A program made the translations under genes and the position numbers. From Cohnella algarum (lineage in GTDB: Bacteria; Bacillota; Bacilli; Paenibacillales; Paenibacillaceae), in the NCBI RefSeq assembly GCF_016937515.1, contig NZ_JAFHKM010000002.1:6071001-6135000 (forward strand): 64,000 nt of DNA, given 5' to 3'. Below, piece by piece: positions 1-64,000 of this stretch; the stretch's first letter is position 1; the number at the start of each line of letters is the position of its first letter. Below the pieces are notes generated by a model that was not told the origin of the DNA, searched no databases, and saw nothing but the letters and a program-made list of their open reading frames with translations.

Positions 1-1039
1 GCTCGCCGTCATTTTCGCCATAATGAAAGCTGACGCCGTCGAATTCGACCTTCCCCATTCCGTCCTTCGGCCGCTTGCCTTCCCGCCATTTCATCGGGTT
101 GGACTCGGCCAGCACTTCGCCAATGCGGGACGCGGAAGCTTTCGCGCGCACGAACATCGTGAACACCATCGAAATCATCATCAGCGAAAACAAAATTTGC
201 GTCATGTAGTTGACGAAAGCGACGATATGCCCGACTTGCATGCCGCCTTCGCCCACGCCGACTCCCCCGAGCCAAATGACCGCGACGATGCCGAAGTTGA
301 CCGTCAGCGCGATAAGCGGATTGAATACCGCCATCGTTCGCAGAGCCGTTTCCGATTTCCGGCGATAGTCGGCGTTGACGCCGCCGAATTTCTCCGACTC
401 GTAGCCGAAACGGTTGAACGCCTTCACGACCCGGACGCCGGCCAAATATTCCCGCATCATGCCGTTCAGACGGTCCAGAGCTCCTTGAACCTTCGCGAAC
501 AGAGGAAAGCCGACCTTTAAATTCACCGCGATCAAAAGGCCGACGACAGGCACGACGACCGCGAACACCCAGGACAGCGACGGGCTGAGCCGGACGGCCA
601 TGATCAGACTGCCGATTCCGAGAATCGGGGCTTTGGCGAAAATCCGCATCATGCCATTGGCGAAATTTTGCACCTGCGTCATATCGTTCGTCAGCCTTGT
701 CACGAGCGAAGCTTTGTCGAAGCGATCGAGATCGGAAAATGAAAGCGTTTGAATTTTGCGAAACAAATCGCCGCGCAGCTCCGCCGAAAACCGCTGGGAC
801 ACGTGGCTCGCCACGATGTTGCGTCCCGAAGCGAAAACGGCTCCCGCCGCCGTGACGAGAAGCATCCATCCGCCCAGCCGCAGAACGGCGCCCATGTCCC
901 GGTTCGCGACGCCTTCGTCGATTACCCGGGAAATGAGGGCGGGCTGCAGCAGGTCGCACAGCGCCTCGCAAGAGACGAACAGCAGGGCGAGGCTGAACGG
1001 CTTGCCGTATTTGCGTATGTATTTTGCCAAAAAAACCAT
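1..1039 (-). CDS. ABC transporter, membrane domain plus ATPase, 3' part cut by the window edge
   Basis: This is an ATP-driven exporter half-transporter of the LmrA/MsbA/YheI type. The start is the ATG at 1037-1039 (MVFLAKYIRKYG), preceded by GAGGAG. The visible part of about 346 codons is the six-helix ABC membrane domain. It contains typical exporter text such as LTNDMTQVQNF and VRVVKAFNRFGYE. Just before the window edge it enters the ATPase domain (VEFDGVSFHYGEN). The Walker A, signature and Walker B motifs lie outside the window. The substrate cannot be told from sequence. Such half-transporters often work as heterodimers, so a partner may lie beyond the edge. The gene is on the same strand as the cobyrinate synthase 140 bases upstream, but nothing links their functions. 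Confidence 0.85.
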   Translation of the reverse strand, partial: MVFLAKYIRKYGKPFSLALLFVSCEALCDLLQPALISRVIDEGVANRDMGAVLRLGGWMLLVTAAGAVFASGRNIVASHVSQRFSAELRGDLFRKIQTLSFSDLDRFDKASLVTRLTNDMTQVQNFANGMMRIFAKAPILGIGSLIMAVRLSPSLSWVFAVVVPVVGLLIAVNLKVGFPLFAKVQGALDRLNGMMREYLAGVRVVKAFNRFGYESEKFGGVNADYRRKSETALRTMAVFNPLIALTVNFGIVAVIWLGGVGVGEGGMQVGHIVAFVNYMTQILFSLMMISMVFTMFVRAKASASRIGEVLAESNPMKWREGKRPKDGMGKVEFDGVSFHYGENDGE

Positions 1040-1179
1040 GCGATCGTCTCCTCACACGGAAAATGCGCGCCTAACGATCAGTATACATCCGCGGGCGGAA
1101 GCCGGACAATCCGCATCGGCCGCGCTTGGAAGTTTCTTCGTTATTCCGTCGCCCGGAGAGGCATGGCGCGCATCGCCGC

Positions 1180-2649
1180 TCAAAGCGGCCGCTCCCTGCT
1201 CGCGCGATAAGAACCGCATGCCCGTACGAAACGGCGGGCTATGTCCGGATTGGACGCGAAATGCAGATGCGTATATCCCGCGACCAGCTGGGGCAGCCGA
1301 TAGCCTTCGCGCTTCGTTCCGCGCATCCCCGTCGTTTCGTAGGCGTAGGGGAGCTCCCGCTCCGCCGGCGCCTCGTAGACGGAATAGTGGAACTCGTGAC
1401 CTCGCGCCCGCTCGTTGGGCGCAAGCAGGAAATTCCCTTGCGAGCCGGCTGCCTCGCGGTAGCCGAGCGCCGCAAGCCGGGGCTGCATTCGAACCCGTCC
1501 GGGAACGACGCCGACCATCGGGTATCGTTCGCCTCTCGTATTTTCGATGCTTTCCGTCAGGAACATATAGCCCCCGCATTCCGCCAGCGTCGGAAGGCCG
1601 CCTTCGATCCGGGCGCGGATCGATTCCTTCGCCGCATGCCGCTCGGCCAGTTGCGCCGCGAATTCCTCCGGAAAGCCGCCTCCGATGTAAAGTCCGTCGG
1701 CCTCTTCCGGCACGCCCTCTCCCGCGAGCGGCGAAAAATAAACGAGCCTGGCTCCGAAGCGCTCCAGCAGCTCGAGATTTTCCGGGTAGTAAAAATGAAA
1801 AGCCGAATCCAAAGCGATCGCGAGCGCCGGCGCCGCTGATGCGGCGGCGGCACGGACGTCGGGCGGCGCGACTTGGGCGGACTCCGCGGCCGTCGGTTGA
1901 ACGGAGGCGGCATAGCCTGCGGGCGGCGCGAACAAATCCGGCGCAACGTCCAGCTCGGGCGCGGTCGCGAGTTCGACGAGGCGATCCAGGTCGGCGTTTG
2001 CGGCGATCCGCCCGGACAAACGCTCGATCAACGGCTCCAGCTCGCCGCGCTCGATGGCCGGAACCAGCCCGAGATGCCGCTCCGGCATCTCGATTCCTTC
2101 CTCCCGCAGCATGTAGCCCAGCACCGGAATGCCGCACTCCTGCTCGACGGCTTCCTTGACGAGCCTGAAATGATGTTCGCTCCCGACCTTGTTCGCGAAC
2201 ACGCCGACGATCCGGCTTCCTTCCTCGCTCATCAGCTGGAAGCCTTTCACGATCGCCGCCGCGCTGCGCGCGACGCTTTGGCAGCCGACCACGAGCAGCA
2301 CCGGCGCATTGAGCAGCCGGCTGATATGAGCGGCGCTGCCTTCGTTCGAGCGCGGGTCTTTGCCGTCGTACAGCCCCATGACGCCTTCGATGATCGAAAT
2401 GTCCGCGCCCGCGCTCCCGCGAACGTAAATTTCCTTCACCGCTTCCGGACCGCACATCCAGCTGTCCAGATTTCGGGATTTCCTGCCCGTCACGTATGTA
2501 TGATAGGTCGGATCGATATAATCGGGCCCGCATTTAAAGCCTTGAACCGTAAGCCCGATGCGGCGCAGCGCCGCCATTAGCCCGATCGTGACGGTCGTCT
2601 TGCCGACGCTGCTGCCGGTTCCGGCCACGACCAATCGTTTTGCCGGCAT
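1180..2649 (-). CDS. cbiA: Cobyrinate a,c-diamide synthase
   Basis: This 489-residue enzyme amidates the a and c side chains of cobyrinate, using glutamine and ATP, in cobalamin synthesis. The N-terminal dethiobiotin-synthetase-like domain has the nucleotide loop GTGSSVGKTT at residues 10-19, then FKCGPDYIDP and EGVMGLYDG. The C-terminal half is a class I glutamine amidotransferase-like domain with the nucleophile region TLAECGGYMFL and a late His (HLHF). Length and domain order match CbiA/CobB. The ATG follows AAAGGAGG. No cobalamin riboswitch is recognisable upstream and no other cobalamin gene is in the window, so the gene may be isolated or belong to a pathway encoded elsewhere. Confidence 0.93.
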   Translation of the reverse strand: MPAKRLVVAGTGSSVGKTTVTIGLMAALRRIGLTVQGFKCGPDYIDPTYHTYVTGRKSRNLDSWMCGPEAVKEIYVRGSAGADISIIEGVMGLYDGKDPRSNEGSAAHISRLLNAPVLLVVGCQSVARSAAAIVKGFQLMSEEGSRIVGVFANKVGSEHHFRLVKEAVEQECGIPVLGYMLREEGIEMPERHLGLVPAIERGELEPLIERLSGRIAANADLDRLVELATAPELDVAPDLFAPPAGYAASVQPTAAESAQVAPPDVRAAAASAAPALAIALDSAFHFYYPENLELLERFGARLVYFSPLAGEGVPEEADGLYIGGGFPEEFAAQLAERHAAKESIRARIEGGLPTLAECGGYMFLTESIENTRGERYPMVGVVPGRVRMQPRLAALGYREAAGSQGNFLLAPNERARGHEFHYSVYEAPAERELPYAYETTGMRGTKREGYRLPQLVAGYTHLHFASNPDIARRFVRACGSYRASRERPL

Positions 2650-2798
2650 CCCGCGGCCTCCTTTTTTATACCAATTGTCTCATGGCAATTGTGTCGTTTT
2701 TCCAACAGGGCTACATTGTACCATCGGGTTCTTTTGGTTGTCCATTTCCATTATAAGAGGGCCGAAGCTCATTTTGAGCACTTTTTTTGCAAAAGCCC

Positions 2799-2828
2799 TT
2801 GAGAAGATGAACGACAGTATGTTAAAAT
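2799..2828 (+). promoter_or_regulatory. Probable promoter of the tRNA-Arg gene
   Basis: A -35-like TTGAGA (2799-2804) and a -10-like TAAAAT (2823-2828) are 18 bases apart. The tRNA begins nine bases after the -10, which fits a sigma-A promoter driving a short-leader tRNA transcript. The call rests on motif and position only. Confidence 0.5.
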
Positions 2829-2837
2829 AATCAAGCT

Positions 2838-2914
2838 GTCCCAGTAGCTCAGTTGGATAGAGCACTCGCCTTCTAAGCGAGTTGTCGGGGGTTCGAATCC
2901 CTCCTGGGACGCCA
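2838..2914 (+). tRNA. tRNA-Arg (anticodon TCT)
   Basis: The sequence folds as a full cloverleaf. The acceptor stem is GTCCCAG/CTGGGAC, the D arm GCTC...GAGC, and the anticodon stem CTCGC/GCGAG with loop CTTCTAA, giving anticodon TCT. The T loop is TTCGAAT, followed by a G discriminator and an encoded CCA. The anticodon reads AGA/AGG arginine codons. A terminator hairpin follows about 30 bases downstream, so it is probably transcribed alone. Confidence 0.97.
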
Positions 2915-2943
2915 GTTTTACTTAAATAACGCCGATAAAACGC

Positions 2944-2986
2944 AAAATCCCGAACCCCTCCGCATCGAGGGTTTCGGGATTTTTTT
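2944..2986. terminator. Rho-independent terminator after tRNA-Arg, probably bidirectional
   Basis: Arms at 2944-2960 and 2967-2983 form a long, nearly perfect stem (AAAATCCCGAA...CCCCTC with GAGGG...TTCGGGATTTT) and a six-base loop. A T run follows on the plus strand. The minus strand also has a T-rich exit, so the hairpin can end both the tRNA transcript and the convergent gene at 3019-3216. Confidence 0.85.
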
Positions 2987-3018
2987 CGTCAGCGGCCCAT
3001 TTTATCGGATCGCCGCGT

Positions 3019-3216
3019 TCACGAAGCTCGTCCCTCGATCGCAGGAACAGCCGCCAAAATCCGATTGACGCTAAGCGTCCGGAACGATTTCTTGCCCCAG
3101 TCCAAAACTCGGGCCTTCCCGTTGCGGATCGAATAAATCGTCACCAGCCGTTTCGTGGTCGTTCCCTTGCTGTCTTCGTATATAATTTCGACTCGACGAC
3201 CGATGTATTTGTCCAT
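3019..3216 (-). CDS. Small WYL-like protein under LexA control (putative SOS gene)
   Basis: This 65-residue basic protein begins MDKYIGRRVEIIYEDSKG. The ATG at 3214-3216 is chosen because GGAGG lies eight bases upstream. An in-frame ATG five codons earlier lacks a ribosome site. The spacing of hydrophobic and charged residues (VEIIYEDSKG, VTIYSIRNGKARVLDW, FRTLSVNRILAAVP) resembles the C-terminal strands of a WYL ligand-binding domain with no DNA-binding part attached. That resemblance is a judgement by eye, not a search result. Its promoter is embedded between two LexA boxes (3235-3277), so expression during DNA damage is likely. Its biochemical role is unknown. Confidence 0.7.
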   Translation of the reverse strand: MDKYIGRRVEIIYEDSKGTTTKRLVTIYSIRNGKARVLDWGKKSFRTLSVNRILAAVPAIEGRAS

Positions 3217-3234
3217 TACGCTTGCCTCCATATA

Positions 3235-3277
3235 GAACGTTTGTTCTTATTATAAGAGAACAAACGTTCCTTTTCAA
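3235..3277 (-). promoter_or_regulatory. Sigma-A promoter flanked by two LexA (DinR) boxes
   Basis: Read on the minus strand, TTGAAA (3272-3277) and TATAAT (3249-3254) are 17 bases apart. Two SOS boxes of the Gram-positive form GAAC-N4-GTTC lie at 3258-3269 (GAACAAACGTTC, plus strand), inside the spacer, and at 3235-3246 (GAACGTTTGTTC), just downstream of the -10. The boxes are mirror images across the -10 element. LexA bound at either box would block RNA polymerase, so this should be a tightly repressed SOS promoter for the small gene at 3019-3216. Confidence 0.85.
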
Positions 3278-3391
3278 GAATAAAAAAACGCCCGCGCCCG
3301 AGGGAAAGATAGCCGACTATCGCGAAAACGGGAAGTTTCATGTAAAATGTGAGGACATGATTTCTCCGGCAAGGGAAATGGAGGGAGCGTT

Positions 3392-3676
3392 TTGGACAGC
3401 ATTCTGAAAGGGCTTTCGGTTGCGACGGTTATTCTTGCCGTCATCGTCGGCGTCGTGCAGGCGGATCACTACGGCTGGGGGATCGGTTTCTTTTGGTGGG
3501 CGGGCGGCATGATGGGCGGAATTGTCCTTTTTGCCTTTGGCGTTGCCATCGAGCATTTGCAAAATATTTCTCACAACCTGCATGTGTTGGCCAGCCATCT
3601 GGCGCCTTCCAAGCCTCAACCTAGACTGGGCAACTCCAAAGCCGACATTTCCAAACTGAAGGATTTTAAAATTTGA
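3392..3676 (+). CDS. Small two-helix membrane protein, function unknown
   Basis: A 94-residue protein starts at TTG (3392-3394), with GGAGGGAG eight bases upstream; no ATG fits better. Two hydrophobic stretches are visible: LSVATVILAVIVGVVQ near residues 7-24, and a Trp/Gly-rich segment around WWAGGMMGGIVLFAFGVAIE near residues 35-53. A soluble C-terminal tail of about 40 residues follows, rich in Lys, Pro and Ser. It is probably an integral membrane protein of a type common in Paenibacillaceae. No motif suggests a function. It is convergent with the M23 peptidase gene that ends 37 bases downstream. Confidence 0.65.
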   Translation: MDSILKGLSVATVILAVIVGVVQADHYGWGIGFFWWAGGMMGGIVLFAFGVAIEHLQNISHNLHVLASHLAPSKPQPRLGNSKADISKLKDFKI

Positions 3677-3713
3677 CGCGTTCCCGCCCGGCCCAGGCCA
3701 GGCGGGGATTTTT

Positions 3714-4476
3714 CTACAAATAAACGAACACCTTCTCCGCTCCGGGGTGCCACGACACGACGGCCCCGAGCAGCTCCGCGGCCGCCCGAACGCCGACGAA
3801 GGCCATTCCGTCCGCGATCCTAAACGCAGCAACCGCCTTTCCGTCGACATAAGGCTTTTTGGCCTCATGGTCCCAATGGACGGCCTTTCCCAGCGCTGCT
3901 CCGAGCTCGCGCAGCGGCAAATAGACATGACCGTCGATAACTCGGCCGTAGCCGGCGAGTTTATCGTTAACGACGACTTTGACGCCCTCCTCTTCCGGCT
4001 CCTCCCGCTCGTCCGGTCTCGGCTCCCGGGCGTAATAATCGGCCAAGTATTGCGCCGGCTCCACCACTCCCGCTTCCGTAGGCGTATAGCCGTAAGACGG
4101 GCCGGACGTTTTCCTGATTTCATAATGAAGATGAGCGCCGGTGCCGACGCCCGTATTGCCCTGATTCCCGATCCGCTGGCCTTGCTTGACCTGCTGTCCC
4201 GACGACCGCTGCCGACGAAAGATGAGCGTAGCAATGCAAATACCCGTATTTGTCGCGAATCGCCACCACGATGCCGTAATTTCCGAAACCGCTGCCGGGA
4301 ACGCCCATCTGCGCATGCAGGACTTCGCCGGGAGTAAAGGCATGGATCGGCCCGTTTGCGGGCGCCACGACCAGATCGACGCCGCGATGGAACCTGGGAA
4401 CGCCGTAAACCGGGTGCAGCCGCATCCCGAACGGGCTGGTCAGCGTAAAACGAGAATCGAACGGCCATTTTGACAT
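3714..4476 (-). pseudogene. M23 (LytM) peptidase with copper-amine-oxidase-like C-terminal domain, frameshifted
   Basis: The gene encodes a cell-wall endopeptidase, but the reading frame is broken once. The first part (ATG at 4476 behind GGAGG) carries the zinc-ligand region FHRGVDLVVA and runs to YGYLHCYAHLSS. The second part, in another frame, continues GQQVKQGQRIGNQGNTG, has the second zinc motif GAHLHYE, and ends in a beta-rich stalk domain (VVVNDKLAG...YLPLRELGAALG). The frames join if one G is removed from the GGG run at 4198-4200 (minus strand). Both catalytic motifs are intact, so this is either a very recent mutation or a homopolymer sequencing error. No signal peptide is visible at the N-terminus. 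Confidence 0.82.
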
Positions 4477-4787
4477 TTCCGGTCCCTCCGCAACGGATAA
4501 TAGACTGTATCCTATTGTGGCAACCGTACTACGTCATGCCTGCGCCGCGCTAGCTCCTTGTGGATTAATCGCCGCAATCGGCGGAGAACCGTTAAGGACA
4601 ACGGCGCTCCGGCCGAACGCGTCAATCGCCCGCACGGGCAATACCGCAGGGCGCCATGCCGCAACGCGACCGCTTGGGCATGCGCGGATTTGCGGATGCG
4701 GTAGGCATGCGTACTTGCCATGCAAGGCTGCCGACATATATTGACAAGGTGGCGGAAGTCACAAAAACGGTTCCGGTGGTGATATCG

Positions 4788-4892
4788 ATGAGTTATGCTG
4801 GTGGAGCTGGGTACGGCGGCGGTGCTGCATTCGCTCTTGTTCTGTTTATCCTCCTTGTCATTATCCTGAAAGCCGGTTGGGGCGGCTACTAA
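4788..4892 (+). CDS. YjcZ-type sporulation peptide
   Basis: A 34-residue peptide starts MSYAGGAGYGGG and continues with a single hydrophobic helix (FALVLFILLVIILKAGW), ending GGY. This Gly/Tyr-rich head with one short membrane helix is the layout of YjcZ-family peptides found in Bacillus and Paenibacillus spores. GGTGGTGAT precedes the ATG at the right distance. Upstream in-frame ATGs extend into sequence without such features and were not used. A terminator follows at 4958-4990. The family's exact role is not established. Confidence 0.8.
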   Translation: MSYAGGAGYGGGAAFALVLFILLVIILKAGWGGY

Positions 4893-4957
4893 AAATCGGG
4901 GCCTCATTCCTCCTTCAATCCGACTTGCTTAGCCGAGCATGGCAGGATGAATGACTT

Positions 4958-4990
4958 TCCGCTTTCCGCTTGACGGAAGCGGATTTTTTT
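4958..4990 (+). terminator. Rho-independent terminator after the YjcZ peptide
   Basis: The stem TCCGCTT-(T)-CCG pairs with CGG-AAGCGGA around a CTTGA loop, with one bulged T. Seven T residues follow at 4984-4990. Confidence 0.75.
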
Positions 4991-5274
4991 ATGCGGTTTG
5001 GCCCGCCCGCATCCTCATCCTTCAATGGAAAACGTCCAGACCTGTGGATTAGCGAATGACGGAACAAGAAAAACGCCTGTTGGCGTCCGGAATGGCAGCT
5101 CTCCCGGGGATCATGGACATAGGCGGCACTCAAGAACGTATGGCCGGTCAAGATGAGCAGCCGAAACTCGGGCGGCCCCCATGAAGGCCGAGCCGACTTC
5201 CCGAGGGGAGGGGGAGATATCGCAGGAAAAATGCTTCGCACGGCCCGAACGGCGCACCCATGCCCGAAACGCCG

Positions 5275-5310
5275 AAAAAAAGCCGGAACCGCGTATGCAG
5301 CGGCTCCGGC
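5275..5310 (-). terminator. Rho-independent terminator of the Gfo/Idh gene
   Basis: On the minus strand GCCGGAGCCGC and GCGGTTCCGGC form a strong stem with a short loop, followed directly by seven T residues (plus-strand A run 5275-5281). It lies about 80 bases after the stop codon of the gene at 5392-6381. Confidence 0.8.
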
Positions 5311-5391
5311 GTCTGCCCGGCTTTTCCTCAGGCTATCTCCCGATTCTTTCGTCTCTCGCCAGGCGATCCCCTTATCCCCGGGCTATTCCCC

Positions 5392-6381
5392 TTACTCGAA
5401 CGGATATTTCAAGCCCCACTGCGCGCGAATGCGGTCGAGCGTCCGCATGATCGCCAGCGTCTCGTCGAGCGGCATCGCGGCGCTTTCCGTCCGCCCTTCG
5501 CGCAGGCAGGCCATCGCCTCCCGGGCCTCGAACGCGTAGCCGATCGACGTCCGGTCGTCGGCAAACGCGACCGGTTCCTCCCCGTTGACGTGCAAGGTTG
5601 CGGAACGGGTGTTCAGAAACAGCGACGGAATATGGATATGGCCTTTCGTTCCGGATATGTACGCTTCGTTCGGCAGCGCCAACTGCACGGCCCCGCCGAG
5701 CGACGCGCTTCGGCCGCCCTCGTATTCGAACAGCAAGGCGAACCGTTCGTCCACGCCCGTCTCGCCGATATGAACGGAGCTGGCGATTTTGTCCGGCTGG
5801 GCGCCGAAGACGAACGACGCGAACGAAATCGGATAAATGCCCGCGTCGAGCAGCGCTCCCCCGCCAAGCGCGGGATCGAGCAGGCGATGTCCGGGGTTCC
5901 AGCCGAAATCGAACCCGAAATCCGCGCGCAGCGCCCGGACCTCGCCGATCCTCCCTTCGTCCAGCCATTCCCTTACTTTGCGGATCGCCGGCAAATACCG
6001 CGTCCACATCGCCTCCATCAAAAACACCTTATGCTCCTTCGCACAGGCGATGATTTCTTCGGCTTCCGCCGCGTTCATCGTGAACGGTTTTTCGCAGAGG
6101 ACGGCCTTGCCGGCGCGAAGGAACGCAAGCGCGTTCTCCTTATGGGCGGGATGGAGCGTTCCGACATAAACGATTTCCACCTCGGGATCGTTCGCAAGCT
6201 CCTCGTAGCTCCCATACGCGCGCGCGGCCCCGAATTCGCTGGCGAACTTTTGCGCCCTTTCCGCAGACCTGGAACCGACGGCGACCAGCTTTGCATCGCT
6301 CAGCCCGGCCAAGTCCTTGGCGAAGGAAGAAGAAATGCCCCCGGGTCCGGCGATTCCCCATTTAATCGTGCGCTCTGACAT
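5392..6381 (-). CDS. Gfo/Idh/MocA-family NAD(P)-dependent oxidoreductase
   Basis: A 329-residue dehydrogenase of the glucose-fructose oxidoreductase/inositol dehydrogenase family. The Rossmann loop is GIAGPGGISSSFA near residues 9-21 and the EKP motif is at 97-99 (LCEKPFTMNAAEA). The C-terminal half has the family beta-sheet domain with a substrate-site text (GGGALLDAGIYPISFASFVFG). The variant loop GPGG and the DAGIYP motif are typical of the trans-1,2-dihydrobenzene-1,2-diol dehydrogenase-like branch, so the substrate is probably a cyclic polyol or sugar. The ATG follows AAGGATGAT. The gene appears monocistronic and ends in its own terminator. Confidence 0.88.
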   Translation of the reverse strand: MSERTIKWGIAGPGGISSSFAKDLAGLSDAKLVAVGSRSAERAQKFASEFGAARAYGSYEELANDPEVEIVYVGTLHPAHKENALAFLRAGKAVLCEKPFTMNAAEAEEIIACAKEHKVFLMEAMWTRYLPAIRKVREWLDEGRIGEVRALRADFGFDFGWNPGHRLLDPALGGGALLDAGIYPISFASFVFGAQPDKIASSVHIGETGVDERFALLFEYEGGRSASLGGAVQLALPNEAYISGTKGHIHIPSLFLNTRSATLHVNGEEPVAFADDRTSIGYAFEAREAMACLREGRTESAAMPLDETLAIMRTLDRIRAQWGLKYPFE

Positions 6382-6514
6382 CGAACATCATCCTTTACAT
6401 TAGAATGAGTCATTCTTCGAAAAACCTGACTTTCCCGCTATATTATCTCATAAATTTCCAGACGTTTGAACCCGTATCGGCAGAGCATTCGTTTTTTTCG
6501 CGCGTTCGCGATTC

Positions 6515-6640
6515 GCGGCTTCTCGGGCCGACTCCCCGCCTCCTTTGCGGCTTCTCGGCCGCGTCTTCCCCGCCTCTTGCGGCTTCTCGAGTTGATTCCC
6601 GCTTCCTTGGCGGCTTCTCGGCCGCGAACATCCCCGCCCC
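6515..6640. repeat. Four imperfect 32-bp direct repeats
   Basis: The 11-mer GCGGCTTCTCG starts at 6515, 6547, 6579 and 6610, a period of 31-32 bases. Each copy is followed by a similar C-rich stretch (CGACTCCCCGCCTCC, CGTCTTCCCCGCCTC and the like). The repeats lie between the Gfo/Idh start and the 3' end of the lipoprotein gene at 6665. Two copies contain the small palindrome CGGCCG. No gene or terminator is seen here. The role is unknown. Confidence 0.75.
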
Positions 6641-6664
6641 GGCCAATCACGCGGCGGATGCCCG

Positions 6665-8302
6665 CTACCTTGCGCCCACCGCCTCCGCTACTTCCTGCGT
6701 GATTTGCTCGCCGCCTTCCCGCTCCCACTGCAGGACGAACAAGTCGAACGCTTCCGGCGGAAGCTCCCCCGTGATGAGCTTCAAATAGGTGTCCTTCTCC
6801 AGCTTCTGCAGCCGCTCCCATTTTTGTTCCATCGCGGGCGTCGTCCCGTAGAACAAGCCCGGAACGTACGCCTTGTCCGCCTTGCTCACCTCGCCGCCCT
6901 GCAGGTAGGCTTGCGTCATGCTCCACGCCTCCATGTTTTTGAGCGGCGCTTCCCGCTCTTGCATGGCGCTGTCGTACAACCGCTTCGTCTCGGGATCGAG
7001 ATCCTCCGGGTCGACTTCCCCGTTCAGCGCCTTGACCAGCCATTCGTGCCGTTTGACGACCGCATCCGGGTAGTCCAGCAGCAGGTTGAACGGATAGTAA
7101 TTGCGCAGCTGTACACCGGTTTGCTGCGAAATATCGCGCAGCGGCTTGTCTTCGGGAAGCAGGCTGCGCTCGAGCCGGGTCATCGCATTAAGCAGCTTGA
7201 CCGCCGCCTCCGGATTCGGAAAGCCTTTGCGCACGACGAGATACCGGTCCGTGGCGGGCGCCGGGTTCGCGACGAAAACGCCCTGCGCATCGACGGGAGC
7301 CGCGTACACTTTCCATTCGGCTTTCGTGTCATTGGATACCGACTTGCTTAACGGGTAGTAAGGCGCCCACCACGGGCCGAAAAACAAGCCGGCCCGATTC
7401 GTCGCAATGAGCTCCTGCGCATCTTTGCGGAGCGCGAAATCCCGGTCCAGGATGCCTTCCCGGTACCAGTCGGCCAGCTTGGCGAGCGCGGCTCCCGCTT
7501 CCGGCTGGACGGAGCCGTAAACGACGTTGCCTTCCTTATCCCGAATCCACTCCTTGGGGAAGGCGCGAAACGAAGCGAACACCCCGTTCAGTCCGTTCAC
7601 TCCCGTCTTTTCCCCGTACACAAGCTCCTGATCGACCGGAATGCCGACGGTGTCCGCTTCCCCGTTGCCGTCCGGGTCGGACGCGACGAACGCCCGGGCG
7701 ATCCGCCCGATGTCGCCAAGCGTCCTCGGAGCCGGCAGCCGAAGCCGGTCCAGCCAATCCTGGCGCACCCACACATAGGTCGGCGCGTCCGCTTCGATCG
7801 CGATGTTCGGCAGACCGTACAGCCGATCCCCCACCGACGCGTCCTCCAGCGCCTTGCCGCCGGTAGAGTCGTAGAGCGACTTTACGAGGTCGGAGGCGTG
7901 CGCTTCGTACGTTTCCGTCAAATCCTCGAGGCTCCCGCTTTCCGTCAGCAGCCGGAACTGCTCCCGGTTCGCCACGAAGGCGTCCGGCAGATCGTTGCTG
8001 CGAATCGCGAGATCCAATTTCGTCCAATATTGCACTTCGTCGATCGCTTCCCACGCGTAGCGTACGGTGACCCCTGTTTGCTCCGTCAAATACCGGGTGA
8101 GAAAATGGTCCTCGTTCGTATCGCCTTCGGGAAGCTGGGCGTCCGAATACAGATGCGCGATGTTCAGCGTGACGGGCGGACCGGCGGCTTCGGCGCGCGT
8201 TGCCGGGTCCCCGCCTTGCGGACCGCTTCCGAGCGAACAGGCGCATAATGCGGCCAGCAGCGCGCAGCCGGCCAGGCCCCGAACAGCCCGTCTTCCGCTC
8301 AT
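6665..8302 (-). CDS. Extracellular solute-binding lipoprotein (family 1), third gene of the kinase operon
   Basis: This 545-residue protein has an N-terminal lipoprotein signal (RRAVRGLAGCALLAALCAC) with probable lipidated Cys22, so it should sit on the outer face of the membrane. The mature part is a large family 1 sugar-binding protein of the LipO/YtcQ type (WTKLDLAIRSNDLPDAFVA, YGLPNIAIEADAPTYVWVRQDWLD, SDPDGNGEADTVGIP). Its ATG overlaps the stop codon of the response regulator (ATGA), so it is translationally coupled to it. No permease follows it. It may serve the permeases upstream in the locus or act as a binding partner of the sensor kinase; the second idea is inference. Confidence 0.88.
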   Translation of the reverse strand: MSGRRAVRGLAGCALLAALCACSLGSGPQGGDPATRAEAAGPPVTLNIAHLYSDAQLPEGDTNEDHFLTRYLTEQTGVTVRYAWEAIDEVQYWTKLDLAIRSNDLPDAFVANREQFRLLTESGSLEDLTETYEAHASDLVKSLYDSTGGKALEDASVGDRLYGLPNIAIEADAPTYVWVRQDWLDRLRLPAPRTLGDIGRIARAFVASDPDGNGEADTVGIPVDQELVYGEKTGVNGLNGVFASFRAFPKEWIRDKEGNVVYGSVQPEAGAALAKLADWYREGILDRDFALRKDAQELIATNRAGLFFGPWWAPYYPLSKSVSNDTKAEWKVYAAPVDAQGVFVANPAPATDRYLVVRKGFPNPEAAVKLLNAMTRLERSLLPEDKPLRDISQQTGVQLRNYYPFNLLLDYPDAVVKRHEWLVKALNGEVDPEDLDPETKRLYDSAMQEREAPLKNMEAWSMTQAYLQGGEVSKADKAYVPGLFYGTTPAMEQKWERLQKLEKDTYLKLITGELPPEAFDLFVLQWEREGGEQITQEVAEAVGAR

Positions 8303-9696
8303 CGGTCTCGCCCTCCCGCGCCTCGTCCCGCCCGGTATTCGGTCGGGTAGACGCCCGCATGCTCGCGGAACACTCGGCTGAAATGCTTCTCGTCCTCGAA
8401 GCCGATGCGGTTCGCGATGACGCTTACCTGCAGATCGGACGACCGCAGCAGCTCGGCCGCCCGTTCGAGCCGCAGCTTCCGCAGCACGTCGCCGAACGGC
8501 AGTCCCGCGAATTTTTTGAAGCATTGGCTGAAATAGCTTCGGCTCATGCCGGCATGGCGGGCGGCCTCCTCCTGGTTGAGCGAAGCGCAGGCCCGACTTT
8601 TCATGAACAGCAGCGATTTGACGAGGCTGGCGAACACTTCCCGGGAAAAACCGAGCTCGGCCATCCGCTGGCTGACGCCAAGCGCGGCGTCCGCCAGCCA
8701 GCTTTTGCCTTCCTTCCAGCTCCGCATGTTCGACAGCGCTTCGAGCCTCGCGCCGCGGTCCGCTTCCCAGCCGAAATACGGCGCCCAATCCGCGACAAGC
8801 CGCCGGCCAAACGCCCTGATCCGCTCCGGATCCGGCCTCCATTCCTCGATCCTGCGGATGAGGCGCTTGAACTCCTCTCCGTAAACGAGCCACCTCAGCT
8901 CCAGCCATTCGTCGAACGCTTCGTTCAGCGCTTGCTCCGAAGGCTCGGCGACGGGCTGCAAATCCTCCAGCCGGACGGGAACGTTCGCCTCCCTTTCCTG
9001 TCCGTAAAACAGGTAGGAAAGCAAATGGCGGCCGATGACGGCTTCCGCCTCCTTGACGGAAGGCCGGCCGGCGGACACGATGCGAACCGCGCGCCATTCC
9101 TCGGCGAGATGGGCCGGAAGCTCCCTCAGCCAGTCCCCGGCATCGCGATCCTCCAGCGGCAGCAGCCAAATCCGGTCGAACGCCCGCTCCGGCTTTCGGC
9201 CGGGAGCAAGCCACTGAAGCAGCTCTTCCGCCTTCGCCTCCGCCCGGAACGACACGAAAGCCGCAGCCGACCGAAAAACGCCGGCTTGCTCGTCCGAAGC
9301 CGCCTGTTCCCTCCGTTCCCAGGAAAACCGTTTGACGATCCGCTGCAGCGTTTCGTTGACGTTGCTTTTGTTCAGCAGCGTCTTGACGATGTAATCGATC
9401 GCTCCGAGCCGAAGCGCCTCCTGAACGTAATCGAACTCGTGATGGCAAGTGAGCACGACCGAACGGGTGCGCGGGTGCCGGACGCGAACCTGCTCGATCA
9501 GCTCGAAGCCCGACATGCCGGGCATGCTGATGTCGACGAACATCAGATCGATGTCCTGCTTCCCGAGCGCTTCCAACGCTCCGTTGCCGTCCCGGGCTTC
9601 CCCCACGATCTGAATGTCGTACGCCTGCCAATCCGCAAGCGAGATGAAGCCTTTACGCACCCGCTTCTCGTCGTCCACGACCAATGCCTTGATCAT
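8299..9696 (-). CDS. AraC-type response regulator (YesN-like)
   Basis: A 465-residue regulator with an N-terminal receiver domain and a C-terminal AraC DNA-binding domain. The receiver has acidic D8-D9, phospho-acceptor D55 (LMFVDISMPG), T83 and K105. The last 100 residues contain two helix-turn-helix units (SQCFKKFAGLPFGDVLRK and ISVIANRIGF-like text VSVIANRIGFEDEKHFSRVF). The middle is the variable linker usual in YesN proteins. The gene overlaps the sensor kinase by 44 bases and the lipoprotein by four, a tight operon. It most likely activates the nearby importer operon when the partner kinase senses a carbohydrate. Confidence 0.93.
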   Translation of the reverse strand: MIKALVVDDEKRVRKGFISLADWQAYDIQIVGEARDGNGALEALGKQDIDLMFVDISMPGMSGFELIEQVRVRHPRTRSVVLTCHHEFDYVQEALRLGAIDYIVKTLLNKSNVNETLQRIVKRFSWERREQAASDEQAGVFRSAAAFVSFRAEAKAEELLQWLAPGRKPERAFDRIWLLPLEDRDAGDWLRELPAHLAEEWRAVRIVSAGRPSVKEAEAVIGRHLLSYLFYGQEREANVPVRLEDLQPVAEPSEQALNEAFDEWLELRWLVYGEEFKRLIRRIEEWRPDPERIRAFGRRLVADWAPYFGWEADRGARLEALSNMRSWKEGKSWLADAALGVSQRMAELGFSREVFASLVKSLLFMKSRACASLNQEEAARHAGMSRSYFSQCFKKFAGLPFGDVLRKLRLERAAELLRSSDLQVSVIANRIGFEDEKHFSRVFREHAGVYPTEYRAGRGAGGRDR

Positions 9697-11437
9697 GCAG
9701 CTTCCCTCCGTTCCGAATCGGAATTTCGACCGACAGCACCGTTCCTTCCCCCATCCGGCTCCGGATACGTATGGCGTCTTTCGCTCCGTAAAAGCTGTCC
9801 AACAGCCGCTTGACGTATTGAAGGCCGATGCCCATGCCCCGCTTCGGCCTTCCCTCGCCGCCGGCTTCGAGCAGCGCCCCGATCGTCGCCTCGTCCATGC
9901 CCGGACCGTTGTCCGTGACGGTCAGCAGCAGCGTTTCCTTCTCCGTTCGGCGGATGGCGATCGCGATAACGCCGTGTTCCTCGTTTTTGCCGTGATAGAT
10001 CGCGTTTTCCACGAGGGGCTGAAGCAGAAAACGGGGAATTTCGACCGCCTCCGCCTCCGGATCGACGTCCAGCACGAAATCCAGCTCGTCCTCGTACCGG
10101 TACCGCTGCAGCTCGATGTAATTGCGCAGCGCATCCATTTCTTCCCTGACCGTCACGATCAGGCTGTGTTTTCCCATATTGTAGTGCAGTACCTGGACGA
10201 GCAGCGTCAGGATCCGGTCGATCTCGTCCTGCCCGTTCGACCGGGCCACCCATTGCACCGTGTTCAGCGTGTTATGGAGAAAATGGGGATTGATCTGGCT
10301 GAGCACCTTCTCCGTCTCGAGCCGGCTCTTCATCCTTTCGCTTTCTCCGATTTCCGCAATCAGCTCGTTGACGGTGTTTTTCATCGTTTGAAAATTGTTG
10401 AGCAAAAAATCGAACTCCTCGACCTGCAGCCGCTGGACGGGCGCTTCCCGGTCTCCGGTCATCCGCACGATCTCGCGGTTGACCTTGCGGATCGAGCCGT
10501 ATACCTTGCGCCAGATCAGCATGGCCAGCACGATCGCGAATACGATCGATCCCGCGAACAGCAGCACCATCCGGCCGATCCACACGTCGATCTCATGATT
10601 GAAAACGCTTTTATCGACGGCGGTCACAAGCTTCCAGCCTTGCTCGCTTTCGTAGCCGAACAGGTAATGGCCGAAATACGTCTTCCGCTCGGATCGCGTT
10701 TGCTCGAACGAAAGCGCTTGCGGGTCGAAGGGCGCTTCGCCCTCGTCGACGTACAGCGCCTCCCCGCGCTCGTTCACGAGAAAGTGCGATACTTTCATCC
10801 CGTACCATTCGCTATTCAAAATATGGCGGAACGAGTTGTAATTCGACTCCAGGTAAATGTACACCGTATGCCGTTCCGTATTGACTTCGCGCACCGAGGA
10901 AAACACCATGTTTTCGCTGTTTTTGTACTGGGTTCGATGCGGGCCGTAAATCGCCGCCCCCTTGTACGGAACGAACAGCGGCAGCCGCTCGATCCCGAAC
11001 TCCGCGCGGACGCCCAAATTGTTGAACACGATCGGCTCGTCGGCTTCCGGCATGTAATAAACGGTCAGGCCCAAATCCGGATTCGTAAAATTGACGACGT
11101 TGAAGCTGTCCTCGATATCCTTCATCAGCTCGGCGCGTTCGGAATTTTTGGACGTTTGCAGGTAGGCGTTCATCAGGTCGTAAATGCGGCCGTCCAGCGC
11201 GAACTGCTTGGAAACGAAGTCCAGGTTGTCGAGCACGTTTTCGAGGCCCGTCGCCTCCTGCTCGAGGCTCGCCTGGATGCCGCTTCGGATTTTGTTCGTC
11301 AGCACCGAGTGCAGCGAAGAATACGTAAAGAGCGAAAAAAAGACCGGCGGAAACAAGCAGGCGATCAGCAAATAGACGACCAGCGTGCGCCGCAGCGTGC
11401 CTTTTTTGAAAGGATGCGGAATACGTAAAACCGCCAT
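9653..11437 (-). CDS. Membrane sensor histidine kinase (YesM-like)
   Basis: A 594-residue kinase of the HPK7/YesM group. After a short basic head comes a first membrane helix (TLVVYLLIACLFPPVFFSLF), an extracytoplasmic sensor region of about 240 residues, and a second helix (GRMVLLFAGSIVFAIVLAMLI). A HAMP-like linker, the phospho-His box (QINPHFLHNTLNTVQW), the N box (PLVENAIYHG), and the G boxes (TDNGPGMD, RGMGIGLQYVKR) follow. The ATG at 11435-11437 is preferred. A GTG five codons upstream is possible but has its AGGGA too close. It pairs with the response regulator it overlaps and probably senses a sugar or a loaded binding protein. Confidence 0.92.
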   Translation of the reverse strand: MAVLRIPHPFKKGTLRRTLVVYLLIACLFPPVFFSLFTYSSLHSVLTNKIRSGIQASLEQEATGLENVLDNLDFVSKQFALDGRIYDLMNAYLQTSKNSERAELMKDIEDSFNVVNFTNPDLGLTVYYMPEADEPIVFNNLGVRAEFGIERLPLFVPYKGAAIYGPHRTQYKNSENMVFSSVREVNTERHTVYIYLESNYNSFRHILNSEWYGMKVSHFLVNERGEALYVDEGEAPFDPQALSFEQTRSERKTYFGHYLFGYESEQGWKLVTAVDKSVFNHEIDVWIGRMVLLFAGSIVFAIVLAMLIWRKVYGSIRKVNREIVRMTGDREAPVQRLQVEEFDFLLNNFQTMKNTVNELIAEIGESERMKSRLETEKVLSQINPHFLHNTLNTVQWVARSNGQDEIDRILTLLVQVLHYNMGKHSLIVTVREEMDALRNYIELQRYRYEDELDFVLDVDPEAEAVEIPRFLLQPLVENAIYHGKNEEHGVIAIAIRRTEKETLLLTVTDNGPGMDEATIGALLEAGGEGRPKRGMGIGLQYVKRLLDSFYGAKDAIRIRSRMGEGTVLSVEIPIRNGGKLHDQGIGRGRREAGA

Positions 11438-11490
11438 GTCGTCCTGCCGCACTCCCTTCGACCGATGGCGCTGTCTTGCATCTGCCTATC

Positions 11491-11548
11491 ATTCTACCAG
11501 TACGGACAAAGGTATGAAAGACCTTTGTAAGCGCCTTCCATACCTTTG
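11491..11548 (-). promoter_or_regulatory. Inverted repeat over a possible promoter of the kinase operon
   Basis: CAAAGGTATG (11507-11516) and CATACCTTTG (11539-11548) form a perfect 10-bp inverted repeat 22 bases apart. A further ACCTTTG at 11521-11527 can pair with the first arm instead, so two hairpins exclude one another. On the minus strand TTTCAT (11514-11519) and TAGAAT (11491-11496) are 17 bases apart and could be a weak promoter, so the repeat overlaps its -35. This suggests an operator or RNA switch ahead of the kinase gene. Function is inferred from position alone. Confidence 0.5.
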
Positions 11549-11557
11549 CGGCCCAGC

Positions 11558-13348
11558 CTATTGCTTCCGGTATTCGAATACTTTCTTGTTCTGTTCGATG
11601 TTCCAGTTCAGCACTTCGTCGTAGCCGAGCCCTTTCGCCTTGTCGATCATTTCCTGCTTCAGCTTTTCGAATTCCTGCTCGTTTTTGGCGAAAATCATTT
11701 GCCACGAATATTGCTTGATGACCGTCGCCACCTGGCCTTTCTTCTGCTCCAGCTCCGGGCTCATCACCGCCGGCGCCGTGCCGGTAAAGATCGGCTTCAC
11801 GACGGCGAGCATATCGTTTTTCTCCAAATATTCCTTCGCCGTCTGCGCTCCCATCGCCGCGCGCCAGCTTTCCTCCATTTTGTCCGGAGCCTTGGCCAGC
11901 GTCGAGCTCCACAGCATCCAGTCGTAAGGTTCGCCGGTTTCCGGATTGGTCGCCGTAATTTTAAACGTCGTGTTGTTGATCTGATTGCGCCCGTCCTTCC
12001 AGTTGCCGCCGCCGAATTCCTCCGGAATCGGCGTTTCGTTGGAAGGCATCGCCGCGGCGCCCAGCTCCGTTAGCGCCGGCTTCCCGTCCTTGAGCTCCCA
12101 GGCCATGCCTTCCGGCCCGTAGTTCGACAGCATATAGCCTTCCGGACTGTACATCCAATCGAGGAACTCCATGACCCGTTCCGGGTGCTCGGCTTTCGCG
12201 CCGATCGCCCAGACGCGCGAGCCGCCGTACGGATCGAAGCCGTAGGAATACGTCCGCTCCTCCTTGAACGGCACGAGGTGGAATCCTTTTCCTTCCGCGA
12301 GCCGCTCCGGCGTGTTATACGTGTCGTCGAGCCACGGGAACCAGGAGAACAGAATTTGCCCGTCTTTGATTTTGTTGACGACGTCGTCGAATTTTTGCGT
12401 CGGAGAGTCCGGATCGACCAGCCCCAATTGATTCGCGTCGAAGTACAGCTTCAACGCGCGCAGATAGTACCCGTCCTCGTCCAGGATGCCCTGCACCTCG
12501 TCGGTGTCGGCCGAAATGAGCGAGAAGCCTCCCGGGTTGAAGCCGTCGGTTTCCTCGAAGCCGTGCAGCCCAGCCCACGCCTTGGCGTTCATCATCATGT
12601 TGCCGTCCCAGTCCGCCCACATCGAGAACGCGTACGTCGGGCGGCCGGATTCGCTTTTCGGCTCGAGCTCCTGCATCTGCTTCAGCACCGGCAAATAATC
12701 TTCCATCGTTGCAATTTCCGGGCGGCCGATTTTGTCGTACAGATCCCACCTCAGGTTCGGATGGTACGTCAGCTCCTTCGCCTCGGAAGGACCGTCCTTG
12801 TCTTCGCCGACGTCGAAGCCGATGCCGTACACGCCGGTGCCGCCGCCGAAGTTCGCTTTGTTTTTCTCGATCGCTTTCGGGGCGTATTTCAGCATGTTCT
12901 GCCCGTATTTGTCGAGCAGGCCGTCCTTTGTCCAGTCGAGCAGCATGCCCGTTTGGATCGCGTCCAAATATTTCTGGCCGTCGTCGCCGAACACGACCAG
13001 GTCGCCCAAATCGCCGGACGCCATCATCGCCGCGAACTTGACGTCTCCGCCCCCTTCGAGGTTGGAGGAAATGATATTCAGGTTCAGGTTGAACTTGTCT
13101 TTGACGAGCTTGGCGAACCAGCCCTGCTGCTCGCCCGAGAAGTTCGCCAGCATCGAGAAGACGTCGATCGTATACTCTTCCCTCTCCGGTTCGGCCGACG
13201 CCTCTGCCGACCCGGAAGCGGCGGGGGACGACGAAGACGGGGACGAAGGCGACGGCGATGCCCCGTTGTTTCCGTTCGAACAAGCGGCGAGAGCCGCGGC
13301 GAGCAGCATGACGATCAGCAAATGCAGCGGTTTACGAATCGATTTCAA
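11558..13348 (-). CDS. Extracellular solute-binding lipoprotein of a carbohydrate ABC importer (LipO-like)
   Basis: A 596-residue substrate-binding lipoprotein. The start is TTG at 13346-13348, nine bases after GGGAGG. It gives a clean lipoprotein signal with lipobox LAAC and Cys23, whereas no ATG gives a full signal. A Ser/Pro/Ala-rich linker (about residues 27-50) tethers a family 1 binding domain (VFSMLANFSGEQQGWFAKLV, FNLNLNIISSN). The end is FEYRKQ. It lies downstream of two permease genes on the same strand, making a standard LplB-YtcP-LipO importer of oligosaccharides. The ATPase is missing, as is usual where a shared MsmX-type ATPase is encoded elsewhere. Confidence 0.9.
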   Translation of the reverse strand: MKSIRKPLHLLIVMLLAAALAACSNGNNGASPSPSSPSSSSPAASGSAEASAEPEREEYTIDVFSMLANFSGEQQGWFAKLVKDKFNLNLNIISSNLEGGGDVKFAAMMASGDLGDLVVFGDDGQKYLDAIQTGMLLDWTKDGLLDKYGQNMLKYAPKAIEKNKANFGGGTGVYGIGFDVGEDKDGPSEAKELTYHPNLRWDLYDKIGRPEIATMEDYLPVLKQMQELEPKSESGRPTYAFSMWADWDGNMMMNAKAWAGLHGFEETDGFNPGGFSLISADTDEVQGILDEDGYYLRALKLYFDANQLGLVDPDSPTQKFDDVVNKIKDGQILFSWFPWLDDTYNTPERLAEGKGFHLVPFKEERTYSYGFDPYGGSRVWAIGAKAEHPERVMEFLDWMYSPEGYMLSNYGPEGMAWELKDGKPALTELGAAAMPSNETPIPEEFGGGNWKDGRNQINNTTFKITATNPETGEPYDWMLWSSTLAKAPDKMEESWRAAMGAQTAKEYLEKNDMLAVVKPIFTGTAPAVMSPELEQKKGQVATVIKQYSWQMIFAKNEQEFEKLKQEMIDKAKGLGYDEVLNWNIEQNKKVFEYRKQ

Positions 13349-13449
13349 AGCGGATTGCCTCCCTTTTTTAGAAACGTTTTTACAAAACGCGGCTTGCGAG
13401 AGTCCGTTCCTCACCTCCCTTAAAGCGGAACGCGCCGGCAGGCGGCCGA

Positions 13450-14343
13450 TCAGCCTTTTACCGCTCCGATCATGATGCCTTTGACGAAATACCGCTGAAA
13501 AAACGGGTAAACGAGCAAAATCGGGAGCACGACGATCATCGACACCGTCGTCCGGATCGAGTTGGCCGTCTGCATGTTCGACAGATCCATGTTTTGCGCG
13601 CCGGAGCTGCGAATGATGGCGGCCAGCGAGTTGCTTTCGTTCAAATATTTGTACAGAACGAACTGCAGCGTGTAATAGGTTTTGTCCGTCATCAGAAACA
13701 CCGTGTCGATAAACGAGTTCCACTGGGCGACGGCCGCGAAAATCGCGATGGTCGCGGAAATCGGAACGATTAGCGGAAGGATGATCCGGAAAAAGAGCGT
13801 CAAATAGCCGGCCCCGTCGATTTCCGCCGATTCCTGCAGCACTTCCGGGATCGACTCCACGAACGTTTTGGCCAAAATGACGTAAAAAGGCGACACGACG
13901 GCCGGCAAGACGTACGCCCAGAAATTGTTGGTCATTCCCAGCCTCAGCATGACGACATACCAAGGAATGATGCCCGCGTTGAAATACATCGTGACGACGA
14001 GAAAACGGTACCAGAACCGGCGTCCCCACATTTTTTGCTTCGTAAAAATAAACCCGAGAAACGCCGAGCCGAGCACGGTGGCGATCGTTCCGACGACGGT
14101 CCGCAGCACGGATATGAGAAACGCCTGGGACAACCCGTCGAGCTGCAGCACCTTGCGGTAGTTTTCGAAGTGGATGCCTTTCGGGTAAAACGTCACGAGC
14201 CCCCTGGCGCTCAGATCGTTGTCGCTGATCGTCTGGATGAACAAGTAGTAAAACGGCAAAATGCAGATGAGCGTGAACAGGCCGAATACGGCATAATTGG
14301 TCACGTTAAACGCGATTTCGCCGGCCGATCTTCGCTTGAGCAT
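13450..14343 (-). CDS. Carbohydrate ABC importer permease, MalG/YtcP-like
   Basis: A 297-residue inner-membrane permease with six predicted helices. The cytoplasmic EAA loop that docks the ATPase is visible as ESAEIDGAGYLTLFFRIILP near residues 190-210. The C-terminus FVKGIMIGAVKG is typical of YtcP-group proteins. Its neighbours are the LplB-like permease 22 bases upstream and the binding lipoprotein about 100 bases downstream. The three together form one importer. The substrate is probably an oligosaccharide, not identifiable from sequence. Confidence 0.92.
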   Translation of the reverse strand: MLKRRSAGEIAFNVTNYAVFGLFTLICILPFYYLFIQTISDNDLSARGLVTFYPKGIHFENYRKVLQLDGLSQAFLISVLRTVVGTIATVLGSAFLGFIFTKQKMWGRRFWYRFLVVTMYFNAGIIPWYVVMLRLGMTNNFWAYVLPAVVSPFYVILAKTFVESIPEVLQESAEIDGAGYLTLFFRIILPLIVPISATIAIFAAVAQWNSFIDTVFLMTDKTYYTLQFVLYKYLNESNSLAAIIRSSGAQNMDLSNMQTANSIRTTVSMIVVLPILLVYPFFQRYFVKGIMIGAVKG

Positions 14344-14365
14344 GGTCGAACCTCGCTTCCTGAAA

Positions 14366-15322
14366 TCAGATGATGGATTCTCCGCGAACGATTTTGGACA
14401 TTCGGTTGGCGATAAAAAGCAGCGCGATGCTGACGAGCGATTTCAGCATGCTGACGGCGGTGGCGAAGGAGAAGTTCGTGCCCAGCATCCCGATGTTGTA
14501 CACGTACAGGTCGAGCACTTCGATATGGCTCTTGTTCATCGGATTTTGGAAGACGAAATATTGCTCCAGCCCGTTGTTGATAAAATTGGCGATCGACAGC
14601 AGCAGCAGCACGAAGTACGTCGGCATAATGCCCGGCACCGTAATGTGCCAGATCATCCGAAACCGCCCCGCTCCGTCCACTTTCGCCGCGTCGTACAGCT
14701 CCTGGTCGATCGACGTGATAGCCGCGATGTACATGATGGCGCCCCAGCCGAGCCCTTTCCACGTCGCCCAGGCGATCATCGAAAGCCAGGTATGGTTGTT
14801 CGTCGCCAAATAATTGACGCCCTGCTCCTGAAAGCCGAGCCCGATCATGATTTTGTTGATCAGCCCGTTGTCCACGTTGAACATCATGAAAGCGATTGCG
14901 TAAACGAGCACCCAACTGATGAAGTTCGGCAGCGTCGTCAGAACCTGAACCGTTTTCTTGTACCATTGCGACTTGATTTCGGACAAAAAGACGGCGAACA
15001 GCACCGGCAAAATCGAGGTCGCGATGCCGAGCAGGCTCATGACCATCGTGTTGCGCATGACGCGCATCACTTCCTGCGTCTGCGTCGGATTGGAAAAAAT
15101 CGAGCGGAACCACTGCAGCCCGACGAACGGGGTATCCGAAAGCGCGAAGCCCGGCCGGTAATTATAGAACGCATAAATCCAGCCGTACAAAGGCAAATAG
15201 CTGAAAATAAATACTAAAACAAGAAATGGAAGCGCGAACAAAAATAATCGGTAACGATCCGGGATGAGGCTCGAAGGACTTGATCTTATCCTTTTCGTTT
15301 GGCTTTGGGCAACCGGTTCCAT
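14366..15322 (-). CDS. Carbohydrate ABC importer permease, LplB-like
   Basis: A 318-residue permease starting at the ATG 15320-15322 (MEPVAQSQTKR) after GGGAGGAG. The first helix is YRLFLFALPFLVLVFIFSYL. The LplB hallmark LYGWIYAFYNYRPG follows and the EAA loop is YDAAKVDGAGRFRMIWHITVP. The open frame runs further upstream antisense to the kinase gene, but that part has no permease character. It is the first gene of the importer operon and pairs with the YtcP-like permease. A palindromic, cre-like site lies 40-50 bases upstream of its start codon. Confidence 0.92.
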   Translation of the reverse strand: MEPVAQSQTKRIRSSPSSLIPDRYRLFLFALPFLVLVFIFSYLPLYGWIYAFYNYRPGFALSDTPFVGLQWFRSIFSNPTQTQEVMRVMRNTMVMSLLGIATSILPVLFAVFLSEIKSQWYKKTVQVLTTLPNFISWVLVYAIAFMMFNVDNGLINKIMIGLGFQEQGVNYLATNNHTWLSMIAWATWKGLGWGAIMYIAAITSIDQELYDAAKVDGAGRFRMIWHITVPGIMPTYFVLLLLSIANFINNGLEQYFVFQNPMNKSHIEVLDLYVYNIGMLGTNFSFATAVSMLKSLVSIALLFIANRMSKIVRGESII

Positions 15323-15360
15323 AAAACTCCTCCCGTTATGTCCGCAGGAAATAAAAAAGC

Positions 15361-15374
15361 GGAAAACGTTTTCG
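15361..15374. promoter_or_regulatory. Palindromic cre-like operator upstream of the importer operon
   Basis: GGAAAACGTTTTCG contains the perfect palindrome GAAAACGTTTTC. It shares the central AACG core with CcpA sites but lacks the outer TG and CA pairs, matching about 13 of 16 positions of the cre consensus. It could bind CcpA weakly or another LacI-family regulator. Its place just ahead of the LplB-like gene supports a role in controlling the importer. Confidence 0.45.
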
Positions 15375-15498
15375 AAATGAATGCCGATCGGCCTTTCGGC
15401 CGTTCGGGCAATTCCATCGTAACGGATTTTCCGCCCGGGAGGGGATAGATGCGGGTTTCGCCTTCGGCCGTTTCCGTTCGATCTTTGCGAACGAAAAT

Positions 15499-16356
15499 CT
15501 AACCCGAGCGGACGAAATTCCAACCTTCCAATATTCGGTCGAGCTCCCGCTCGCATTCCGCGGCCGACGGCCATTCGTGCTCCAGCAAGCCCCGAACGAA
15601 AGCCCGAACGTCCGGCTCGAGCGCAAGCTCCTCCTCCCAGCTTCGCTCCTCCCGATTTTCGCCGGGTTCGTATGAAGCGTACATCATGAACAGAAAGAGA
15701 TGGCCGAGCCCGTACAAATCGCTCGTCGGACACGGAACGCGCATGCGCTGCTTCACCGGTCCCCAGCTGTCCGCAAAACCGGCGGGCTGGCCGTCCTTCG
15801 TTTCTTCCGGCCTTTCGTCCCTCGTCTGCTCGCCGATTCGGCACGCCAAACCGAAGTCGATGAGGCGAACGAGATCTCCGCATACGAGAACGTTCGGGAT
15901 GCGCACGTCCCGGTGAACGTAGCCGGCTTCATGCAAGGATTTGATCGGCCGCAGCAGCTCGCGCACGACGCGCAGCGCTTCCGGCTGAGCGTACGTTTTG
16001 CCGCGCTCCATGATCAGCTGTTCGACGGTGTCGCCTTCCGCGAATTCCATGACGAGCGCCGTTTCGTTCCGATGCCCGGCTTCGCCCAGCCATTTCGGAA
16101 TTTGGGGATGAACGAGCCGCCGCATCGTTTCGCTCTCCCGCTCCAGCATTCTCCGCGCGACTTCCCCCTTGCTCGGCTTGGCCCGCTTCAGCAGGACGGC
16201 GGAACCGGTCGCCGTATCCGTGCAGCGGTAAGCTTGCCCGTAGCTCCCCATGCCGACAAATTGCTCGATCCGATACGTCCCCGCCCATTTCAACCCTTGC
16301 CGCAGCGGATAATCCATCCAATTGCGTCTCCATTGCCGCCAAGTCGCGCCCTTCAT
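15499..16356 (-). CDS. Serine/threonine protein kinase
   Basis: A 285-residue soluble Hanks-type kinase. The start is the ATG at 16354-16356, eight bases after GGGAGGAGGG. Key residues are all present: glycine loop GMGSYG (35-40), ATP-binding Lys57 (VLLKRAK), catalytic HRD at 148-150 with N155 (HRDVRIPN), and DFG at 167-169 (LIDFGLA). There is no membrane helix or PASTA domain, unlike PrkC, so it should act in the cytoplasm. Its target is unknown. It is divergent from the Gly/His/Tyr-rich peptide at 16499, which could be co-regulated. It is not obviously tied to the importer operon downstream. Confidence 0.93.
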   Translation of the reverse strand: MKGATWRQWRRNWMDYPLRQGLKWAGTYRIEQFVGMGSYGQAYRCTDTATGSAVLLKRAKPSKGEVARRMLERESETMRRLVHPQIPKWLGEAGHRNETALVMEFAEGDTVEQLIMERGKTYAQPEALRVVRELLRPIKSLHEAGYVHRDVRIPNVLVCGDLVRLIDFGLACRIGEQTRDERPEETKDGQPAGFADSWGPVKQRMRVPCPTSDLYGLGHLFLFMMYASYEPGENREERSWEEELALEPDVRAFVRGLLEHEWPSAAECERELDRILEGWNFVRSG

Positions 16357-16498
16357 CCGAATCCCTCCTCCCTTCACATACGGCGGTCGAAGGGGCGGGG
16401 TTCCCGTTCGGAAGCAAATTAGGCTGCGAATGGCGAAACCTGGCGGATTTCTTTTCGTATTAGTAACAAGCAACGATTAATCTGCGGGAGGTCCGAAT

Positions 16499-16705
16499 AT
16501 GATCAGACACTTGGTGAAACGGCTCCTCGGTTCGGTAACCGGGAAGCATTACGGGCATAACGGACATTACGGCCACAACGGGCCTTACGGTCATGGGCGT
16601 TACAGCAGCAGCGATTACAAGAAAGGCCCCTACTATCCGCCGCAGCGTCCGACCTACGGTCACGGACATTACAAGAGGAAACACAGCAGCTACTTCAGCA
16701 GCTAA
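16499..16705 (+). CDS. Gly/His/Tyr-rich small basic protein, possible spore-coat component
   Basis: A 68-residue protein starting MIRHLVKRLLGS, preceded by GGGAGG. The rest is low complexity: repeated HYGHNG/PYGHG units, then YYPPQRPTYGHGHYKR and a Ser/Tyr end (SSYFSS). His, Gly and Tyr make up much of the chain, as in small coat proteins that are cross-linked through tyrosine or lysine. No catalytic motif is seen. The coat assignment is inference from composition. The terminator at 16751-16831 follows. Confidence 0.75.
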   Translation: MIRHLVKRLLGSVTGKHYGHNGHYGHNGPYGHGRYSSSDYKKGPYYPPQRPTYGHGHYKRKHSSYFSS

Positions 16706-16750
16706 GCGGATAAGGCTGCGCGCCCGAAATGGCGGAATGCCGATCTTCGA

Positions 16751-16831
16751 AAAAAAACCGCCGGAACGAGCCTTGAGTTGCGACTCGCAAGCAAGCGAGC
16801 GCACGATCGTGGCCGTTTCGGCGGTCTTTTT
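16751..16831. terminator. Long-loop bidirectional terminator
   Basis: ACCGCCGGAACG (16757-16768) pairs with CGTTTCGGCGGT (16814-16825) with one G-T wobble. The first arm is preceded by A7 and the second followed by CTTTTT, so it can act on both strands. It separates the plus-strand Gly/His/Tyr gene from the minus-strand hydrolase gene. The loop of about 45 bases holds smaller hairpins. Confidence 0.6.
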
Positions 16832-16880
16832 GCGTTTTTCGGGAAACACCGCGACGGCTCGGAGCGCCCGCGGCGCCGGA

Positions 16881-17774
16881 TTAGTCCCGTTCCGCGACCA
16901 TCCGGTTCGTGATGGCGCCCAGCTTCTCGATTTCGACCGTGACGACGTCGCCCGGCCGCAAATAAACCTGCTTGTCTTCGGGATATCCCATGACGACGCC
17001 CTCGGGCGTGCCGGTCAAGATGATATCGCCCGGAGACAGCGTCATGCATTGCGAAACGTAGCTGACGATTTGCTTGCAGTCGAAAATCATGTCCGACGTA
17101 TGCGAGTTTTGCCGGAGCTCCCCGTTGACCGTGCAGCGAATGTAAAGGTCGTTCGGATCGCCGACCTCGTCGGCCGTCACCAGGTAAGGCCCGATCGGCG
17201 AAAAACCGTCGCACGATTTGCCGGCCAGCCATTGGCTCGTCCGCATCTGCAGGTCGCGTGCCGACAGATCGTTGGACGAGCAGTAGCCGAACACGTAATC
17301 GAGCGCTTCGTCTTCGCCGACGTATTTGGCCGTCTTGCCGATGACGATGCCCAGCTCCGCCTCGTAATCCACTTTGGCGCTCGTGCACGGAAGCGGCACG
17401 TCGTGCCCGTGGCCGTTCAGCGTATTGTTAAACTTGTTGAACAGGATCGGGTACGCCGGGATCGGCATGTTCGTCTCTTCCGCGTGCCGGCGGTAATTGA
17501 GCCCGATGCATATGATTTTGCCCGGATCGGTTACGCAAGGCCCGAAGCTCAAGTCGGCTTCGTCCTTGAGATAGGGCTTCGCGGCTTCGGGCGCAAGACC
17601 GGCTACGAACGACTCAAGAGCCGCCGCGCCGCCTTCCAGCGCTTCGCGCATCGAGACCGGCACCTTGGCGCCGGCGGCCGAAGCGGCCGCCGCGACGTCC
17701 AGCACGCCGTTTTCGGTGCGAACGCCAAGACGCGGCTTGCCGCTGCCGTTTTCGATATAATTCAAAAGCTTCAT
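16881..17774 (-). CDS. Fumarylacetoacetate hydrolase-family protein
   Basis: A 297-residue enzyme of the FAH superfamily, which splits or decarboxylates diketo acids with a metal ion. The metal ligands are E138, E140 and D169 (VDYEAELGIVIG, CSSNDLSARD). Typical texts are ICIGLNYRRHAEE and DIILTGTPEGVVMG. The ATG at 17772-17774 is used; its GGAGG is 13 bases away, a long spacing. Family members in sugar-acid pathways hydrolyse 2,4-diketo-3-deoxy acids, which would suit the adjacent SDRs. An IS element now lies directly upstream of its ribosome site and cuts it off from the rest of the operon. Confidence 0.9.
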   Translation of the reverse strand: MKLLNYIENGSGKPRLGVRTENGVLDVAAAASAAGAKVPVSMREALEGGAAALESFVAGLAPEAAKPYLKDEADLSFGPCVTDPGKIICIGLNYRRHAEETNMPIPAYPILFNKFNNTLNGHGHDVPLPCTSAKVDYEAELGIVIGKTAKYVGEDEALDYVFGYCSSNDLSARDLQMRTSQWLAGKSCDGFSPIGPYLVTADEVGDPNDLYIRCTVNGELRQNSHTSDMIFDCKQIVSYVSQCMTLSPGDIILTGTPEGVVMGYPEDKQVYLRPGDVVTVEIEKLGAITNRMVAERD

Positions 17775-17797
17775 GTCGAATAACGAACCTCCTTTAG

Positions 17798-19348
17798 AAG
17801 TCCGGTGATAAAGTCCGCGTAAGCAGGCTTTTATCACGGTTTTGTCGAATTAATATCGTAACACGACTATCGAAAGAGTGATTAGGTATGAAAGCCCGCA
17901 AGTCATCGGCTATCCAGCCTCAGATGTTCCAATTCGTGGATATGGATGAACTCGTGCCGAAAAAGCACATCCTGCGCCAACTGAACGAAGCGCTTGATTT
18001 TTCCATCGTTCATGATTGGGTGGCGCCTCTATATACGGAACGTACCGGCCGCCCGGCGGCTGACCCGGAGCGGATGGTTCGACTGATGCTGCTTTCGTAT
18101 TTGTTCAACCATTCCGAACGGGAATTGTATCAACTGTTGCCCATGCATGCGGGCTATTTGTGGTTTTGCGGACTGGATTTCGAATCCGTCGTGCGCCCGG
18201 ACTCATCGCGGCCGTCCCTGCCGGATCGGACGACCTTGGTGAAGACCCGGAAATTGTGGCGAACGCACGGTGTTTTTGAGAAGCTGATGAAACATGTCGT
18301 CGATCAGTGCATCGCCGCGGGACTGGTCCAACCCGATGTGCATGTCGGCGTCGACGGCACCCAGGTACGGGCCAACGCATCCATTCACAGCTTGAAAGAA
18401 ATCACCCTGGCCCCGGTGGAGTCGATTGAAGACTATTTGGCTCGCATGGCCCGGCAAGATGAAGAGACCGGTGGTGTCGCCCATGATTCCGATGATGACC
18501 GACAGCCGCCCGCACCGCCCGCGCAAAAAGAGCGGCTGCTGGAAGACGAAGCGACGCATGAAGATTTTCATGGCAAAACGTTCTCGAACAAGACCCACCG
18601 CAGCGTAACGGATCCGGATGCCCGCTTGTACAAAAAGAGCAACGGTCAGGAAGCGCATTTGCGGTATTTGGTGCATGATGTGACGGATATCAAATCCGGC
18701 GTCATTCTGTCTACGCAAGCGAGCATCGCGTCCGGAACGGCTGAGCGTGAAACGAGCTTGCGGCAGCTCTTCGCGATCCGTTTTGCCCATCCGCAAATCC
18801 GGATTCGGACGCTTTCTGCCGATAAAGCCTACGGTACGACAGATTATCTGCAAGCGTTGTTCGAGCAAGGGATTGTTCCCCTGGTTTCGCTTCGCAACCT
18901 GACACTGGAAGATGTACCTGCTTGGAAACGTCAAACGAACGATCCGGAGAAACAACGCAAACGGCTGGCCAAAATCCGGGAAATCCAAATTCGAAACAAA
19001 GCCAAACGAATTCAGCTTATGGGTTCTTACCGTCATCTGCAAAAGTTGCGGACGCGGTGCGAGCATGTGTTTGCCGAAAGCAAAGTCGCGCATGGCCTGG
19101 GCCGCGCACGGAGCCGTGGATTGGACTGCATGCAAGAGCAGGCGGTGCTCACGGCCATCGTTCAAAATCTGAAAAGACTGTGCCGGTTTAAGAAAAAGCG
19201 ACCACAAACCGGTGTTTTGGCATGTCCAAAACCGAAATCCGTGATGATGGAGGCAGTGTCGGACCTGCTCATTTCGGCGCTGGTTGGGTTGTTTTCCTCT
19301 TTTTTTATGCCGAAGAGACGGTTACAACTGACCTAAATCACCGGACTT
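17798..19348 (+). mobile_element. IS1182-family-like insertion sequence
   Basis: The 1551-bp element is bounded by 12-bp inverted repeats, AAGTCCGGTGAT (17798-17809) and ATCACCGGACTT (19337-19348). TTAG flanks it on both sides (17794-17797 and 19349-19352). If the ends are trimmed by one base, the flanking repeat reads TTTAGA. It carries one intact transposase gene. Both ends and target repeats are perfect, so insertion is probably recent. It lies between the stop codon of the SDR gene at 19366 and the ribosome site of the FAH-family gene. Confidence 0.92.
17888..19336 (+). CDS. IS1182-family transposase
   Basis: A 482-residue DDE transposase. The N-terminal part (MFQFVDMDELVPKKHILRQL, RPAADPERMVRLMLLSYL) is the DUF772-type domain of IS1182/IS5-like enzymes. 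Acidic catalytic candidates lie in HVGVDGTQVRAN, LSADKAYGTTDY and EHVFAESKVAHG, giving the D-D-E order. The frame is intact and ends 12 bases inside the right inverted repeat's inner border. It is transcribed against the surrounding catabolic operon. Confidence 0.95.
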   Translation: MKARKSSAIQPQMFQFVDMDELVPKKHILRQLNEALDFSIVHDWVAPLYTERTGRPAADPERMVRLMLLSYLFNHSERELYQLLPMHAGYLWFCGLDFESVVRPDSSRPSLPDRTTLVKTRKLWRTHGVFEKLMKHVVDQCIAAGLVQPDVHVGVDGTQVRANASIHSLKEITLAPVESIEDYLARMARQDEETGGVAHDSDDDRQPPAPPAQKERLLEDEATHEDFHGKTFSNKTHRSVTDPDARLYKKSNGQEAHLRYLVHDVTDIKSGVILSTQASIASGTAERETSLRQLFAIRFAHPQIRIRTLSADKAYGTTDYLQALFEQGIVPLVSLRNLTLEDVPAWKRQTNDPEKQRKRLAKIREIQIRNKAKRIQLMGSYRHLQKLRTRCEHVFAESKVAHGLGRARSRGLDCMQEQAVLTAIVQNLKRLCRFKKKRPQTGVLACPKPKSVMMEAVSDLLISALVGLFSSFFMPKRRLQLT

Positions 19349-19365
19349 TTAGATAACTGGTGCCG

Positions 19366-20136
19366 TCAGGCATTTTTGCCGAAGACGAGCCCTCCGTCCA
19401 CGTAAAGCGGCGAGCCGAGCACGAACGACGATTCGTCCGAAGCGAGAAACAGCGCCGCGCGGGCGACGTCTTCGGGCCGGCCGAGGTCGCCGCTCAACTG
19501 CCGTTTTTTGATCGAGGCGATCGCCGCTTCCGGGTCCGCCGATTGCTTCAGGTACCCTTCGACGAACGGCGTCAAAATCGTTCCCGGCAGCAGCGCGTTA
19601 ACCCGGATGCCGAACGGCGCGTAATCCACCTGCATCGCCTTCGTCAACGCCAGCACCGCGCCTTTCGAGGCGGTGTAGGATGCCCGTTCCGCCACGCCGA
19701 TTTCGGCGATGCTTGACGACATGTTGATAATCGAGCCGGATTTTTGCTCCAGCATTTGCGGAATGACCGCCCGGCAGCTTAAATACACTCCCCGCACGTT
19801 GACCTTCATGACCCGGTCCCACGCTTGCGGCTCCACCTCGTGCAGCTTGCCGACCCCGCTGATGCCCGCGTTGTTGAACAGCACGTCGATGCGCCCGTAC
19901 GCCTCGACCGTCCGGCGGGCCATCTCCTCGGCTCCTTCCGGCTCGGCGATGTCGCCGTGAACGAGCAGCGCTTCGCCTCCGGCCGCCTTGACCGCCTCCA
20001 CCGTCTCGCGGCCGCCGGCCTCGTTCGCGTCCGCGACGACGACGGTCGCGCCTTCGCCGGCGAATAGCAGCGCCGAGCTTCTGCCGATGCCGGAACCGGC
20101 GCCGGTAATGATCGCCACTTTATTTTTCAAACGCAT
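19366..20136 (-). CDS. Short-chain dehydrogenase/reductase (SDR)
   Basis: A 256-residue classical SDR. The cofactor loop is TGAGSGIG (11-18), the NNAG motif is at 88-91, and the catalytic Ser lies near 141 with Y154 and K158 (YTASK). An Asp after the second strand (VVADANEAGG) points to NAD preference. The C-terminal VDGGLVFGKNA is usual. It probably oxidises an alcohol or sugar-acid hydroxyl in the catabolic cluster. Before the IS insertion its stop codon would have been roughly 30 bases ahead of the FAH-family start. Confidence 0.92.
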   Translation of the reverse strand: MRLKNKVAIITGAGSGIGRSSALLFAGEGATVVVADANEAGGRETVEAVKAAGGEALLVHGDIAEPEGAEEMARRTVEAYGRIDVLFNNAGISGVGKLHEVEPQAWDRVMKVNVRGVYLSCRAVIPQMLEQKSGSIINMSSSIAEIGVAERASYTASKGAVLALTKAMQVDYAPFGIRVNALLPGTILTPFVEGYLKQSADPEAAIASIKKRQLSGDLGRPEDVARAALFLASDESSFVLGSPLYVDGGLVFGKNA

Positions 20137-20175
20137 CGCGATGTCCCTTTCCTTTTGAATTGGGCGCGGGCCGGC

Positions 20176-20940
20176 CTACAGCTCGCTTCCGTTCGCCAAA
20201 TGCCCGCCGTCGATTCGAAGCGTCGTCCCCGTCACGTAGGACGCTTCGTCCGACGCCAGAAACAAAAACGCGTTCGCCACTTCCTCGACCGTCGCCGCGC
20301 GCTTCATCGGCGTATGCGCCGAAAAGGCGGGCAGGTTCGACTGCTCGCGCAGCTTGCGGTCGAGCGGCGTGTCGACGAAGCCCGGCGCGACGGCGTTCAC
20401 GCGGATGCCGTGCGGCGCAAGCTCCACCGCCATCGATTCGGTCAGCAAGATGACGGCGGCTTTCGACGCGTTGTAATGCGCAAGCTCGGAGCTTGCCGCA
20501 AGCCCGTTTTTAGAGCTCATGTTGACGATCGCGCCTCCGGTCCCTTGCCGGATCATCCGCCTGGCCGCAAGCTGGCCAAGCCGAAAAACGGCCCGGACGT
20601 TAATGTCGAACACCGCGTTCCAATGCTCCGCCGGGATATCGAGAAACGGCTCGCGAAACGCGATCCCCGCGTTGTTGACGACGATGTCGATGCCGCCGAG
20701 CCGCCCAAACGCGCGCTCGGCGGCCTCCTCCAGGTCCGCGTCGGCGCGGAGATCGCAGCGTTCGGCCGAAACCCGGTCCGCCGCGATCGTCCGGCACTCC
20801 GCAAGCGCTTCTTGCAGTTCCGCCTCGCTGCGGTCGAGAAGCGCGACGGCCGCGCCCTCCTCCAAAAACCTGCGGGCGATGCCGAGCCCGATACCGCGGG
20901 CCGCGCCGGTGACAAGCGCCCGCTTTCCCTGCAGCCTCAT
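20176..20940 (-). CDS. Short-chain dehydrogenase/reductase (SDR), second paralogue
   Basis: A 254-residue classical SDR starting MRLQGKRALVTG (ATG 20938-20940, AGGAGG upstream). The cofactor loop is TGAARGIG (11-18), NNAG is at 89-92, Ser is near 142-143, and Y156 and K160 form the YNASK motif. An acidic residue after the second strand (LLDRSEAE) again suggests NAD. It lies between the RraA-like gene and the first SDR in one operon. Two different SDRs in the cluster imply two oxidation steps or two stereoisomers. Confidence 0.92.
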   Translation of the reverse strand: MRLQGKRALVTGAARGIGLGIARRFLEEGAAVALLDRSEAELQEALAECRTIAADRVSAERCDLRADADLEEAAERAFGRLGGIDIVVNNAGIAFREPFLDIPAEHWNAVFDINVRAVFRLGQLAARRMIRQGTGGAIVNMSSKNGLAASSELAHYNASKAAVILLTESMAVELAPHGIRVNAVAPGFVDTPLDRKLREQSNLPAFSAHTPMKRAATVEEVANAFLFLASDEASYVTGTTLRIDGGHLANGSEL

Positions 20941-21008
20941 GCCTTTCGCCTCCTGTTCAGCAGGATCAGATGCCGCCGATCGAATGTTGATGCCAGCCGT
21001 TTTCCTTG

Positions 21009-21665
21009 CTACAGCACGCCGTACTTGTCGTATACCTCGCGGAGGGTGCGGCCCTCCAGCAGCTCGTTGCGCGTATGGTTTTCCCTTGTCGCCTTGTCCA
21101 GCGCGCGCCGGAACACTTCGTCCGCCAGGGCGGACGGAATGACGACGATGCCGTCGCGGTCGCCGAACACGATATCTCCCGGGTGGACGAGCACGCCGCC
21201 GCAGAGCACCGGGATATCGTAATCGATGACCAGCCCGCGCCCTTGGGAATCGACCGGCTTCGTGCCCGTGGCGAATACGGGGAAGCCGAGCTCGAGAATT
21301 TTTTTCGTGTCGCGGATCAGTCCGTCGACGATCGCTCCCCTCGCCCCCCGCATTTTCGAAGCGGTCGAGAGCAGCTCGCCCCACAGGCCGTTCTGGCGCG
21401 ACTCGTTCGTGCAGCCGATGACGACTTCATTCGGCTTCACGCTGTCGACCGCCGCGATTTCCTTCTCGTACGGATCGGCCGGCAAGTAGTGCACGTCGAC
21501 CGACAGAATCGTTTTGGCGCGCCCCGCCACGACCCAGTTCGGATCGAGCGGGTTGATGTTTTCGCGCATGACCTGGTTGCGGTAGCCAAGCTCGTCGAGC
21601 GTATCGGAAATGACCGCGGAATAAAGCGTTTCGCTCATGCGGTCGAACAATTGTTTATCGTTCAT
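21009..21665 (-). CDS. RraA/HMG-aldolase-family protein
   Basis: A 218-residue protein of the RraA-like fold. Characteristic texts are SAVISDTLDELGYRNQVM near the start, GAIVDGLIRDTKKI, and PGDIVFGDRDGIVVIP. Those with a GxxxxR-D pattern such as this (GLIRDT, GDRDG) act as divalent-metal aldolases on 4-hydroxy-4-methyl-2-oxoglutarate or related 4-hydroxy-2-oxo acids. True RraA binds RNase E, which is unlikely in this context. The ATG follows GGAGG by eight bases. In the operon it would be a candidate for a carbon-carbon cleavage step yielding pyruvate. Confidence 0.85.
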   Translation of the reverse strand: MNDKQLFDRMSETLYSAVISDTLDELGYRNQVMRENINPLDPNWVVAGRAKTILSVDVHYLPADPYEKEIAAVDSVKPNEVVIGCTNESRQNGLWGELLSTASKMRGARGAIVDGLIRDTKKILELGFPVFATGTKPVDSQGRGLVIDYDIPVLCGGVLVHPGDIVFGDRDGIVVIPSALADEVFRRALDKATRENHTRNELLEGRTLREVYDKYGVL

Positions 21666-21702
21666 CGGATTTGCCTCCAGTTGTCGGAATGATTGCCCGC
21701 CT

Positions 21703-22701
21703 TCACAGCGCGACGGGAGCGCCTTGCGCCGCGGACTCGTAAGCCTTCAGCGCGACGATCGTCGAGCGGAGGCCGTCCTCGCCGGTAACGGGAACGGGTT
21801 CTCCGTTTCGCAGCGCCTTCGCGAAAGCTTCCAGCATGAGCGCGTTCATGTCGTCGCCCCAGAATTGCCAGTTGCCGCGGGCCGGGGACCGGCTGTAGAC
21901 GCTGTTTTTCTGATTGAACGCGTCGATCGAAATGACGCCCTTCGTGCCGACGATTTCCATCGTTACGTCGCCCCAGGTCGGGAAGCCCGGGTTGCGGGAC
22001 CAGCTCGGATCGAGCACCGCGAATACCCCGTTTTCGAATTCGACGTGCACCATGCCCGCGTCGTCGATCGTTCGCTTCCGTTCGGGGTCGAACAGCGTAT
22101 CCGCGTAAGCGTAAACGCCGGACACCCGGGAGCCGGTAAACCAGTTCATCAGGTCCATCACGTGAACGGTATGGTCCAGCACCGCCCCGCCGCCTGCCAG
22201 CGCGGGGTCCGAAAACCATTCCGCGCCGGGGAAAGACCCCCGGTTCGTCGCCTTGAAGGCGAGAATCTCGCCGATGTCGCCCCGGTCGAGCGCTTCCTTC
22301 GCGCGCACGACCGGCGTCAGAAACCGGCACGGAAACGCGGTCATCAGCTGGACGCCCGCAGCGCGGCATTCCGAGATCATGCGCTCCATTTCGCCGACGG
22401 AGATGCCCAGCGGCTTCTCGCACAGCACATGCTTGCCCGCCCGCGCCGCCGCGATCGCAAGCTCGGCGTGCCGGGCGTTCTCGGAGCAAATGATTACGGC
22501 GTCGATCGCCCGATCGGCGAGCAGCTCGCGATAATCCTCGTAATACGGAATGCCGTGACGGGCGGCCAGCTCCCGCACCCGCTCCGACTTGTCGTCGGCG
22601 ATGGCCGCCACTTCGACGTCCTTCATGACGAGCAGCCCGTCCAAATAATCGAACGCATGGCCGTGCGCAAAGCTGATCATCCCGATCCGCAAGTTGCTCA
22701 T
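21703..22701 (-). CDS. Gfo/Idh/MocA-family oxidoreductase
   Basis: A 332-residue enzyme starting MSNLRIGMISFAHGHAFDYL (ATG 22699-22701). The Rossmann loop is atypical (SFAHGH rather than GxGxxG), as seen in a subgroup of this family. The motif CEKPLGIS and the active-site text GGGAVLDHTVHVMDLMNWF are clear. The start codon overlaps the stop of the upstream Gfo/Idh gene (ATGA), so the two are coupled. It probably oxidises a cyclic polyol or sugar derivative in the same route. Confidence 0.88.
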   Translation of the reverse strand: MSNLRIGMISFAHGHAFDYLDGLLVMKDVEVAAIADDKSERVRELAARHGIPYYEDYRELLADRAIDAVIICSENARHAELAIAAARAGKHVLCEKPLGISVGEMERMISECRAAGVQLMTAFPCRFLTPVVRAKEALDRGDIGEILAFKATNRGSFPGAEWFSDPALAGGGAVLDHTVHVMDLMNWFTGSRVSGVYAYADTLFDPERKRTIDDAGMVHVEFENGVFAVLDPSWSRNPGFPTWGDVTMEIVGTKGVISIDAFNQKNSVYSRSPARGNWQFWGDDMNALMLEAFAKALRNGEPVPVTGEDGLRSTIVALKAYESAAQGAPVAL

Positions 22702-23699
22702 GCCGGCTTCTCCTCCTTTCGCGGCTTGACCGGGCGCTTCTCTCTGGCCGACTCCAGCGCCGCTTCCGCCCAGCGGACGGCTTCGAGCGCGTCGAACGCG
22801 GTTACGAGCGGCCCCTCGCCGGTTTCGATGCAATGCAGAAAATGCGCGAGCTCCCGGTAATAAGGGTCTTCGAGCAGCACGCTTTGCGGCGTCTCCACGA
22901 AGCCTGAACCGGCCCCCGGGGGCGCGGACCGGCGAACCCGCAAGCTTTCGGAGCTGTCGCTCTCGCCGCGGACGATCCCGCCGGCGGCCGCGTATTCGAA
23001 CGACGTATGGAACGCGCCCGGATACCCCCAGAACGCTTCGAGCTGGGCGATCGTCCCGTTCTTGAAACGGAACGTGGCCGAAGCGTAATCGATGTCGTTC
23101 GTCTTGCGGTTGAAGGCGAACACCTCGACCGCCTCGCCGAACGTTCCCAATATAAAATCGATGTCGTGAATCATCAGGTCGAGAATGACGCCCCCGCTTT
23201 TATCCGCGTCCTTGAACCAGGGCTGCACGAGCCCGGGATGGCTTCCGGCGCGTTTGGCGTGATACACGCCCCCAGCTTCGCCGCCAAGCGGACGGACCTG
23301 CCCGGCCAGCTTTTCATAGCTCGGAAAAAAACGCACCACATGGCCGACGAACAGCCGCACGCCGCGGTCGGCGCAGTATCGGACCGCTTCCTCCGCCTCT
23401 TCGGACGTCAAGGCCAGCGGCTTTTCGCAAATGACATGAACGCCGCGGTCGGCGACCTCTTTAATGAGCGCGGCGTGCAAATAAGTCGGGACCGCAATGC
23501 TCGCCGCGTCGGGCTTCGTCGCTTCGAGCAATTCGGCCGCCGTGCGAAACCAGGGAACCCCCGCCGCCGCGCCGAGCGCGGACGCGGCCGCCTCGTTTAC
23601 GTCGCAAACCCCGACCAGCTCGGCTCCCGGCATGGAGCGATAGCGGTCGGCATGAATGTTGCCCATGCCGCCGCAGCCGATGACCGCCACTTTCGTCAC
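22698..23699 (-). CDS. Gfo/Idh/MocA-family oxidoreductase, upstream paralogue
   Basis: A 333-residue enzyme starting at GTG (23697-23699), eight bases after GAGGGGAT. The loop GCGGMGNIHADRY fits the NAD-binding fold. The EKP motif is ICEKPLALTSEEAEE, and the substrate side carries GGVILDLMIHDIDFILGTFG, with the His-Asp pair of inositol-dehydrogenase-like members. Paired Gfo/Idh genes often act on successive intermediates of a sugar or inositol pathway. It follows the MDR gene by about 70 bases. Confidence 0.88.
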   Translation of the reverse strand: MTKVAVIGCGGMGNIHADRYRSMPGAELVGVCDVNEAAASALGAAAGVPWFRTAAELLEATKPDAASIAVPTYLHAALIKEVADRGVHVICEKPLALTSEEAEEAVRYCADRGVRLFVGHVVRFFPSYEKLAGQVRPLGGEAGGVYHAKRAGSHPGLVQPWFKDADKSGGVILDLMIHDIDFILGTFGEAVEVFAFNRKTNDIDYASATFRFKNGTIAQLEAFWGYPGAFHTSFEYAAAGGIVRGESDSSESLRVRRSAPPGAGSGFVETPQSVLLEDPYYRELAHFLHCIETGEGPLVTAFDALEAVRWAEAALESAREKRPVKPRKEEKPA

Positions 23700-23772
23700 T
23701 TTCGCTATCCCCTCTCGTTTTCGTTTTCCGCTAATCCGTTTCCGTTAAACACCCGTTTCCGAACAAGGCCGA

Positions 23773-24765
23773 TCAGCCGCCGTAACGGACGACGACTCCC
23801 ATCATGTCCTGCGGCGAACGCTCGTAACGGGGATAAATGCCGGGAAGCTCGTCGAACGCGATGCGGTCGGTCACGAGCGAATTCAGCTCGATCCGGTTTT
23901 CCTCCAGCATGCGGAGAAACGCCTGCACGTTGCGGCCTTCGGTCCAGCGGACGTAGCCGACCGGGTAATCGAAGCCGCGCTGCTCGTAATCGGCCTCGTA
24001 GCGTCCGGGACCTCCGGCCCGCGAAATATGCACGCTGGCCTCCTTCGCGAACAGCAAATCGCGGTCGAACTCGCAGCCCGTATCGCCGACGATGACGACC
24101 CTGCCGCGATCCCTCAGCCAGCCGATGGCGGAATCGATCAGATTGTCCTTCCGGCTGCTTGCGCATACGAGCACGGCATCCGCTCCTTTTCCGTCGGTAA
24201 GCTTGCCGATCGTCTCCGTCATTTCGTCCTTATCCTTGCAGACGTGGCGGATTCCGCCGGCCCGCAGCCTGTCTCTCCGCGTCTGCAGCGGCTCCAGCCC
24301 GACGACCCGGTAGTTCGACGCATGGGCGACGCGGGCGATCAACTGGCCCAAAATGCCGGCGCCCACGACCGCGACCGATTCCCCGAACTGCAGGCCGGCT
24401 TGCCTGAGCGCATGGATCGCGATGGCGCCGAGTCCGCCGAAAGCCGCGTCTTCGGACGACACGCCGTCCGGGATCGGGACCGTCAGGTGCTTGGGCGACA
24501 GCATCGTTTCTCGGTGGGCGGAAGTCCCGTAGCACGCTACCCGGTCCCCCGGGCGAACGCCGGTCACGCCTTCGCCGACTTCGATCGCGACGCCGGATGC
24601 GCTGTAGCCTAGCGACGATTGCGAATTTTTCCGGATCATCAGAAGTTCCGTGCCGATGCTGACGGATGAAAAATCGTTTTTGACCTTTACGTACTGCGGC
24701 TTGATTTCGGGATCGGGCAGATCCGCGATGACCGCCGCGCCGTTTCGGGTTTGCAATGCTCGCAT
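23773..24765 (-). CDS. Medium-chain dehydrogenase/reductase (zinc-type ADH-like)
   Basis: A 330-residue MDR protein. The GroES-like N-terminal half has GYSASGVAIEVGEGV and GDRVACYG. The Rossmann half has VAVVGAGILGQLIARVA and an acidic residue after it (VVGLEPLQTRRD). The usual catalytic Cys at the start of the family motif is replaced by IGTELLMIRKN and the structural zinc cysteines are missing, so metal use is uncertain. It resembles the biosynthetic/sugar dehydrogenase branch. It is the first gene of the catabolic operon, and its ribosome site GGAGG is fused to the last of three phased CTGATTTA repeats. Confidence 0.88.
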   Translation of the reverse strand: MRALQTRNGAAVIADLPDPEIKPQYVKVKNDFSSVSIGTELLMIRKNSQSSLGYSASGVAIEVGEGVTGVRPGDRVACYGTSAHRETMLSPKHLTVPIPDGVSSEDAAFGGLGAIAIHALRQAGLQFGESVAVVGAGILGQLIARVAHASNYRVVGLEPLQTRRDRLRAGGIRHVCKDKDEMTETIGKLTDGKGADAVLVCASSRKDNLIDSAIGWLRDRGRVVIVGDTGCEFDRDLLFAKEASVHISRAGGPGRYEADYEQRGFDYPVGYVRWTEGRNVQAFLRMLEENRIELNSLVTDRIAFDELPGIYPRYERSPQDMMGVVVRYGG

Positions 24766-24774
24766 AGGCGCCTC

Positions 24775-24804
24775 CTGATTTATTTCTGATTTACAACTGA
24801 TTTA
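24775..24804 (-). promoter_or_regulatory. Three CTGATTTA repeats spaced 11 bp, ending at the Shine-Dalgarno sequence
   Basis: CTGATTTA occurs at 24775-24782, 24786-24793 and 24797-24804, exactly 11 bases apart, so all copies face the same side of the helix. On the message strand they read TAAATCAG three times and the last runs straight into GGAGG of the dehydrogenase gene. Two related units (ACTGATGT, ACTGATTA) lie near 24850-24870. This fits cooperative binding by a repressor, possibly the GntR-type hybrid at 25969, or control at the RNA level. Confidence 0.6.
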
Positions 24805-25119
24805 CCTTTTGTAGCCAAGCATAGATGATTCCGTAATTTTGATGTATTACTGATGTACTGATTATACACACCCTGCAAAAAAGGCGTCAACCATAAATGA
24901 CGTATTCTTGAGGTTTTATTGATTTTTCCTATTTTATCGTCGTATCCGGGGGAGTGTAAGCGCTATTACTTATCGTCGAAAACGAACCCTATACCCTTTG
25001 ACCGAAAGCCGCCGGGCTTCAGTCTGGGCGACGCAGGATTAGGCGAAGCTTGAAAAGGATGTATGCCAAACTTCCACTTTCTGAATCGCGAAGAAAAATG
25101 GACTCAACCGGATGTTTAA

Positions 25120-25533
25120 CATACGTGCGGAGGCGATGAGATGAGTCACCATGACTCAAATGGATCGTTAGCGCGCGTGCGGTGGCGATGAGATGAGTCA
25201 CCATGACTCAAATGAATCGTTAGCGCGCTCTGCGGTGGCGGCGAGATGAGTCACCATGACTCAAATGAATCGTTAGCGCGCTCTGCGGTGGCGGCGAGAT
25301 GAGTCACCACGACTCAAATGGATCGTTAGCGCTCGTGCGGTGGCGGCGAGATGAGTCACCACGACTCAAATGGATCGTTAGCGCGCGTGCGGTGGCGATG
25401 AGATGAGTCACCATGACTCAAATGAATCGTTAGCGCGCATGCGGTGGCGGCGAGATGAGTAACCACGACTCAAATGGATCGTTAGCGCGCGTGCGGTGGC
25501 GGCGAGATGAGTAACCATGACTCAAATGGATCC
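25120..25533. repeat. Tandem array 1: eight copies of a 52-53 bp palindromic repeat
   Basis: Copies start at 25141, 25193, 25246, 25299, 25351, 25403, 25455 and 25507. Each begins ATGAGTCACCAYGACTCAAA, so TGAGTC and GACTCA form a six-bp inverted repeat around five bases, followed by TGRATCGTTAGCGC and a GC-rich tail. The last copy diverges after GGATC. The unit has no spacer-like unique part. The period is not a multiple of three, so it is not a protein repeat. It lies upstream of the dehydrogenase operon and shares its core with array 2 at 45.2 kb. Confidence 0.93.
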
Positions 25534-25968
25534 GCTGAGGGTCGAACCGACTATCGGCGTGGACGAGGAATATCGCTGGAGAAATGGTTTACGTCGTCCG
25601 AGCGTGCGCCCGCGCCCGCAAGCTTGCTCAGCGCTTTCGAACGGCGATGAATTTGAACATTCTTTTATACGAAGAAAACGTCAGGGTACATCGCCTGTGG
25701 CATTCGCTCAGAAGAGCGAACTCCAAAGCAGAAGAACTTTCAATGGATCGAATGCCTGTCATGCCGAGTTGCGGTACTTGGGCACAGAGGAACACGAACG
25801 GAGAATAGCCCCGCAAGCGGTCGGCTTGGCGGGCAACCCGGAAGACGTGCGCTTCGTTCGAAGACGCGCGCTCTCCCGAACCGCCGTTCAAGCCCGGCCT
25901 GCGGGGCGACGTTATCGTGCCTGATTGCATCTGACCGTATCCGATCGAATCTATCGGTCCGGAACCGA
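25534..25968. other. Gene-free stretch downstream of the hybrid regulator
   Basis: About 435 bases follow array 1 up to the 3' end of the GntR-SBP gene. Short open frames exist on both strands but lack ribosome sites and recognisable protein features. No terminator with a T run, repeat or RNA was recognised. Confidence 0.5.
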
Positions 25969-27402
25969 TTATCCGCGTTCTCCCGACGGAACTTCCCGGC
26001 CTTCCCCGCCGGGAACGCTCGCGGGCGCGAACAGCGTCCTGAGCTTGCCGTGAAGCTCGGGTTCGTCGATCATGCCGGACCAGTATTCCTTCAAGCCTTT
26101 CGTCAGTTGCCGCAAGTCGTCGATTCGCAGCCCGATGTCCCGGTGGTAGGCAAACGAAGGAAACATCTCGCGGAACATGGAGTAGCGGGACGGACGTTTC
26201 AAGCCTTCGCCGAGCGGCCGTTCCGCCGACTCCTTCCGCGCGGGAATGCTCACCGTCCGGTCGCGGATCAGATTTTGCGCTTCGGCCGACGTCAGAAACT
26301 CGACGAACCGCCGGGCCGCTTCCTTCGCGTTGGAATGGCGCACGAGCGACACCCCGATCGACAGCAGCAGCGTCCGCTGCGGGTCGCCCCGCCGCAGGCT
26401 CGGGAGCGGACAAATATCGTATTCCAGCGGCAGGTGGGCGAATTCGTTCAAGTTGAAGTACGTGCACAAAATCACGGAAACTTGCCCGTCGGCGAACAGC
26501 TGGACCGTTTCGTCGTTGCCGTGCGCCCAATAATTCGGAAACACGTCGCGGCTCGCGATGAGCCCGTTCAGCGTATCGAGCCCTTCGATCACTTTCGAAT
26601 CGATCGGAACCGCCCCGCCCGGGGCGTTCGTCCGGTTGCCCATGCCTTGCAGCAGAAAGACCGAATACCGGTTTTCCGACGTCGGCAAAAAGTAAATGCC
26701 GTGGCGGCCGCGGGTTTCGGCCAGCTTGGCGGCGGCGTTTTGCAAATCGTGCCACGTCCAGTAGCTGTCCGGCTCGTGCAGCCCCGCTTCGCGGAAATGG
26801 GCCTTGTTATAGCACAATACGACGGGCGAGAACGAGACCGGCTTGGCATAGGTCGCCCCCTCGAACTGAAACGCCTCCTCCGCGATCGGGTACAGCTCCC
26901 GGTCGGGCTCCAGCTCCTCGAGCAGCGGAGCAAGTCCGAGTTCGGTCCATTCCTGGAATTGCGGGCTGTTGAACGTAACGATGTCCAGCAGGCCGTTCGC
27001 GATCATTTCTTCGGCGGATTGCACGTAGCTTCCATGGTTAAGCGTAATCCGCCGGACGTGAATGCCCGGGTTTCGGCGGCTGAATTCCGAAATCAACTCG
27101 TCGATGCGAAAATCCGTCGGCAGCGAAATCGGACAGCCGAAATTGAGCGTGATCGCCTCTTTCGCCCTGGGCGTTACCATGCTGCCGACCCTGTCGATCT
27201 TGACGATCAGCTGCTCTTCGACGAGCTGGTCGAGCCCTTTCCGGATCGATTTGTTGCTCAAGTTGAACTGCTTGGCCAGCGCGCTCTCCGAAGGCAGGTA
27301 GGTTCCCTCCTGGCGGATGCCGTTCAAAATTTCCATCCGGAGCACGCTGACGAAATGGTCCAGCCGTTCCTGGAAGGACGGGCGGTCTGATTTATAACTC
27401 AT
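25969..27402 (-). CDS. GntR winged-helix regulator fused to a solute-binding-protein domain
   Basis: A 477-residue protein with two parts. Residues about 10-78 are a GntR-type winged helix (LRMEILNGIRQEGTYLPSES, ALAKQFNLSNKSIRKGLDQL). Residues about 84-460 resemble a family 1 extracellular sugar-binding protein (ELISEFSRRNPGIHVRRI, YAKPVSFSPVVLCYNKAHF, AARRFVEFLTSAEAQNLI). There is no signal peptide, so the binding domain should work in the cytoplasm as an effector sensor. The ATG at 27400-27402 has AGGTGA seven bases upstream. It lies between the dehydrogenase operon and the divergent Rieske gene and is the likely regulator of both. Confidence 0.9.
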   Translation of the reverse strand: MSYKSDRPSFQERLDHFVSVLRMEILNGIRQEGTYLPSESALAKQFNLSNKSIRKGLDQLVEEQLIVKIDRVGSMVTPRAKEAITLNFGCPISLPTDFRIDELISEFSRRNPGIHVRRITLNHGSYVQSAEEMIANGLLDIVTFNSPQFQEWTELGLAPLLEELEPDRELYPIAEEAFQFEGATYAKPVSFSPVVLCYNKAHFREAGLHEPDSYWTWHDLQNAAAKLAETRGRHGIYFLPTSENRYSVFLLQGMGNRTNAPGGAVPIDSKVIEGLDTLNGLIASRDVFPNYWAHGNDETVQLFADGQVSVILCTYFNLNEFAHLPLEYDICPLPSLRRGDPQRTLLLSIGVSLVRHSNAKEAARRFVEFLTSAEAQNLIRDRTVSIPARKESAERPLGEGLKRPSRYSMFREMFPSFAYHRDIGLRIDDLRQLTKGLKEYWSGMIDEPELHGKLRTLFAPASVPGGEGREVPSGERG

Positions 27403-27444
27403 GTATACTTCACCTATTTCTCGCATCATAAACATCAGAATTTA

Positions 27445-27472
27445 TTTTTAAGCATTTCCTATCAAATGTCAA
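27445..27472 (-). promoter_or_regulatory. Probable promoter of the GntR-SBP gene
   Basis: Read on the minus strand, TTGACA (27467-27472) and TAAAAA (27445-27450) are 16 bases apart, about 45 bases ahead of the chosen start codon. The -35 is perfect, the -10 weak. Confidence 0.5.
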
Positions 27473-27528
27473 CTCCTCGACCGCGTTCGGAAGAAGCCCC
27501 TTGACGCAGGCCTCTTATGTGATTTAAA

Positions 27529-27557
27529 TTGACACAAACCGAACCTGTTTTTATATC
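27529..27557 (+). promoter_or_regulatory. Probable promoter of the Rieske oxygenase gene
   Basis: TTGACA (27529-27534) and TATATC (27552-27557) are 17 bases apart and 24 bases ahead of the ATG. GTGATTTA just upstream (around 27520) resembles the CTGATTTA units before the dehydrogenase operon, hinting at a shared regulator. Confidence 0.6.
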
Positions 27558-27580
27558 GCTCGAATGAAGGAAGTGGTCGC

Positions 27581-28558
27581 ATGCTTAAAGAAAAAAACGC
27601 TCTGTCGAACGACTGGCATCCGGTCATCATGTCGGCCGATCTGGCGGAACGCCCCGTGTCCGCCGTCGTCTTCGGCGAGAAAATCGTCGTGTTCCGGACG
27701 AGCGGCGGGGTTCATGCCTTCAAGGATTTATGCATCCATCGCGGCGTCCCGCTGTCGCTGGGCAAGGTGGAAAACGACGAACTCGTCTGCCCTTACCACG
27801 GCTGGCGGTACGACGGCTGCGGAGCCTGCGTGCGCATTCCGGCGCTGCCGCCGGAGCAAAAAATTCCCGCCAAGGCGAAAGCGATCGCCTATTCGTGCGT
27901 CGAATCCCGGGGCATCGTCTGGGTATGCCTCGGAACGCCAAGCGGCGCCCATCCGCTGGTCGGCACGGAGCCGGAGCCCGGCTTCAAGGATTTGCCGATC
28001 GGCCCTTACGACCTTCAAGCGGCCGCGCCCCGTTCGGTGGAAAATTTTCTCGACGTTTCCCATTTGATGTTCGTTCACGAAGGCCTGCTCGGCGACAGCC
28101 AATTTCCCGAGATCAACGATTACCATGTGCATGAAATCGACGGCGTTCTCCGCTCGGACGAAATCGTCGTCTACCAGCCCGATCCCGACGGGCGCGGCAA
28201 GGGCGTAAACAGCATTTACGTTTACGAGGTGTTCGGGCCGTTCTGCGTCGCGTTTACGAAACGCAGCGACGACTCGGACGAAGTCATGCGGCTGTACATG
28301 ATCGTCCTGCCGGAAAGCGAGAAGAGCAGCCGGGCGTTCATGCTCCAGCAGCGGAATTACTCGTTCGACGTGGACGACGAGGTGTTCATCCGCTTTCAGG
28401 ACACGCTGCTCGAGCAGGACCGGGTCATGCTGGAGAACCAGAAGCCGGAGCTGCTTCCGCTGGATTTGCAAGCCGAGCTGCACCTGAAATCCGACCGAAT
28501 GAGCATCGCCTACCGGAAGAAACTCAAGGATTGGGGCGTCACGTTCGGAACCGAATGA
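27581..28558 (+). CDS. Rieske non-heme iron oxygenase, catalytic subunit
   Basis: A 325-residue oxygenase. The N-terminal Rieske domain binds a 2Fe-2S cluster through C51-x-H53 (LCIHRG) and C70-x2-H73 (CPYHGW). The catalytic domain has the mononuclear-iron motif N155, D158, H161, H166 (VENFLDVSHLMFVHEG), with a further Asp likely near residue 290 (LLEQDRVMLE). Its length fits the VanA/chlorophyllide-oxygenase-like group that demethylates or hydroxylates small substrates. No reductase or ferredoxin gene is in the window, so electrons must come from elsewhere. It is divergent from the GntR-SBP gene and probably opens or finishes the same catabolic route. Confidence 0.92.
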   Translation: MLKEKNALSNDWHPVIMSADLAERPVSAVVFGEKIVVFRTSGGVHAFKDLCIHRGVPLSLGKVENDELVCPYHGWRYDGCGACVRIPALPPEQKIPAKAKAIAYSCVESRGIVWVCLGTPSGAHPLVGTEPEPGFKDLPIGPYDLQAAAPRSVENFLDVSHLMFVHEGLLGDSQFPEINDYHVHEIDGVLRSDEIVVYQPDPDGRGKGVNSIYVYEVFGPFCVAFTKRSDDSDEVMRLYMIVLPESEKSSRAFMLQQRNYSFDVDDEVFIRFQDTLLEQDRVMLENQKPELLPLDLQAELHLKSDRMSIAYRKKLKDWGVTFGTE

Positions 28559-28607
28559 ATGCGGCCTCGATTGTTACGGCCGATCTCGCCCCCCGGACCG
28601 ATCCCGG

Positions 28608-28781
28608 GAAAATCTTTACCGTTTTTATGTCTTCGCGGGAATCGGAATCAGCTTTGGCTTCATTTATTACGTGGCCAAAGGCATTCATTTCTCATCCGGC
28701 TCCAGAGGCAAAAAAACGCAAAAAGAAGCCTCCGGCCAAAAGGCGGCCGAAGGCGAGGTCGCGACCGAACGCGGCGAGTAA
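28608..28781 (+). pseudogene. Small membrane-peptide frame without a usable start codon
   Basis: An open frame of 57 codons reads ENLYRFYVFAGIGISFGF and continues IYYVAKGIHFSSGSRGKK, then a charged tail ending TERGE and TAA. It looks like a genuine one-helix membrane protein. No ATG, GTG or TTG lies in this frame before the helix. An ATG at 28555 overlapping the Rieske stop is in another frame, so a one- or two-base shift would restore a protein. It may be a decayed gene or a sequencing slip. The rest of 28559-28886 shows nothing else. Confidence 0.4.
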
Positions 28782-28886
28782 CGGGTACTTCCATTGCGAG
28801 CAGCCGGGGCCTCTCGCGCTCCCGGCTTTTCTCGCAAGGCGTCAAGCTCCGCGGCCGCAAAAGCCGGGCGATCGTCCCCGCTACGC

Positions 28887-30470
28887 TCACCACCCGATCG
28901 CCGCGCCGTCGCACCGGGGATCCGTGCCTCCGACCCGGAAGCCGTTGTCGTCGATTTGAATCGCATGGGCGTGGCCGACGACGCCGTCGTACGCTTCCAC
29001 GGTCCGGACGAGATGGCCCGCCTCCGCGAGCGCCTGCCGAACCGGTTCGGATATCCGGCTTTCCAGCCGCAGCTCCCGAGTCGGTTCCCCCCACGAACGT
29101 CCCCATAACCATCGCGGCTCCGATACGGCCTGCTGCGGGTTCATTCCGTAGTCGATCATCCGGGTGAGCAGCGCCGTCTGCGTTTGCGGCTGACCCTCCC
29201 CGCCCTGCGTCCCGTACAGAATATAGGGCTTGCCGTCCCGGCACGCCATCGCCGGCATAAGCGTATGGAACGTCCGCTTGTTCGGCTCGAGCCGGTTGAC
29301 GTGATTCGGATCGAGAGAGAAGAAGGAGCCCCGGTTTTGCAGCAAAATGCCCGTATCGCCGGCCGTAACCGCAGAGCCGAATTCGAAATACAGACTTTGG
29401 ATAAAAGACACCGCATTCCCTTCTCCGTCGACGACCGCCGCGTAGGCCGTGTCGCTCCCGATCGGATTGGCGGCGTATTCGAGCGCTCGCGCCCGGTCGA
29501 TTTGCCGGGCCAGTTCCTCGGCGTACGTTTTCGAGAGCAGCCGCTCGAGCGGAACTTCGGCGAATTCCGGATCGCTCAAATACCGGTCGCGATCCTTGAA
29601 CGACAATTTCAGCGCCTCGATAAGAAGATGATAATAATCGTAGGAGCCGTGTTCGATGGACGGCAAATCGAAACGCTCCAGCATGTGCAGCGTCATAATG
29701 CCGGTAAAGCCCTGCGAATTGGGCGGCAGCTGGTACAGCTCGTGCCCGCGGTACGAGCCCTTCGCCGGCGCGACCCAGTTGCCGGCATGCCGCTCGAAAT
29801 CCTCGAGCGTCAGCAGTCCGCCCCGATCCTTAAGCGAACCTGCGATGCGCTTCGCCAGATCGCCTTTGTAGAAAGCGTCGCGGCCTTTCGTCGCGAGCTC
29901 TTTGAGGCTCTTCGCCAGCTGCGGCTGCTTCCACTTCGCGCCGGCTGCCGGCACGCTCCCGCCCGGCAGGAAAATATCCGCCGTGAACGGCTCGGCGGCC
30001 AAAACGGCGAACCGGCTCACCGTATTTTCGTGCTGGTCCGGCGAAACCGGAAAGCCTTCCGCCGCATACTCGACGGCCGGCTCCAGCACCTCGCTCCAGG
30101 GCAATCTGCCGTATTCGCGGTGAACCGCATCCCAGCCGTCGACCATGCCGGGCACGGTGACGACGCTGCGGACGCCTCGCTGCGGAATGGCGTCTTCGCC
30201 GGCAAACGTATCCCGCGTGACGAGCCGCCCGGACCGTCCGCTTCCGTTGTACGCCCTGACGCCGCCTTCCCCGCTATCGTGCAACAGCCAAAAGGAGTCT
30301 CCGCCTAGCCCGGTCATATGCGGGTAAACGACGGCGAGACAGGCGCTGACCGCCACCGCCGCATCGAAGGCGTTGCCTCCTTTTTGCAGGATGCGCGCTC
30401 CGGCCGCGGAGGCCAGATGATGGGGGCTGACGACCATCGTTTTCGTTCCGGTTATCGGTTTAGGGATCAA
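28887..30470 (-). CDS. Gamma-glutamyltransferase family protein (YwrD-like)
   Basis: A protein of about 527 residues of the N-terminal-nucleophile gamma-glutamyltransferase family, which matures by cutting itself before the catalytic Thr. That residue is probably Thr341 (IGSDTAYAAVVDGEGNAVS). Other family texts are TGTKTMVVSPHHLAS, GGNAFDAAVA and TGLGGDSFWLL. The TTG at 30468-30470 (LIPKPITGTK) is chosen because GGAG lies upstream and the length fits YwrD. A GTG at 30569 would add 33 poorly conserved residues. No signal peptide is seen, so it should be cytoplasmic. The substrate may be glutathione-like or another gamma-glutamyl amide. Confidence 0.85.
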   Translation of the reverse strand: MIPKPITGTKTMVVSPHHLASAAGARILQKGGNAFDAAVAVSACLAVVYPHMTGLGGDSFWLLHDSGEGGVRAYNGSGRSGRLVTRDTFAGEDAIPQRGVRSVVTVPGMVDGWDAVHREYGRLPWSEVLEPAVEYAAEGFPVSPDQHENTVSRFAVLAAEPFTADIFLPGGSVPAAGAKWKQPQLAKSLKELATKGRDAFYKGDLAKRIAGSLKDRGGLLTLEDFERHAGNWVAPAKGSYRGHELYQLPPNSQGFTGIMTLHMLERFDLPSIEHGSYDYYHLLIEALKLSFKDRDRYLSDPEFAEVPLERLLSKTYAEELARQIDRARALEYAANPIGSDTAYAAVVDGEGNAVSFIQSLYFEFGSAVTAGDTGILLQNRGSFFSLDPNHVNRLEPNKRTFHTLMPAMACRDGKPYILYGTQGGEGQPQTQTALLTRMIDYGMNPQQAVSEPRWLWGRSWGEPTRELRLESRISEPVRQALAEAGHLVRTVEAYDGVVGHAHAIQIDDNGFRVGGTDPRCDGAAIGW

Positions 30471-30720
30471 GTTCGTTCGCTCCGTTCGTCGGTTAATAAA
30501 AATAACGGTCTTCCGAACCGTTTCGGTTGTCCCATGATGCTTGCTGAAACGATCATTGGGGCCTGACACTTGCTTTTCATCTTACCTTCTTTTTTTCGCA
30601 AAGTCATGACCCCCGAAACGTCCTTGTACAGGTTCCTAAAAAACGGGAACCCGTTTGTGGCGCATGCATAAAGGACGTACTCCGTTCGCATGACCCGGTG
30701 TGGGATTCCGTAAGATTGTG

Positions 30721-30803
30721 CGGGGGTGTGCGGGGGGTGCGGGGGTGCGGGGGGTGCGGGGGGTGCGGGGGGTGCGGGGGTGCGGGGGGTGCGGGGGGTG
30801 CGG
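30721..30803. repeat. G-rich tandem repeat (GGTGCGGGG-like units)
   Basis: About nine units of 9-10 bases built on GGTGCGGGG/GGTGCGGGGG run without interruption. Runs of four to six G on the plus strand make G-quadruplex formation likely. Short Gly/Val/Arg repeat frames through it are artefacts of composition. It lies within the 800-base gap 30471-31282, which has no credible gene but also holds the two inverted-repeat features listed next. Confidence 0.85.
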
Positions 30804-30827
30804 AACGACGCTGATTCGACGATGCTT

Positions 30828-31008
30828 GGTTGGAATTTATCCAACCCAAATCGGCTTTTTCGCAAACCTTTTTGGCTTGATTGGATTTTGTCCAATCTGG
30901 CGAGACCTTTACCGCGTTTTCGCCCCAATTTCAGGCTCCTCGTTGGATAAAATCCACTCTAGATCACGATTTCCCCGTTTTCCGCTCCCTTGATTGGACA
31001 AAATCCAA
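30828..31008. repeat. Four small palindromes of one family, two in each orientation
   Basis: Palindromic units built on TTGGA...TCCAA occur at 30828-30846 (GGTTGGAATTTATCCAACC), 30879-30897 (GATTGGATTTTGTCCAATC), 30943-30956 (TTGGATAAAATCCA) and 30994-31008 (TTGGACAAAATCCAA). The fourth is the exact reverse complement of the core of the second. The spacing is about 50-65 bases. They could form single hairpins or one larger cruciform. Function is unknown. Confidence 0.75.
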
Positions 31009-31091
31009 CATAGGCCTCTATCCGCTTGAGCGATCCCACTCCGCCTCCCCTTATTTTTCATAAAACTCTTTGGCAAGGCGAAGAACTTGAA

Positions 31092-31132
31092 CGTTCCAAT
31101 ATGCCAAGCAAAACGCTTGGCATATTGGAACG
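31092..31132. repeat. Perfect 18-bp inverted repeat with a five-base loop
   Basis: The arms at 31092-31109 and 31115-31132 are exact reverse complements (CGTTCCAATATGCCAAGC against GCTTGGCATATTGGAACG) with loop AAAAC. No T run follows on either strand, so it is not a standard terminator. It lies about 150 bases after the stop codon of the GH105 gene, where it could stabilise the 3' end of that message. Confidence 0.85.
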
Positions 31133-31282
31133 GCAGCGCCTTCGTAGCGGGACGAAGCGCTAGAGGGGGAGACCGGATGAGCAAGTTGCGCGGCGAACGA
31201 GCCGATGAAGGCGAAATTTTCGGGTACATTCGAGGGTTGCGCGGATTCAAAACCGGACATGCGCCCGGCATCGCGAACCGAT

Positions 31283-32404
31283 TCAAAAAGCAAGCTCCAT
31301 CGCGGCAAGCAGGAAAGGCGCGACCCCTTTCGGATCGTCGCAGACGACGGGCTCCCCGACGTAGTAGGCGAAGGAGCCGTCCCGATACGGATGGCCGCCC
31401 AGCCCGGCGACCCGGTTGATGCGGCAGAGGCGGAACGTTCCGTCCGCATCGGCGCGCGCCGCATGCCGGAGCAAGCCCGCGAAGCCCCGCTCGGCCGTCC
31501 CTTCGAAGACGGAAGGAACGACGCCAAGCCGGATTCCTTTCAAAATGGCGTAGACGAACATGGCGGTCCCGGAAGCTTCGGCGTAATTGCCTTCGCGGCC
31601 GCCCGCGTCCGTAATTTGATGCCACATGCCGGTTTCGGCATCCTGGTAAACCGTTACCGCCGACACGAGCCGCTCCAACATCGCGGCAAGCCGGCTCTTC
31701 CCGACGTGCCCGGCCGGAAACCGCTCGAGCGAATCCGCGAGCGCCATCATGTACCAGCCGATCGAGCGGCTCCAGAAATGCGGCGAGCAGCCGGTGATGC
31801 GGTCGGCCCACGCCTGCTCCCTCGATTCGTCCCAGCCGTGGTAAAGCAGGCCCGTCTTCGGGTCGCGCGCATGACGCTCCATCAGCTCGAACTGGATCGC
31901 GATATCGTCGAACTCCTCCGGCCGGCCCGATCCGAACGCGGCCGCGAGCATGCAGCGGAACGGACCTGCCATGTACAGCCCGTCCAGCCACATTTGCCGC
32001 GGATAAATCCGCTTGTGCCAGTACCCGCCCTCCGTCGTCCGGGGCTGCTTCTCAAGCTGAAGCGAAAGCAGCCGAATCGCCTTCGCGTACTTCTCCCGGC
32101 CGGTCCGCTCGTACAGCGGAAACAGCAGCCGGCCCATGTTGATCTGATCCAGATTGTAATCGGTCCGTTCGTACGTGCGGATCGCGCCGTCTTCCGTCAC
32201 GTAACGGTCGACCTGCTCCCGGACCAGCCCGAAATGCCGTTCGTCTCCCGTTAGCTGGTATAGCCGGTAGATCGCATGCAGCATCGTGCCGTTCTCGTAA
32301 TTCCAGGTGTCGGCGTACGGCGGCTTCCGGCCGGCACGATAGATTCGCCCGGCATAGGCATCCGTCCACTCCGCAACCTTCTCGCGCAATTCGGCCCGGT
32401 TCAC
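31283..32404 (-). CDS. Unsaturated rhamnogalacturonyl hydrolase, GH105 (YteR/YesR-like)
   Basis: A 373-residue (alpha/alpha)6-barrel enzyme, the same length as B. subtilis YteR. It removes the unsaturated galacturonyl residue that pectate/rhamnogalacturonan lyases leave on oligosaccharides. The general acid/base is probably Asp141 (RQMWLDGLYMAGPF). Other family texts are TWNYENGTMLHAIYRLY, RSIGWYMMALADSLE and EASGTAMFVYAI. The start is GTG (32402-32404), seven bases after GGGAGGG. No signal peptide is present, so it acts on imported sugars. It is the last gene of the importer operon, which points to pectin side-chain oligosaccharides as the substrate. Confidence 0.93.
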   Translation of the reverse strand: MNRAELREKVAEWTDAYAGRIYRAGRKPPYADTWNYENGTMLHAIYRLYQLTGDERHFGLVREQVDRYVTEDGAIRTYERTDYNLDQINMGRLLFPLYERTGREKYAKAIRLLSLQLEKQPRTTEGGYWHKRIYPRQMWLDGLYMAGPFRCMLAAAFGSGRPEEFDDIAIQFELMERHARDPKTGLLYHGWDESREQAWADRITGCSPHFWSRSIGWYMMALADSLERFPAGHVGKSRLAAMLERLVSAVTVYQDAETGMWHQITDAGGREGNYAEASGTAMFVYAILKGIRLGVVPSVFEGTAERGFAGLLRHAARADADGTFRLCRINRVAGLGGHPYRDGSFAYYVGEPVVCDDPKGVAPFLLAAMELAF

Positions 32405-32511
32405 ATCGCTTCCCTCCCGTCCGCAGCTTTCCGCCGCGCGTCTTCCGCGAACGCGTGCCGGTGCGGCGCCGGGCGTCTTTTCCCGGCGCCGGTCGGCTCG
32501 CCCGCTCTCCG

Positions 32512-34014
32512 TCACTTATGGATGCTGTCGTAGGATTCCTGGAACTCCCGGATGACCTCGTCGCCGCCCGCTTTGCGCCAGTTCTCGATTTCCTTCTGCC
32601 AGCCGGCTTCGTCGATCTCGCCCATGATGTACTTGGTCATGGCGTCGCCGATCATCGTCTCCAGCTCGTTGCCCCGCTCCGAGTACATCGCCGACGTCAG
32701 CGTCAGCGCCTCGTTCGGCACCGCGTACTGCAGGTTCTCTTTGGCCATTCTCGTCCCTTTTTCGCCCTGCGGCGTATCTTTGAGCGGCTTCGTGTTATAC
32801 CCTTCCACGTACAGCAGGTTGTCGCGGTACGGCTTGACCTCCAGCTGGAACGCGTCGAAATCGGTTATTTCCGTCTTTCCGTCGTCCGTGTCGGCGTAGT
32901 GCACGTCCTTGATTCCGCGGACGAGCAAATTCGCCGCGTCCTCGTTCATCATATCGTCAAGGAAGGCCAAAATCCGTTTCAGCTCGTCTTCCGTCTTGAC
33001 CGACGACTTCGGTATCGCCAGGAAGCCGTTATGCCCCGGCTCGCCCGCCAGGCGAATGCCGTCCGGGCCGATAAAGCCCGAGTTGTCGACGACGGCGTCC
33101 GGATCCGCTTTCGTCAGCCGCTCATGCTGGCTTTTCAAAGCTCCGGCGACGGAATTGCCGAAGCCTGCCGTTCCCGCATCGAACTTCAGGCCGACCTCGG
33201 ACCCGTCCAGAACGGCGAAATCCTGATTGATCAGCTTCTCCTCGTACATGCGGCGGAACATGCTCAGCACCTCGAAAAACTCCGGCTGCGTAAAATCCGG
33301 CGTCATCTTGCCGTCGACGATCCCCCACTTGTTGACGCTGCCGTTCGCGACCGCAAGCCTTGTGAGCAGCGCGGAAATGCCCGTGTTGTACTGTTTGTCT
33401 AGCATCCAACCGTACGTGTCGTCCTTGCCGTTGCCGTCCGGATCGCCGGTGACGAACGCCTTCTGCGCCTCGTACCACTCGTCCGGATTGGTCGGAATGT
33501 CGAGCCCGAGCTTGTCCAGCCAATCCTTCCGGTAGTTGAAGGTAGCCCTGCCCATGTCGCGAAACAGCGGCACGCCGTAAATTTTTCCTTCTACCGAGAT
33601 GTTTTTGTAATGCTGCTCGTCCTGCGCGGACAAATTCGGATACTCCGGCAAGTACGGGCCGATCTCCCAAAAATCCCCCGACCGGATCGCGTTGATGACG
33701 AGCGGCACGTAGTTCAGCTTGATGATTTTCGGCATTTCCTTGGACGCCATCATGACGCTGACTTTCTCGTCGTAGGCGGACTGCGGGATCCACTGGATGT
33801 CGAGCTCCGTTTCGGTATACTCCTCGAGCAGCTTTTCGACGGCGTTGTCCTTGGCCGGAATTTCCCCGACCTGCGTAAGCGCCATGCTGACCGCCAGCGG
33901 GCCGCCGTCTTCCGCCTCTCCGGCCCCCCCGGTTTCGCTTCGGGCGCAGCCCGCGAGCACTCCCGCGGCGAGCACGGCCGCGCTCACGCCCATCCACCAA
34001 CGTTTTGCTGTCAT
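32512..34014 (-). CDS. Oligosaccharide-binding lipoprotein (YtcQ-like)
   Basis: A 500-residue binding protein anchored by a lipoprotein signal with lipobox LAGC and Cys23. The mature protein shows family 1 features (VGEIPAKDNAVEKLLEEYTE, GKIYGVPLFRDMGRATFNYR, TGDPDGNGKDDTYGWMLD). It follows the two permease genes and precedes GH105. It is the sugar-capturing part of the rhamnogalacturonan-type importer. Confidence 0.9.
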   Translation of the reverse strand: MTAKRWWMGVSAAVLAAGVLAGCARSETGGAGEAEDGGPLAVSMALTQVGEIPAKDNAVEKLLEEYTETELDIQWIPQSAYDEKVSVMMASKEMPKIIKLNYVPLVINAIRSGDFWEIGPYLPEYPNLSAQDEQHYKNISVEGKIYGVPLFRDMGRATFNYRKDWLDKLGLDIPTNPDEWYEAQKAFVTGDPDGNGKDDTYGWMLDKQYNTGISALLTRLAVANGSVNKWGIVDGKMTPDFTQPEFFEVLSMFRRMYEEKLINQDFAVLDGSEVGLKFDAGTAGFGNSVAGALKSQHERLTKADPDAVVDNSGFIGPDGIRLAGEPGHNGFLAIPKSSVKTEDELKRILAFLDDMMNEDAANLLVRGIKDVHYADTDDGKTEITDFDAFQLEVKPYRDNLLYVEGYNTKPLKDTPQGEKGTRMAKENLQYAVPNEALTLTSAMYSERGNELETMIGDAMTKYIMGEIDEAGWQKEIENWRKAGGDEVIREFQESYDSIHK

Positions 34015-34046
34015 TTCGCAATCCCCCTATTCGAATTGTAGGCCGG

Positions 34047-34919
34047 TCAGCCTTTGACCGAACCGAGCATAACGCCTTTGACGAAATGCTTCTGCAAAAA
34101 AGGATAAACGAGCATAATCGGCAGCGTCGCGAAGACGACGACCGCCATCCGGATCGTCAGCGGCTGGATGTTCATCTCCTCTAGCCGGGACGAATCGCCG
34201 ATATTGCTTTGCGCCAAAATGACGATTTCGCGCAGGTATACCTGAATCGTCCACTTCGAGCTGTCGTTCAAGTACAGGACCGCGTTGAAAAACGTGTTCC
34301 AGTGATCGACGGAATAAAACAGCGCGAACGTCGCGATCGCCGGCCCGGACAGCGGAAGAGCGATGCGGAAAAACACCTCGACATCGTTGCAGCCGTCGAT
34401 TTTCGCCGAATCCTCCACCTCGGACGGAATTTGCTGAAAAAAGTTTTTGAGCACGATCAGATTGAACGCGCTGATGGCGCTCGGGATCATAAGCGACCAT
34501 AACGTATTCGTCAGGCCGAGCCCGCTGACAACGAAATAAGTCGGGATCATGCCGCCGCTGAACAGCATCGTAATGAGCACGCCCAGCAGGACGCCCTGCC
34601 GGCCGCGAAGCCTCGTTCTCGACAAGGGATACGCCATCGTCGTCGTAAAAATCAGGTTGATGAGCGTGCCGACGACGGTCACGTAGACGGTGATCAGCAG
34701 GCTGTTCGTCAAGGTGCCGGTCGAGAAAATATATTCGTAGGCGGCAAGCGACCATTCCCGGGGAAACAGGATCAGCCCCCCGCGGGCCACTTCCTCGGGA
34801 CTCGTGAACGAGACGGCCAATACGTAAATAAACGGCAGAATGCAAACGCAAGCGACGGCGGACAAAATCGCATAGTTGACGGCGTCGAACAGGCGCCCCC
34901 CCGGCGTCCGGTCCCGCAT
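34047..34919 (-). CDS. Oligosaccharide ABC importer permease, YtcP-like
   Basis: A 290-residue six-helix permease. The EAA loop is VEDSAKIDGCNDVEVFFRIALP and the C-terminus is HFVKGVMLGSVKG, both typical of YtcP. It lies between the LplB-like permease and the binding lipoprotein on one strand. No ATPase is encoded nearby, as is normal for importers that use a shared MsmX-type ATPase. Confidence 0.92.
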   Translation of the reverse strand: MRDRTPGGRLFDAVNYAILSAVACVCILPFIYVLAVSFTSPEEVARGGLILFPREWSLAAYEYIFSTGTLTNSLLITVYVTVVGTLINLIFTTTMAYPLSRTRLRGRQGVLLGVLITMLFSGGMIPTYFVVSGLGLTNTLWSLMIPSAISAFNLIVLKNFFQQIPSEVEDSAKIDGCNDVEVFFRIALPLSGPAIATFALFYSVDHWNTFFNAVLYLNDSSKWTIQVYLREIVILAQSNIGDSSRLEEMNIQPLTIRMAVVVFATLPIMLVYPFLQKHFVKGVMLGSVKG

Positions 34920-34955
34920 AACGGCGAATGCCTCCTTTCGGCCGCGACACGCGGC

Positions 34956-35906
34956 TTAATATACGCCTTCCTGGCCGAACTTTTTGGCGGTCCAGTTGGC
35001 GCCCAGGACGAGCGCGAGAGCCACGACGGATTTGAACATCCCGACGGCGGCGCTGTAGCTGTACTGGCCCTGCGTCAGGCCCTTCGTATAGACGAACGTG
35101 TCGAACACTTCGCCGACTTCGCGGTTGGTCGCGGTCAGCATCAGGAAAATTTGCTCGAAGCCCGTGTCCAGAAAGTTGCCCAGCCGCAGAATGAGCAGGA
35201 TGACGATCGTGCTGCGGATGGCCGGCAGCGTCACGTGCCAGATTTGGCGCAGCCGGCTCGCGCCGTCGATCCGGGCCGCTTCGTACAGCTGCATGTCGAC
35301 TCCGGTCAGCGCCGCCAGAAAAATGATCGTGCCCCAGCCGACTTCCTTCCAGATTTGCTGCGAAACGATGACGGTGCGGAACCACTCCGGACTTAGCAGA
35401 AACGGGATTTTTTCGCCGGTAAGCCGGTACAGAAGCTCGTTGACGACCCCGTTTTCCGTCGTAAACAGGATGTAGCAGATGCCGACGACGACGACCCATG
35501 AAACGAAGTGCGGAATGTAAACGAGCGTTTGCACGAAGCGCTTGAATTTTTCCCGGCGGACCTCGTTCAGCATGAGCGCAAGCAAAATCGGAGCGGGAAA
35601 GAAAAAGACGAGATTGTAAATCGCAAGCAGCAGCGTGTTGCGGAACAGCCGCCAAAATTGCGGCTCTCCGAACAGACGCTCGAAATGCTTCAAGCCGACC
35701 CACGGGCTGTTCGTAAACCCGAGCCCGGGCCTGAAATCCTGAAACGCCATGACGAGACCGTACATCGGAACGTACTTGAAAATCAGGAAGTACAGCACTC
35801 CCGGCAGCAGCATGATGTAGAGCCATTTGTCCCGGACGACGTCCTTGAACAGCTTCCCCGCGCTCTCCTTCCGGATGGCGGCAGCCGTTCCCGCTTGACC
35901 GGCCAC
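34956..35906 (-). CDS. Oligosaccharide ABC importer permease, LplB-like
   Basis: A 316-residue permease starting at GTG (35904-35906) after GGGAGGG. The LplB signature is MYGLVMAFQDFRPGLGF and the EAA loop is YEAARIDGASRLRQIWHVTLP. It is the first gene of the four-gene importer/GH105 operon. The upstream gap of about 180 bases holds a full-consensus CcpA site. Confidence 0.92.
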   Translation of the reverse strand: MAGQAGTAAAIRKESAGKLFKDVVRDKWLYIMLLPGVLYFLIFKYVPMYGLVMAFQDFRPGLGFTNSPWVGLKHFERLFGEPQFWRLFRNTLLLAIYNLVFFFPAPILLALMLNEVRREKFKRFVQTLVYIPHFVSWVVVVGICYILFTTENGVVNELLYRLTGEKIPFLLSPEWFRTVIVSQQIWKEVGWGTIIFLAALTGVDMQLYEAARIDGASRLRQIWHVTLPAIRSTIVILLILRLGNFLDTGFEQIFLMLTATNREVGEVFDTFVYTKGLTQGQYSYSAAVGMFKSVVALALVLGANWTAKKFGQEGVY

Positions 35907-36002
35907 GGTCGTTCCCTCCCTTCGTCTTGTCTGTCCCGATTATCGCCCGGAGCCGGATGCCAATAAATCCTCCGCTCTTAACCTCTTGGCGCCGGGGCGT
36001 TG

Positions 36003-36018
36003 TTGTAAGCGAATACAA
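36003..36018. promoter_or_regulatory. CcpA catabolite-response element (cre)
   Basis: TTGTAAGCGAATACAA matches every position of the B. subtilis cre consensus WTGNNARCGNWWWCAW. It lies in the gap between the membrane AraC regulator and the importer operon, about 100 bases ahead of the LplB-like start, where CcpA would repress the operon when preferred sugars are present. Confidence 0.8.
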
Positions 36019-36085
36019 AGAGGGATGCGCAGCTTTTAACCGCCCGATATGCCGCTTTGAACCTCGAAGCTCCGAATTCCGAACC

Positions 36086-38443
36086 TTAAAGCTGCTGCCG
36101 GCTTTCCCGGTATTTGCCCGGCGTCGTTCCCGTCGTCTTGCTGAACGTGCGAATGAACGCGCTCGTGTTTTTGTACTGCAGCTTTTCCCCGATTTCGGCG
36201 ATTTTCATTTTCGTGTTTTCCAGCATGTCCTTCGCCTTGTTCATCCGGTATTCCGTCAAATACTCGCTGAACGTGACGCCGACTTCTTTTTTGAACACGC
36301 GGCTCAAATAGACCGGATGATAGCTCAAAAGCGCCGCGCACGATTCCAGCGAAATTTCGCTGTCGTAGCCTTCGTGCACGAACTTCAGCATAAGGCTTGC
36401 GATGCTCTGGTATTGGGATTCGGCTTGCTGGCTCAGCATTTCCGACACGGGCCCGAACAATCGCTCCCGGAACCACAGCACGACCTCGGCACGGGTGCCG
36501 AGCGTGAGCAGCTTTCGCGCGATTTGCTCGCCGTTCAGCCAATTTCCGGCGGCGATGCCTTGTTCCTGAACGAGCTGGACGATTTTTCCGACCAGCTGGA
36601 GCAGGAGCAGCACATGCTCTTTGAAAAACACTTCCTTTTCGAAAACGGCGGCCAAATATTCGTCGAACGCCTCGTCGCGTTTTTCCGCGTCTCCGGCTTT
36701 CAAATAATGGACGATCCGTTCCTCCATCACCTTCAAGTGCGAATAAACCGCGGTTTCTTCCCTGCTTCGCTTGCCGCTGTCGTCGAACCCGGCGATAATG
36801 CCGTTGCCGAGGCTCATCCTTCCTTTCAGCGCGGCCAGGCTTTCGCCGTAAGCTTTGACCGTGTCCGCCAGATCGGCGAACGGACGGCTGATGCCGATGC
36901 TGACGGTAAGCTTCAAATAATGCTCGACCTGCTTTTGCACCGATTCCGCGGTCCGGTACGCCCGCTCCTTGCCCTCCTGCGGCGAATCGGAGCGGTCGGC
37001 GAGCAGCGTCGACTGCGACTGGTCGAGCAGCACCGGATCGAACCTTTCGGAGGAGGGAATCATTTCCGAAACGATGTTGCTTACGGCGAACAGCAGAAGC
37101 TCCCGGTCATGTTCCCCGTAGTGCGTATTTTGCAGCGTATCGATTTGCACCGTCATGACGAAAAGCCGGTTCCACGCCTCCGGAAACGCGAACGTCTTCG
37201 ACTGGGCAAGGAAATGCTGCGCCTTGATTTGCCCCGTAAACAGCTTCAGGACGAGCAGCTCCTTCAAATGGCCGAATTGACTGTGGACCTGGCGCTGAAG
37301 CTCGCTTTTCGTCGTCCACAGGGAACGAATGCTGTCCTCGATGCGGAGCATTTCGTTTTGGCGCCGGGATTCCCCCGGCGCCTCCGGCTCCGCTCCGAGT
37401 TGGCGGGTCAGGTCCAGCAGCTTCTGAATCGGCATGTACATTCGCCGGCTTCCGTAAAACGCGAGTCCGAATACGAGCGCGAAAATCAGCAGGCAAACTC
37501 CGATCGTCAGCAGCGCGATCGCCTTCGTCTGCTTCGTCATTTCGGACACGGAAGAAACGGAAACGTAAGCCCAATCCCCGCCGGGCGAGGACCGGTACGT
37601 GACGATGACGGGATCGCCCCCGAGACGGGCGTCGAACGTTCCTTCGGCCATCTGCCCGTCGCGAATGCGGGACCAAATATCGCGATGGATGGCGCGATAG
37701 GTTTCCGCCAGCATCTCCTTTTTCGGCTCCGTAATTGGAAACGTTTGCAATAAATCGTTGCCTTCGCCGTCGATCATATAATGCAGGCCGAGCGTATCGG
37801 TGTCGGCAAGCAGGCTTTCGACGTCTTTTTTGAGCAATTGGACAACGAGCAGCCCTCTTGGCGGGGCGTTCGAAATGAGCGGTATTTTTTGCACCATCGC
37901 AAGCGTTTCCGAATTCGTTTCCGGCCGGCCGGCCGTTTCGGGGAATTCTCCGGTTTCGAAGCTCGCGCCCGTCTCTCCGATCGATTCGCCCGACGCAAAG
38001 AAGAGGCTGTTCGGATGCGCGGCGAACGACTCGATCGCCTTCCGGTCCTCATATTCGTCCAGCGGCTTGAACTGGTTGTAGCCGACCAGCCACTCCCGCT
38101 CCAGGTTGACGAAATACGCCTGGTGCACCATGACCGACGTCTGCAAATTGCTCAGTCCCTTTGCCATTTCCCGAACCTTGACGAAGTCGCGGGGCGTCCA
38201 GGTTTCGTCCAGCGCCTGTTTGACGAGCGAAGTTTGGGAAAATTGCAGCGCTCCGGTTTGCAGCGTTTTGACCATTTGTTCGACGCGCATTTGCGTCTGC
38301 AGCAGCAACTGCATGTTGCTGTCCTTCACCTTGTTTTCGATATCGGACGAAGCTATGTAATAGGAAAACAATCCGATGACGATGACGGGAATCGCTCCGA
38401 TCATAAAGCTGAACCGCAGCAGCCCGATCAAGTAAGTCCGCAT
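36086..38443 (-). CDS. Membrane-bound AraC-family regulator (YtdP/YesS-like)
   Basis: A 785-residue one-component regulator. An N-terminal helix (LLRFSFMIGAIPVIVIGLFS) and a second helix near residue 320 (IALLTIGVCLLIFALVFGLAFYG) enclose a large extracellular sensor domain. A long linker follows. The last 100 residues are an AraC DNA-binding domain (SCAALLSYHPVYLSRVFKKE, IGEKLQYKNTSAFIRTFSK). B. subtilis YtdP/YesS regulate rhamnogalacturonan-use operons, and this gene sits directly upstream of such an operon on the same strand. It probably senses the oligosaccharide outside the cell. The ATG follows GGGGGAGG. Confidence 0.9.
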   Translation of the reverse strand: MRTYLIGLLRFSFMIGAIPVIVIGLFSYYIASSDIENKVKDSNMQLLLQTQMRVEQMVKTLQTGALQFSQTSLVKQALDETWTPRDFVKVREMAKGLSNLQTSVMVHQAYFVNLEREWLVGYNQFKPLDEYEDRKAIESFAAHPNSLFFASGESIGETGASFETGEFPETAGRPETNSETLAMVQKIPLISNAPPRGLLVVQLLKKDVESLLADTDTLGLHYMIDGEGNDLLQTFPITEPKKEMLAETYRAIHRDIWSRIRDGQMAEGTFDARLGGDPVIVTYRSSPGGDWAYVSVSSVSEMTKQTKAIALLTIGVCLLIFALVFGLAFYGSRRMYMPIQKLLDLTRQLGAEPEAPGESRRQNEMLRIEDSIRSLWTTKSELQRQVHSQFGHLKELLVLKLFTGQIKAQHFLAQSKTFAFPEAWNRLFVMTVQIDTLQNTHYGEHDRELLLFAVSNIVSEMIPSSERFDPVLLDQSQSTLLADRSDSPQEGKERAYRTAESVQKQVEHYLKLTVSIGISRPFADLADTVKAYGESLAALKGRMSLGNGIIAGFDDSGKRSREETAVYSHLKVMEERIVHYLKAGDAEKRDEAFDEYLAAVFEKEVFFKEHVLLLLQLVGKIVQLVQEQGIAAGNWLNGEQIARKLLTLGTRAEVVLWFRERLFGPVSEMLSQQAESQYQSIASLMLKFVHEGYDSEISLESCAALLSYHPVYLSRVFKKEVGVTFSEYLTEYRMNKAKDMLENTKMKIAEIGEKLQYKNTSAFIRTFSKTTGTTPGKYRESRQQL

Positions 38444-38574
38444 GCTCCGAATCCTCCCCCGGTAGAACGATGCCGGACGTATGCCGAATTTAACCTGTAC
38501 GCCCGTTTGTTTAGAATCGCATACGAACGCCGTTTCCGTCTATATGCAGGGATTAACCAAATCGGGAAAAACGA

Positions 38575-38604
38575 AAAGAAGCGAAGCCCTCGCGGCCCGC
38601 TTCG
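38575..38604 (-). terminator. Probable terminator of the hypothetical gene at 38630
   Basis: CGAAGC (38582-38587) pairs with GCTTCG (38599-38604) around a GC-rich loop. On the minus strand the stem is followed by TTCTTTTCGTTTTT. The stem is short. Confidence 0.45.
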
Positions 38605-38629
38605 TCTTTGTCCCGCCTGCTCTTGTCTT

Positions 38630-39187
38630 TTACCGGTTATGCGGCGTGGCCGGCGCGTTTTGCGCCGGATGCGGAGCGTCGTTCGTGCCGCGAATCGTTT
38701 GCTCGGCGAATTCTTCCCCGCGCTTGGCATATTGATTGCCTTTGTTTTTCTTGTACTTGTCTCCCACGAAGCTTCCTCCTCCCGTTTCATGTCGCGTTTC
38801 CAAAATGCCCATCGACTCGATATGCCGCTTCGTTTCCTCCGTGCCGAGACGATGCAGCAAACCGTAAATATTTTGCAGCTGCGAATCGTAGAATTCGTTT
38901 CGGCGTTCGTCGCTTACGCTGAGCGCCGACGGAAAATGAAACGCCGCCGCCTCGTCCGCGCTCGACAGCTCGCCGAACAGTTCCTGCAGCTCGTTCACTT
39001 CCTCGTCGCTTGCCCGGATCTCGAATTCGAAAGCGGCGGCTTCTTTATCCTCCAGCACCTGACCGGCTCCGACCGCCACGTAATACGTTTTCCGGTTTGC
39101 GTCCGCGGGCGGGTCCGCGTTTTCGACAGCTCCGGTTGCACCGCCCGTTTCCTTGCCGATTGTTTCGTCGTTTTGCTCGATTGCCAA
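38630..39187 (-). CDS. Conserved-looking hypothetical protein
   Basis: A 185-residue acidic protein that begins at TTG (39185-39187), eight bases after AAGGAGG. No ATG fits as well. The middle (KTYYVAVGAGQVLEDKE, FEFEIRASDEEVNELQELF) looks like an alpha/beta fold. The segment ESMGILETRHETGGGS leads into a Lys/Gly/Asn-rich tail. No membrane helix or catalytic motif was recognised, and I do not recognise the family. It is divergent from the asparagine synthase gene, so the 160-base gap should hold both promoters. Confidence 0.7.
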   Translation of the reverse strand: MAIEQNDETIGKETGGATGAVENADPPADANRKTYYVAVGAGQVLEDKEAAAFEFEIRASDEEVNELQELFGELSSADEAAAFHFPSALSVSDERRNEFYDSQLQNIYGLLHRLGTEETKRHIESMGILETRHETGGGSFVGDKYKKNKGNQYAKRGEEFAEQTIRGTNDAPHPAQNAPATPHNR

Positions 39188-39347
39188 CGCGACAGCCTCC
39201 TTTCACTTCCCTATGGTAACCAACGCGTCGGCTTTCATGCTTGTCCAGAGTCAAAACGGGCCCCCGCGGAATACAGTGTAATCGGGATGTTTGACTAGAG
39301 CTTTACCGTCCGTGCCCGGATGGACGAAACGGGGAGGATGAATGTTT

Positions 39348-41201
39348 ATGTGCGGAATTACCGGTTGGATCGATTGGAAGGTCGATTTGACGAAACAAGC
39401 GAACATCGTGGAAAAAATGACGGAGACGCTGCAGCTGCGCGGACCCGACGCGTCCGGCACATGGCTATCGCGAAGCTGCGCGTTCGGCCATCGGCGGCTG
39501 AGCGTCATGGACCCGCTGAACGGCGCCCAGCCGATGATTCGCCCGACCCGAACGGCGGACGATCACGACTGCGTCATCGTCTATAACGGAGAGCTGTACA
39601 ATGCGCCGGAGCTGAGAAAGGAACTCGAGCTGCGGGGACATTCCTTTCGCACGACTTGCGATACGGAAGTGCTGCTGCTCTCCTACGTCGAGTGGGGGCC
39701 GGCCTGCGTGGACAAATTGAACGGCATTTTCGCGTTCGCGATTTGGCGGACCGACGAGGAAAAGCTGTTTATGGCGAGGGACCGGCTTGGCGTCAAGCCG
39801 CTTTTTTATCGGCGGGAAGAAGGCAGGCTGCTGTTCGGATCGGAGCCGAAAGCGATTTTGGCGCATCCGGACGTGCCGGCCGAAGTGGACGGCGAGGGGC
39901 TTGCCGAGCTGTTCGCCCTCGGCCCGGCGCGCACGCCGGGAGTCGGCGTCTGGCGCGGCATGTCCGAGCTGAAGCCGGGACATTGCCTGACGTACGACCG
40001 CGACGGCATGAAAATAGCCGCGTATTGGCGGCTATCCAGCCGGCCGCATGAGGAAGACGAGCGGGCGACGGCCGAGCGGGTCGGCGAACTGCTCGACGAT
40101 ACGGTGCGGCGGCAGCTCGTCTCCGACGTGCCCGTCTGCACCCTGCTCTCGGGCGGACTCGATTCGAGCGCCCTGACGGCGCTGGCCGTCCGCTATTACG
40201 GGGAAACGGAGCAAGGCCAGGTCCATACGTACTCGATCGACTACGTGGATAACGACAAGCATTTTACCGCCCACGACTTCCAGCCGAATTCGGACGCTCC
40301 CTGGATCAAGAGAATGAACGAGTTTCTCGGCACGAACCACCATTACGTCCAGTTCGACACGCCCGAACTCGTCGAAGCGCTGGAAGCGGCCGTCCTCGCG
40401 AAAGACGTGCCCGGCATGGCGGACATCGACGCGTCGCTGTATTTGTTTTGCCGGGAAATCAAAAAGGACGCCACCGTCGCCATTTCCGGCGAAGCGGCCG
40501 ACGAGGTGTTCGGCGGCTATCCGTGGTTCCACCGGCAGGAAGCGCTGACCGCCTCGACCTTCCCGTGGTCGCTGTCGGCCGGGCTTCGGGAAAGCGTCCT
40601 GTCGCCCGAGCTTAAAGCGCACATACGTCCGCTCGACTACATCGCGGACCGGTACGCCCAGGCGCTGGGCGAAGTGCCGAAGCTGCAGGGAGAAGACGAA
40701 GCGGCGGCAAGGATGCGCGTCATGTCGTACTTGAACATCACCCGCTTCATGCCGACGCTGCTCGACCGCAAAGACCGGATGAGCATGGCCGCCGGCCTCG
40801 AGGTGCGGGTTCCCTTCTGCGACCATCGGCTCGTCGAATACGTGTTCAACATCCCATGGGAACTCAAAATGGCGGGACAGCGCGAAAAAGGCATTTTGCG
40901 CCGGGCGCTGGAAGGCGTGCTGCCGGACGACGTGCTGTACCGGAAAAAAAGCCCCTATCCGAAAACCCACAACCCGGCCTACCTCGAAGCGGTTCGCTCG
41001 CTCCTGACGGAGCGGCTGAACGACCCGTCGTCGCCGCTGCTGCCGCTCATCGACGCGGAGCATATCCGCGGCCTGGTCCGGACGGCCGACGCGCGCTCCC
41101 ATCTGCCGTGGTTCGGCCAGCTGATGTCGGCGCCGCAGCTGTTCGCCTATTTGCTGCAATTCGATTTCTGGCTGCGGAAATACAACGTGTCGATCGTGTA
41201 A
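39348..41201 (+). CDS. asnB: Asparagine synthase (glutamine-hydrolysing)
   Basis: A 617-residue class II amidotransferase that makes asparagine from aspartate, glutamine and ATP. The start at 39348 (MCGITGW) leaves Cys2, the glutaminase nucleophile, in place after processing; an ATG two codons upstream would bury it. The glutaminase domain has RGPDASGTW, GHRRLSVMDP and YNGELYN. The synthetase domain has the pyrophosphate loop SGGLDSS near residue 268 and SGEAADEVFGGYPWF. Length resembles B. subtilis AsnO/YisO, a sporulation-linked copy, although the exact paralogue cannot be told. GGAGG lies ten bases upstream. Confidence 0.93.
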   Translation: MCGITGWIDWKVDLTKQANIVEKMTETLQLRGPDASGTWLSRSCAFGHRRLSVMDPLNGAQPMIRPTRTADDHDCVIVYNGELYNAPELRKELELRGHSFRTTCDTEVLLLSYVEWGPACVDKLNGIFAFAIWRTDEEKLFMARDRLGVKPLFYRREEGRLLFGSEPKAILAHPDVPAEVDGEGLAELFALGPARTPGVGVWRGMSELKPGHCLTYDRDGMKIAAYWRLSSRPHEEDERATAERVGELLDDTVRRQLVSDVPVCTLLSGGLDSSALTALAVRYYGETEQGQVHTYSIDYVDNDKHFTAHDFQPNSDAPWIKRMNEFLGTNHHYVQFDTPELVEALEAAVLAKDVPGMADIDASLYLFCREIKKDATVAISGEAADEVFGGYPWFHRQEALTASTFPWSLSAGLRESVLSPELKAHIRPLDYIADRYAQALGEVPKLQGEDEAAARMRVMSYLNITRFMPTLLDRKDRMSMAAGLEVRVPFCDHRLVEYVFNIPWELKMAGQREKGILRRALEGVLPDDVLYRKKSPYPKTHNPAYLEAVRSLLTERLNDPSSPLLPLIDAEHIRGLVRTADARSHLPWFGQLMSAPQLFAYLLQFDFWLRKYNVSIV

Positions 41202-41249
41202 AAACGCGCGCGAAAAGCCGGAAATGGCCATGGCGGCGGCCGTCCCGGT

Positions 41250-41939
41250 TTACCCGTTCCGGCCCGAGTCCGGCTGCAGCTGCCCGAGAAGCTTGCGCAG
41301 GGCGTGGCCGCGGTGGCTCAGCGCGTTTTTTTCCTCGACGGTCACTTCGGCCATCGTCTTGCCCAGCTCCGGCAGCCAGAAAAGCGGATCGTAGCCGAAT
41401 CCTCCGGCGCCCGCCGGCCGGTCGACGATAAACCCGCGGACCTCGCCTTCCGCCGCCGCCCGAACCCGGCCGTCCGGATATGCCAGCACGAGCGAGCTGA
41501 CGAAGCGCGCCGGACTTAGCAGCCTCGCCCCTTCCGGCAATGACGCGCCGGCCTCCGCGGCGATAACGGCGGAATCCGCCGAGCGTTCGCCGACGGCCGC
41601 CGCCAGTTCCCGCAGCAGCTTCGCGTTGTTGTCGGCGTCGCCGGCGCCTTCCCCCGCGTAGCGCGCCGAGTAAACGCCCGGCGCGCCTTGGAGCGCGTCG
41701 ACGCAAAGACCCGAGTCGTCGGCCAGCGCCGGCAGTCCGGTCGCTTTCGCGACGGCTTGGGCCTTGATCAGCGCGTTATCGTAAAAGGTCGCGCCCGTCT
41801 CCTCGATCTCCGGAATGTCCTGCTCGAGCTCGTTCAAATCTTTCGTCTCGAGCCCCAGCTGCGCAAAGGCGGCGCGAAACTCCCGCGTCTTGCCCCGGTT
41901 GCGGGTCGCGACGATGACCGTTCCGCCGGCGCCGATCAT
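41250..41939 (-). CDS. XTP/dITP diphosphatase (RdgB/HAM1 family)
   Basis: A 229-residue house-cleaning enzyme that hydrolyses non-canonical purine triphosphates. Family motifs are [11 protein letters not shown] at the start, [23 protein letters not shown] and LSHRGHAL. It is about 30 residues longer than usual because of an Ala/Glu-rich insertion in the middle (around [20 protein letters not shown]). The start overlaps the stop of RNase PH by four bases (ATGA), so the two are coupled, as in B. subtilis rph-ysnA. Confidence 0.93.
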
Positions 41940-42682
41940 AGGTGCACCGTCCCGATTCTCGCGCCCGCTTCGCCGAGCGAATCGCGCTGCATCGCGATCA
42001 GCTGCCGGATGCCTTCTTCGGCCGCTTCGAGCAAATCGTCAAGTTCCTCCCGCGAGAAAGGCGCCTCCTCGCCGGTCCCCTGCACCTCCACGAACGAACC
42101 GTTGCCGGTCATGACCACGTTCATGTCCACCTTGGCCTTGGAGTCCTCTTCGTAATTCAGGTCCAGCAGCGTCTGCCCTTGAAGCTGTCCGACGCTGATC
42201 GAAGCCAAATAGTCGGAAACCGGATAGGTCGCAAACGAAACCGTCTTGGATAGCTTATGTACGGCGAGAGCGAGCGCGATAAACGCTCCCGTAATCGAGG
42301 TCGTCCGGGTTCCGCCGTCCGCCTGCAGCACGTCGCAGTCCAGCGTAATCGTTCGTTCGCCGAGCGCGTCAAGGCGAACGACGGAGCGCAGCGCCCGGCC
42401 GATCAATCGCTGGATTTCCATCGTGCGGCCGGTCAATTTCCCCCGGCTCGCTTCCCGCGGGTTCCGCGTTTGCGTCGCGCGGGGCAGCATCGAATATTCG
42501 GCCGTCACCCAGCCCTTGCCCTGCCCTTTCATGAAGGGCGGCACTTTCTCGTCTACCGTGGCGGTGCAGAGCACCTTCGTATCGCCCATCTCGATGAGCA
42601 CCGAGCCCTCGGCAAATTTATTCGGATGTAGCGTTACGGCAAACGGCCGCAGCTCGCGGGGTTGCCTTCCGTCGGATCGCAT
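41936..42682 (-). CDS. rph: Ribonuclease PH
   Basis: A 248-residue phosphorolytic 3'-5' exoribonuclease that trims tRNA 3' ends. Diagnostic texts are [39 protein letters not shown] and [18 protein letters not shown]. Length and sequence are those of a standard RNase PH. The ATG follows CAGGAGG. It lies between gerM and the XTP pyrophosphatase gene, an order conserved in Bacillales. Confidence 0.96.
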
Positions 42683-42862
42683 ATCGGTTATTCCTCCTGA
42701 TTCTCGTCAAATCTCTCCCATTTTACCAAAGTCCCCGGTCAAAAGCACACCGCCGGAAGGCAAACGCGGGAAGCGGCTTCAAACGTATGGCTTTCCGGCC
42801 GGCGGGCAATCTAGGGAAACCGCGTTCCGCGGCGAACGCCCGGCCGGAGCGTTTCGAGGGCA

Positions 42863-42904
42863 AAAGACAGACTGCGCCTCCTCCTTGAATCGGAAAAGGC
42901 GCAG
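42863..42904 (-). terminator. Probable terminator downstream of gerM
   Basis: CTGCGCCT (42872-42879) and AGGCGCAG (42897-42904) form an eight-bp perfect stem with a 17-base loop. On the minus strand the exit reads TCTGTCTTTTG. It lies within the 320-base gap between gerM and rph (42683-43001), in which no gene is seen. Confidence 0.5.
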
Positions 42905-43001
42905 CCGTTCGGCGCGGCGGAAAACGGCTTTTCGAAATCCGAAATCCCTTTTCCGCGAGGGCGTTTTTCGTTCGATGCTCTTCCAAGCTTCGGGCGGTAC
43001 G

Positions 43002-44234
43002 TTAGCGGGTCAGCGCGTTGATTCGCTCGGGGCGGCCGACCGGTTCCGAATAGGACGTCTTGGCGGAATCGACCAGCGATTCCTCGCCGTTGATGGAAAT
43101 ATGGACTTTCCGCGAGCCCGCGGATTCCGTAATCGTAAGCACGACGGCCTGCATCATGTCCGCAGATACCGTTTGTTCGGGCTCCCACCCCGCATCCTTA
43201 AGCGAAACGTCGATCCGGTCGGACGCCGTCGCGAGTTCCTCCACGGTAACGGACGGGGCTACGACGGGCAGCAGATGGTCGCGGTCGCCCGGCCCTTTGA
43301 TCAGCTCCTCCAAGGCGGCCCGGCCTTTGTCCGCGGTGCGTTCGACCAGGCGAGTAACCGGAATGAAGTAGCCTTCTCCCTCTTCCGATCGGGCGGAGAA
43401 GTAAAGCGTGACGGCCATCGATCGGCTGGCCTGAATGCCGGGAGTCCGCTCGAGATTGATCCCGTAGCTCCGGGTGAGGGTCTCGGCCAGCGGAAGGCCG
43501 GAAGCCGGAAGCTGGCGGAGCGGCTGACCGCCGCTTTCGATTTTGACCTGACGGATGCCGGGAATTTCCGTCATCGTCCAGACGATAGCTTCGACCGTTT
43601 TTCGCTCGCGGTCCGCGGCAAGCTTCGGAAACGGCTGGGCGAAATTCACGGTTGCGGTCCCCGTTTCTTCGTCGGTTTTAATGGATTCGAAAACCGTGCC
43701 CTCGGGCAAAATCGGGGCGAATCCTTGCGGCAGCTGCTCGGCTTGACCGGATTTTTCGACGAGCCAGGCGGCCGCTTTTTCTTCCTGGGAGCGCTTGTCC
43801 GCGCCGTTTTGCGGAAGGCTTAACGTCATCGGCGCCAAATAACCGTTGCGATCCATCAGATAGACGGTAAGCTCGTCCGCTTGTTGGCCGGCCGCTTCCG
43901 CCGCTGCGGGATGCGAGGTTCCGGACCCGGATGGCGCTCCGTTGCCGGAAGCCGCCTGCGCTCCGATTTGGGAATCGGCAGGCGTTTCCGTTTGCGCGCC
44001 GGGTTCCCCTTCCGGTTGGGCGACGGCAGGCGTTTCCGGCTCGCCCGTTCCCGTCGGGGCCTGCAGCCCGGCCTCTGCGGCCTGAATCATCTGCCGTTCC
44101 AGCTCTGCCGGCGGCGGGTCGATGGGGTTCGAGCTTTGCGAACCCAGATCGCCCAGTCCGCAGGCCGCGAGAGGAATCAGCACGGCTACGGCAAGCAGCT
44201 TGGCGTAACGGCTTCTTCGTTTTTTCCGTTTCAT
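43002..44234 (-). CDS. gerM: Spore germination lipoprotein GerM
   Basis: A 410-residue lipoprotein (lipobox LAAC, Cys25) with a Pro/Gly/Ala/Glu-rich linker of about 100 residues followed by two GerMN domains. The first runs over LTVYLMDRNGYLAP and FESIKTDEETGTATVNFAQP. The second runs over AVTLYFSARSEEGEGYFIPV and IDVSLKDAGWEPEQTVSADM. GerM takes part in sporulation septum/engulfment events and germination. The linker is longer than in B. subtilis. The ATG follows TAGGAGG. The neighbours rph and the XTP pyrophosphatase gene keep the Bacillales order. Confidence 0.93.
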   Translation of the reverse strand: MKRKKRRSRYAKLLAVAVLIPLAACGLGDLGSQSSNPIDPPPAELERQMIQAAEAGLQAPTGTGEPETPAVAQPEGEPGAQTETPADSQIGAQAASGNGAPSGSGTSHPAAAEAAGQQADELTVYLMDRNGYLAPMTLSLPQNGADKRSQEEKAAAWLVEKSGQAEQLPQGFAPILPEGTVFESIKTDEETGTATVNFAQPFPKLAADRERKTVEAIVWTMTEIPGIRQVKIESGGQPLRQLPASGLPLAETLTRSYGINLERTPGIQASRSMAVTLYFSARSEEGEGYFIPVTRLVERTADKGRAALEELIKGPGDRDHLLPVVAPSVTVEELATASDRIDVSLKDAGWEPEQTVSADMMQAVVLTITESAGSRKVHISINGEESLVDSAKTSYSEPVGRPERINALTR

Positions 44235-44370
44235 CCAAATTCCTCCTAGTCGGGGGATTCGTTAACACCCTTTTCCCCGTTTGTAGTACTATGTATACGA
44301 GCCCTGGGAATAAGATATGAAAGGTTTGTCCTGCCGCTTTGCGAAAACGGATCGAGAAGAGGTGCCATCA

Positions 44371-44913
44371 ATGTCCGAATTGAACAACTACCGCCTGAAC
44401 AGCAAAGAAGTGGCGCAAGCTACCGAGGAATGGTTGATCAAACGCGGTGTGAACAAGGGACAAATCGGCCAGCTGGTCATGCTCCTTCAAAAGGAATACT
44501 TCCCCGAATTGACGCTGGACGAATGCATAGCGAACGTGGAAGCGGTTCTGTCCAAACGCGAGGTGCAGAACGCGATTTTGACCGGCATTCAATTGGATAT
44601 TCTGGCCGAGGAAGGAAAGCTCCTGCCGCCTTTGCAAAACATGATCTGGAACGACGAAGGCCTGTACGGGTGCGACGAAGTGCTCGCCCTCAGCATCGTC
44701 AACGTCTACGGGAGCATCGGCTTTACGAATTTCGGCTACGTGGATAAGCTCAAGCCGGGCATTTTGAAAAAGCTGAACGATCGCTCCGACAAGGAAATTC
44801 ATACGTTTTTGGACGATATCGTAGGAGCGATCGCCGCCGCCGCTTCCAGCCGGATCGCGCACCGCAAGCAGGCGGAACGCGAAGCCGCCGCGGATTTCGG
44901 TTCGTCGGACTGA
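44371..44913 (+). CDS. Phosphatidylglycerophosphatase A family protein (YutG-like)
   Basis: A 180-residue protein starting MSELNNYRLNSKEVAQATEE (ATG 44371, AGAGGTG upstream). Texts such as WLIKRGVNKGQIGQLVMLLQ, LDECIANVEAVLSKREVQNA and DEVLALSIVNVYGSIGFTNF match the soluble PgpA/YutG proteins of Bacillales. These are related to phosphatidylglycerophosphate phosphatases, although the Bacillales form lacks the membrane helices of the E. coli enzyme and its activity is less sure. It is divergent from gerM and ends in a strong terminator. Confidence 0.85.
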   Translation: MSELNNYRLNSKEVAQATEEWLIKRGVNKGQIGQLVMLLQKEYFPELTLDECIANVEAVLSKREVQNAILTGIQLDILAEEGKLLPPLQNMIWNDEGLYGCDEVLALSIVNVYGSIGFTNFGYVDKLKPGILKKLNDRSDKEIHTFLDDIVGAIAAAASSRIAHRKQAEREAAADFGSSD

Positions 44914-44973
44914 GTTTACGACAAGCAGGCATCGCGGATCCGCGGGGTCTGGCTCCGTCTGCGGCGCATAAAG

Positions 44974-45017
44974 CAAAAAGCCGTTTCCCGGCATCCGCCT
45001 GGGGGACGGTTTTTTTT
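44974..45017 (+). terminator. Rho-independent terminator after the PgpA-like gene
   Basis: CCGTTTCCC (44981-44989) pairs with GGGGGACGG (45001-45009) with wobble pairs and a loop of about 11 bases. Eight T residues follow. Confidence 0.75.
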
Positions 45018-45144
45018 GCGCGCTATTTCTTTCGCATGCGTGTCGGCGGCTCCGGAAGCTGACGACCGGGCGAACGACTTTTGTATAAACGATTGATAGG
45101 TTGAGATGGGTCAAAGCAACTCGTGCAAGTACGGTTGGATGCGT

Positions 45145-45831
45145 CCGGCGGGGCCAGATGAGCAACTACGACTCAACTGATTCGACGGTGGGCGCGCGGA
45201 GGGGGCCAGATGAGTCCGCCACGACTCAAATGGTTCCACAGCGAGCGCGCGGAGGGGGCCAGATGAGTCGCTACGACTCAAATGGTTCCACAGCGAGCGC
45301 GCGGAGGGGCCAGATGAGTAACTACGACTCAAATGGTTCCACAGTAGGCGCCGCGGAGAGGCCAGATGAGTCGCTACGACTCAGATGGTTCCACAGTAGG
45401 CGCCGCGGAGAGGCCAGATGAGTCGCTACGACTCAACTGGTTCCGCAGCGAGCGCGGAGGGGGCGAGATGAGTCGCTACGACTCAACTGGTTCCACAGTA
45501 GGCGCCGCGGAGGGGCCAGATGAGTCGCTACGACTCAACTGGTTCCACAGTAGGCGCCGCGGAGGGGCCAGATGAGTCGCTACGACTCAACTGGTTCCAC
45601 AGTAGGCGCCGCGGAGAGGCCAGATGAGTCGCTACGACTCAACTGGTTCCACAGCGGGCGCCGCGGAGGGGGCCAGATGAGTCGCCACGACTCAGATGGT
45701 TCCACAGCGGGCGCGCGGAGGGGGCCAGATGAGTCGCTACGACTCAGATGGTTCCACAGTGCGAGCGCGGAGGGGCCAAATGAGTCGCTACGACTCAACT
45801 GGTTCCGCAGCGGGCGCGCGGAGGGGGAGAA
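45145..45831. repeat. Tandem array 2: thirteen copies of a 52-bp palindromic repeat
   Basis: Copies start at 45158, 45210, 45263, 45314, 45366, 45418, 45468, 45520, 45572, 45624, 45677, 45729 and 45780. Most are 52 bases, with a few of 50-53. The common unit is ATGAGTCGCTACGACTCAAC, then TGGTTCCACAG and a GC-rich tail ending GGGGCCAG. TGAGTC and GACTCA form a six-bp palindrome around five bases, as in array 1. It sits between the convergent 3' ends of the PgpA-like and MBL genes. Peptide frames through it shift with every copy and are not genes. Confidence 0.95.
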
Positions 45832-45926
45832 GGCATTGGCCGGCTCCCCTTCGTTCGAGACCATCGGCGCTCGAAGCAGCCGTAGACGGCCGCCGTCATG
45901 GGGGAGCCGCTGCCCCCGCCTTGGGT

Positions 45927-46952
45927 TCACGGACGGATCGCGAAGCGAACCGTTTGCCGGCCGTTCGCGCCCTCCGGCCCCTCGGCCGCCTGTCGGCAAA
46001 GCGCTCCCGCCCGCTCCAGCCGAACGAGATGGGCGATTGTTTCCGCGAGGCCGAAGCGCAAATTATGGGCGTTGCCGCGCAGCCGGGCGCCGAAGATCCG
46101 TTCGCATACTTCGAACGGGGTGAGCGGCCCGGCTTCGGCAATCAGCCCGCGCATCTCCAAAAGCCTCCGGTCGTGATGGCGCAGCGTGCTCTCGATCCGG
46201 CCGGCAAAATCGGAGAACGGATCCCGATGGCCCGGAAACGCCGTCGCGACGTCGTAGCCGCTCAACTTCCGCAAGCTGTCGTAAAACGATAGCAGCGGGT
46301 CGGGATCGCCTCCGGGAAGCCAGCCGATGTTCGGCGTGATGTCGGGCAGCACCTGGTCCCCGCACAGCATCCTGCGGCCGCGGGCGTCGTAAAAGGAAAC
46401 GTGCCCGGGCCCATGCCCTTCCCCGCCGATCGCCAGCCATTCGGTTCCCGCCATCGCGACGGGAAGCCTCTCGCCGGGAACGATCTTCCGCACATCCGCC
46501 GGATGCGGTACCACCTGGCGCCGAACGCCGCCCAAATGCTCCCGCATGCCCGGCACAAGCTCGTCCGGCAGGCCGAACGCGAGGAACGCCTCCACCAGCT
46601 CGTCCGAGAACGTCTCGGACTTCCCCCACATTCGTTGCGCGGCCCGGAAAGCCGCCTCGGAAATATAAACGGGAGCCCCCGTCCTCTCCTGAAACCACCC
46701 GGCCAGCCCGTAATGGTCGGGATGGTGGTGGGTCAGGACGACGGCCGCAATATCGCCGAAGCCGATGCGAAGCTCCGGGAGCAGCCGCTCCCAGCATGCT
46801 TCCGCATCCGGCCAGCGCAAACCGGGATCGATCAGCGTCCAGCCTCCGTCCCCCGGAAGCAAATAGGCGTTCACCCATTTCAAGGAGAACGGCAGCGGGA
46901 CTTTGACCCGAAGCCAGCCGCCGTCATATACAGTCGTCATATCCGCATTCAT
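45927..46952 (-). CDS. Metallo-beta-lactamase-fold hydrolase
   Basis: A 341-residue MBL-fold protein. The metal-binding motif is LTHHHPDHYGLAGW, followed by GEGHGPGHVSFYDARGRRML, GDQVLPDITPNIGW and FPGHRDPFSDFAGR, which supply the later His/Asp ligands. A C-terminal helical extension follows, as in the LACTB2/glyoxalase II-like branch that cleaves thioesters or nucleic acids. The start is ATG at 46950-46952 (MNADMTTVYDGG) or the ATG four codons later; neither has a strong ribosome site. Upstream frame continuation lacks family character. The substrate is unknown. Confidence 0.88.
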   Translation of the reverse strand: MNADMTTVYDGGWLRVKVPLPFSLKWVNAYLLPGDGGWTLIDPGLRWPDAEACWERLLPELRIGFGDIAAVVLTHHHPDHYGLAGWFQERTGAPVYISEAAFRAAQRMWGKSETFSDELVEAFLAFGLPDELVPGMREHLGGVRRQVVPHPADVRKIVPGERLPVAMAGTEWLAIGGEGHGPGHVSFYDARGRRMLCGDQVLPDITPNIGWLPGGDPDPLLSFYDSLRKLSGYDVATAFPGHRDPFSDFAGRIESTLRHHDRRLLEMRGLIAEAGPLTPFEVCERIFGARLRGNAHNLRFGLAETIAHLVRLERAGALCRQAAEGPEGANGRQTVRFAIRP

Positions 46953-47261
46953 AACGTAGATCCGAGCATCCCTTCCGACGCAGCCGGACGACGACGCCGT
47001 CATTCGTCCGCATCCGCTTTTTTTACCCGTTATTCGCACATGCTCATTCGCTCGCGACGGAGACTTCGGGCGCGCCCCGACCATCAAAAAAACGTTTAAA
47101 ATCGTACAAACCCGCACGATAAGTATAGCCCTTTTCCGCCGATGTGGCCAATCACCGATAGATAGATGTCCTCATATGATGGAGTATTCTCGCGTGCCCC
47201 CGGGAAGGAAGCCTACGAGTCCTACGCCCAGACATTCGACACGGTGGAAGGAGAACCAAGT

Positions 47262-48629
47262 ATGCCCACCCCGAAAATCGACGTTCAGGTCATCAGCTCC
47301 GGCATTTTGGCCGAAGACGTTTTGATGCTGGGGGAATCCGTGATGAAGCAAGCCAAAATCCCGGCCCAGCAGCAGCTTTCGCTACAGTTCGGCTCTTTCA
47401 GGCAGTCCGTATCCGTCGTGCCCGTACCGCGATATGACGGCTTGCGCATCAGTCATTCGCTCGCGCGGCGAATGGGGCTCCATTCCGGCACGCCCCTCCG
47501 GCTGCAATACCGCTCCGGCTCCCGCACGCTTGCGCTCGGTCCGCTGATCGGGGTTTTGGTCAGCAGAGATTATCCGCAGCAGCCCGACAAGCCGTTCGGA
47601 AGCATTACGATGTTCTGCCGGGAACTTGTCGACGCATGCCGGAATCAGGGCGCTTATGTGTATTTTTTCACCCCGTCGGCCATCGCTTCGGGCTCCGGCG
47701 GCGTGGAGGGCTGGATTTACAGCTCGGGCTGGCACCGGAGAGCGCTCCCCGCTCCCGACGTCGTCAACAACCGGCTGACGACCCGAAAGCTGGAAAACCA
47801 GCCCGCCGTGCAGCGATTTTTGCAGGAAATCAAACAGCGGTACGGCGCGCAAGTGTTTAACGAGAAGTTTCTGGACAAATCCGAAGTGTTCGAAGCGTTG
47901 AAGAACGACGGCTCGCTCAGGCGCTATCTTCCCGAATCTTACGTGCTGCGCAGTCTGGCGATGCTGAAAAGCATGGGCTCCCGTTACCCGGTCCTGTTTC
48001 TGAAGCCGGTAAGAGGAAGCCTGGGCAAAGGAATTATCCGGTTGTCGCGTTACGGAACGGAAGGATGGCAGGCATCGTTCACAATCGCAGGCGGGACGAA
48101 AAAAGCGACGTACCCGAGTATGGCCAAGTTTTTTTCGTCGATATCCGCCAAGTTGAAAACGAAGCGTTACTTGATCCAGCAAGGCCTTCAGTTGATCGAA
48201 AGCGGAGGCCGCCCGATCGATTTCCGGGCGTTGACGCAAAAAAACTCCAGCGGCAAATGGACGGTTACGTCGATCGTGGGCCGCATTGCGGGCAACCAGC
48301 ATTACGTATCGAACCTGGCGCGCGGAGGCACGCTTGCCACCGTTCGGGACGCCGTCGCCAAATCCAATTTGCCCGCCGCATACAGAGCAGACGTATCCGC
48401 CAGACTGTCCCGGGCGGCGCTGGAAATCGCAAAGGGCATCGACGCTTACATCCCGGAGCACTTCGGGGAGCTGGGCATCGATCTCGCGCTCGACGCGGGG
48501 GGGCGAATCTGGCTGCTGGAAGTGAACTCGAAGCCGTCCAAAAACGATAACACACCATTAAACGAGGGGAAAATCCGCCCTTCGGTGCGGATGATGATTC
48601 AATATGCCCGTTTTGTGTCCGGATTTTGA
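47262..48629 (+). CDS. YheC/YheD-family spore-coat ATP-grasp protein, copy 1
   Basis: A 455-residue protein starting at ATG 47262 (MPTPKIDVQVISSG), eight bases after AAGGAG. The N-terminal 110 residues are the YheD-type beta domain (LSLQFGSFRQSVSVVPVPRY, LALGPLIGVLVSRDYPQQPD). The rest is an ATP-grasp fold: PVLFLKPVRGSLGKGIIRLS, the middle QKNSSGKWTVTSIVGRIAG, and the metal-binding end LALDAGGRIWLLEVNSKPSK. In B. subtilis YheC and YheD are mother-cell proteins of the spore coat. The catalysed reaction is unknown; ATP-grasp enzymes normally ligate an amino or carboxyl group. It is the first of five overlapping or closely packed copies. Confidence 0.9.
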   Translation: MPTPKIDVQVISSGILAEDVLMLGESVMKQAKIPAQQQLSLQFGSFRQSVSVVPVPRYDGLRISHSLARRMGLHSGTPLRLQYRSGSRTLALGPLIGVLVSRDYPQQPDKPFGSITMFCRELVDACRNQGAYVYFFTPSAIASGSGGVEGWIYSSGWHRRALPAPDVVNNRLTTRKLENQPAVQRFLQEIKQRYGAQVFNEKFLDKSEVFEALKNDGSLRRYLPESYVLRSLAMLKSMGSRYPVLFLKPVRGSLGKGIIRLSRYGTEGWQASFTIAGGTKKATYPSMAKFFSSISAKLKTKRYLIQQGLQLIESGGRPIDFRALTQKNSSGKWTVTSIVGRIAGNQHYVSNLARGGTLATVRDAVAKSNLPAAYRADVSARLSRAALEIAKGIDAYIPEHFGELGIDLALDAGGRIWLLEVNSKPSKNDNTPLNEGKIRPSVRMMIQYARFVSGF

Positions 48630-49785
48630 CAAAGTCTCTTGCGCCAGGGAAAAGATCGGGGAACTCGGCGTTCTCGTCTGCGAGCTGGACCGCCACCCGC
48701 CCTTCGCCGAAGCCGATTTCATCCGGAAGCTGGCTCGCGCGGCACCGCGTTACGGGCTGGACGTATACGCCTTTGCCCCCTGGACCTGGAATGCGAAACG
48801 GCAATCGATCCAGGCCTGGAAATGGAAGGTCCCCGAGGGCGGCTGGTACAGGGAAGAGCGCCGGGCGCCCTCGCTCGTGTACGACCGGTCGTGGCCGAGC
48901 GGGCCCGAGGAGCGCAGGCGGTTTCGCGACGGCATGAACCGGCTGCAGCATGCCGTTCCGCTGCGGCGGCTGAACGGACGTCTGCCCGGAAAAGTCGAAG
49001 TTTACGCCGCGCTGTCCCGGGTAGGCAAGCTTGCCGATTGTCTCCCGCCGACGGCTTTGTACGATGGCAAAAAAAAACTGGCGGATTGGCTCGATCGTTG
49101 CGGAGGGGCTGTTTTTCTCAAGCCTTCGAACGGTTCGCAAGGCCGCAGGGTCGCCGCGATCGTTCGTTCCGATCCTTATGACGGCACCGTGACGATCTGC
49201 GGACGCACCTCGGGCAACGTCCCGTTTCGGTTGGGCGGAATCGGCGAATCCGTCGCTTTGGAGCGCATTCACCGCTGGATCGGGGACCGGGCTTACATCG
49301 TTCAACCGTTCCTTTCGCTGACCGGAGCCGGCGGCGAACCGTTCGACGTGAGGCTTCTGGCGCAAAGAAACGGCAAAGGCGGCTGGGCGCTCGCGGGCGC
49401 GGCGATCCGGACCGGACGCTCCGGAACCGTAACCTCCAATTTGCACGGAGGCGGGTCCCCGCACCATGCGGAGACATACCTGTCCGCCCGGTTCGGCAAA
49501 CCGCAATCCGATGCGCTGCTGCTCGAATTGCGCCGGATTGCCGGCGTCGTCATCCGAAGTCTCGAACAATCGTTCGGAAAGTTTGCGGAGCTCGGGCTGG
49601 ATTTCGGCATCGACCGGTCCGGCCGGGTCTGGTTTTTGGAGGCCAACTCCAAGCCGGGCAGAGCCGCGATGGCTTGCGCGGGCGGCAAGGCGGCCAAGGC
49701 CGCCGCAGAGCGTCCGCTCGCTTACGCCCGATATATCCTGCTTCGACCATCTGGGAGGGTATCTCATGAGTTTGACCTTGTGTAA
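48604..49785 (+). CDS. YheC/YheD-family ATP-grasp protein, copy 2
   Basis: A 393-residue protein whose ATG (48604) lies 26 bases inside copy 1, with only a weak ribosome site, so it depends on translational coupling. It lacks the YheD N-terminal beta domain and begins like YheC (IGELGVLVCELDRHPPFAEA). ATP-grasp texts are GAVFLKPSNGSQGRRVAAIV, FDVRLLAQRNGKGGWALAGA and FGIDRSGRVWFLEANSKPGR. It is rich in Arg and Gly. The partner or substrate is probably made in the mother cell during coat assembly, by analogy. Confidence 0.88.
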   Translation: MPVLCPDFDKVSCAREKIGELGVLVCELDRHPPFAEADFIRKLARAAPRYGLDVYAFAPWTWNAKRQSIQAWKWKVPEGGWYREERRAPSLVYDRSWPSGPEERRRFRDGMNRLQHAVPLRRLNGRLPGKVEVYAALSRVGKLADCLPPTALYDGKKKLADWLDRCGGAVFLKPSNGSQGRRVAAIVRSDPYDGTVTICGRTSGNVPFRLGGIGESVALERIHRWIGDRAYIVQPFLSLTGAGGEPFDVRLLAQRNGKGGWALAGAAIRTGRSGTVTSNLHGGGSPHHAETYLSARFGKPQSDALLLELRRIAGVVIRSLEQSFGKFAELGLDFGIDRSGRVWFLEANSKPGRAAMACAGGKAAKAAAERPLAYARYILLRPSGRVSHEFDLV

Positions 49786-51145
49786 CGTCCACTTCACGCA
49801 GCAGCCGGAGCGCATCGTCTGGCTTTCCAGCCCTCTCGCGAAGCAGCTCAAGCTGAACGGACGAAAATCGATTAACGTCAAGCTCGGCCGGGACGTCGTC
49901 CCCGCAAAGGTCCGCACCGTCAAGCGGAAAGGAAATCACGTGTTTCTGTCGGCGGGATTAAGGCGGTCCGTGCGAATCCCGAAAGCGGGCAGCGTGTATC
50001 TGACAAACGGCAGCGAGGAAATTCAGCTTGGCCCGTTAATCGGAATTTTGACCGACAGCTCGGTCCGTTCCGCCGCCTCGCCGTTCGGCGTTCGGACGGG
50101 GTTTATCAAGCAGCTGCTCGCGCTCGGGCAAAAGAAAGCGTACTTCTTTGCTTTTACGCCAAAGGATATCAACTGGCAGCAGGAAACGGTATACGGATGG
50201 TTTCTCGACGGCGGCGGCGGCTGGATTCGCAAAATCGTCCCGCTTCCGGACGTCGTGTACAATCGGCTGCCGAGCAGAAGAGCCGAAAACGGCTCCGCGA
50301 TCGGCCAGCTGCGCGAGCGGTTCGTTCGAAAGCGAATCCCTTTTTTCAACTGGAGCTTTTTCAACAAATCCGACGTCTATTCGCTGCTCGACAAAGACCC
50401 CGAAGCGCTGCGCCACCTGCCGGAATCCGTCAACAATCCGACGCCCGAACAGATCAGGGAACTGCTGGAAAAGCATCATTTTCTTTATTACAAGCCGACG
50501 GGCGGCAGTCTGGGCGCCGGGATTTATCGTCTGACCTACCATCCCAAACGGGGCTATTTCGTGCGCTACCGGAGGGGATCGGGCAACGTGCTGCTGCGCT
50601 TTACGACCTTTTCCGGCTTGATCAAGATGCTCCGCGCCCGCCATGGCAGCGGTTTGTCCGGCTACGTGGTGCAGCAGGGCATCCGGTTGATCGAGATCGA
50701 CAAATGCCCGATCGATTTCCGGTTCCACATGCACAAGGACGGCAACAACGACTGGGTCGTCGCGGGCATCGGCGCGAAAAAAGCCGGGCGCGGAAGCGTC
50801 ACGACGCACATTAAAAACGGCGGCTCGCTGATGACGCCCGAACAGGCGCTCAGCCGCACCTTCAAAGACCGGGCGAGCGAAGTGCTGCAGGAGGCGAAGG
50901 CCGTCGCGATCAAATTGTCGGAAGCGATCGAACGCAACTACAACCATACGCTCGGCGAACTGGGCCTGGACATCGGCATCGACCAGGACGGCGCCGTCTG
51001 GATGTTCGAGGCGAACGCCAAGCCGGGCCGCTCGATTTTCAAGCATCCCGCCCTGCGGGAGCAAGGACGCGCCTCGCTCGAATATATATTGGACCACTGC
51101 CTTTACCTTAGCAAATTCCGCCGGAAGGAGGAGCCCTCTGCATGA
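49766..51145 (+). CDS. YheC/YheD-family ATP-grasp protein, copy 3
   Basis: A 459-residue protein starting at ATG 49766 (MSLTLCNVHFTQQPERIVW) after GGGAGGG, overlapping copy 2 by 20 bases. Like copy 1 it has the full YheD layout: a beta domain with LGPLIGILTDSS, then ATP-grasp (FLYYKPTGGSLGAGIYRLTY, LGLDIGIDQDGAVWMFEANA). A divergent middle motif (HMHKDGNNDWVVAGIGAKKA) replaces the QKN text of the other copies. Confidence 0.9.
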   Translation: MSLTLCNVHFTQQPERIVWLSSPLAKQLKLNGRKSINVKLGRDVVPAKVRTVKRKGNHVFLSAGLRRSVRIPKAGSVYLTNGSEEIQLGPLIGILTDSSVRSAASPFGVRTGFIKQLLALGQKKAYFFAFTPKDINWQQETVYGWFLDGGGGWIRKIVPLPDVVYNRLPSRRAENGSAIGQLRERFVRKRIPFFNWSFFNKSDVYSLLDKDPEALRHLPESVNNPTPEQIRELLEKHHFLYYKPTGGSLGAGIYRLTYHPKRGYFVRYRRGSGNVLLRFTTFSGLIKMLRARHGSGLSGYVVQQGIRLIEIDKCPIDFRFHMHKDGNNDWVVAGIGAKKAGRGSVTTHIKNGGSLMTPEQALSRTFKDRASEVLQEAKAVAIKLSEAIERNYNHTLGELGLDIGIDQDGAVWMFEANAKPGRSIFKHPALREQGRASLEYILDHCLYLSKFRRKEEPSA

Positions 51146-52317
51146 GCGAAGCCTCCGAGCAATTGACGATGAGCGCCAAGCTCGTGCCGGCCCCGGAAGG
51201 CAAGCCGGTGCTGGCGATTCTCACGATCGACGACGACGTGCAGCTTTTTCGGGGCAACCGGCACAATTTCGCCGATCTGATCGCGGCAGGCGAATCGCTT
51301 GGCTATTTGGCCTACGTCGTCACCGTGTCGAACTTAAAGCTGAGCCGCCCGCGCGTGCTCGGGTACACGTACCGCCGGGATCGGGAAGTCTGGGTGAAAG
51401 CTCTTTTTCCGCGGCCCCATGTCGTGTATAACCGAATTCCGCAGCGGGAGGACGAACGGCTGCCGCGGGTGCGCCGGAAGCTGGTCTCCATCGCCCGGCA
51501 TCCCGAAATCCAGCTGTTCAACCGCCGTTTTTTCAATAAATGGTCGATGTTTCAATGGCTGAACAGATCGAAGACGGCCAGACCCTATATTCCGGAGACG
51601 AAGCGGCTGACGGAGCCCCAGGCGCTGACCTCTCTGATGAAGCGGTATTCGCTCGTCTATTTGAAGCCCGTTCGCGGCAAGGCGGGCGTCGGCATCATGA
51701 CCGTGCGGACGCAGCCGGAAAAGCATCTGCCCTTCCGGCTTCAGATTCAAAGCGAAAAAGGAAGCCGGACCTACCGATGCTCGTCGGTCCAGAAGCTGTG
51801 GGAACGAATCCGGACGCAATCCAGCGCGATCGGCGAGCCGTATATCGCGCAGCGCGGCATCGCCCTCGCTTCCTACAACGACCGCCCCTTCGACCTGCGG
51901 GCGCTGGTTCAGAAAAACGACAGCGGGCAGTGGGAGGTGACCGGGATCGGCGCCCGGCTGGCGGGGGATACGAGCATCACGACGCACGTGCCCCGCGGCG
52001 GAGAAATCGAGGATCCGGAAAAGCTGCTCGTATCGGTCTTCGGTCAAGAAAAAGCGCAGCAAGTGCTGGGAAAGGCGAGAGTCGCGGCGCTGCTGCTCGC
52101 CCGCCAGATCGAGCGCGCCTCCAAGCATCGGATGGGCGAAATGTCGATGGATCTGGGGGTGGATAAAACCGGCCATATCTGGTTTTTCGAAGCCAACTCC
52201 AAACCGATGAAGTTCGACGAGCCTCATATTCGCAAAAAATCGCTGGAGCGAATTTTTCAGTACAGCCAATTTCTGTATGAGCGCGTTCGGCAAACAAAAG
52301 AGGGGATCGCCCGATGA
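51142..52317 (+). CDS. YheC/YheD-family ATP-grasp protein, copy 4
   Basis: A 391-residue YheC-type protein whose ATG overlaps the stop of copy 3 by four bases (ATGA). The N-terminal region is VLAILTIDDDVQLFRGNRHN. ATP-grasp texts are SLVYLKPVRGKAGVGIMTVR, DLRALVQKNDSGQWEVTGIG and LGVDKTGHIWFFEANSKPMK. GGAGGAG lies just upstream of the start. The four-base overlap shows it is translated with copy 3 and probably at equal dose. Confidence 0.9.
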   Translation: MSEASEQLTMSAKLVPAPEGKPVLAILTIDDDVQLFRGNRHNFADLIAAGESLGYLAYVVTVSNLKLSRPRVLGYTYRRDREVWVKALFPRPHVVYNRIPQREDERLPRVRRKLVSIARHPEIQLFNRRFFNKWSMFQWLNRSKTARPYIPETKRLTEPQALTSLMKRYSLVYLKPVRGKAGVGIMTVRTQPEKHLPFRLQIQSEKGSRTYRCSSVQKLWERIRTQSSAIGEPYIAQRGIALASYNDRPFDLRALVQKNDSGQWEVTGIGARLAGDTSITTHVPRGGEIEDPEKLLVSVFGQEKAQQVLGKARVAALLLARQIERASKHRMGEMSMDLGVDKTGHIWFFEANSKPMKFDEPHIRKKSLERIFQYSQFLYERVRQTKEGIAR

Positions 52318-52357
52318 GCGTTGACGGCAAGCGCGCGATTCGGCCGGAGGTGAGCCC

Positions 52358-53629
52358 GTGGCCAAGCAGCCTGTCCTGGGAATCCTGACGCTGTATTTGA
52401 ACGATAAAAAAACGCTGGAAGAACGCGCCGTCTACGAAAAAATGATCTCCGCCGGCCAGCAGCTCGGCCTGAATGTGTTCGTCTTTACGCCGGAAGACGT
52501 GGAAGAGCGGACGAACCGCATTCATGCGATGATTTACGATCCCGAGTCGCGCTCGTGGCAGCGCAAGTGGGTCCGGTTCCCCCACATGATCTACGACCGG
52601 TGCCGGATCCAGCGCTCCAAGCGCTTCGAGAAGCTGCTCAGCTTTCGCCGGAAATACGGCCACCTCACGTTTTTGAACCGGCCGCTGCGCAACAAATGGA
52701 CCGTCTACCGGACGCTGGCCAAAGTGTCCGCCTTTCAAAAGCATTTGCCCGCGACCCGGCTGTACGAAGCGTCCGACGACGTCCTGCAGCTGCTTCGCAA
52801 GTTTTCGCTCGTCTATTTGAAGCCGATCAACGGCACCGGCGGCCGCGGGATTTTGCGAATCGAGCGGGCCGGGGGCAAATTGCTCGTCCAGGGACGCGAT
52901 CATCGGCGCCGGATTATCGAGCCGAAGCGGATCACGCGCGAGCAATTGGCGACGACGCTGCGGACGTGGAGCGCGACCGGCGACAAATATATCGCCCAGC
53001 AGGGGCTTCATATCAAGCTGCCGAACGGGCGGGTTCACGACTACCGCATGCTCGTGCAGAAAAACGGCTCGGGCGAATGGGAGGTGACCGGCTGCGCCGG
53101 GCGCATCGGGCCCGCCCGCAGCATTACGTCCAATTTGCACGGGGGCGGCGAAGCTGCGCCGATGAACCGTCTGCTGCGGCAATGGGTCGCCAGCGAAACG
53201 GAGGCGGCGCAAATTCGCCGGACGGCGGAAACGCTCGGCATCGAGGTCGCCCGCCATCTGGAAACGTCCTACGGCGCTCTGTGCGAGCTGGCGCTCGACC
53301 TCGCCATCGACCGAAACGGGCGCGTCTGGCTGCTCGAGGTCAACCCGAAGCCCGCCCGCGAAGTGTTCATCCGCGCGGGCGAGCGGACCGTCTACCGGCA
53401 AGCGATCGTGCGTCCGCTGGAGTACGCTCTCTGGCTTTACGCCCGCAAGCGCGCCGGACGCAGCGGCATGAGCGCGGGACAGACGGGCTCGGGCGACGCG
53501 AGCCGCACCGGAAAGTCCATGATGCGGTCGATCGGGGCGGAAGCCGCCGCGGAAGAAACGGTCGAGGCGGCGCCGCAAGCCTCGGCCGCCGGCGCGGCCT
53601 CGAAGCCGGCCCTTGCCGGCAAGCGGTAG
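52358..53629 (+). CDS. YheC/YheD-family ATP-grasp protein, copy 5, with Ala/Ser-rich tail
   Basis: A 423-residue YheC-type protein starting at GTG 52358 after GGAGG. Family texts are VLGILTLYLNDKKTLEERAV, SLVYLKPINGTGGRGILRIE, YRMLVQKNGSGEWEVTGCAG and LAIDRNGRVWLLEVNPKPAR. After the fold ends near residue 365 it carries a tail of about 55 residues rich in Ala, Ser, Gly and Glu that the other copies lack. The tail looks disordered and could be a coat-anchoring or interaction segment. It is the last gene of the cluster; a terminator follows at 53697. Confidence 0.9.
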   Translation: MAKQPVLGILTLYLNDKKTLEERAVYEKMISAGQQLGLNVFVFTPEDVEERTNRIHAMIYDPESRSWQRKWVRFPHMIYDRCRIQRSKRFEKLLSFRRKYGHLTFLNRPLRNKWTVYRTLAKVSAFQKHLPATRLYEASDDVLQLLRKFSLVYLKPINGTGGRGILRIERAGGKLLVQGRDHRRRIIEPKRITREQLATTLRTWSATGDKYIAQQGLHIKLPNGRVHDYRMLVQKNGSGEWEVTGCAGRIGPARSITSNLHGGGEAAPMNRLLRQWVASETEAAQIRRTAETLGIEVARHLETSYGALCELALDLAIDRNGRVWLLEVNPKPAREVFIRAGERTVYRQAIVRPLEYALWLYARKRAGRSGMSAGQTGSGDASRTGKSMMRSIGAEAAAEETVEAAPQASAAGAASKPALAGKR

Positions 53630-53696
53630 GCTCCGCGAAACGAAAGGAAATTCCCCTGCGTCAGGGGATGATTTTCAAAGCCTTTCCAGCGAAGAA

Positions 53697-53749
53697 GACC
53701 TCGGCCTCCGCCCGATGGCGAAAGCCGAGGTCCTCTCGTTCGCTTTTTT
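53697..53749 (+). terminator. Rho-independent terminator after the YheC/YheD cluster
   Basis: GACCTCGGC (53697-53705) and GCCGAGGTC (53724-53732) form a perfect nine-bp stem with an 18-base loop. A T6 run follows after about ten bases (CTCTCGTTCGCTTTTTT). Confidence 0.6.
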
Positions 53750-53875
53750 GCCGGTTCAAGACGATTTCGCGTCCAAAAAAGGATAAAAGTAGTAGGCGGA
53801 TGGTGCCTTCACACCTCTCCCCCCTATGCTAGAATGAAATTTCAACCTAGATTTTGAGGTGAACTAACAAGCCTT

Positions 53876-54304
53876 ATGAAGTCCGAACAATTGGCGAGCG
53901 CGCCCGAAGAAGGCGTCGTTCCCGCGCAACGCAGAGCATCCAAGCCCTCTTTCATTCCTTTTCTCATTTTGTGGGTCGTTTTGATCGGAGGCGGAATCGC
54001 CGGATCCGTCTGGTATACCGGTTATCTTAAGCAGCAGGTCGCGCAAGATCTGGAACGGCAAACCGCCGCCCAAATCGCCGCGCTTCAATCCGAATACTTA
54101 AACAGGCTCGAACAACTCGAGACGAGCTACGCCGCCGAAATGGACAAGCTTTCCGCCAAAGTCGATACGCTGAACGAGCTGCTGACGTTTACGCAGGACA
54201 ACGCGAACGACAGAACCGATAACAGCAACCAGCTGTACACGCAAATCAGCGAGCTGAAAAAACAGCTGGATCAACTCAAGAAAAACCTGGACGTGCTGAA
54301 ATGA
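53876..54304 (+). CDS. Single-pass membrane protein with coiled coil
   Basis: A 142-residue protein. After a short basic N-terminus comes one membrane helix (FIPFLILWVVLIGGGIAGSV, about residues 26-45). The rest is a continuous charged heptad-type helix (LERQTAAQIAALQSEYLNRL, ISELKKQLDQLKKNLDVLK), so it likely forms a coiled coil on the outer face. The ribosome site GAGGTG is unusually far (about 14 bases) from the ATG. Its stop overlaps the start of the phosphodiester glycosidase gene (ATGA), so the two probably form one membrane-surface unit. Confidence 0.8.
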   Translation: MKSEQLASAPEEGVVPAQRRASKPSFIPFLILWVVLIGGGIAGSVWYTGYLKQQVAQDLERQTAAQIAALQSEYLNRLEQLETSYAAEMDKLSAKVDTLNELLTFTQDNANDRTDNSNQLYTQISELKKQLDQLKKNLDVLK

Positions 54305-55377
54305 TGTCCCCCGTAAAAAAGATGAACCGGACGCTCTTGCTCGCGTGCGCTCCGTTCATCGGCATGATGGGGTGGATCGCCGCCTCCGACTTCTCCGTCA
54401 CGCTGGGGATTTCCGATATGGGCCGCATAAGCGCCGAAACGCCGCCGGCCATCGCCGAGAAAGCGCGGCATGTCGCGGACAAGCTCGACGAAGCCGCCGG
54501 CACCGCGGAGACGATCTCGGCCGCCGTCAAAAAAGTGTCCGAACTGTACGCGAAAACGAACGAAAGCATGCAGGCGATGCTGGCGACGGCCAAGGCGCAG
54601 GTGAATCGCCCCGCCGCCATTTACGACAAGCGGATTACGAGCCGGCTCGGCACGCCGAAGGATTCGGTGACGTCGGACAAGCTGCGGGCGCAGCTGTTTG
54701 CGATCTCGGCGCAAAAGTTCAGCGGATACGCGCTGAAGGTGCAGCTCAAGTCCGCGGACGCGATGAAGCTCGCGCTCGGCAAGGACGAGCTCGGAGGCGC
54801 GGAAACGACGCTGGCCGCCGTCAAGCGGCGCGGCGCCGTCGCGGGCATCAACGCGGGCGGCTTTGCCGACGCGGGGGGCAAGCGTTATCCGATCGGCACG
54901 ACGATCGTGGACGGGGAATACGCGAGCGGCTTTACCGCCAGCTATTCCGATCTGTTCTTCGTCGGCATTAACAAAAATTTGAAGCTCGTCGGCGGCAAGT
55001 TTTCCAGCCAGGAGCAGCTCGACAAGCTGCAGCCGATGTACGGGGCGTCGTTCGTGCCGATCCTGCGCAAAAACGGCGTCAACCAGGCGATACCGTCCAA
55101 GTGGCAATCCAGTCCGGCGCGCGCTCCGCGAACGGTCATCGCCAATTACAAGGACAACCAGCTCCTCTTCCTCGTCATCGACGGGCGGGACGAGAACGGA
55201 AGCTCGGGCGCCACGCTGGAGGAGATTCAAATATTGCTGGAGCGGTACGGCGCGATCGACGGCTACAATTTGGACGGCGGCGGCTCCTCGACGCTTGTCT
55301 TCAAAGGCAGGGTCGTCAATCATCCGTCGGACGGGAAACAGCGTCCGCTGGCAACAAACTTTCTGTTGTTTTCCTAA
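54301..55377 (+). CDS. Phosphodiester glycosidase family protein (NAGPA domain)
   Basis: A 358-residue protein with an N-terminal membrane anchor or signal (TLLLACAPFIGMMGWIAASD), a helical stretch of about 60 residues, and a NAGPA/DUF2233 catalytic domain. Key texts are VAGINAGGFADAGGKRYPIG and DGYNLDGGGSSTLVFKGRVV, the latter holding the conserved Asp-Gly-Gly-Gly-Ser. Related enzymes remove terminal N-acetylglucosamine from phosphodiester-linked glycans, and bacterial members are linked to teichoic-acid or exopolysaccharide turnover. It is coupled to the coiled-coil protein upstream and probably acts at the cell surface. Confidence 0.9.
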   Translation: MMSPVKKMNRTLLLACAPFIGMMGWIAASDFSVTLGISDMGRISAETPPAIAEKARHVADKLDEAAGTAETISAAVKKVSELYAKTNESMQAMLATAKAQVNRPAAIYDKRITSRLGTPKDSVTSDKLRAQLFAISAQKFSGYALKVQLKSADAMKLALGKDELGGAETTLAAVKRRGAVAGINAGGFADAGGKRYPIGTTIVDGEYASGFTASYSDLFFVGINKNLKLVGGKFSSQEQLDKLQPMYGASFVPILRKNGVNQAIPSKWQSSPARAPRTVIANYKDNQLLFLVIDGRDENGSSGATLEEIQILLERYGAIDGYNLDGGGSSTLVFKGRVVNHPSDGKQRPLATNFLLFS

Positions 55378-55654
55378 AAAAAGAACCGGTCCTGGCGACC
55401 GTTCAGCTTCGCCATCGCCTCCTTCGAAAACCCGATGCCGTCGTCGCGGATTTCGATCTCGACCGAGCGGCCCGCTCGATCGCCGTGTTGACCTGGCCGA
55501 GGATGACGTTCAAATCCTGCCGGGTCTGGTTCTCCAGCATTTCGGCGGACTTGCGATAAGCCGTCGTTCCGATGAACAACGAGGGGATGGTGCTGAGAAG
55601 AATAAAAAACAGAAACAGCTTCGTCCTGAAGCGCGTGTTTTTCCATCTTGTCAT
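55374..55654 (-). pseudogene. Remnant of a YesM-type sensor kinase with internal deletion
   Basis: The start MTRWKNTRFRTKLFLFFILL and the following SEMLENQTRQDLNVILGQVN are the N-terminal helix and the beginning of the sensor domain of a YesM-like kinase. At about 55465 the frame changes and the text becomes VEIEIRDDGIGFSKEAMAKL, the G1 box of the ATPase domain. The whole sensor, second helix, His box and N box are missing, and the remainder stops shortly after G1. This is a clear deletion fossil of about 90 codons against nearly 600 in intact kinases. Confidence 0.85.
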
Positions 55655-55790
55655 CGCTTCACCTCATGCATAACAGCGCTTTCAGGTTCATTAAAGGTAA
55701 CATCGCGCCGGAAAAATTGTCAATACGCAAAACAAGGATGCTTTCGTTCCGGCGGTCTGCCGAGCGCAACGCCGCGCCGTGCCGGAACAT

Positions 55791-55823
55791 AAAAAGATCC
55801 CCCGGCTTCCCCGCCGGAGGATC
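55791..55823 (-). terminator. Rho-independent terminator of the former ctaB gene
   Basis: On the minus strand GATCCTCCGGC pairs with GCCGGGGGATC around a short loop (one mismatch), directly followed by TTTTTATG. It lies 20 bases after the ctaB remnant's stop codon and looks fully functional. Confidence 0.8.
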
Positions 55824-55842
55824 GAAATCCAAAGCTGCGATA

Positions 55843-56619
55843 TCAGAACAACGACATGATCAAGGAATAGCCGATGACAAGAACGAACAACAGCGTAAGA
55901 TGATTCAGCGAATAAACGAACATCAGCTTCGCCCATTTGGCCGAGTCCCATTTCCGGTTGCCGACGATGCTGAGCGCGAGCCATCCGGCGCTGAGCAGGA
56001 ATGCCGCGAGGCGAGAAACGAGCTGACCGGGACGAACAACAGGCTGGAGAGGACAAGCAAAGCCAGATAGACGTTCGTTTGCAGATAGGTGCGGCGCATC
56101 CCTTTGACGACCGGCAGCATCGGCACGTTCGCGGCGCGGAGGCATCGCTCCCGACAGGCTGCCGACCTCCGTATTGTAGATCGTGCGGCGCTTTGTCCAC
56201 ATTGTATACGGAAAGACGTACAGGAACAGTCCCAAAAACCCGAACAGCGCGGCAAGCGGCGAAGCGACGTACAGGGCGAGCATTCCGACGACGGCCATGC
56301 CGATCCCGAGCAGCAGCGCGGATCGCGTTTTGATCTGGCCGGTCACGGTCGGGCGTCCCCGGGTCCGCTCCATCATGAAGTCGATGTCCCGGTCGTACAC
56401 GTTGTTAAAGGCGCCGGCGGCGCCGATGACGAGCGCGGATCCGACGATCGCGAGCACGATTTCCCCGATTTTGTCGAGAAAGCGGACGTCGTTCACATAC
56501 AGGGCCATGCTTAGGCCCGCCAGCATCGCGATCAGATTGGATTTGATAATTCCCGTTTTAATCGTTTGGAAAAAAATATTTTGCAGCTCCCGAAACGGAA
56601 GCACTTGAGACGGCTTCAT
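55843..56619 (-). pseudogene. ctaB: Protoheme IX farnesyltransferase (heme O synthase), inactivated
   Basis: The first 150 codons (start ATG 56617-56619, MKPSQVLPFRELQN) are a good CtaB: LIAMLAGLSMALYVND, the prenyl-binding NNVYDRDIDFMMERTRGRP and YNTEVGSLSGAMPP. At about 56138 the frame jumps to RAANVPMLPVVKGMRRTYLQ, with roughly 40-50 codons missing (including the second Asp-rich motif). Near 56015 it shifts back to LSAGWLALSIVG and ends YSLIMSLF. Intact CtaB has about 300 residues. The deletion plus a second shift make loss of function certain unless assembly is wrong. Confidence 0.88.
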
Positions 56620-56884
56620 CGATTCTTTTCCCGCATCGGCGATTTGTAAAAAAAGGCACAATAATGTCATGAAGGTGTGACAGCCCCGTTACGAAAAGAG
56701 CCACTTCTTCCCAATATTCCCGCGAATACGGATCTTTATTTGCGATAGGCTCGGCGGCGAGCGCGTCGTCCGGCACCCCGTCCGTGCCTCCGGCAAAATT
56801 CCAGGCAAGCGTAATATGGCAGTCGTCCGGATGCGTCCATTTTCGAAACGGTTCTTCGGCTATCTTTAAGGTTATACTGAAGTG
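56620..56884 (-). pseudogene. Unidentified C-terminal gene fragment at the edge of the low-GC island
   Basis: Directly after the MFS stop codon, a minus-strand frame reads ITLKIAEEPFRKWTHPDDCH, then ITLAWNFAGGTDGVPDDALA and SREYWEEVALFVTGLSHLHD. It has normal protein character and the higher GC of the older chromosome. It has no start codon of its own; the frame's first ATG lies inside the MFS gene. It looks like the tail of a gene whose front was lost when the island joined here. I do not recognise the family. Confidence 0.5.
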
Positions 56885-58068
56885 TTCCTTCTCATGTTCG
56901 ACACGATAAGCAACAGTCCGGCTCCCAAAAACGCGCTGACTGTACAAGCAAAATACATAAGTGAAGGACCGCCGATATCCAGCAAATATCCGTTCAGCAA
57001 GTTACCTGCAATTCCCGCTAACCCTACGAAGACCATATTGAAAATGCTTTGTCCGGTTGCCTGCAGCCTTTTACCTGCAGTGTTTGCTACATACTCCACG
57101 GCTGCGATGTAAAAAAATCCGAACGACAACCCATGCAACACCTGGATGGCGATCATGACATCGGACGACGGAAACACCCATTGGATCCCCCACCGCAGCA
57201 CATAAGCCGTCGCCGCAATCAACAAAAGCCGCTCTCTTCCCAGTTTCGCGGACAAGCGCGAAGCAATCAGCATGGATGGCACATTCGTCGCGGAAGCGAG
57301 CAGGAGTGCGACGCCAGTCATGGCATAAGTGCCGCCGGCCAGTTGAAACGAAAGCGTAAAATAGGAATTAAATGCCGTCAATGTCTGATTGATCATAAAG
57401 CATCCGGCCAAAAAGAGAAGAAATCTTCGGTTTATCAGAAGCTCCCGAACGCCGTTTGTAAATGAAGCAGCCGCTACCTTTGACTTCGTTGAGGACGGCA
57501 GGAATAGAATCGCGATCAACCCGAGCAAATTGATGAAGGCGAACGGGAGCCATAATGATGTAAGCGAGAACCATGACAGATACAATCCTCCCAAGTACCC
57601 GCCCAAAGCGTTTCCAAGACTGCCAAGGCTTCGAATGGACCCGTATGTCGCATTTGATTTTTTCGCCGCTTCCACCGCATATGCATCCGCTATTGGTGCA
57701 TAAGTCGCGGAAAAGACAATTGACATGATATAGGCGACGCTGATGACCGCAACCCACTGCAAATTGTAAAAGTAGGCTGCGCAGGCCGGGATCAGCATAC
57801 TGAGTGCCAGCACGAACTTCGTTCGTTCGTAACGGTCAACGATAAAGCCCCACACCGGCTGTGCGAGAATGGATGCGAAGGTTCCCGCAGCCATGATCCA
57901 GCCGACCGTGCTGCTGTTCAAGCCATGATGGGCAAGAATCAATGTCAAGTACGGATTGAACACGCCGCCGGCCAGTCCGTTCGTGAAATAGAGTCCCCGA
58001 AGCTTGAATAGTGCGCTGAAAGAAAACGCATGAGCGGTTATACGTTCGGCAAACGCCAATCTTTTCAT
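56872..58068 (-). CDS. Major facilitator superfamily transporter
   Basis: A 398-residue membrane protein with twelve likely helices. The loop between helices 2 and 3 has a version of the MFS motif (VWGFIVDRYERTKFVLALSM). It resembles the sugar or nucleoside symporter branch (FFYIAAVEYVANTAGKRLQ). The ATG lies three bases after the stop of the glycosidase gene, so they are translated together. It probably imports or exports a sugar handled by this operon. GC is lower than in the genes to the left. Confidence 0.88.
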   Translation of the reverse strand: MKRLAFAERITAHAFSFSALFKLRGLYFTNGLAGGVFNPYLTLILAHHGLNSSTVGWIMAAGTFASILAQPVWGFIVDRYERTKFVLALSMLIPACAAYFYNLQWVAVISVAYIMSIVFSATYAPIADAYAVEAAKKSNATYGSIRSLGSLGNALGGYLGGLYLSWFSLTSLWLPFAFINLLGLIAILFLPSSTKSKVAAASFTNGVRELLINRRFLLFLAGCFMINQTLTAFNSYFTLSFQLAGGTYAMTGVALLLASATNVPSMLIASRLSAKLGRERLLLIAATAYVLRWGIQWVFPSSDVMIAIQVLHGLSFGFFYIAAVEYVANTAGKRLQATGQSIFNMVFVGLAGIAGNLLNGYLLDIGGPSLMYFACTVSAFLGAGLLLIVSNMRRNTSV

Positions 58069-58071
58069 GAA

Positions 58072-60156
58072 TCAAACGTCCGAGATGTTTCTTTTAACAA
58101 AACGGACAACACCATCCTTGGCGCTATAGTCGTAGGTTTCGCCGCGGTATCGGATACCCGCCACGCAAGTTTCTCCCCATGGCGGAGCAATCGGAACGAT
58201 ATTACCGTTTAGCGGTGGCATAAGACCTAGTCCGCCATACAAAACGGCAGCGGCTGGCATACCGCTCCAACCCTGCAGATCGGAACCTTTACCATAGACT
58301 GGATCGTAATATTCCACTGGCGTCAACCATTGACGTTCCAATCCGTACGTAAACCATCGTGTCAGAGGATATTCCCAATCTTTTCGCGACAGCCGCAACT
58401 TGGCCCAAGCGAGGATTCCGCTCCAATACGGCCAGTCGCTTCCGTTATGATAGCGTAAAGGGTAAGCGGACTTTTCGACCAGGTGTTCGACGTTTGAATA
58501 CTGCGGGAAGACCGTCATGACCCCCCAATCGCCGTAGGGCTGTTCGTCGTTGTTTCGAGTTTCGAGGTTGGCGGTGAGCAAATCCAGGATACGCTGTTGA
58601 TCTTGTTCCGCACCGATCCCGTAAACCGGAGCAAGCGCCTGCTCAACCGAAATATTATTTTCCTGTTTCCCTTCTCCCCCGATGTTTTCGTAGTTCCGGT
58701 AGCCAACAGCATCGTCCCATAACCGTTCGTGCAGCTTTACCGTCAGGCTGGTCGTATTAGCGTCCCAAATTTCCCTTTCAGTCGAAACGTTATCTCCCGA
58801 GGCAGTCCATTTTTCCGCATAAACCATGATTTCCGCAAAGCATTGGCGCGCCCTTAAATAAAGCAGTGAATCGTAAGCGACCGCACCTTGACGAACGACA
58901 TTGTCGCACCAATCCCGACGATTGTCCGGTTTTACCAGCAATTGAAGTTCGCGTTCGATAATCCCGTTTAATTTTTCCATGCACAATCCGGCCCATTCAA
59001 GAAGGGTCCGACCGTTCACCGTTTCCGCAAGCAACCCTTTGTCATGCGTCCAGGCCAAGTAGTCGTGCAGCATCATGACGAAGAAAGATGGCGAATCATA
59101 GTGGTCCGGCCAAAACTGTTCAAAACGATCCCGAAGCACGTTATAAATAACCGCGCTCGGACACGAACCGTCATTCGAAATTGCATGCGCAAGCGTAACG
59201 ATCTCGTTCCGAACCCATTCCGGCTTGAACGGCAAGAGCGGCAGCAACGTCCAGTAACCGTCCCGGAAGTAGGTGCGGGAAGGGCTCTGATAATTGACCC
59301 CGGCATAAAACGCGGCGAACTTTTTCCCGCTGACCTTGTAGGACGAATGCGATACGTTCAGGCAAGCCGCGACAAGCGAATTCAGAGTCTCTTGACCATT
59401 TGCCGAGAAGGATTCTTTCAGCCACGACCGGTAGCTTTCCGCCGCTTCCCAATCCGCGGCCGCCCCCTCTGCGAGCTCGTCGGAGGCCAGAGGTTCCATA
59501 CCTCCGGTAATCCCCAATGTAAAGACAACCTTTTGTCCGGGCCGGGCAAGGTCGACGAAGTCGAGAACCATCCGTGGACCTTCTTGTTCGATTCTCTCAG
59601 CTCTATGACTGGAAGCAAGACGAACCGAATAATCCGCTCCGAATTCCGCCTCCCAGACGGTGCGCAATTCGTTCCAGGCTTCCTTCATCTTGGTTGCATG
59701 ATAACTTCCATGTTTCTCAACCATTGCGGACATATAGCCTTTCAGGTCCCACTGCATGCCGTGCCGAAGCAAAATCCGGGCCGGTTCCGATCCCTGATTT
59801 TCAAATTCAAAGCAAATATAAAGCGCATTCCGTTCATTTCCGCTATACTGCTTCACCCTTACCGACACCCCGTCCAGTTCTTCAGCGGAGAGGTAGTCTA
59901 TTTCCATCCCGCGGCCAAGCACCTCGATTCGCTTGCGGTGTCTGTAGGGCAGGCGTTTGCCGTTAACCGACCAGGCGGCAAACCAGCTTTTCTCCGTTAA
60001 GAGAGACCATTGCCCGGCAACCGAGTATTTCGAAACGCCACCGTTGCCATCGAACTGCGCAAGCAGAGAAATGTTGGAAATATCGTATTCTACAGGATTG
60101 TACCATGCGGCTTCTGTGACGATGCTGTGATTAAGGGGATAGGATACGGTGTTCAT
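58072..60156 (-). CDS. Six-hairpin glycosidase, amylo-alpha-1,6-glucosidase/GDE-like
   Basis: A 694-residue cytoplasmic enzyme. The N-terminal third is a beta-rich domain. The C-terminal part is an (alpha/alpha)6 barrel with texts like glycogen-debranching enzymes (SPSRTYFRDGYWTLLPLLPF, DDAVGYRNYENIGG, HNGSDWPYWSGILAWAKLRL). Candidate acids are Asp in YFRDGYW and Asp/Glu in NGSDWPYW and YGDWGVM. The exact GH family and linkage cannot be told by eye. No signal peptide is present, so it should process sugars brought in by the adjacent importer. Confidence 0.8.
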   Translation of the reverse strand: MNTVSYPLNHSIVTEAAWYNPVEYDISNISLLAQFDGNGGVSKYSVAGQWSLLTEKSWFAAWSVNGKRLPYRHRKRIEVLGRGMEIDYLSAEELDGVSVRVKQYSGNERNALYICFEFENQGSEPARILLRHGMQWDLKGYMSAMVEKHGSYHATKMKEAWNELRTVWEAEFGADYSVRLASSHRAERIEQEGPRMVLDFVDLARPGQKVVFTLGITGGMEPLASDELAEGAAADWEAAESYRSWLKESFSANGQETLNSLVAACLNVSHSSYKVSGKKFAAFYAGVNYQSPSRTYFRDGYWTLLPLLPFKPEWVRNEIVTLAHAISNDGSCPSAVIYNVLRDRFEQFWPDHYDSPSFFVMMLHDYLAWTHDKGLLAETVNGRTLLEWAGLCMEKLNGIIERELQLLVKPDNRRDWCDNVVRQGAVAYDSLLYLRARQCFAEIMVYAEKWTASGDNVSTEREIWDANTTSLTVKLHERLWDDAVGYRNYENIGGEGKQENNISVEQALAPVYGIGAEQDQQRILDLLTANLETRNNDEQPYGDWGVMTVFPQYSNVEHLVEKSAYPLRYHNGSDWPYWSGILAWAKLRLSRKDWEYPLTRWFTYGLERQWLTPVEYYDPVYGKGSDLQGWSGMPAAAVLYGGLGLMPPLNGNIVPIAPPWGETCVAGIRYRGETYDYSAKDGVVRFVKRNISDV

Positions 60157-60192
60157 GCCAACCAGCTCCAGTCGGGTAAATGTGTGAATACA

Positions 60193-61023
60193 TTACTTGG
60201 ACGAGCCTTGAGAAAGGCCGCTAACGAAATGTCTTTGAAAGAACAGGAAGAGGATAATGATCGGAATAACCGCAATGACTGTGTAAGCTGCCATCGGCCC
60301 CAGTTCTCCCATCCGTTGGCCTAGCGCGTTGCGCAATCCTACCGGAATCGTACGAACTTCGTCGGAAGAGGTAAGGGTGAGCGCGATCATGAACTCGTTC
60401 CAGGTCCGGACGAAAACGAGGATTGCCGCGGCCGCAAGACCTGGCCGGACTAGAGGAAGCAAAATCGTAAAGAAGATGCGCATGCGGGAGCACCCGTCGA
60501 TCATCGCGGCCTCTTCAATTTCCATGGACAGACTTTCGAGGAAATCCTTCATGACAAAAATGACCATCGGAATTCCTGTAGCCGTGTACGCCAGAATAAC
60601 GGCCCACAGCGAATTCAGCAGCCCCAGTGCATGCATAAGGACGTAGAGCGGAATGACGGTCAGAAGCGCCGGAATCATCCGAACAGAAAATATTGCCATA
60701 AAAATCGTGTTCCGAAACGGGAATTTTAATCTTCCAAGGGCATAGCCGGCAAGTGAACCCAGCAAAAGCGACAATACGAGCGAAACCCCGGTTACGATCA
60801 CGCTGTTCATGAAATAGGTGACGATCGGAGAATTTTGGATCGCGCTGATGTAATTTCCCCAAGTCGGACTTTGAGGGAAAAAGGTAGGCGGAAAGCTGCC
60901 CCATTCAGCCGCCGGCTTGAGTGACAGCATAGCGATCCAAAGCAGTGGCCCGAGCGAAATTGCCGCCCAGAACAACACGGGCAAATAGGCGACAAATGTC
61001 CAGATCCGGTCCTTTTTTTTCAT
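60193..61023 (-). CDS. Carbohydrate ABC importer permease, MalG-like
   Basis: A 276-residue permease with six helices. The EAA loop is IEEAAMIDGCSRMRIFFTIL and the C-terminus is RHFVSGLSQGSSK, typical of MalG/LacG-type proteins. The ribosome site GGAGG lies in the last codons of the upstream permease gene, six bases from its stop. It is one half of the importer with the frameshifted MalF-like partner. Confidence 0.92.
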   Translation of the reverse strand: MKKKDRIWTFVAYLPVLFWAAISLGPLLWIAMLSLKPAAEWGSFPPTFFPQSPTWGNYISAIQNSPIVTYFMNSVIVTGVSLVLSLLLGSLAGYALGRLKFPFRNTIFMAIFSVRMIPALLTVIPLYVLMHALGLLNSLWAVILAYTATGIPMVIFVMKDFLESLSMEIEEAAMIDGCSRMRIFFTILLPLVRPGLAAAAILVFVRTWNEFMIALTLTSSDEVRTIPVGLRNALGQRMGELGPMAAYTVIAVIPIIILFLFFQRHFVSGLSQGSSK

Positions 61024-61029
61024 CCCAGG

Positions 61030-61961
61030 TTATGCCTCCTTCCTTCTCAATACTCGGTAATAGACCAGGCTCAAAATCAGGTTGACGAGGAACATCAATA
61101 CGGCTATGGCGGAGCCCTTTTCGAATTGACCGAGAGAGAACGCCGTGTTATACATTTGGATGCCAAGCAGATTGGTGGCTTCAAGCGGCCCGCCCGCGGT
61201 CAGCGCATAGACAAGGTCGAATTCATTGAACGTGCTCGTGGTGATCCAGATCAGCGTGATCAGCACGGTCGGCTTCAGCAGCGGCAATGTGATGTAACAT
61301 AGCTGCTGAAACCCGTTCGCCCCGTCGATCATCGCCGCTTCGTATACATCCTCGGGACGGACTGCAAACCGGCAAGGAGCATGACCATGGAGAACGGCAT
61401 CCCGAACCAGAGATTGGCCACAATGACCATTTCCATCGCACTGTCGACTCCCAACCAAGCAATTGGCTCGGACAAAATCCCGAGTGACATCAGCATGTAA
61501 TTTAGCAGACCGGTTTTATCGGAAATGAAAAACAACTGAAAAATGACCGCGATAACGACGGGCGACAATACCCACGGGATGATAATGATGCTTCGCAAGA
61601 ACGCATTGACCCTGAGCTTCTTTTTCAAAATGAGGGCCAGGATCAGCCCGACGCTAAATTGAAGGATGACGGACCAGAACGTAAAGACAACTGTTTTCCA
61701 CATCGATAACCAGAATGCGGAACTGCGCAGAACTTCGACGTAATTTTGCAGTCCGACGAATCTGCGGTTGAAGACAAGAAACTTGCTTTCGAAAAAACTC
61801 ATATATAAGGCGTAAAAGGTGGGATAGAAAGCAAATACGCCGATAAACAGAAGTACCGGAAGCAAAAATGCGAGGCCGATCGTCCATTCCTTCTGCCATT
61901 TCCGTCTTTTTTGGGGCACCTCGGCCTGCACCGGTCCCCGGTGCGAAATTGAATTATCCAT
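61030..61961 (-). pseudogene. Carbohydrate ABC importer permease, MalF-like, with a one-base frameshift
   Basis: The start ATG 61959-61961 (MDNSISHRGPVQAEV) follows GGGAGGAAGG. The first 200 codons are an intact MalF-type permease up to LLAGLQSVP. The frame then runs into RMYTKRR and stops. In the next frame the protein continues EDVYEAAMIDGANGFQQLCY (EAA loop) to LVYYRVLRRKEA. Adding one C to the CCC run at 61354-61356 (GGG on the plus strand) restores a protein of about 310 residues. Because all flanking importer genes are intact, a sequencing or assembly slip is as likely as a true mutation. Confidence 0.85.
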
Positions 61962-62101
61962 TTCCTTCCTCCCAGAACATGATGCAAACACCTTCGGTCC
62001 TGCCGCCTTACTTAAAATAATATTTCACGCTCCATACAGCAGCCTTTGAATAAACGGCGCCGGACCGGCAGTCCGGAACGACGCCTCTACTTATGCTAAT
62101 A

Positions 62102-63412
62102 TTATTGGGATTCGACTTTACTTTGCGCATAATCAAGCGCTTCTTGAACCGGTTTTTGCTTGCCAAGTACCAATTGAATCGCATCCCGGTAAGCTTGAGA
62201 CAGTGCTTCGTAAGTTTCCGTTTTCGGACGCGGACGAGCATAAGGCATAATGTCGACAAAGCTCTTGAAAATCGGGTCGGACGTGAAGGCTTCGTCTTTG
62301 TAAGCCGACAATCGCATTGGCATGTTGCCCGTTCCGTTTTTGAATATGTTGATTTCATGCTCCGGAGAAGTTACTTTCTCGATCCATTTCCAGGCTTCGT
62401 CTTTATTTTGCGAATTGTCGAAGATGACCCATGTTCCATAACCGACCGCTGTTGCCGGCTCATCCGTAACCGCATCGTCCGGAAGCGGAATCGGAGCGGA
62501 TGCAAGCTTTCCTTTCAGGCTGTCCTGGGCCAGGAAGCTAGCGTCGCTGCGCCATTCCCAAGAGCCTACAATAGCCATGGCTGATTGGCCGCTAACGATG
62601 CTGGCGGCAACCTCTTTTTTTGTTTTCATATAGCTGTCGGGAGGGGATACTTTATCTTTCAATACCAGGTCCGACATAAATTGAACGGTCTTGACAATCG
62701 GTTCGCTGGTTAGTGTCGGCTTGCCGCTTCCATCCACGAAATCTCCGCCCAAATCCCAAATCCAGGGCAGCGAACGCATCGATGTATGCTCAGAATTGCC
62801 CCCGTTCATGGCAAAGCCGTACTCGATTCCTTCCGATTTGCCGACCTCCATCAGCTTTTTCGAGGCTGTCACCAATTCGCTCCACGTCTTCGGAGCTTCA
62901 AGCCCCACTTTGTCCAGCAAATCCTTCCGGTAGAGCAGCGTTCTTACGTCGCCGTCGCCGGGAATACCGTAGACTTGACCGTCAAATACGACGGATTCCC
63001 ATACTTTCTCGGGGAAATCGTCCGATTGTCCCCATTCGTCCGTATAATTGTTCAATGCCGCGAGAATGCCGGTCGATTGAAATTCCGCCAACCATTGTCC
63101 GTCGAGAAACGCAGCATCTGGCAGGTTGTTAGCCGAAATGGCGGCAAGCAGTTTGGTCCGAATGCTATCGTTTGTAATTTTCTCGATTTTTAGCTCTACA
63201 TCCGGGTTTTCTTTATTGTATTCGGCAATGACCGTATCCATCGGTCCGCTGATTTCCGTTTTATACGGATCGGTCCAGTCCCAAATGACGACTTCTTTCT
63301 TCTGCCCGCCACTTTCACTTCCTCCAACGTTCGAACCGGACGAACATCCGGCTGTCAACAGACTTACCGCCAATACGGAGCTTGCAATCGAAAACCATGC
63401 TTTTGCTTTCAT
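62102..63412 (-). CDS. Sugar-binding lipoprotein of ABC importer (family 1)
   Basis: A 436-residue protein starting at ATG 63410-63412 (MKAKAWFSIASSVLAVSLLT), seven bases after GGAGG. The lipobox is TAGC with Cys23, followed by a Gly/Ser linker. Binding-protein texts are VIAEYNKENPDVELKIEKIT, YGIPGDGDVRTLLYRKDLLD and VGSWEWRSDASFLAQDSLKG. It precedes the two permease genes. A small GC-rich inverted repeat (62060-62076) in the gap to the permease could favour higher lipoprotein expression. Its start overlaps the stop of the ROK gene (ATGA). Confidence 0.9.
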   Translation of the reverse strand: MKAKAWFSIASSVLAVSLLTAGCSSGSNVGGSESGGQKKEVVIWDWTDPYKTEISGPMDTVIAEYNKENPDVELKIEKITNDSIRTKLLAAISANNLPDAAFLDGQWLAEFQSTGILAALNNYTDEWGQSDDFPEKVWESVVFDGQVYGIPGDGDVRTLLYRKDLLDKVGLEAPKTWSELVTASKKLMEVGKSEGIEYGFAMNGGNSEHTSMRSLPWIWDLGGDFVDGSGKPTLTSEPIVKTVQFMSDLVLKDKVSPPDSYMKTKKEVAASIVSGQSAMAIVGSWEWRSDASFLAQDSLKGKLASAPIPLPDDAVTDEPATAVGYGTWVIFDNSQNKDEAWKWIEKVTSPEHEINIFKNGTGNMPMRLSAYKDEAFTSDPIFKSFVDIMPYARPRPKTETYEALSQAYRDAIQLVLGKQKPVQEALDYAQSKVESQ

Positions 63413-64000
63413 GAATGTACCTCCTGCATCGATTTTTTCATGACATGCTTTCGGCATTTCTCGAGGACGCCCGCCAACGCTCCGAGCGCGCCGGCACGAT
63501 TTCCAAGCTTAGCCGAAACTACGGCAGCCGGAATGGGCGTAAAATGTTTCATTTTCTCGCAAATCGCTTCCAAGTACACCTCCCCTGCTTCCGCAACACC
63601 ACCTCCCATCACAACGAGAGCCGGATTCAGCAGCGATACGGCGTTCGCCAAGCCTATAGCCATATACGTGAGCGGCTTGTCCAGTATTTTAAGCGCCTCC
63701 GAATCCCCTTGACCGGCGGCATCGAGAACATGGCGCGCATTGATCGCCTCAAGATCAAAACCGGCCATCTCCCGGATCAAGGAAGGCTTGTCGTTACCGG
63801 TCAGATGCTCTTGAGCTCGGCGGCCAATTGCCGTTCCCGAAGCGACATTCTCAAATTGGCCGAATTCAAACGGTCGTTCTTGCGCCCGTTCGGCCGAATC
63901 GGCCCCGGAATCCGGAGCTTTGATAATAAAATATCCGAGTTCTCCTGCAGCGTGTGTCGCTCCCCGGTAAATATCGCCGTTAAGAAAAACCGCCCCTCCG
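63409..64000 (-). CDS. ROK-family sugar kinase or repressor, 5' part cut by the window edge
   Basis: The visible 197 codons are the C-terminal half of a ROK protein. They contain GDIYRGATHAAGELGYFIIK, the region that normally holds the conserved His and ATP-site residues. NVASGTAIGRRAQEHLTG and LLNPALVVMGGGVAEAGEVY, the ROK phosphate-binding end, follow. The usual zinc-binding Cys cluster of glucokinases is not seen in the expected place (PFEFGQFENVASG), so a non-standard member is likely. The N-terminus lies outside, so a DNA-binding head (NagC/XylR type) cannot be excluded. It is the first visible gene of the island operon. Confidence 0.85.
   Translation of the reverse strand, partial: GGAVFLNGDIYRGATHAAGELGYFIIKAPDSGADSAERAQERPFEFGQFENVASGTAIGRRAQEHLTGNDKPSLIREMAGFDLEAINARHVLDAAGQGDSEALKILDKPLTYMAIGLANAVSLLNPALVVMGGGVAEAGEVYLEAICEKMKHFTPIPAAVVSAKLGNRAGALGALAGVLEKCRKHVMKKSMQEVHS

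What the first reader, a model, noticed from the sequence alone, without database searches (positions are those of the whole stretch)
25120..45831. Two distant arrays of one 52-bp palindromic repeat family
Array 1 (25.1-25.5 kb, eight copies) and array 2 (45.1-45.8 kb, thirteen copies) share the same period and the same 27-base core: ATGAGTC-RCYAY-GACTCA followed by AMTGGWTC. The 25-base tails differ between arrays but are conserved within each. So the family seems to spread as a core and then amplify locally. The unit length is not a multiple of three and there are no unique spacers, so neither a protein repeat nor CRISPR fits. Array 2 sits between two convergent 3' ends; array 1 sits upstream of a catabolic operon. 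A DNA- or RNA-level role (protein-binding array, supercoil or transcription buffer) is plausible.
Basis: partly seen in the sequence, partly recalled or inferred. Interest (0 to 1): 0.7.

Follow-up and report, generated by a model that had tools for sequence, protein, structure and literature searches.

The report
Replication-oriented 52-bp palindromic DNA arrays
This bacterium carries dozens of short DNA arrays that repeat a mirror-image site every 52 letters (about five turns of the helix) and nearly all point the same way relative to DNA replication; they belong to a known but unexplained class of bacterial repeats, and the fixed direction gives a new handle on what such repeats do.

Summary
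Both arrays are real (8 and 13 units, period 52). They are two of at least 61 related arrays in this Cohnella-group genome. Most arrays alternate two units, A and B, whose spacers are unrelated but equally long; the constant parts are the dyad TGAGT-N7-ACTCA and the 52-bp step. The period belongs to a published, unexplained class: constant-length (~52 nt), variable-sequence tandem repeats of Firmicutes (PMC8161180).

Added here: (1) 58 of 61 arrays share one orientation relative to replication, flipping at oriC; gene direction does not explain it (22 of 24). (2) Array density falls away from oriC. (3) Arm changes show no G-U asymmetry, favouring a DNA site over an RNA hairpin. (4) The dyad equals the core of the HspR operator of actinobacteria, but no HspR ortholog was found in Cohnella. 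(5) Three of five syntenic AR92 loci keep an array at the same gene end.

Most likely: helically phased operator arrays for a dimeric DNA-binding protein. The protein and role are unknown. Strong polarity was seen only in this family and genome.

The parts
25140..25532 (+). Array 1: eight 52-53-bp A-type units; orientation obeys the replication rule ('+', left replichore)
25525..25686 (+). 3' flank module after the last unit of array 1, shared with other arrays (profile end at or beyond position 75 in 19 of 51 arrays)
45105..45158 (+). Degenerate first unit before array 2
45157..45829 (+). Array 2: thirteen A-type units of 50-53 bp, between two convergent gene 3' ends; orientation obeys the replication rule
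23773..24765 (-). Zinc-type dehydrogenase gene whose 5' end faces array 1
25969..27435 (-). GntR / solute-binding protein gene whose 3' end faces array 1
44317..44913 (+). PgpA-family gene whose 3' end faces array 2
45927..47117 (-). Metallo-beta-lactamase-fold gene whose 3' end faces array 2

Best explanation
DNA-level, helically phased arrays of operator-like sites. Each 52-bp unit carries a ~23-bp dyad (AGWTGAGT-N7-ACTCAWCT) read by a dimeric DNA-binding protein. 52 bp is five helical turns, so successive dimers sit on one face of the DNA and can build a multi-dimer nucleoprotein patch between genes, most densely toward the replication origin. It is a lineage-specific form of the published constant-length 52-nt tandem repeats. 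Shown by computation: the dyad, the period, two unrelated spacers of equal length, dispersal, replication polarity, origin gradient, absence of wobble asymmetry, retained positions in one relative. Inferred: that a protein binds, that it is a dimer of HspR/GlnR-like geometry, and that the patch serves chromosome organisation.
For: Steps are exactly 52 in 239 of 275 single-unit steps. Widening the allowed period from 50-54 to 37-67 adds one pair to 271 in the four positive genomes. A and B spacers are unrelated (7 of 29 identical, shuffled mean 10.2) yet equally long. Tolerance in the arms is dyad-symmetric with no G-U preference (16 against 18 arrays). 251 of 256 exact dyads in the fetched G000 regions have a partner at 52 or 104 bp. 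Three of five syntenic AR92 loci keep an array at the same gene end with different units.
Against: No binding protein is known: the HspR search found only weak matches (G000 36.8 bits; all 37 genus genomes alike), and two of the best, in AR92 and C. thailandensis, score 62 bits to the HspR model against a cut-off of 105. Several other 52-bp families in the same genomes have no significant dyad (10 of 28 do), so the dyad is not needed for the period; each dyad family would need its own protein. A dyad-symmetric operator does not by itself explain polarity. The dyad flanks differ from the recalled HspR operator.
Confidence: 0.45

Rival explanations
1. A mobile, mainly selfish satellite: an AB element with 5' and 3' modules spreads by a process coupled to lagging-strand DNA at the fork and is then amplified locally. 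Polarity, origin gradient and extragenic position are traces of insertion plus selection, not of a cell function. It can be true together with the operator reading.
For: Shared flank modules: 3' profile reaching position 75 or more in 19 of 51 arrays, 5' profile starting at or before position 133 in 8 of 51. Polarity 58 of 61 and origin gradient. Lagging-strand-template targeting is known for IS200/IS605 elements (PMC6006769, abstract in listing). Arrays under 10 kb apart are more alike (A 0.85 against 0.73; 7 pairs).
Against: No transposase is linked; exact ends, target duplications and empty sites were not mapped; three of five AR92 loci keep the position; polarity is weak or absent in other 52-bp families and in AR92.
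Confidence: 0.28
2. RNA-level role: the arrays are transcribed as strings of hairpins acting as small RNAs or sponges.
For: 52-nt repeats are transcribed in B. coagulans (PMC8625621, passages). Folding is somewhat more stable than shuffles (z -2.15 and -2.22). Terminator-like signals precede arrays in 36 of 63 facing gene ends against 86 of 168 controls, so arrays are not specially shut off from read-through.
Against: No wobble asymmetry on either strand (16 against 18; inner pair of A 6 against 11 of 51 arrays); both strands fold equally; no Rfam match in the window arrays.
Confidence: 0.1
3. Neutral minisatellites whose 51-52-bp length is set by the way they arise or expand (a length-measuring slippage or recombination process), without selection on sequence.
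For: Many unrelated units in these genomes share the length: 25 of 65 non-TGAGT tandem arrays in the fetched loci (27 counted, two being degenerate TGAGT arrays), 4 of 6 in G012 and 12 of 21 in G141 by evenly spread sampling; most of the sampled ones lack a significant dyad.
Against: Arms are conserved while spacers turn over; the exact dyad occurs almost only in arrays; G000 polarity; 400 kb of another genus has no such array.
Confidence: 0.12

Closest known systems
Constant-length 52-nt tandem repeats of Bacillus and Paenibacillus (Subirana and Messeguer 2021, PMC8161180; introduction, results part 1, discussion and tables read; their 2020 J. Bacteriol. paper was not held)
   Same: Period 51-53, several families of different sequence in one genome, species-specific sequence, short motifs and their reverse in the same repeat, partly conserved positions between strains, Firmicutes
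   Different: A/B dimer of 104 bp, one dyad shared by 61 dispersed arrays, replication polarity and origin gradient; the main text has no 'palindrom' or 'Cohnella'. Dyads turn out to be frequent in their families too (14 of 27)
HAIR, the operator of the heat-shock repressor HspR (consensus recalled)
   Same: Identical core TGAGT-N7-ACTCA; pairs often 52 bp apart in actinobacteria
   Different: HAIR occurs once or twice at a promoter; here hundreds of copies in arrays, other flanks, no HspR ortholog found
Plasmid F centromere sopC/parS_F
   Same: Tandem repeats each carrying an inverted repeat for a dimeric protein (twelve 43-bp repeats; PMC6238139 passages)
   Different: One plasmid locus, other motif and spacing; here about 61 chromosomal loci and no par genes beside the window arrays
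Noc and SlmA binding sites (listings only)
   Same: Palindromic sites scattered over the chromosome (terminus-poor: recalled)
   Different: Single sites, no phased arrays, no replication polarity known to me; the SlmA site (recalled) has no N7 gap
REP/BIME elements with RAYT transposases (recalled)
   Same: Extragenic, palindromic, clustered
   Different: Direct A/B units of constant period; no consistent Y1 transposase

Membership tests
52-nt constant-length tandem repeats | Repeat length 51-53 nt, tandem | tested here: met
   239 of 275 steps exactly 52, 273 of 275 at 50-53
52-nt constant-length tandem repeats | Several families of different sequence but the same length in one genome | tested here: met
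   G000 also has the TGTAYGATTTTTCRTACAAA family and others at 51-52/104 bp
52-nt constant-length tandem repeats | Mostly non-coding | tested here: met
   5 of 72 TGAGT arrays lie mostly in ORFs called by my simple caller
52-nt constant-length tandem repeats | Patchy, lineage-specific occurrence | tested here: met
   TGAGT pairs in 4 of 295 family genomes, 4 of 37 in the genus
HspR operator (HAIR) | Core TGAGT-N7-ACTCA | tested here: met
HspR operator (HAIR) | HspR encoded in the genome | tested here: not met
   No strong match in 37 genus genomes (best 41.2 bits, G000 36.8); two candidates below the HspR cut-off. The HspR model itself was not run over the whole genomes
REP/BIME with RAYT | Linked Y1 (RAYT) transposase | tested here: not met
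   2 of 4 array genomes, 10 of 33 others
CRISPR array | Unique spacers between repeats | tested here: not met
   Spacers conserved within and between arrays
Chromosomal or plasmid centromere (parS/sopC) | Binding by ParB with par genes at the locus | not tested
   Only the window flanks were looked at
Mobile element with lagging-strand insertion | Defined ends, target site and transposase | tested here: inconclusive
   Shared flank modules but exact ends and empty sites not mapped; no linked Y1 transposase

The most novel reading that the evidence does not exclude
The 52-nt repeats of Bacillota are a fast-evolving, centromere-like system: each lineage pairs its own dimeric DNA-binding protein with a matching dyad satellite phased at five helical turns. 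The arrays are kept between genes, weighted to the origin and held in one orientation relative to the replication fork, so they act as polar, phased landmarks for chromosome organisation. Sequence turns over while spacing, dyad geometry, place and polarity are kept.
Probability: 0.2. Interest if true: 0.88.

Novelty: new variant of a known kind. Interest (0 to 1): 0.65.

Why it matters
The 52-nt repeats are abundant in many Firmicutes and have no explained function. A family with 58 of 61 arrays oriented by replication, an explicit operator-like dyad and positions partly retained between species turns a descriptive puzzle into tests: which protein binds, whether 52-bp phasing matters, and whether polarity reflects insertion at the fork or selection by it.

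Tried and rejected
RNA hairpin role: wobble asymmetry and two-strand folding of one array; not supported. REP/RAYT link; no consistent link. HspR as binder: a Streptomyces HspR against 37 genus genomes; array genomes (36.8-38 bits) are no better than the rest (35.3-41.2). Best matches in AR92 and C. thailandensis look like GlnR (recalled) and stay under the HspR cut-off; GlnR-type proteins seem to be in all 37 genomes, so they do not track the arrays, but they are not excluded as binders.

Polarity as a result of gene direction: rejected. Polarity as a rule for all 52-bp arrays: not supported. TGTAYGA family 10 of 15 (p 0.30; one array of ambiguous strand left out). Other families 13 of 25 by base skew against local skew; TGAGT arrays of relatives 9 of 14 (C. 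fermenti), 3 of 3 (C. thailandensis), 2 of 6 (AR92) against 36 of 39 in G000. By my reading the A/B-type arrays of C. fermenti alone gave 9 of 12. The three exceptions in G000 sit in regions of normal local GC skew, so local inversions do not explain them.

Control repeat TTGGATTTTGTCCAA: 15 of 27, a weak control because the element holds both orientations. Terminators before arrays: 36 of 63 against 86 of 168 controls; the searched lengths differ (up to 700 against 200 nt), so this is loose. Position sharing: no coincidence was seen among reciprocal matches for C. fermenti or C. thailandensis loci. Two of the three shared AR92 positions were matched by eye because the G000 arrays have arm changes that the script did not accept.

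Left out before counts: the false first row of array 1 (spacing); units with more than three arm changes; units not 52 long. The gene caller is a simple GC-based one. Array numbers are lower bounds because listings are cut.
Full report
OBSERVATION. The window holds two tandem arrays of period 52, at 25124-25532 and 45146-45826, with eight and thirteen dyads of the type TGAGT-N7-ACTCA, mostly 52 bp apart. Both are intergenic. Array 2 lies between the 3' ends of a PgpA-family gene and a metallo-beta-lactamase-fold gene. Array 1 lies between the 5' end of a zinc-type dehydrogenase gene and the 3' end of a GntR/solute-binding gene.

GENOME-WIDE. The window is C2:6071001-6135000 of a 6.21-Mb genome. 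BLAST with array 2 and with an AB array, exact patterns and reading of 40 fetched 20-kb regions plus the window give 51 arrays read in full and 10 seen only in listings, 61 in all, a lower bound. The ends of C2 overlap by about 21.7 kb (17726 equals 6190940); that array is counted once.

ANATOMY. Of the 51 arrays, 48 hold both an A unit (GATGAGTCGCCACGACTCAACTGGATCG...) and a B unit (GATGAGTCATTTTTACTCAACTGCGTGCGG...), and 37 alternate strictly, a 104-bp dimer; the window arrays are A-only. The A and B spacers are unrelated (7 of 29 identical against 10.2 when shuffled) but equally long. Unit steps are 52 in 239 of 275 cases. Widening the allowed period from 50-54 to 37-67 adds one pair to 271 in the four positive genomes. 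A profile of the 3' flank reaches position 75 or more (beyond one unit) in 19 of 51 arrays, and one of the 5' flank starts at or before position 133 in 8 of 51; so at least part of the family descends from a bounded element. Exact dyads occur almost only in arrays: 251 of 256 in the fetched G000 regions have a partner at 52 or 104 bp.

REPLICATION POLARITY. dnaA is at 1,706,405, where GC skew and coding strand also flip. Arrays read '+' on the left replichore and '-' on the right in 58 of 61 cases (p 3e-14); the flip lies between 1.678 and 1.765 Mb; exceptions are 270883, 2528885 and 2907939. The terminus was taken as the point opposite oriC. Gene direction does not explain the rule: it holds in 14 of 16 convergent, 4 of 4 divergent and 4 of 4 gaps between genes on the lagging strand (22 of 24, p 4e-5), and in 25 of 26 gaps between leading-strand genes; one array at a region edge also obeys. 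Counts by distance from oriC (0.5-Mb bins) are 18, 15, 10, 10, 3, 5 (KS p 1e-4). The effect is not general: a second 52-bp family in the same genome gives 10 of 15, other families 13 of 25 by base skew, and TGAGT arrays of relatives 9 of 14, 3 of 3 and 2 of 6.

DNA OR RNA. If an RNA hairpin were selected, arm changes that keep a G-U pair would exceed their mirror changes that give A-C. They do not: 16 against 18 arrays; for an inner pair of A units 6 against 11 of 51 arrays. Tolerance is dyad-symmetric (positions 3/15 tolerant; 2/16 and 4/14 nearly fixed). One AB array folds with the same modest z-score on both strands (-2.15, -2.22). Rfam finds only a tRNA in the window. The test does not separate protein binding from a DNA cruciform.

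THE DYAD IS A KNOWN OPERATOR CORE. Of the other 109, 88 carry an HspR-type helix-turn-helix or DnaK motif in the fetched DNA, and 73 of 109 dyad pairs are 52 bp apart (corrected for two loci that one search shows to be C. fermenti). Two such proteins are HspR by NCBIfam (149 and 139 bits, cut-off 105). The HAIR consensus CTTGAGT-N7-ACTCAAG is recalled. In Cohnella the HspR query finds only weak matches (G000 36.8 bits, 37 genomes 35.3-41.2); the two examined stay under the HspR cut-off (62 bits) and look like GlnR, whose recalled operator TGTNA-N7-TNACA has the same geometry. So the site looks like an operator for a dimer of that geometry; the protein is unidentified.

RETAINED POSITIONS. Seven AR92 array loci were fetched. 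Five have reciprocal-best syntenic genes in fetched G000 loci; in three (L220/L035, L224/L038, L225/L037) an array follows the same gene end by 20-194 bp, with different units; L226/L034 and L219/L032 do not match. The G000 loci were chosen for having arrays, so the count is conditional. No such coincidence was seen for C. fermenti or C. thailandensis.

THE CLASS. Among 65 non-TGAGT tandem arrays (periods 25-124) in the fetched loci of four genomes, periods peak at 51 (16), 52 (7), 53 (2) and 104 (2); two of these 27 are degenerate TGAGT arrays. Those loci were fetched for TGAGT arrays; evenly spread samples of two other genus genomes give 4 of 6 and 12 of 21 arrays at 49-52, and 400 contiguous kb of another genus of the family one array, of period 18. 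Of 43 other-family arrays at about 52 or 104 bp, 13 lie mostly in called ORFs, so some 51-bp ones may be coding.

LITERATURE. Subirana and Messeguer 2021 (PMC8161180; introduction, results part 1, discussion and tables read) describe constant-length (51-53 nt), variable-sequence repeats in Bacillus, abundant in Paenibacillus, of unknown function, with protein polymerisation on DNA or small RNA as suggestions. A companion paper reports their transcription in B. coagulans (PMC8625621, passages). Of the 27 published consensus repeats, 14 have a dyad at p 0.05 or less against shuffles; 13 of these have an odd gap and 6 a gap of 7, as in TGAGT-N7-ACTCA. Some families are related, so the combined p (7e-16) is optimistic. 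Among 28 non-TGAGT arrays of the genus 10 do (one of the 28 is array 2 of the window read at period 53). In ten paper searches of an open-licence library I saw no report of replication polarity, A/B dimers or Cohnella arrays; the 2020 paper was not held.

INTERPRETATION. Best supported is a helically phased array of operator-like DNA sites for an unknown dimeric protein. Replication polarity and origin weighting may come from how the AB element spread or from what it does; I cannot separate these. Five turns per 52 bp uses 10.4 bp per turn (recalled).

Noticed in passing
G000 C2, e.g. 113376, 267069, 686773, 1893120, 3389758 (L010:6035-6359, L026:4595-4919): A second dispersed 52-bp array family with dyad TGTAYGATTTTTCRTACAAA in about 16 arrays; two of them also alternate two spacer types (104-bp period). 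Polarity test 10 of 15.
   Followed up: partly
L021, L034, L022 and others in G000: A dispersed composite palindromic repeat (TTGGATTTTGTCCAATC...) in intergenic gaps, often next to the 52-bp arrays; it fills the G000 gap orthologous to an AR92 array.
   Followed up: partly
L226:10171-10412 (AR92): A 51-bp tandem array with another palindrome (GAATTAGTCTC...GAGACTAATTC) directly beside a TGAGT array.
   Followed up: no
G000 C2 ends: The contig ends seem to overlap by about 21.7 kb (same array at 17726 and 6190940), an assembly redundancy.
   Followed up: no
window 30718-30803: Tandem GTGCGGGGG repeat, about 10 copies.
   Followed up: no
L057, L058, L069, L092 and other Sphingobacterium loci: Pairs of TGAGT-N7-ACTCA dyads 55 bp apart with no HspR or DnaK motif nearby, repeated across Sphingobacterium species.
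   Followed up: no
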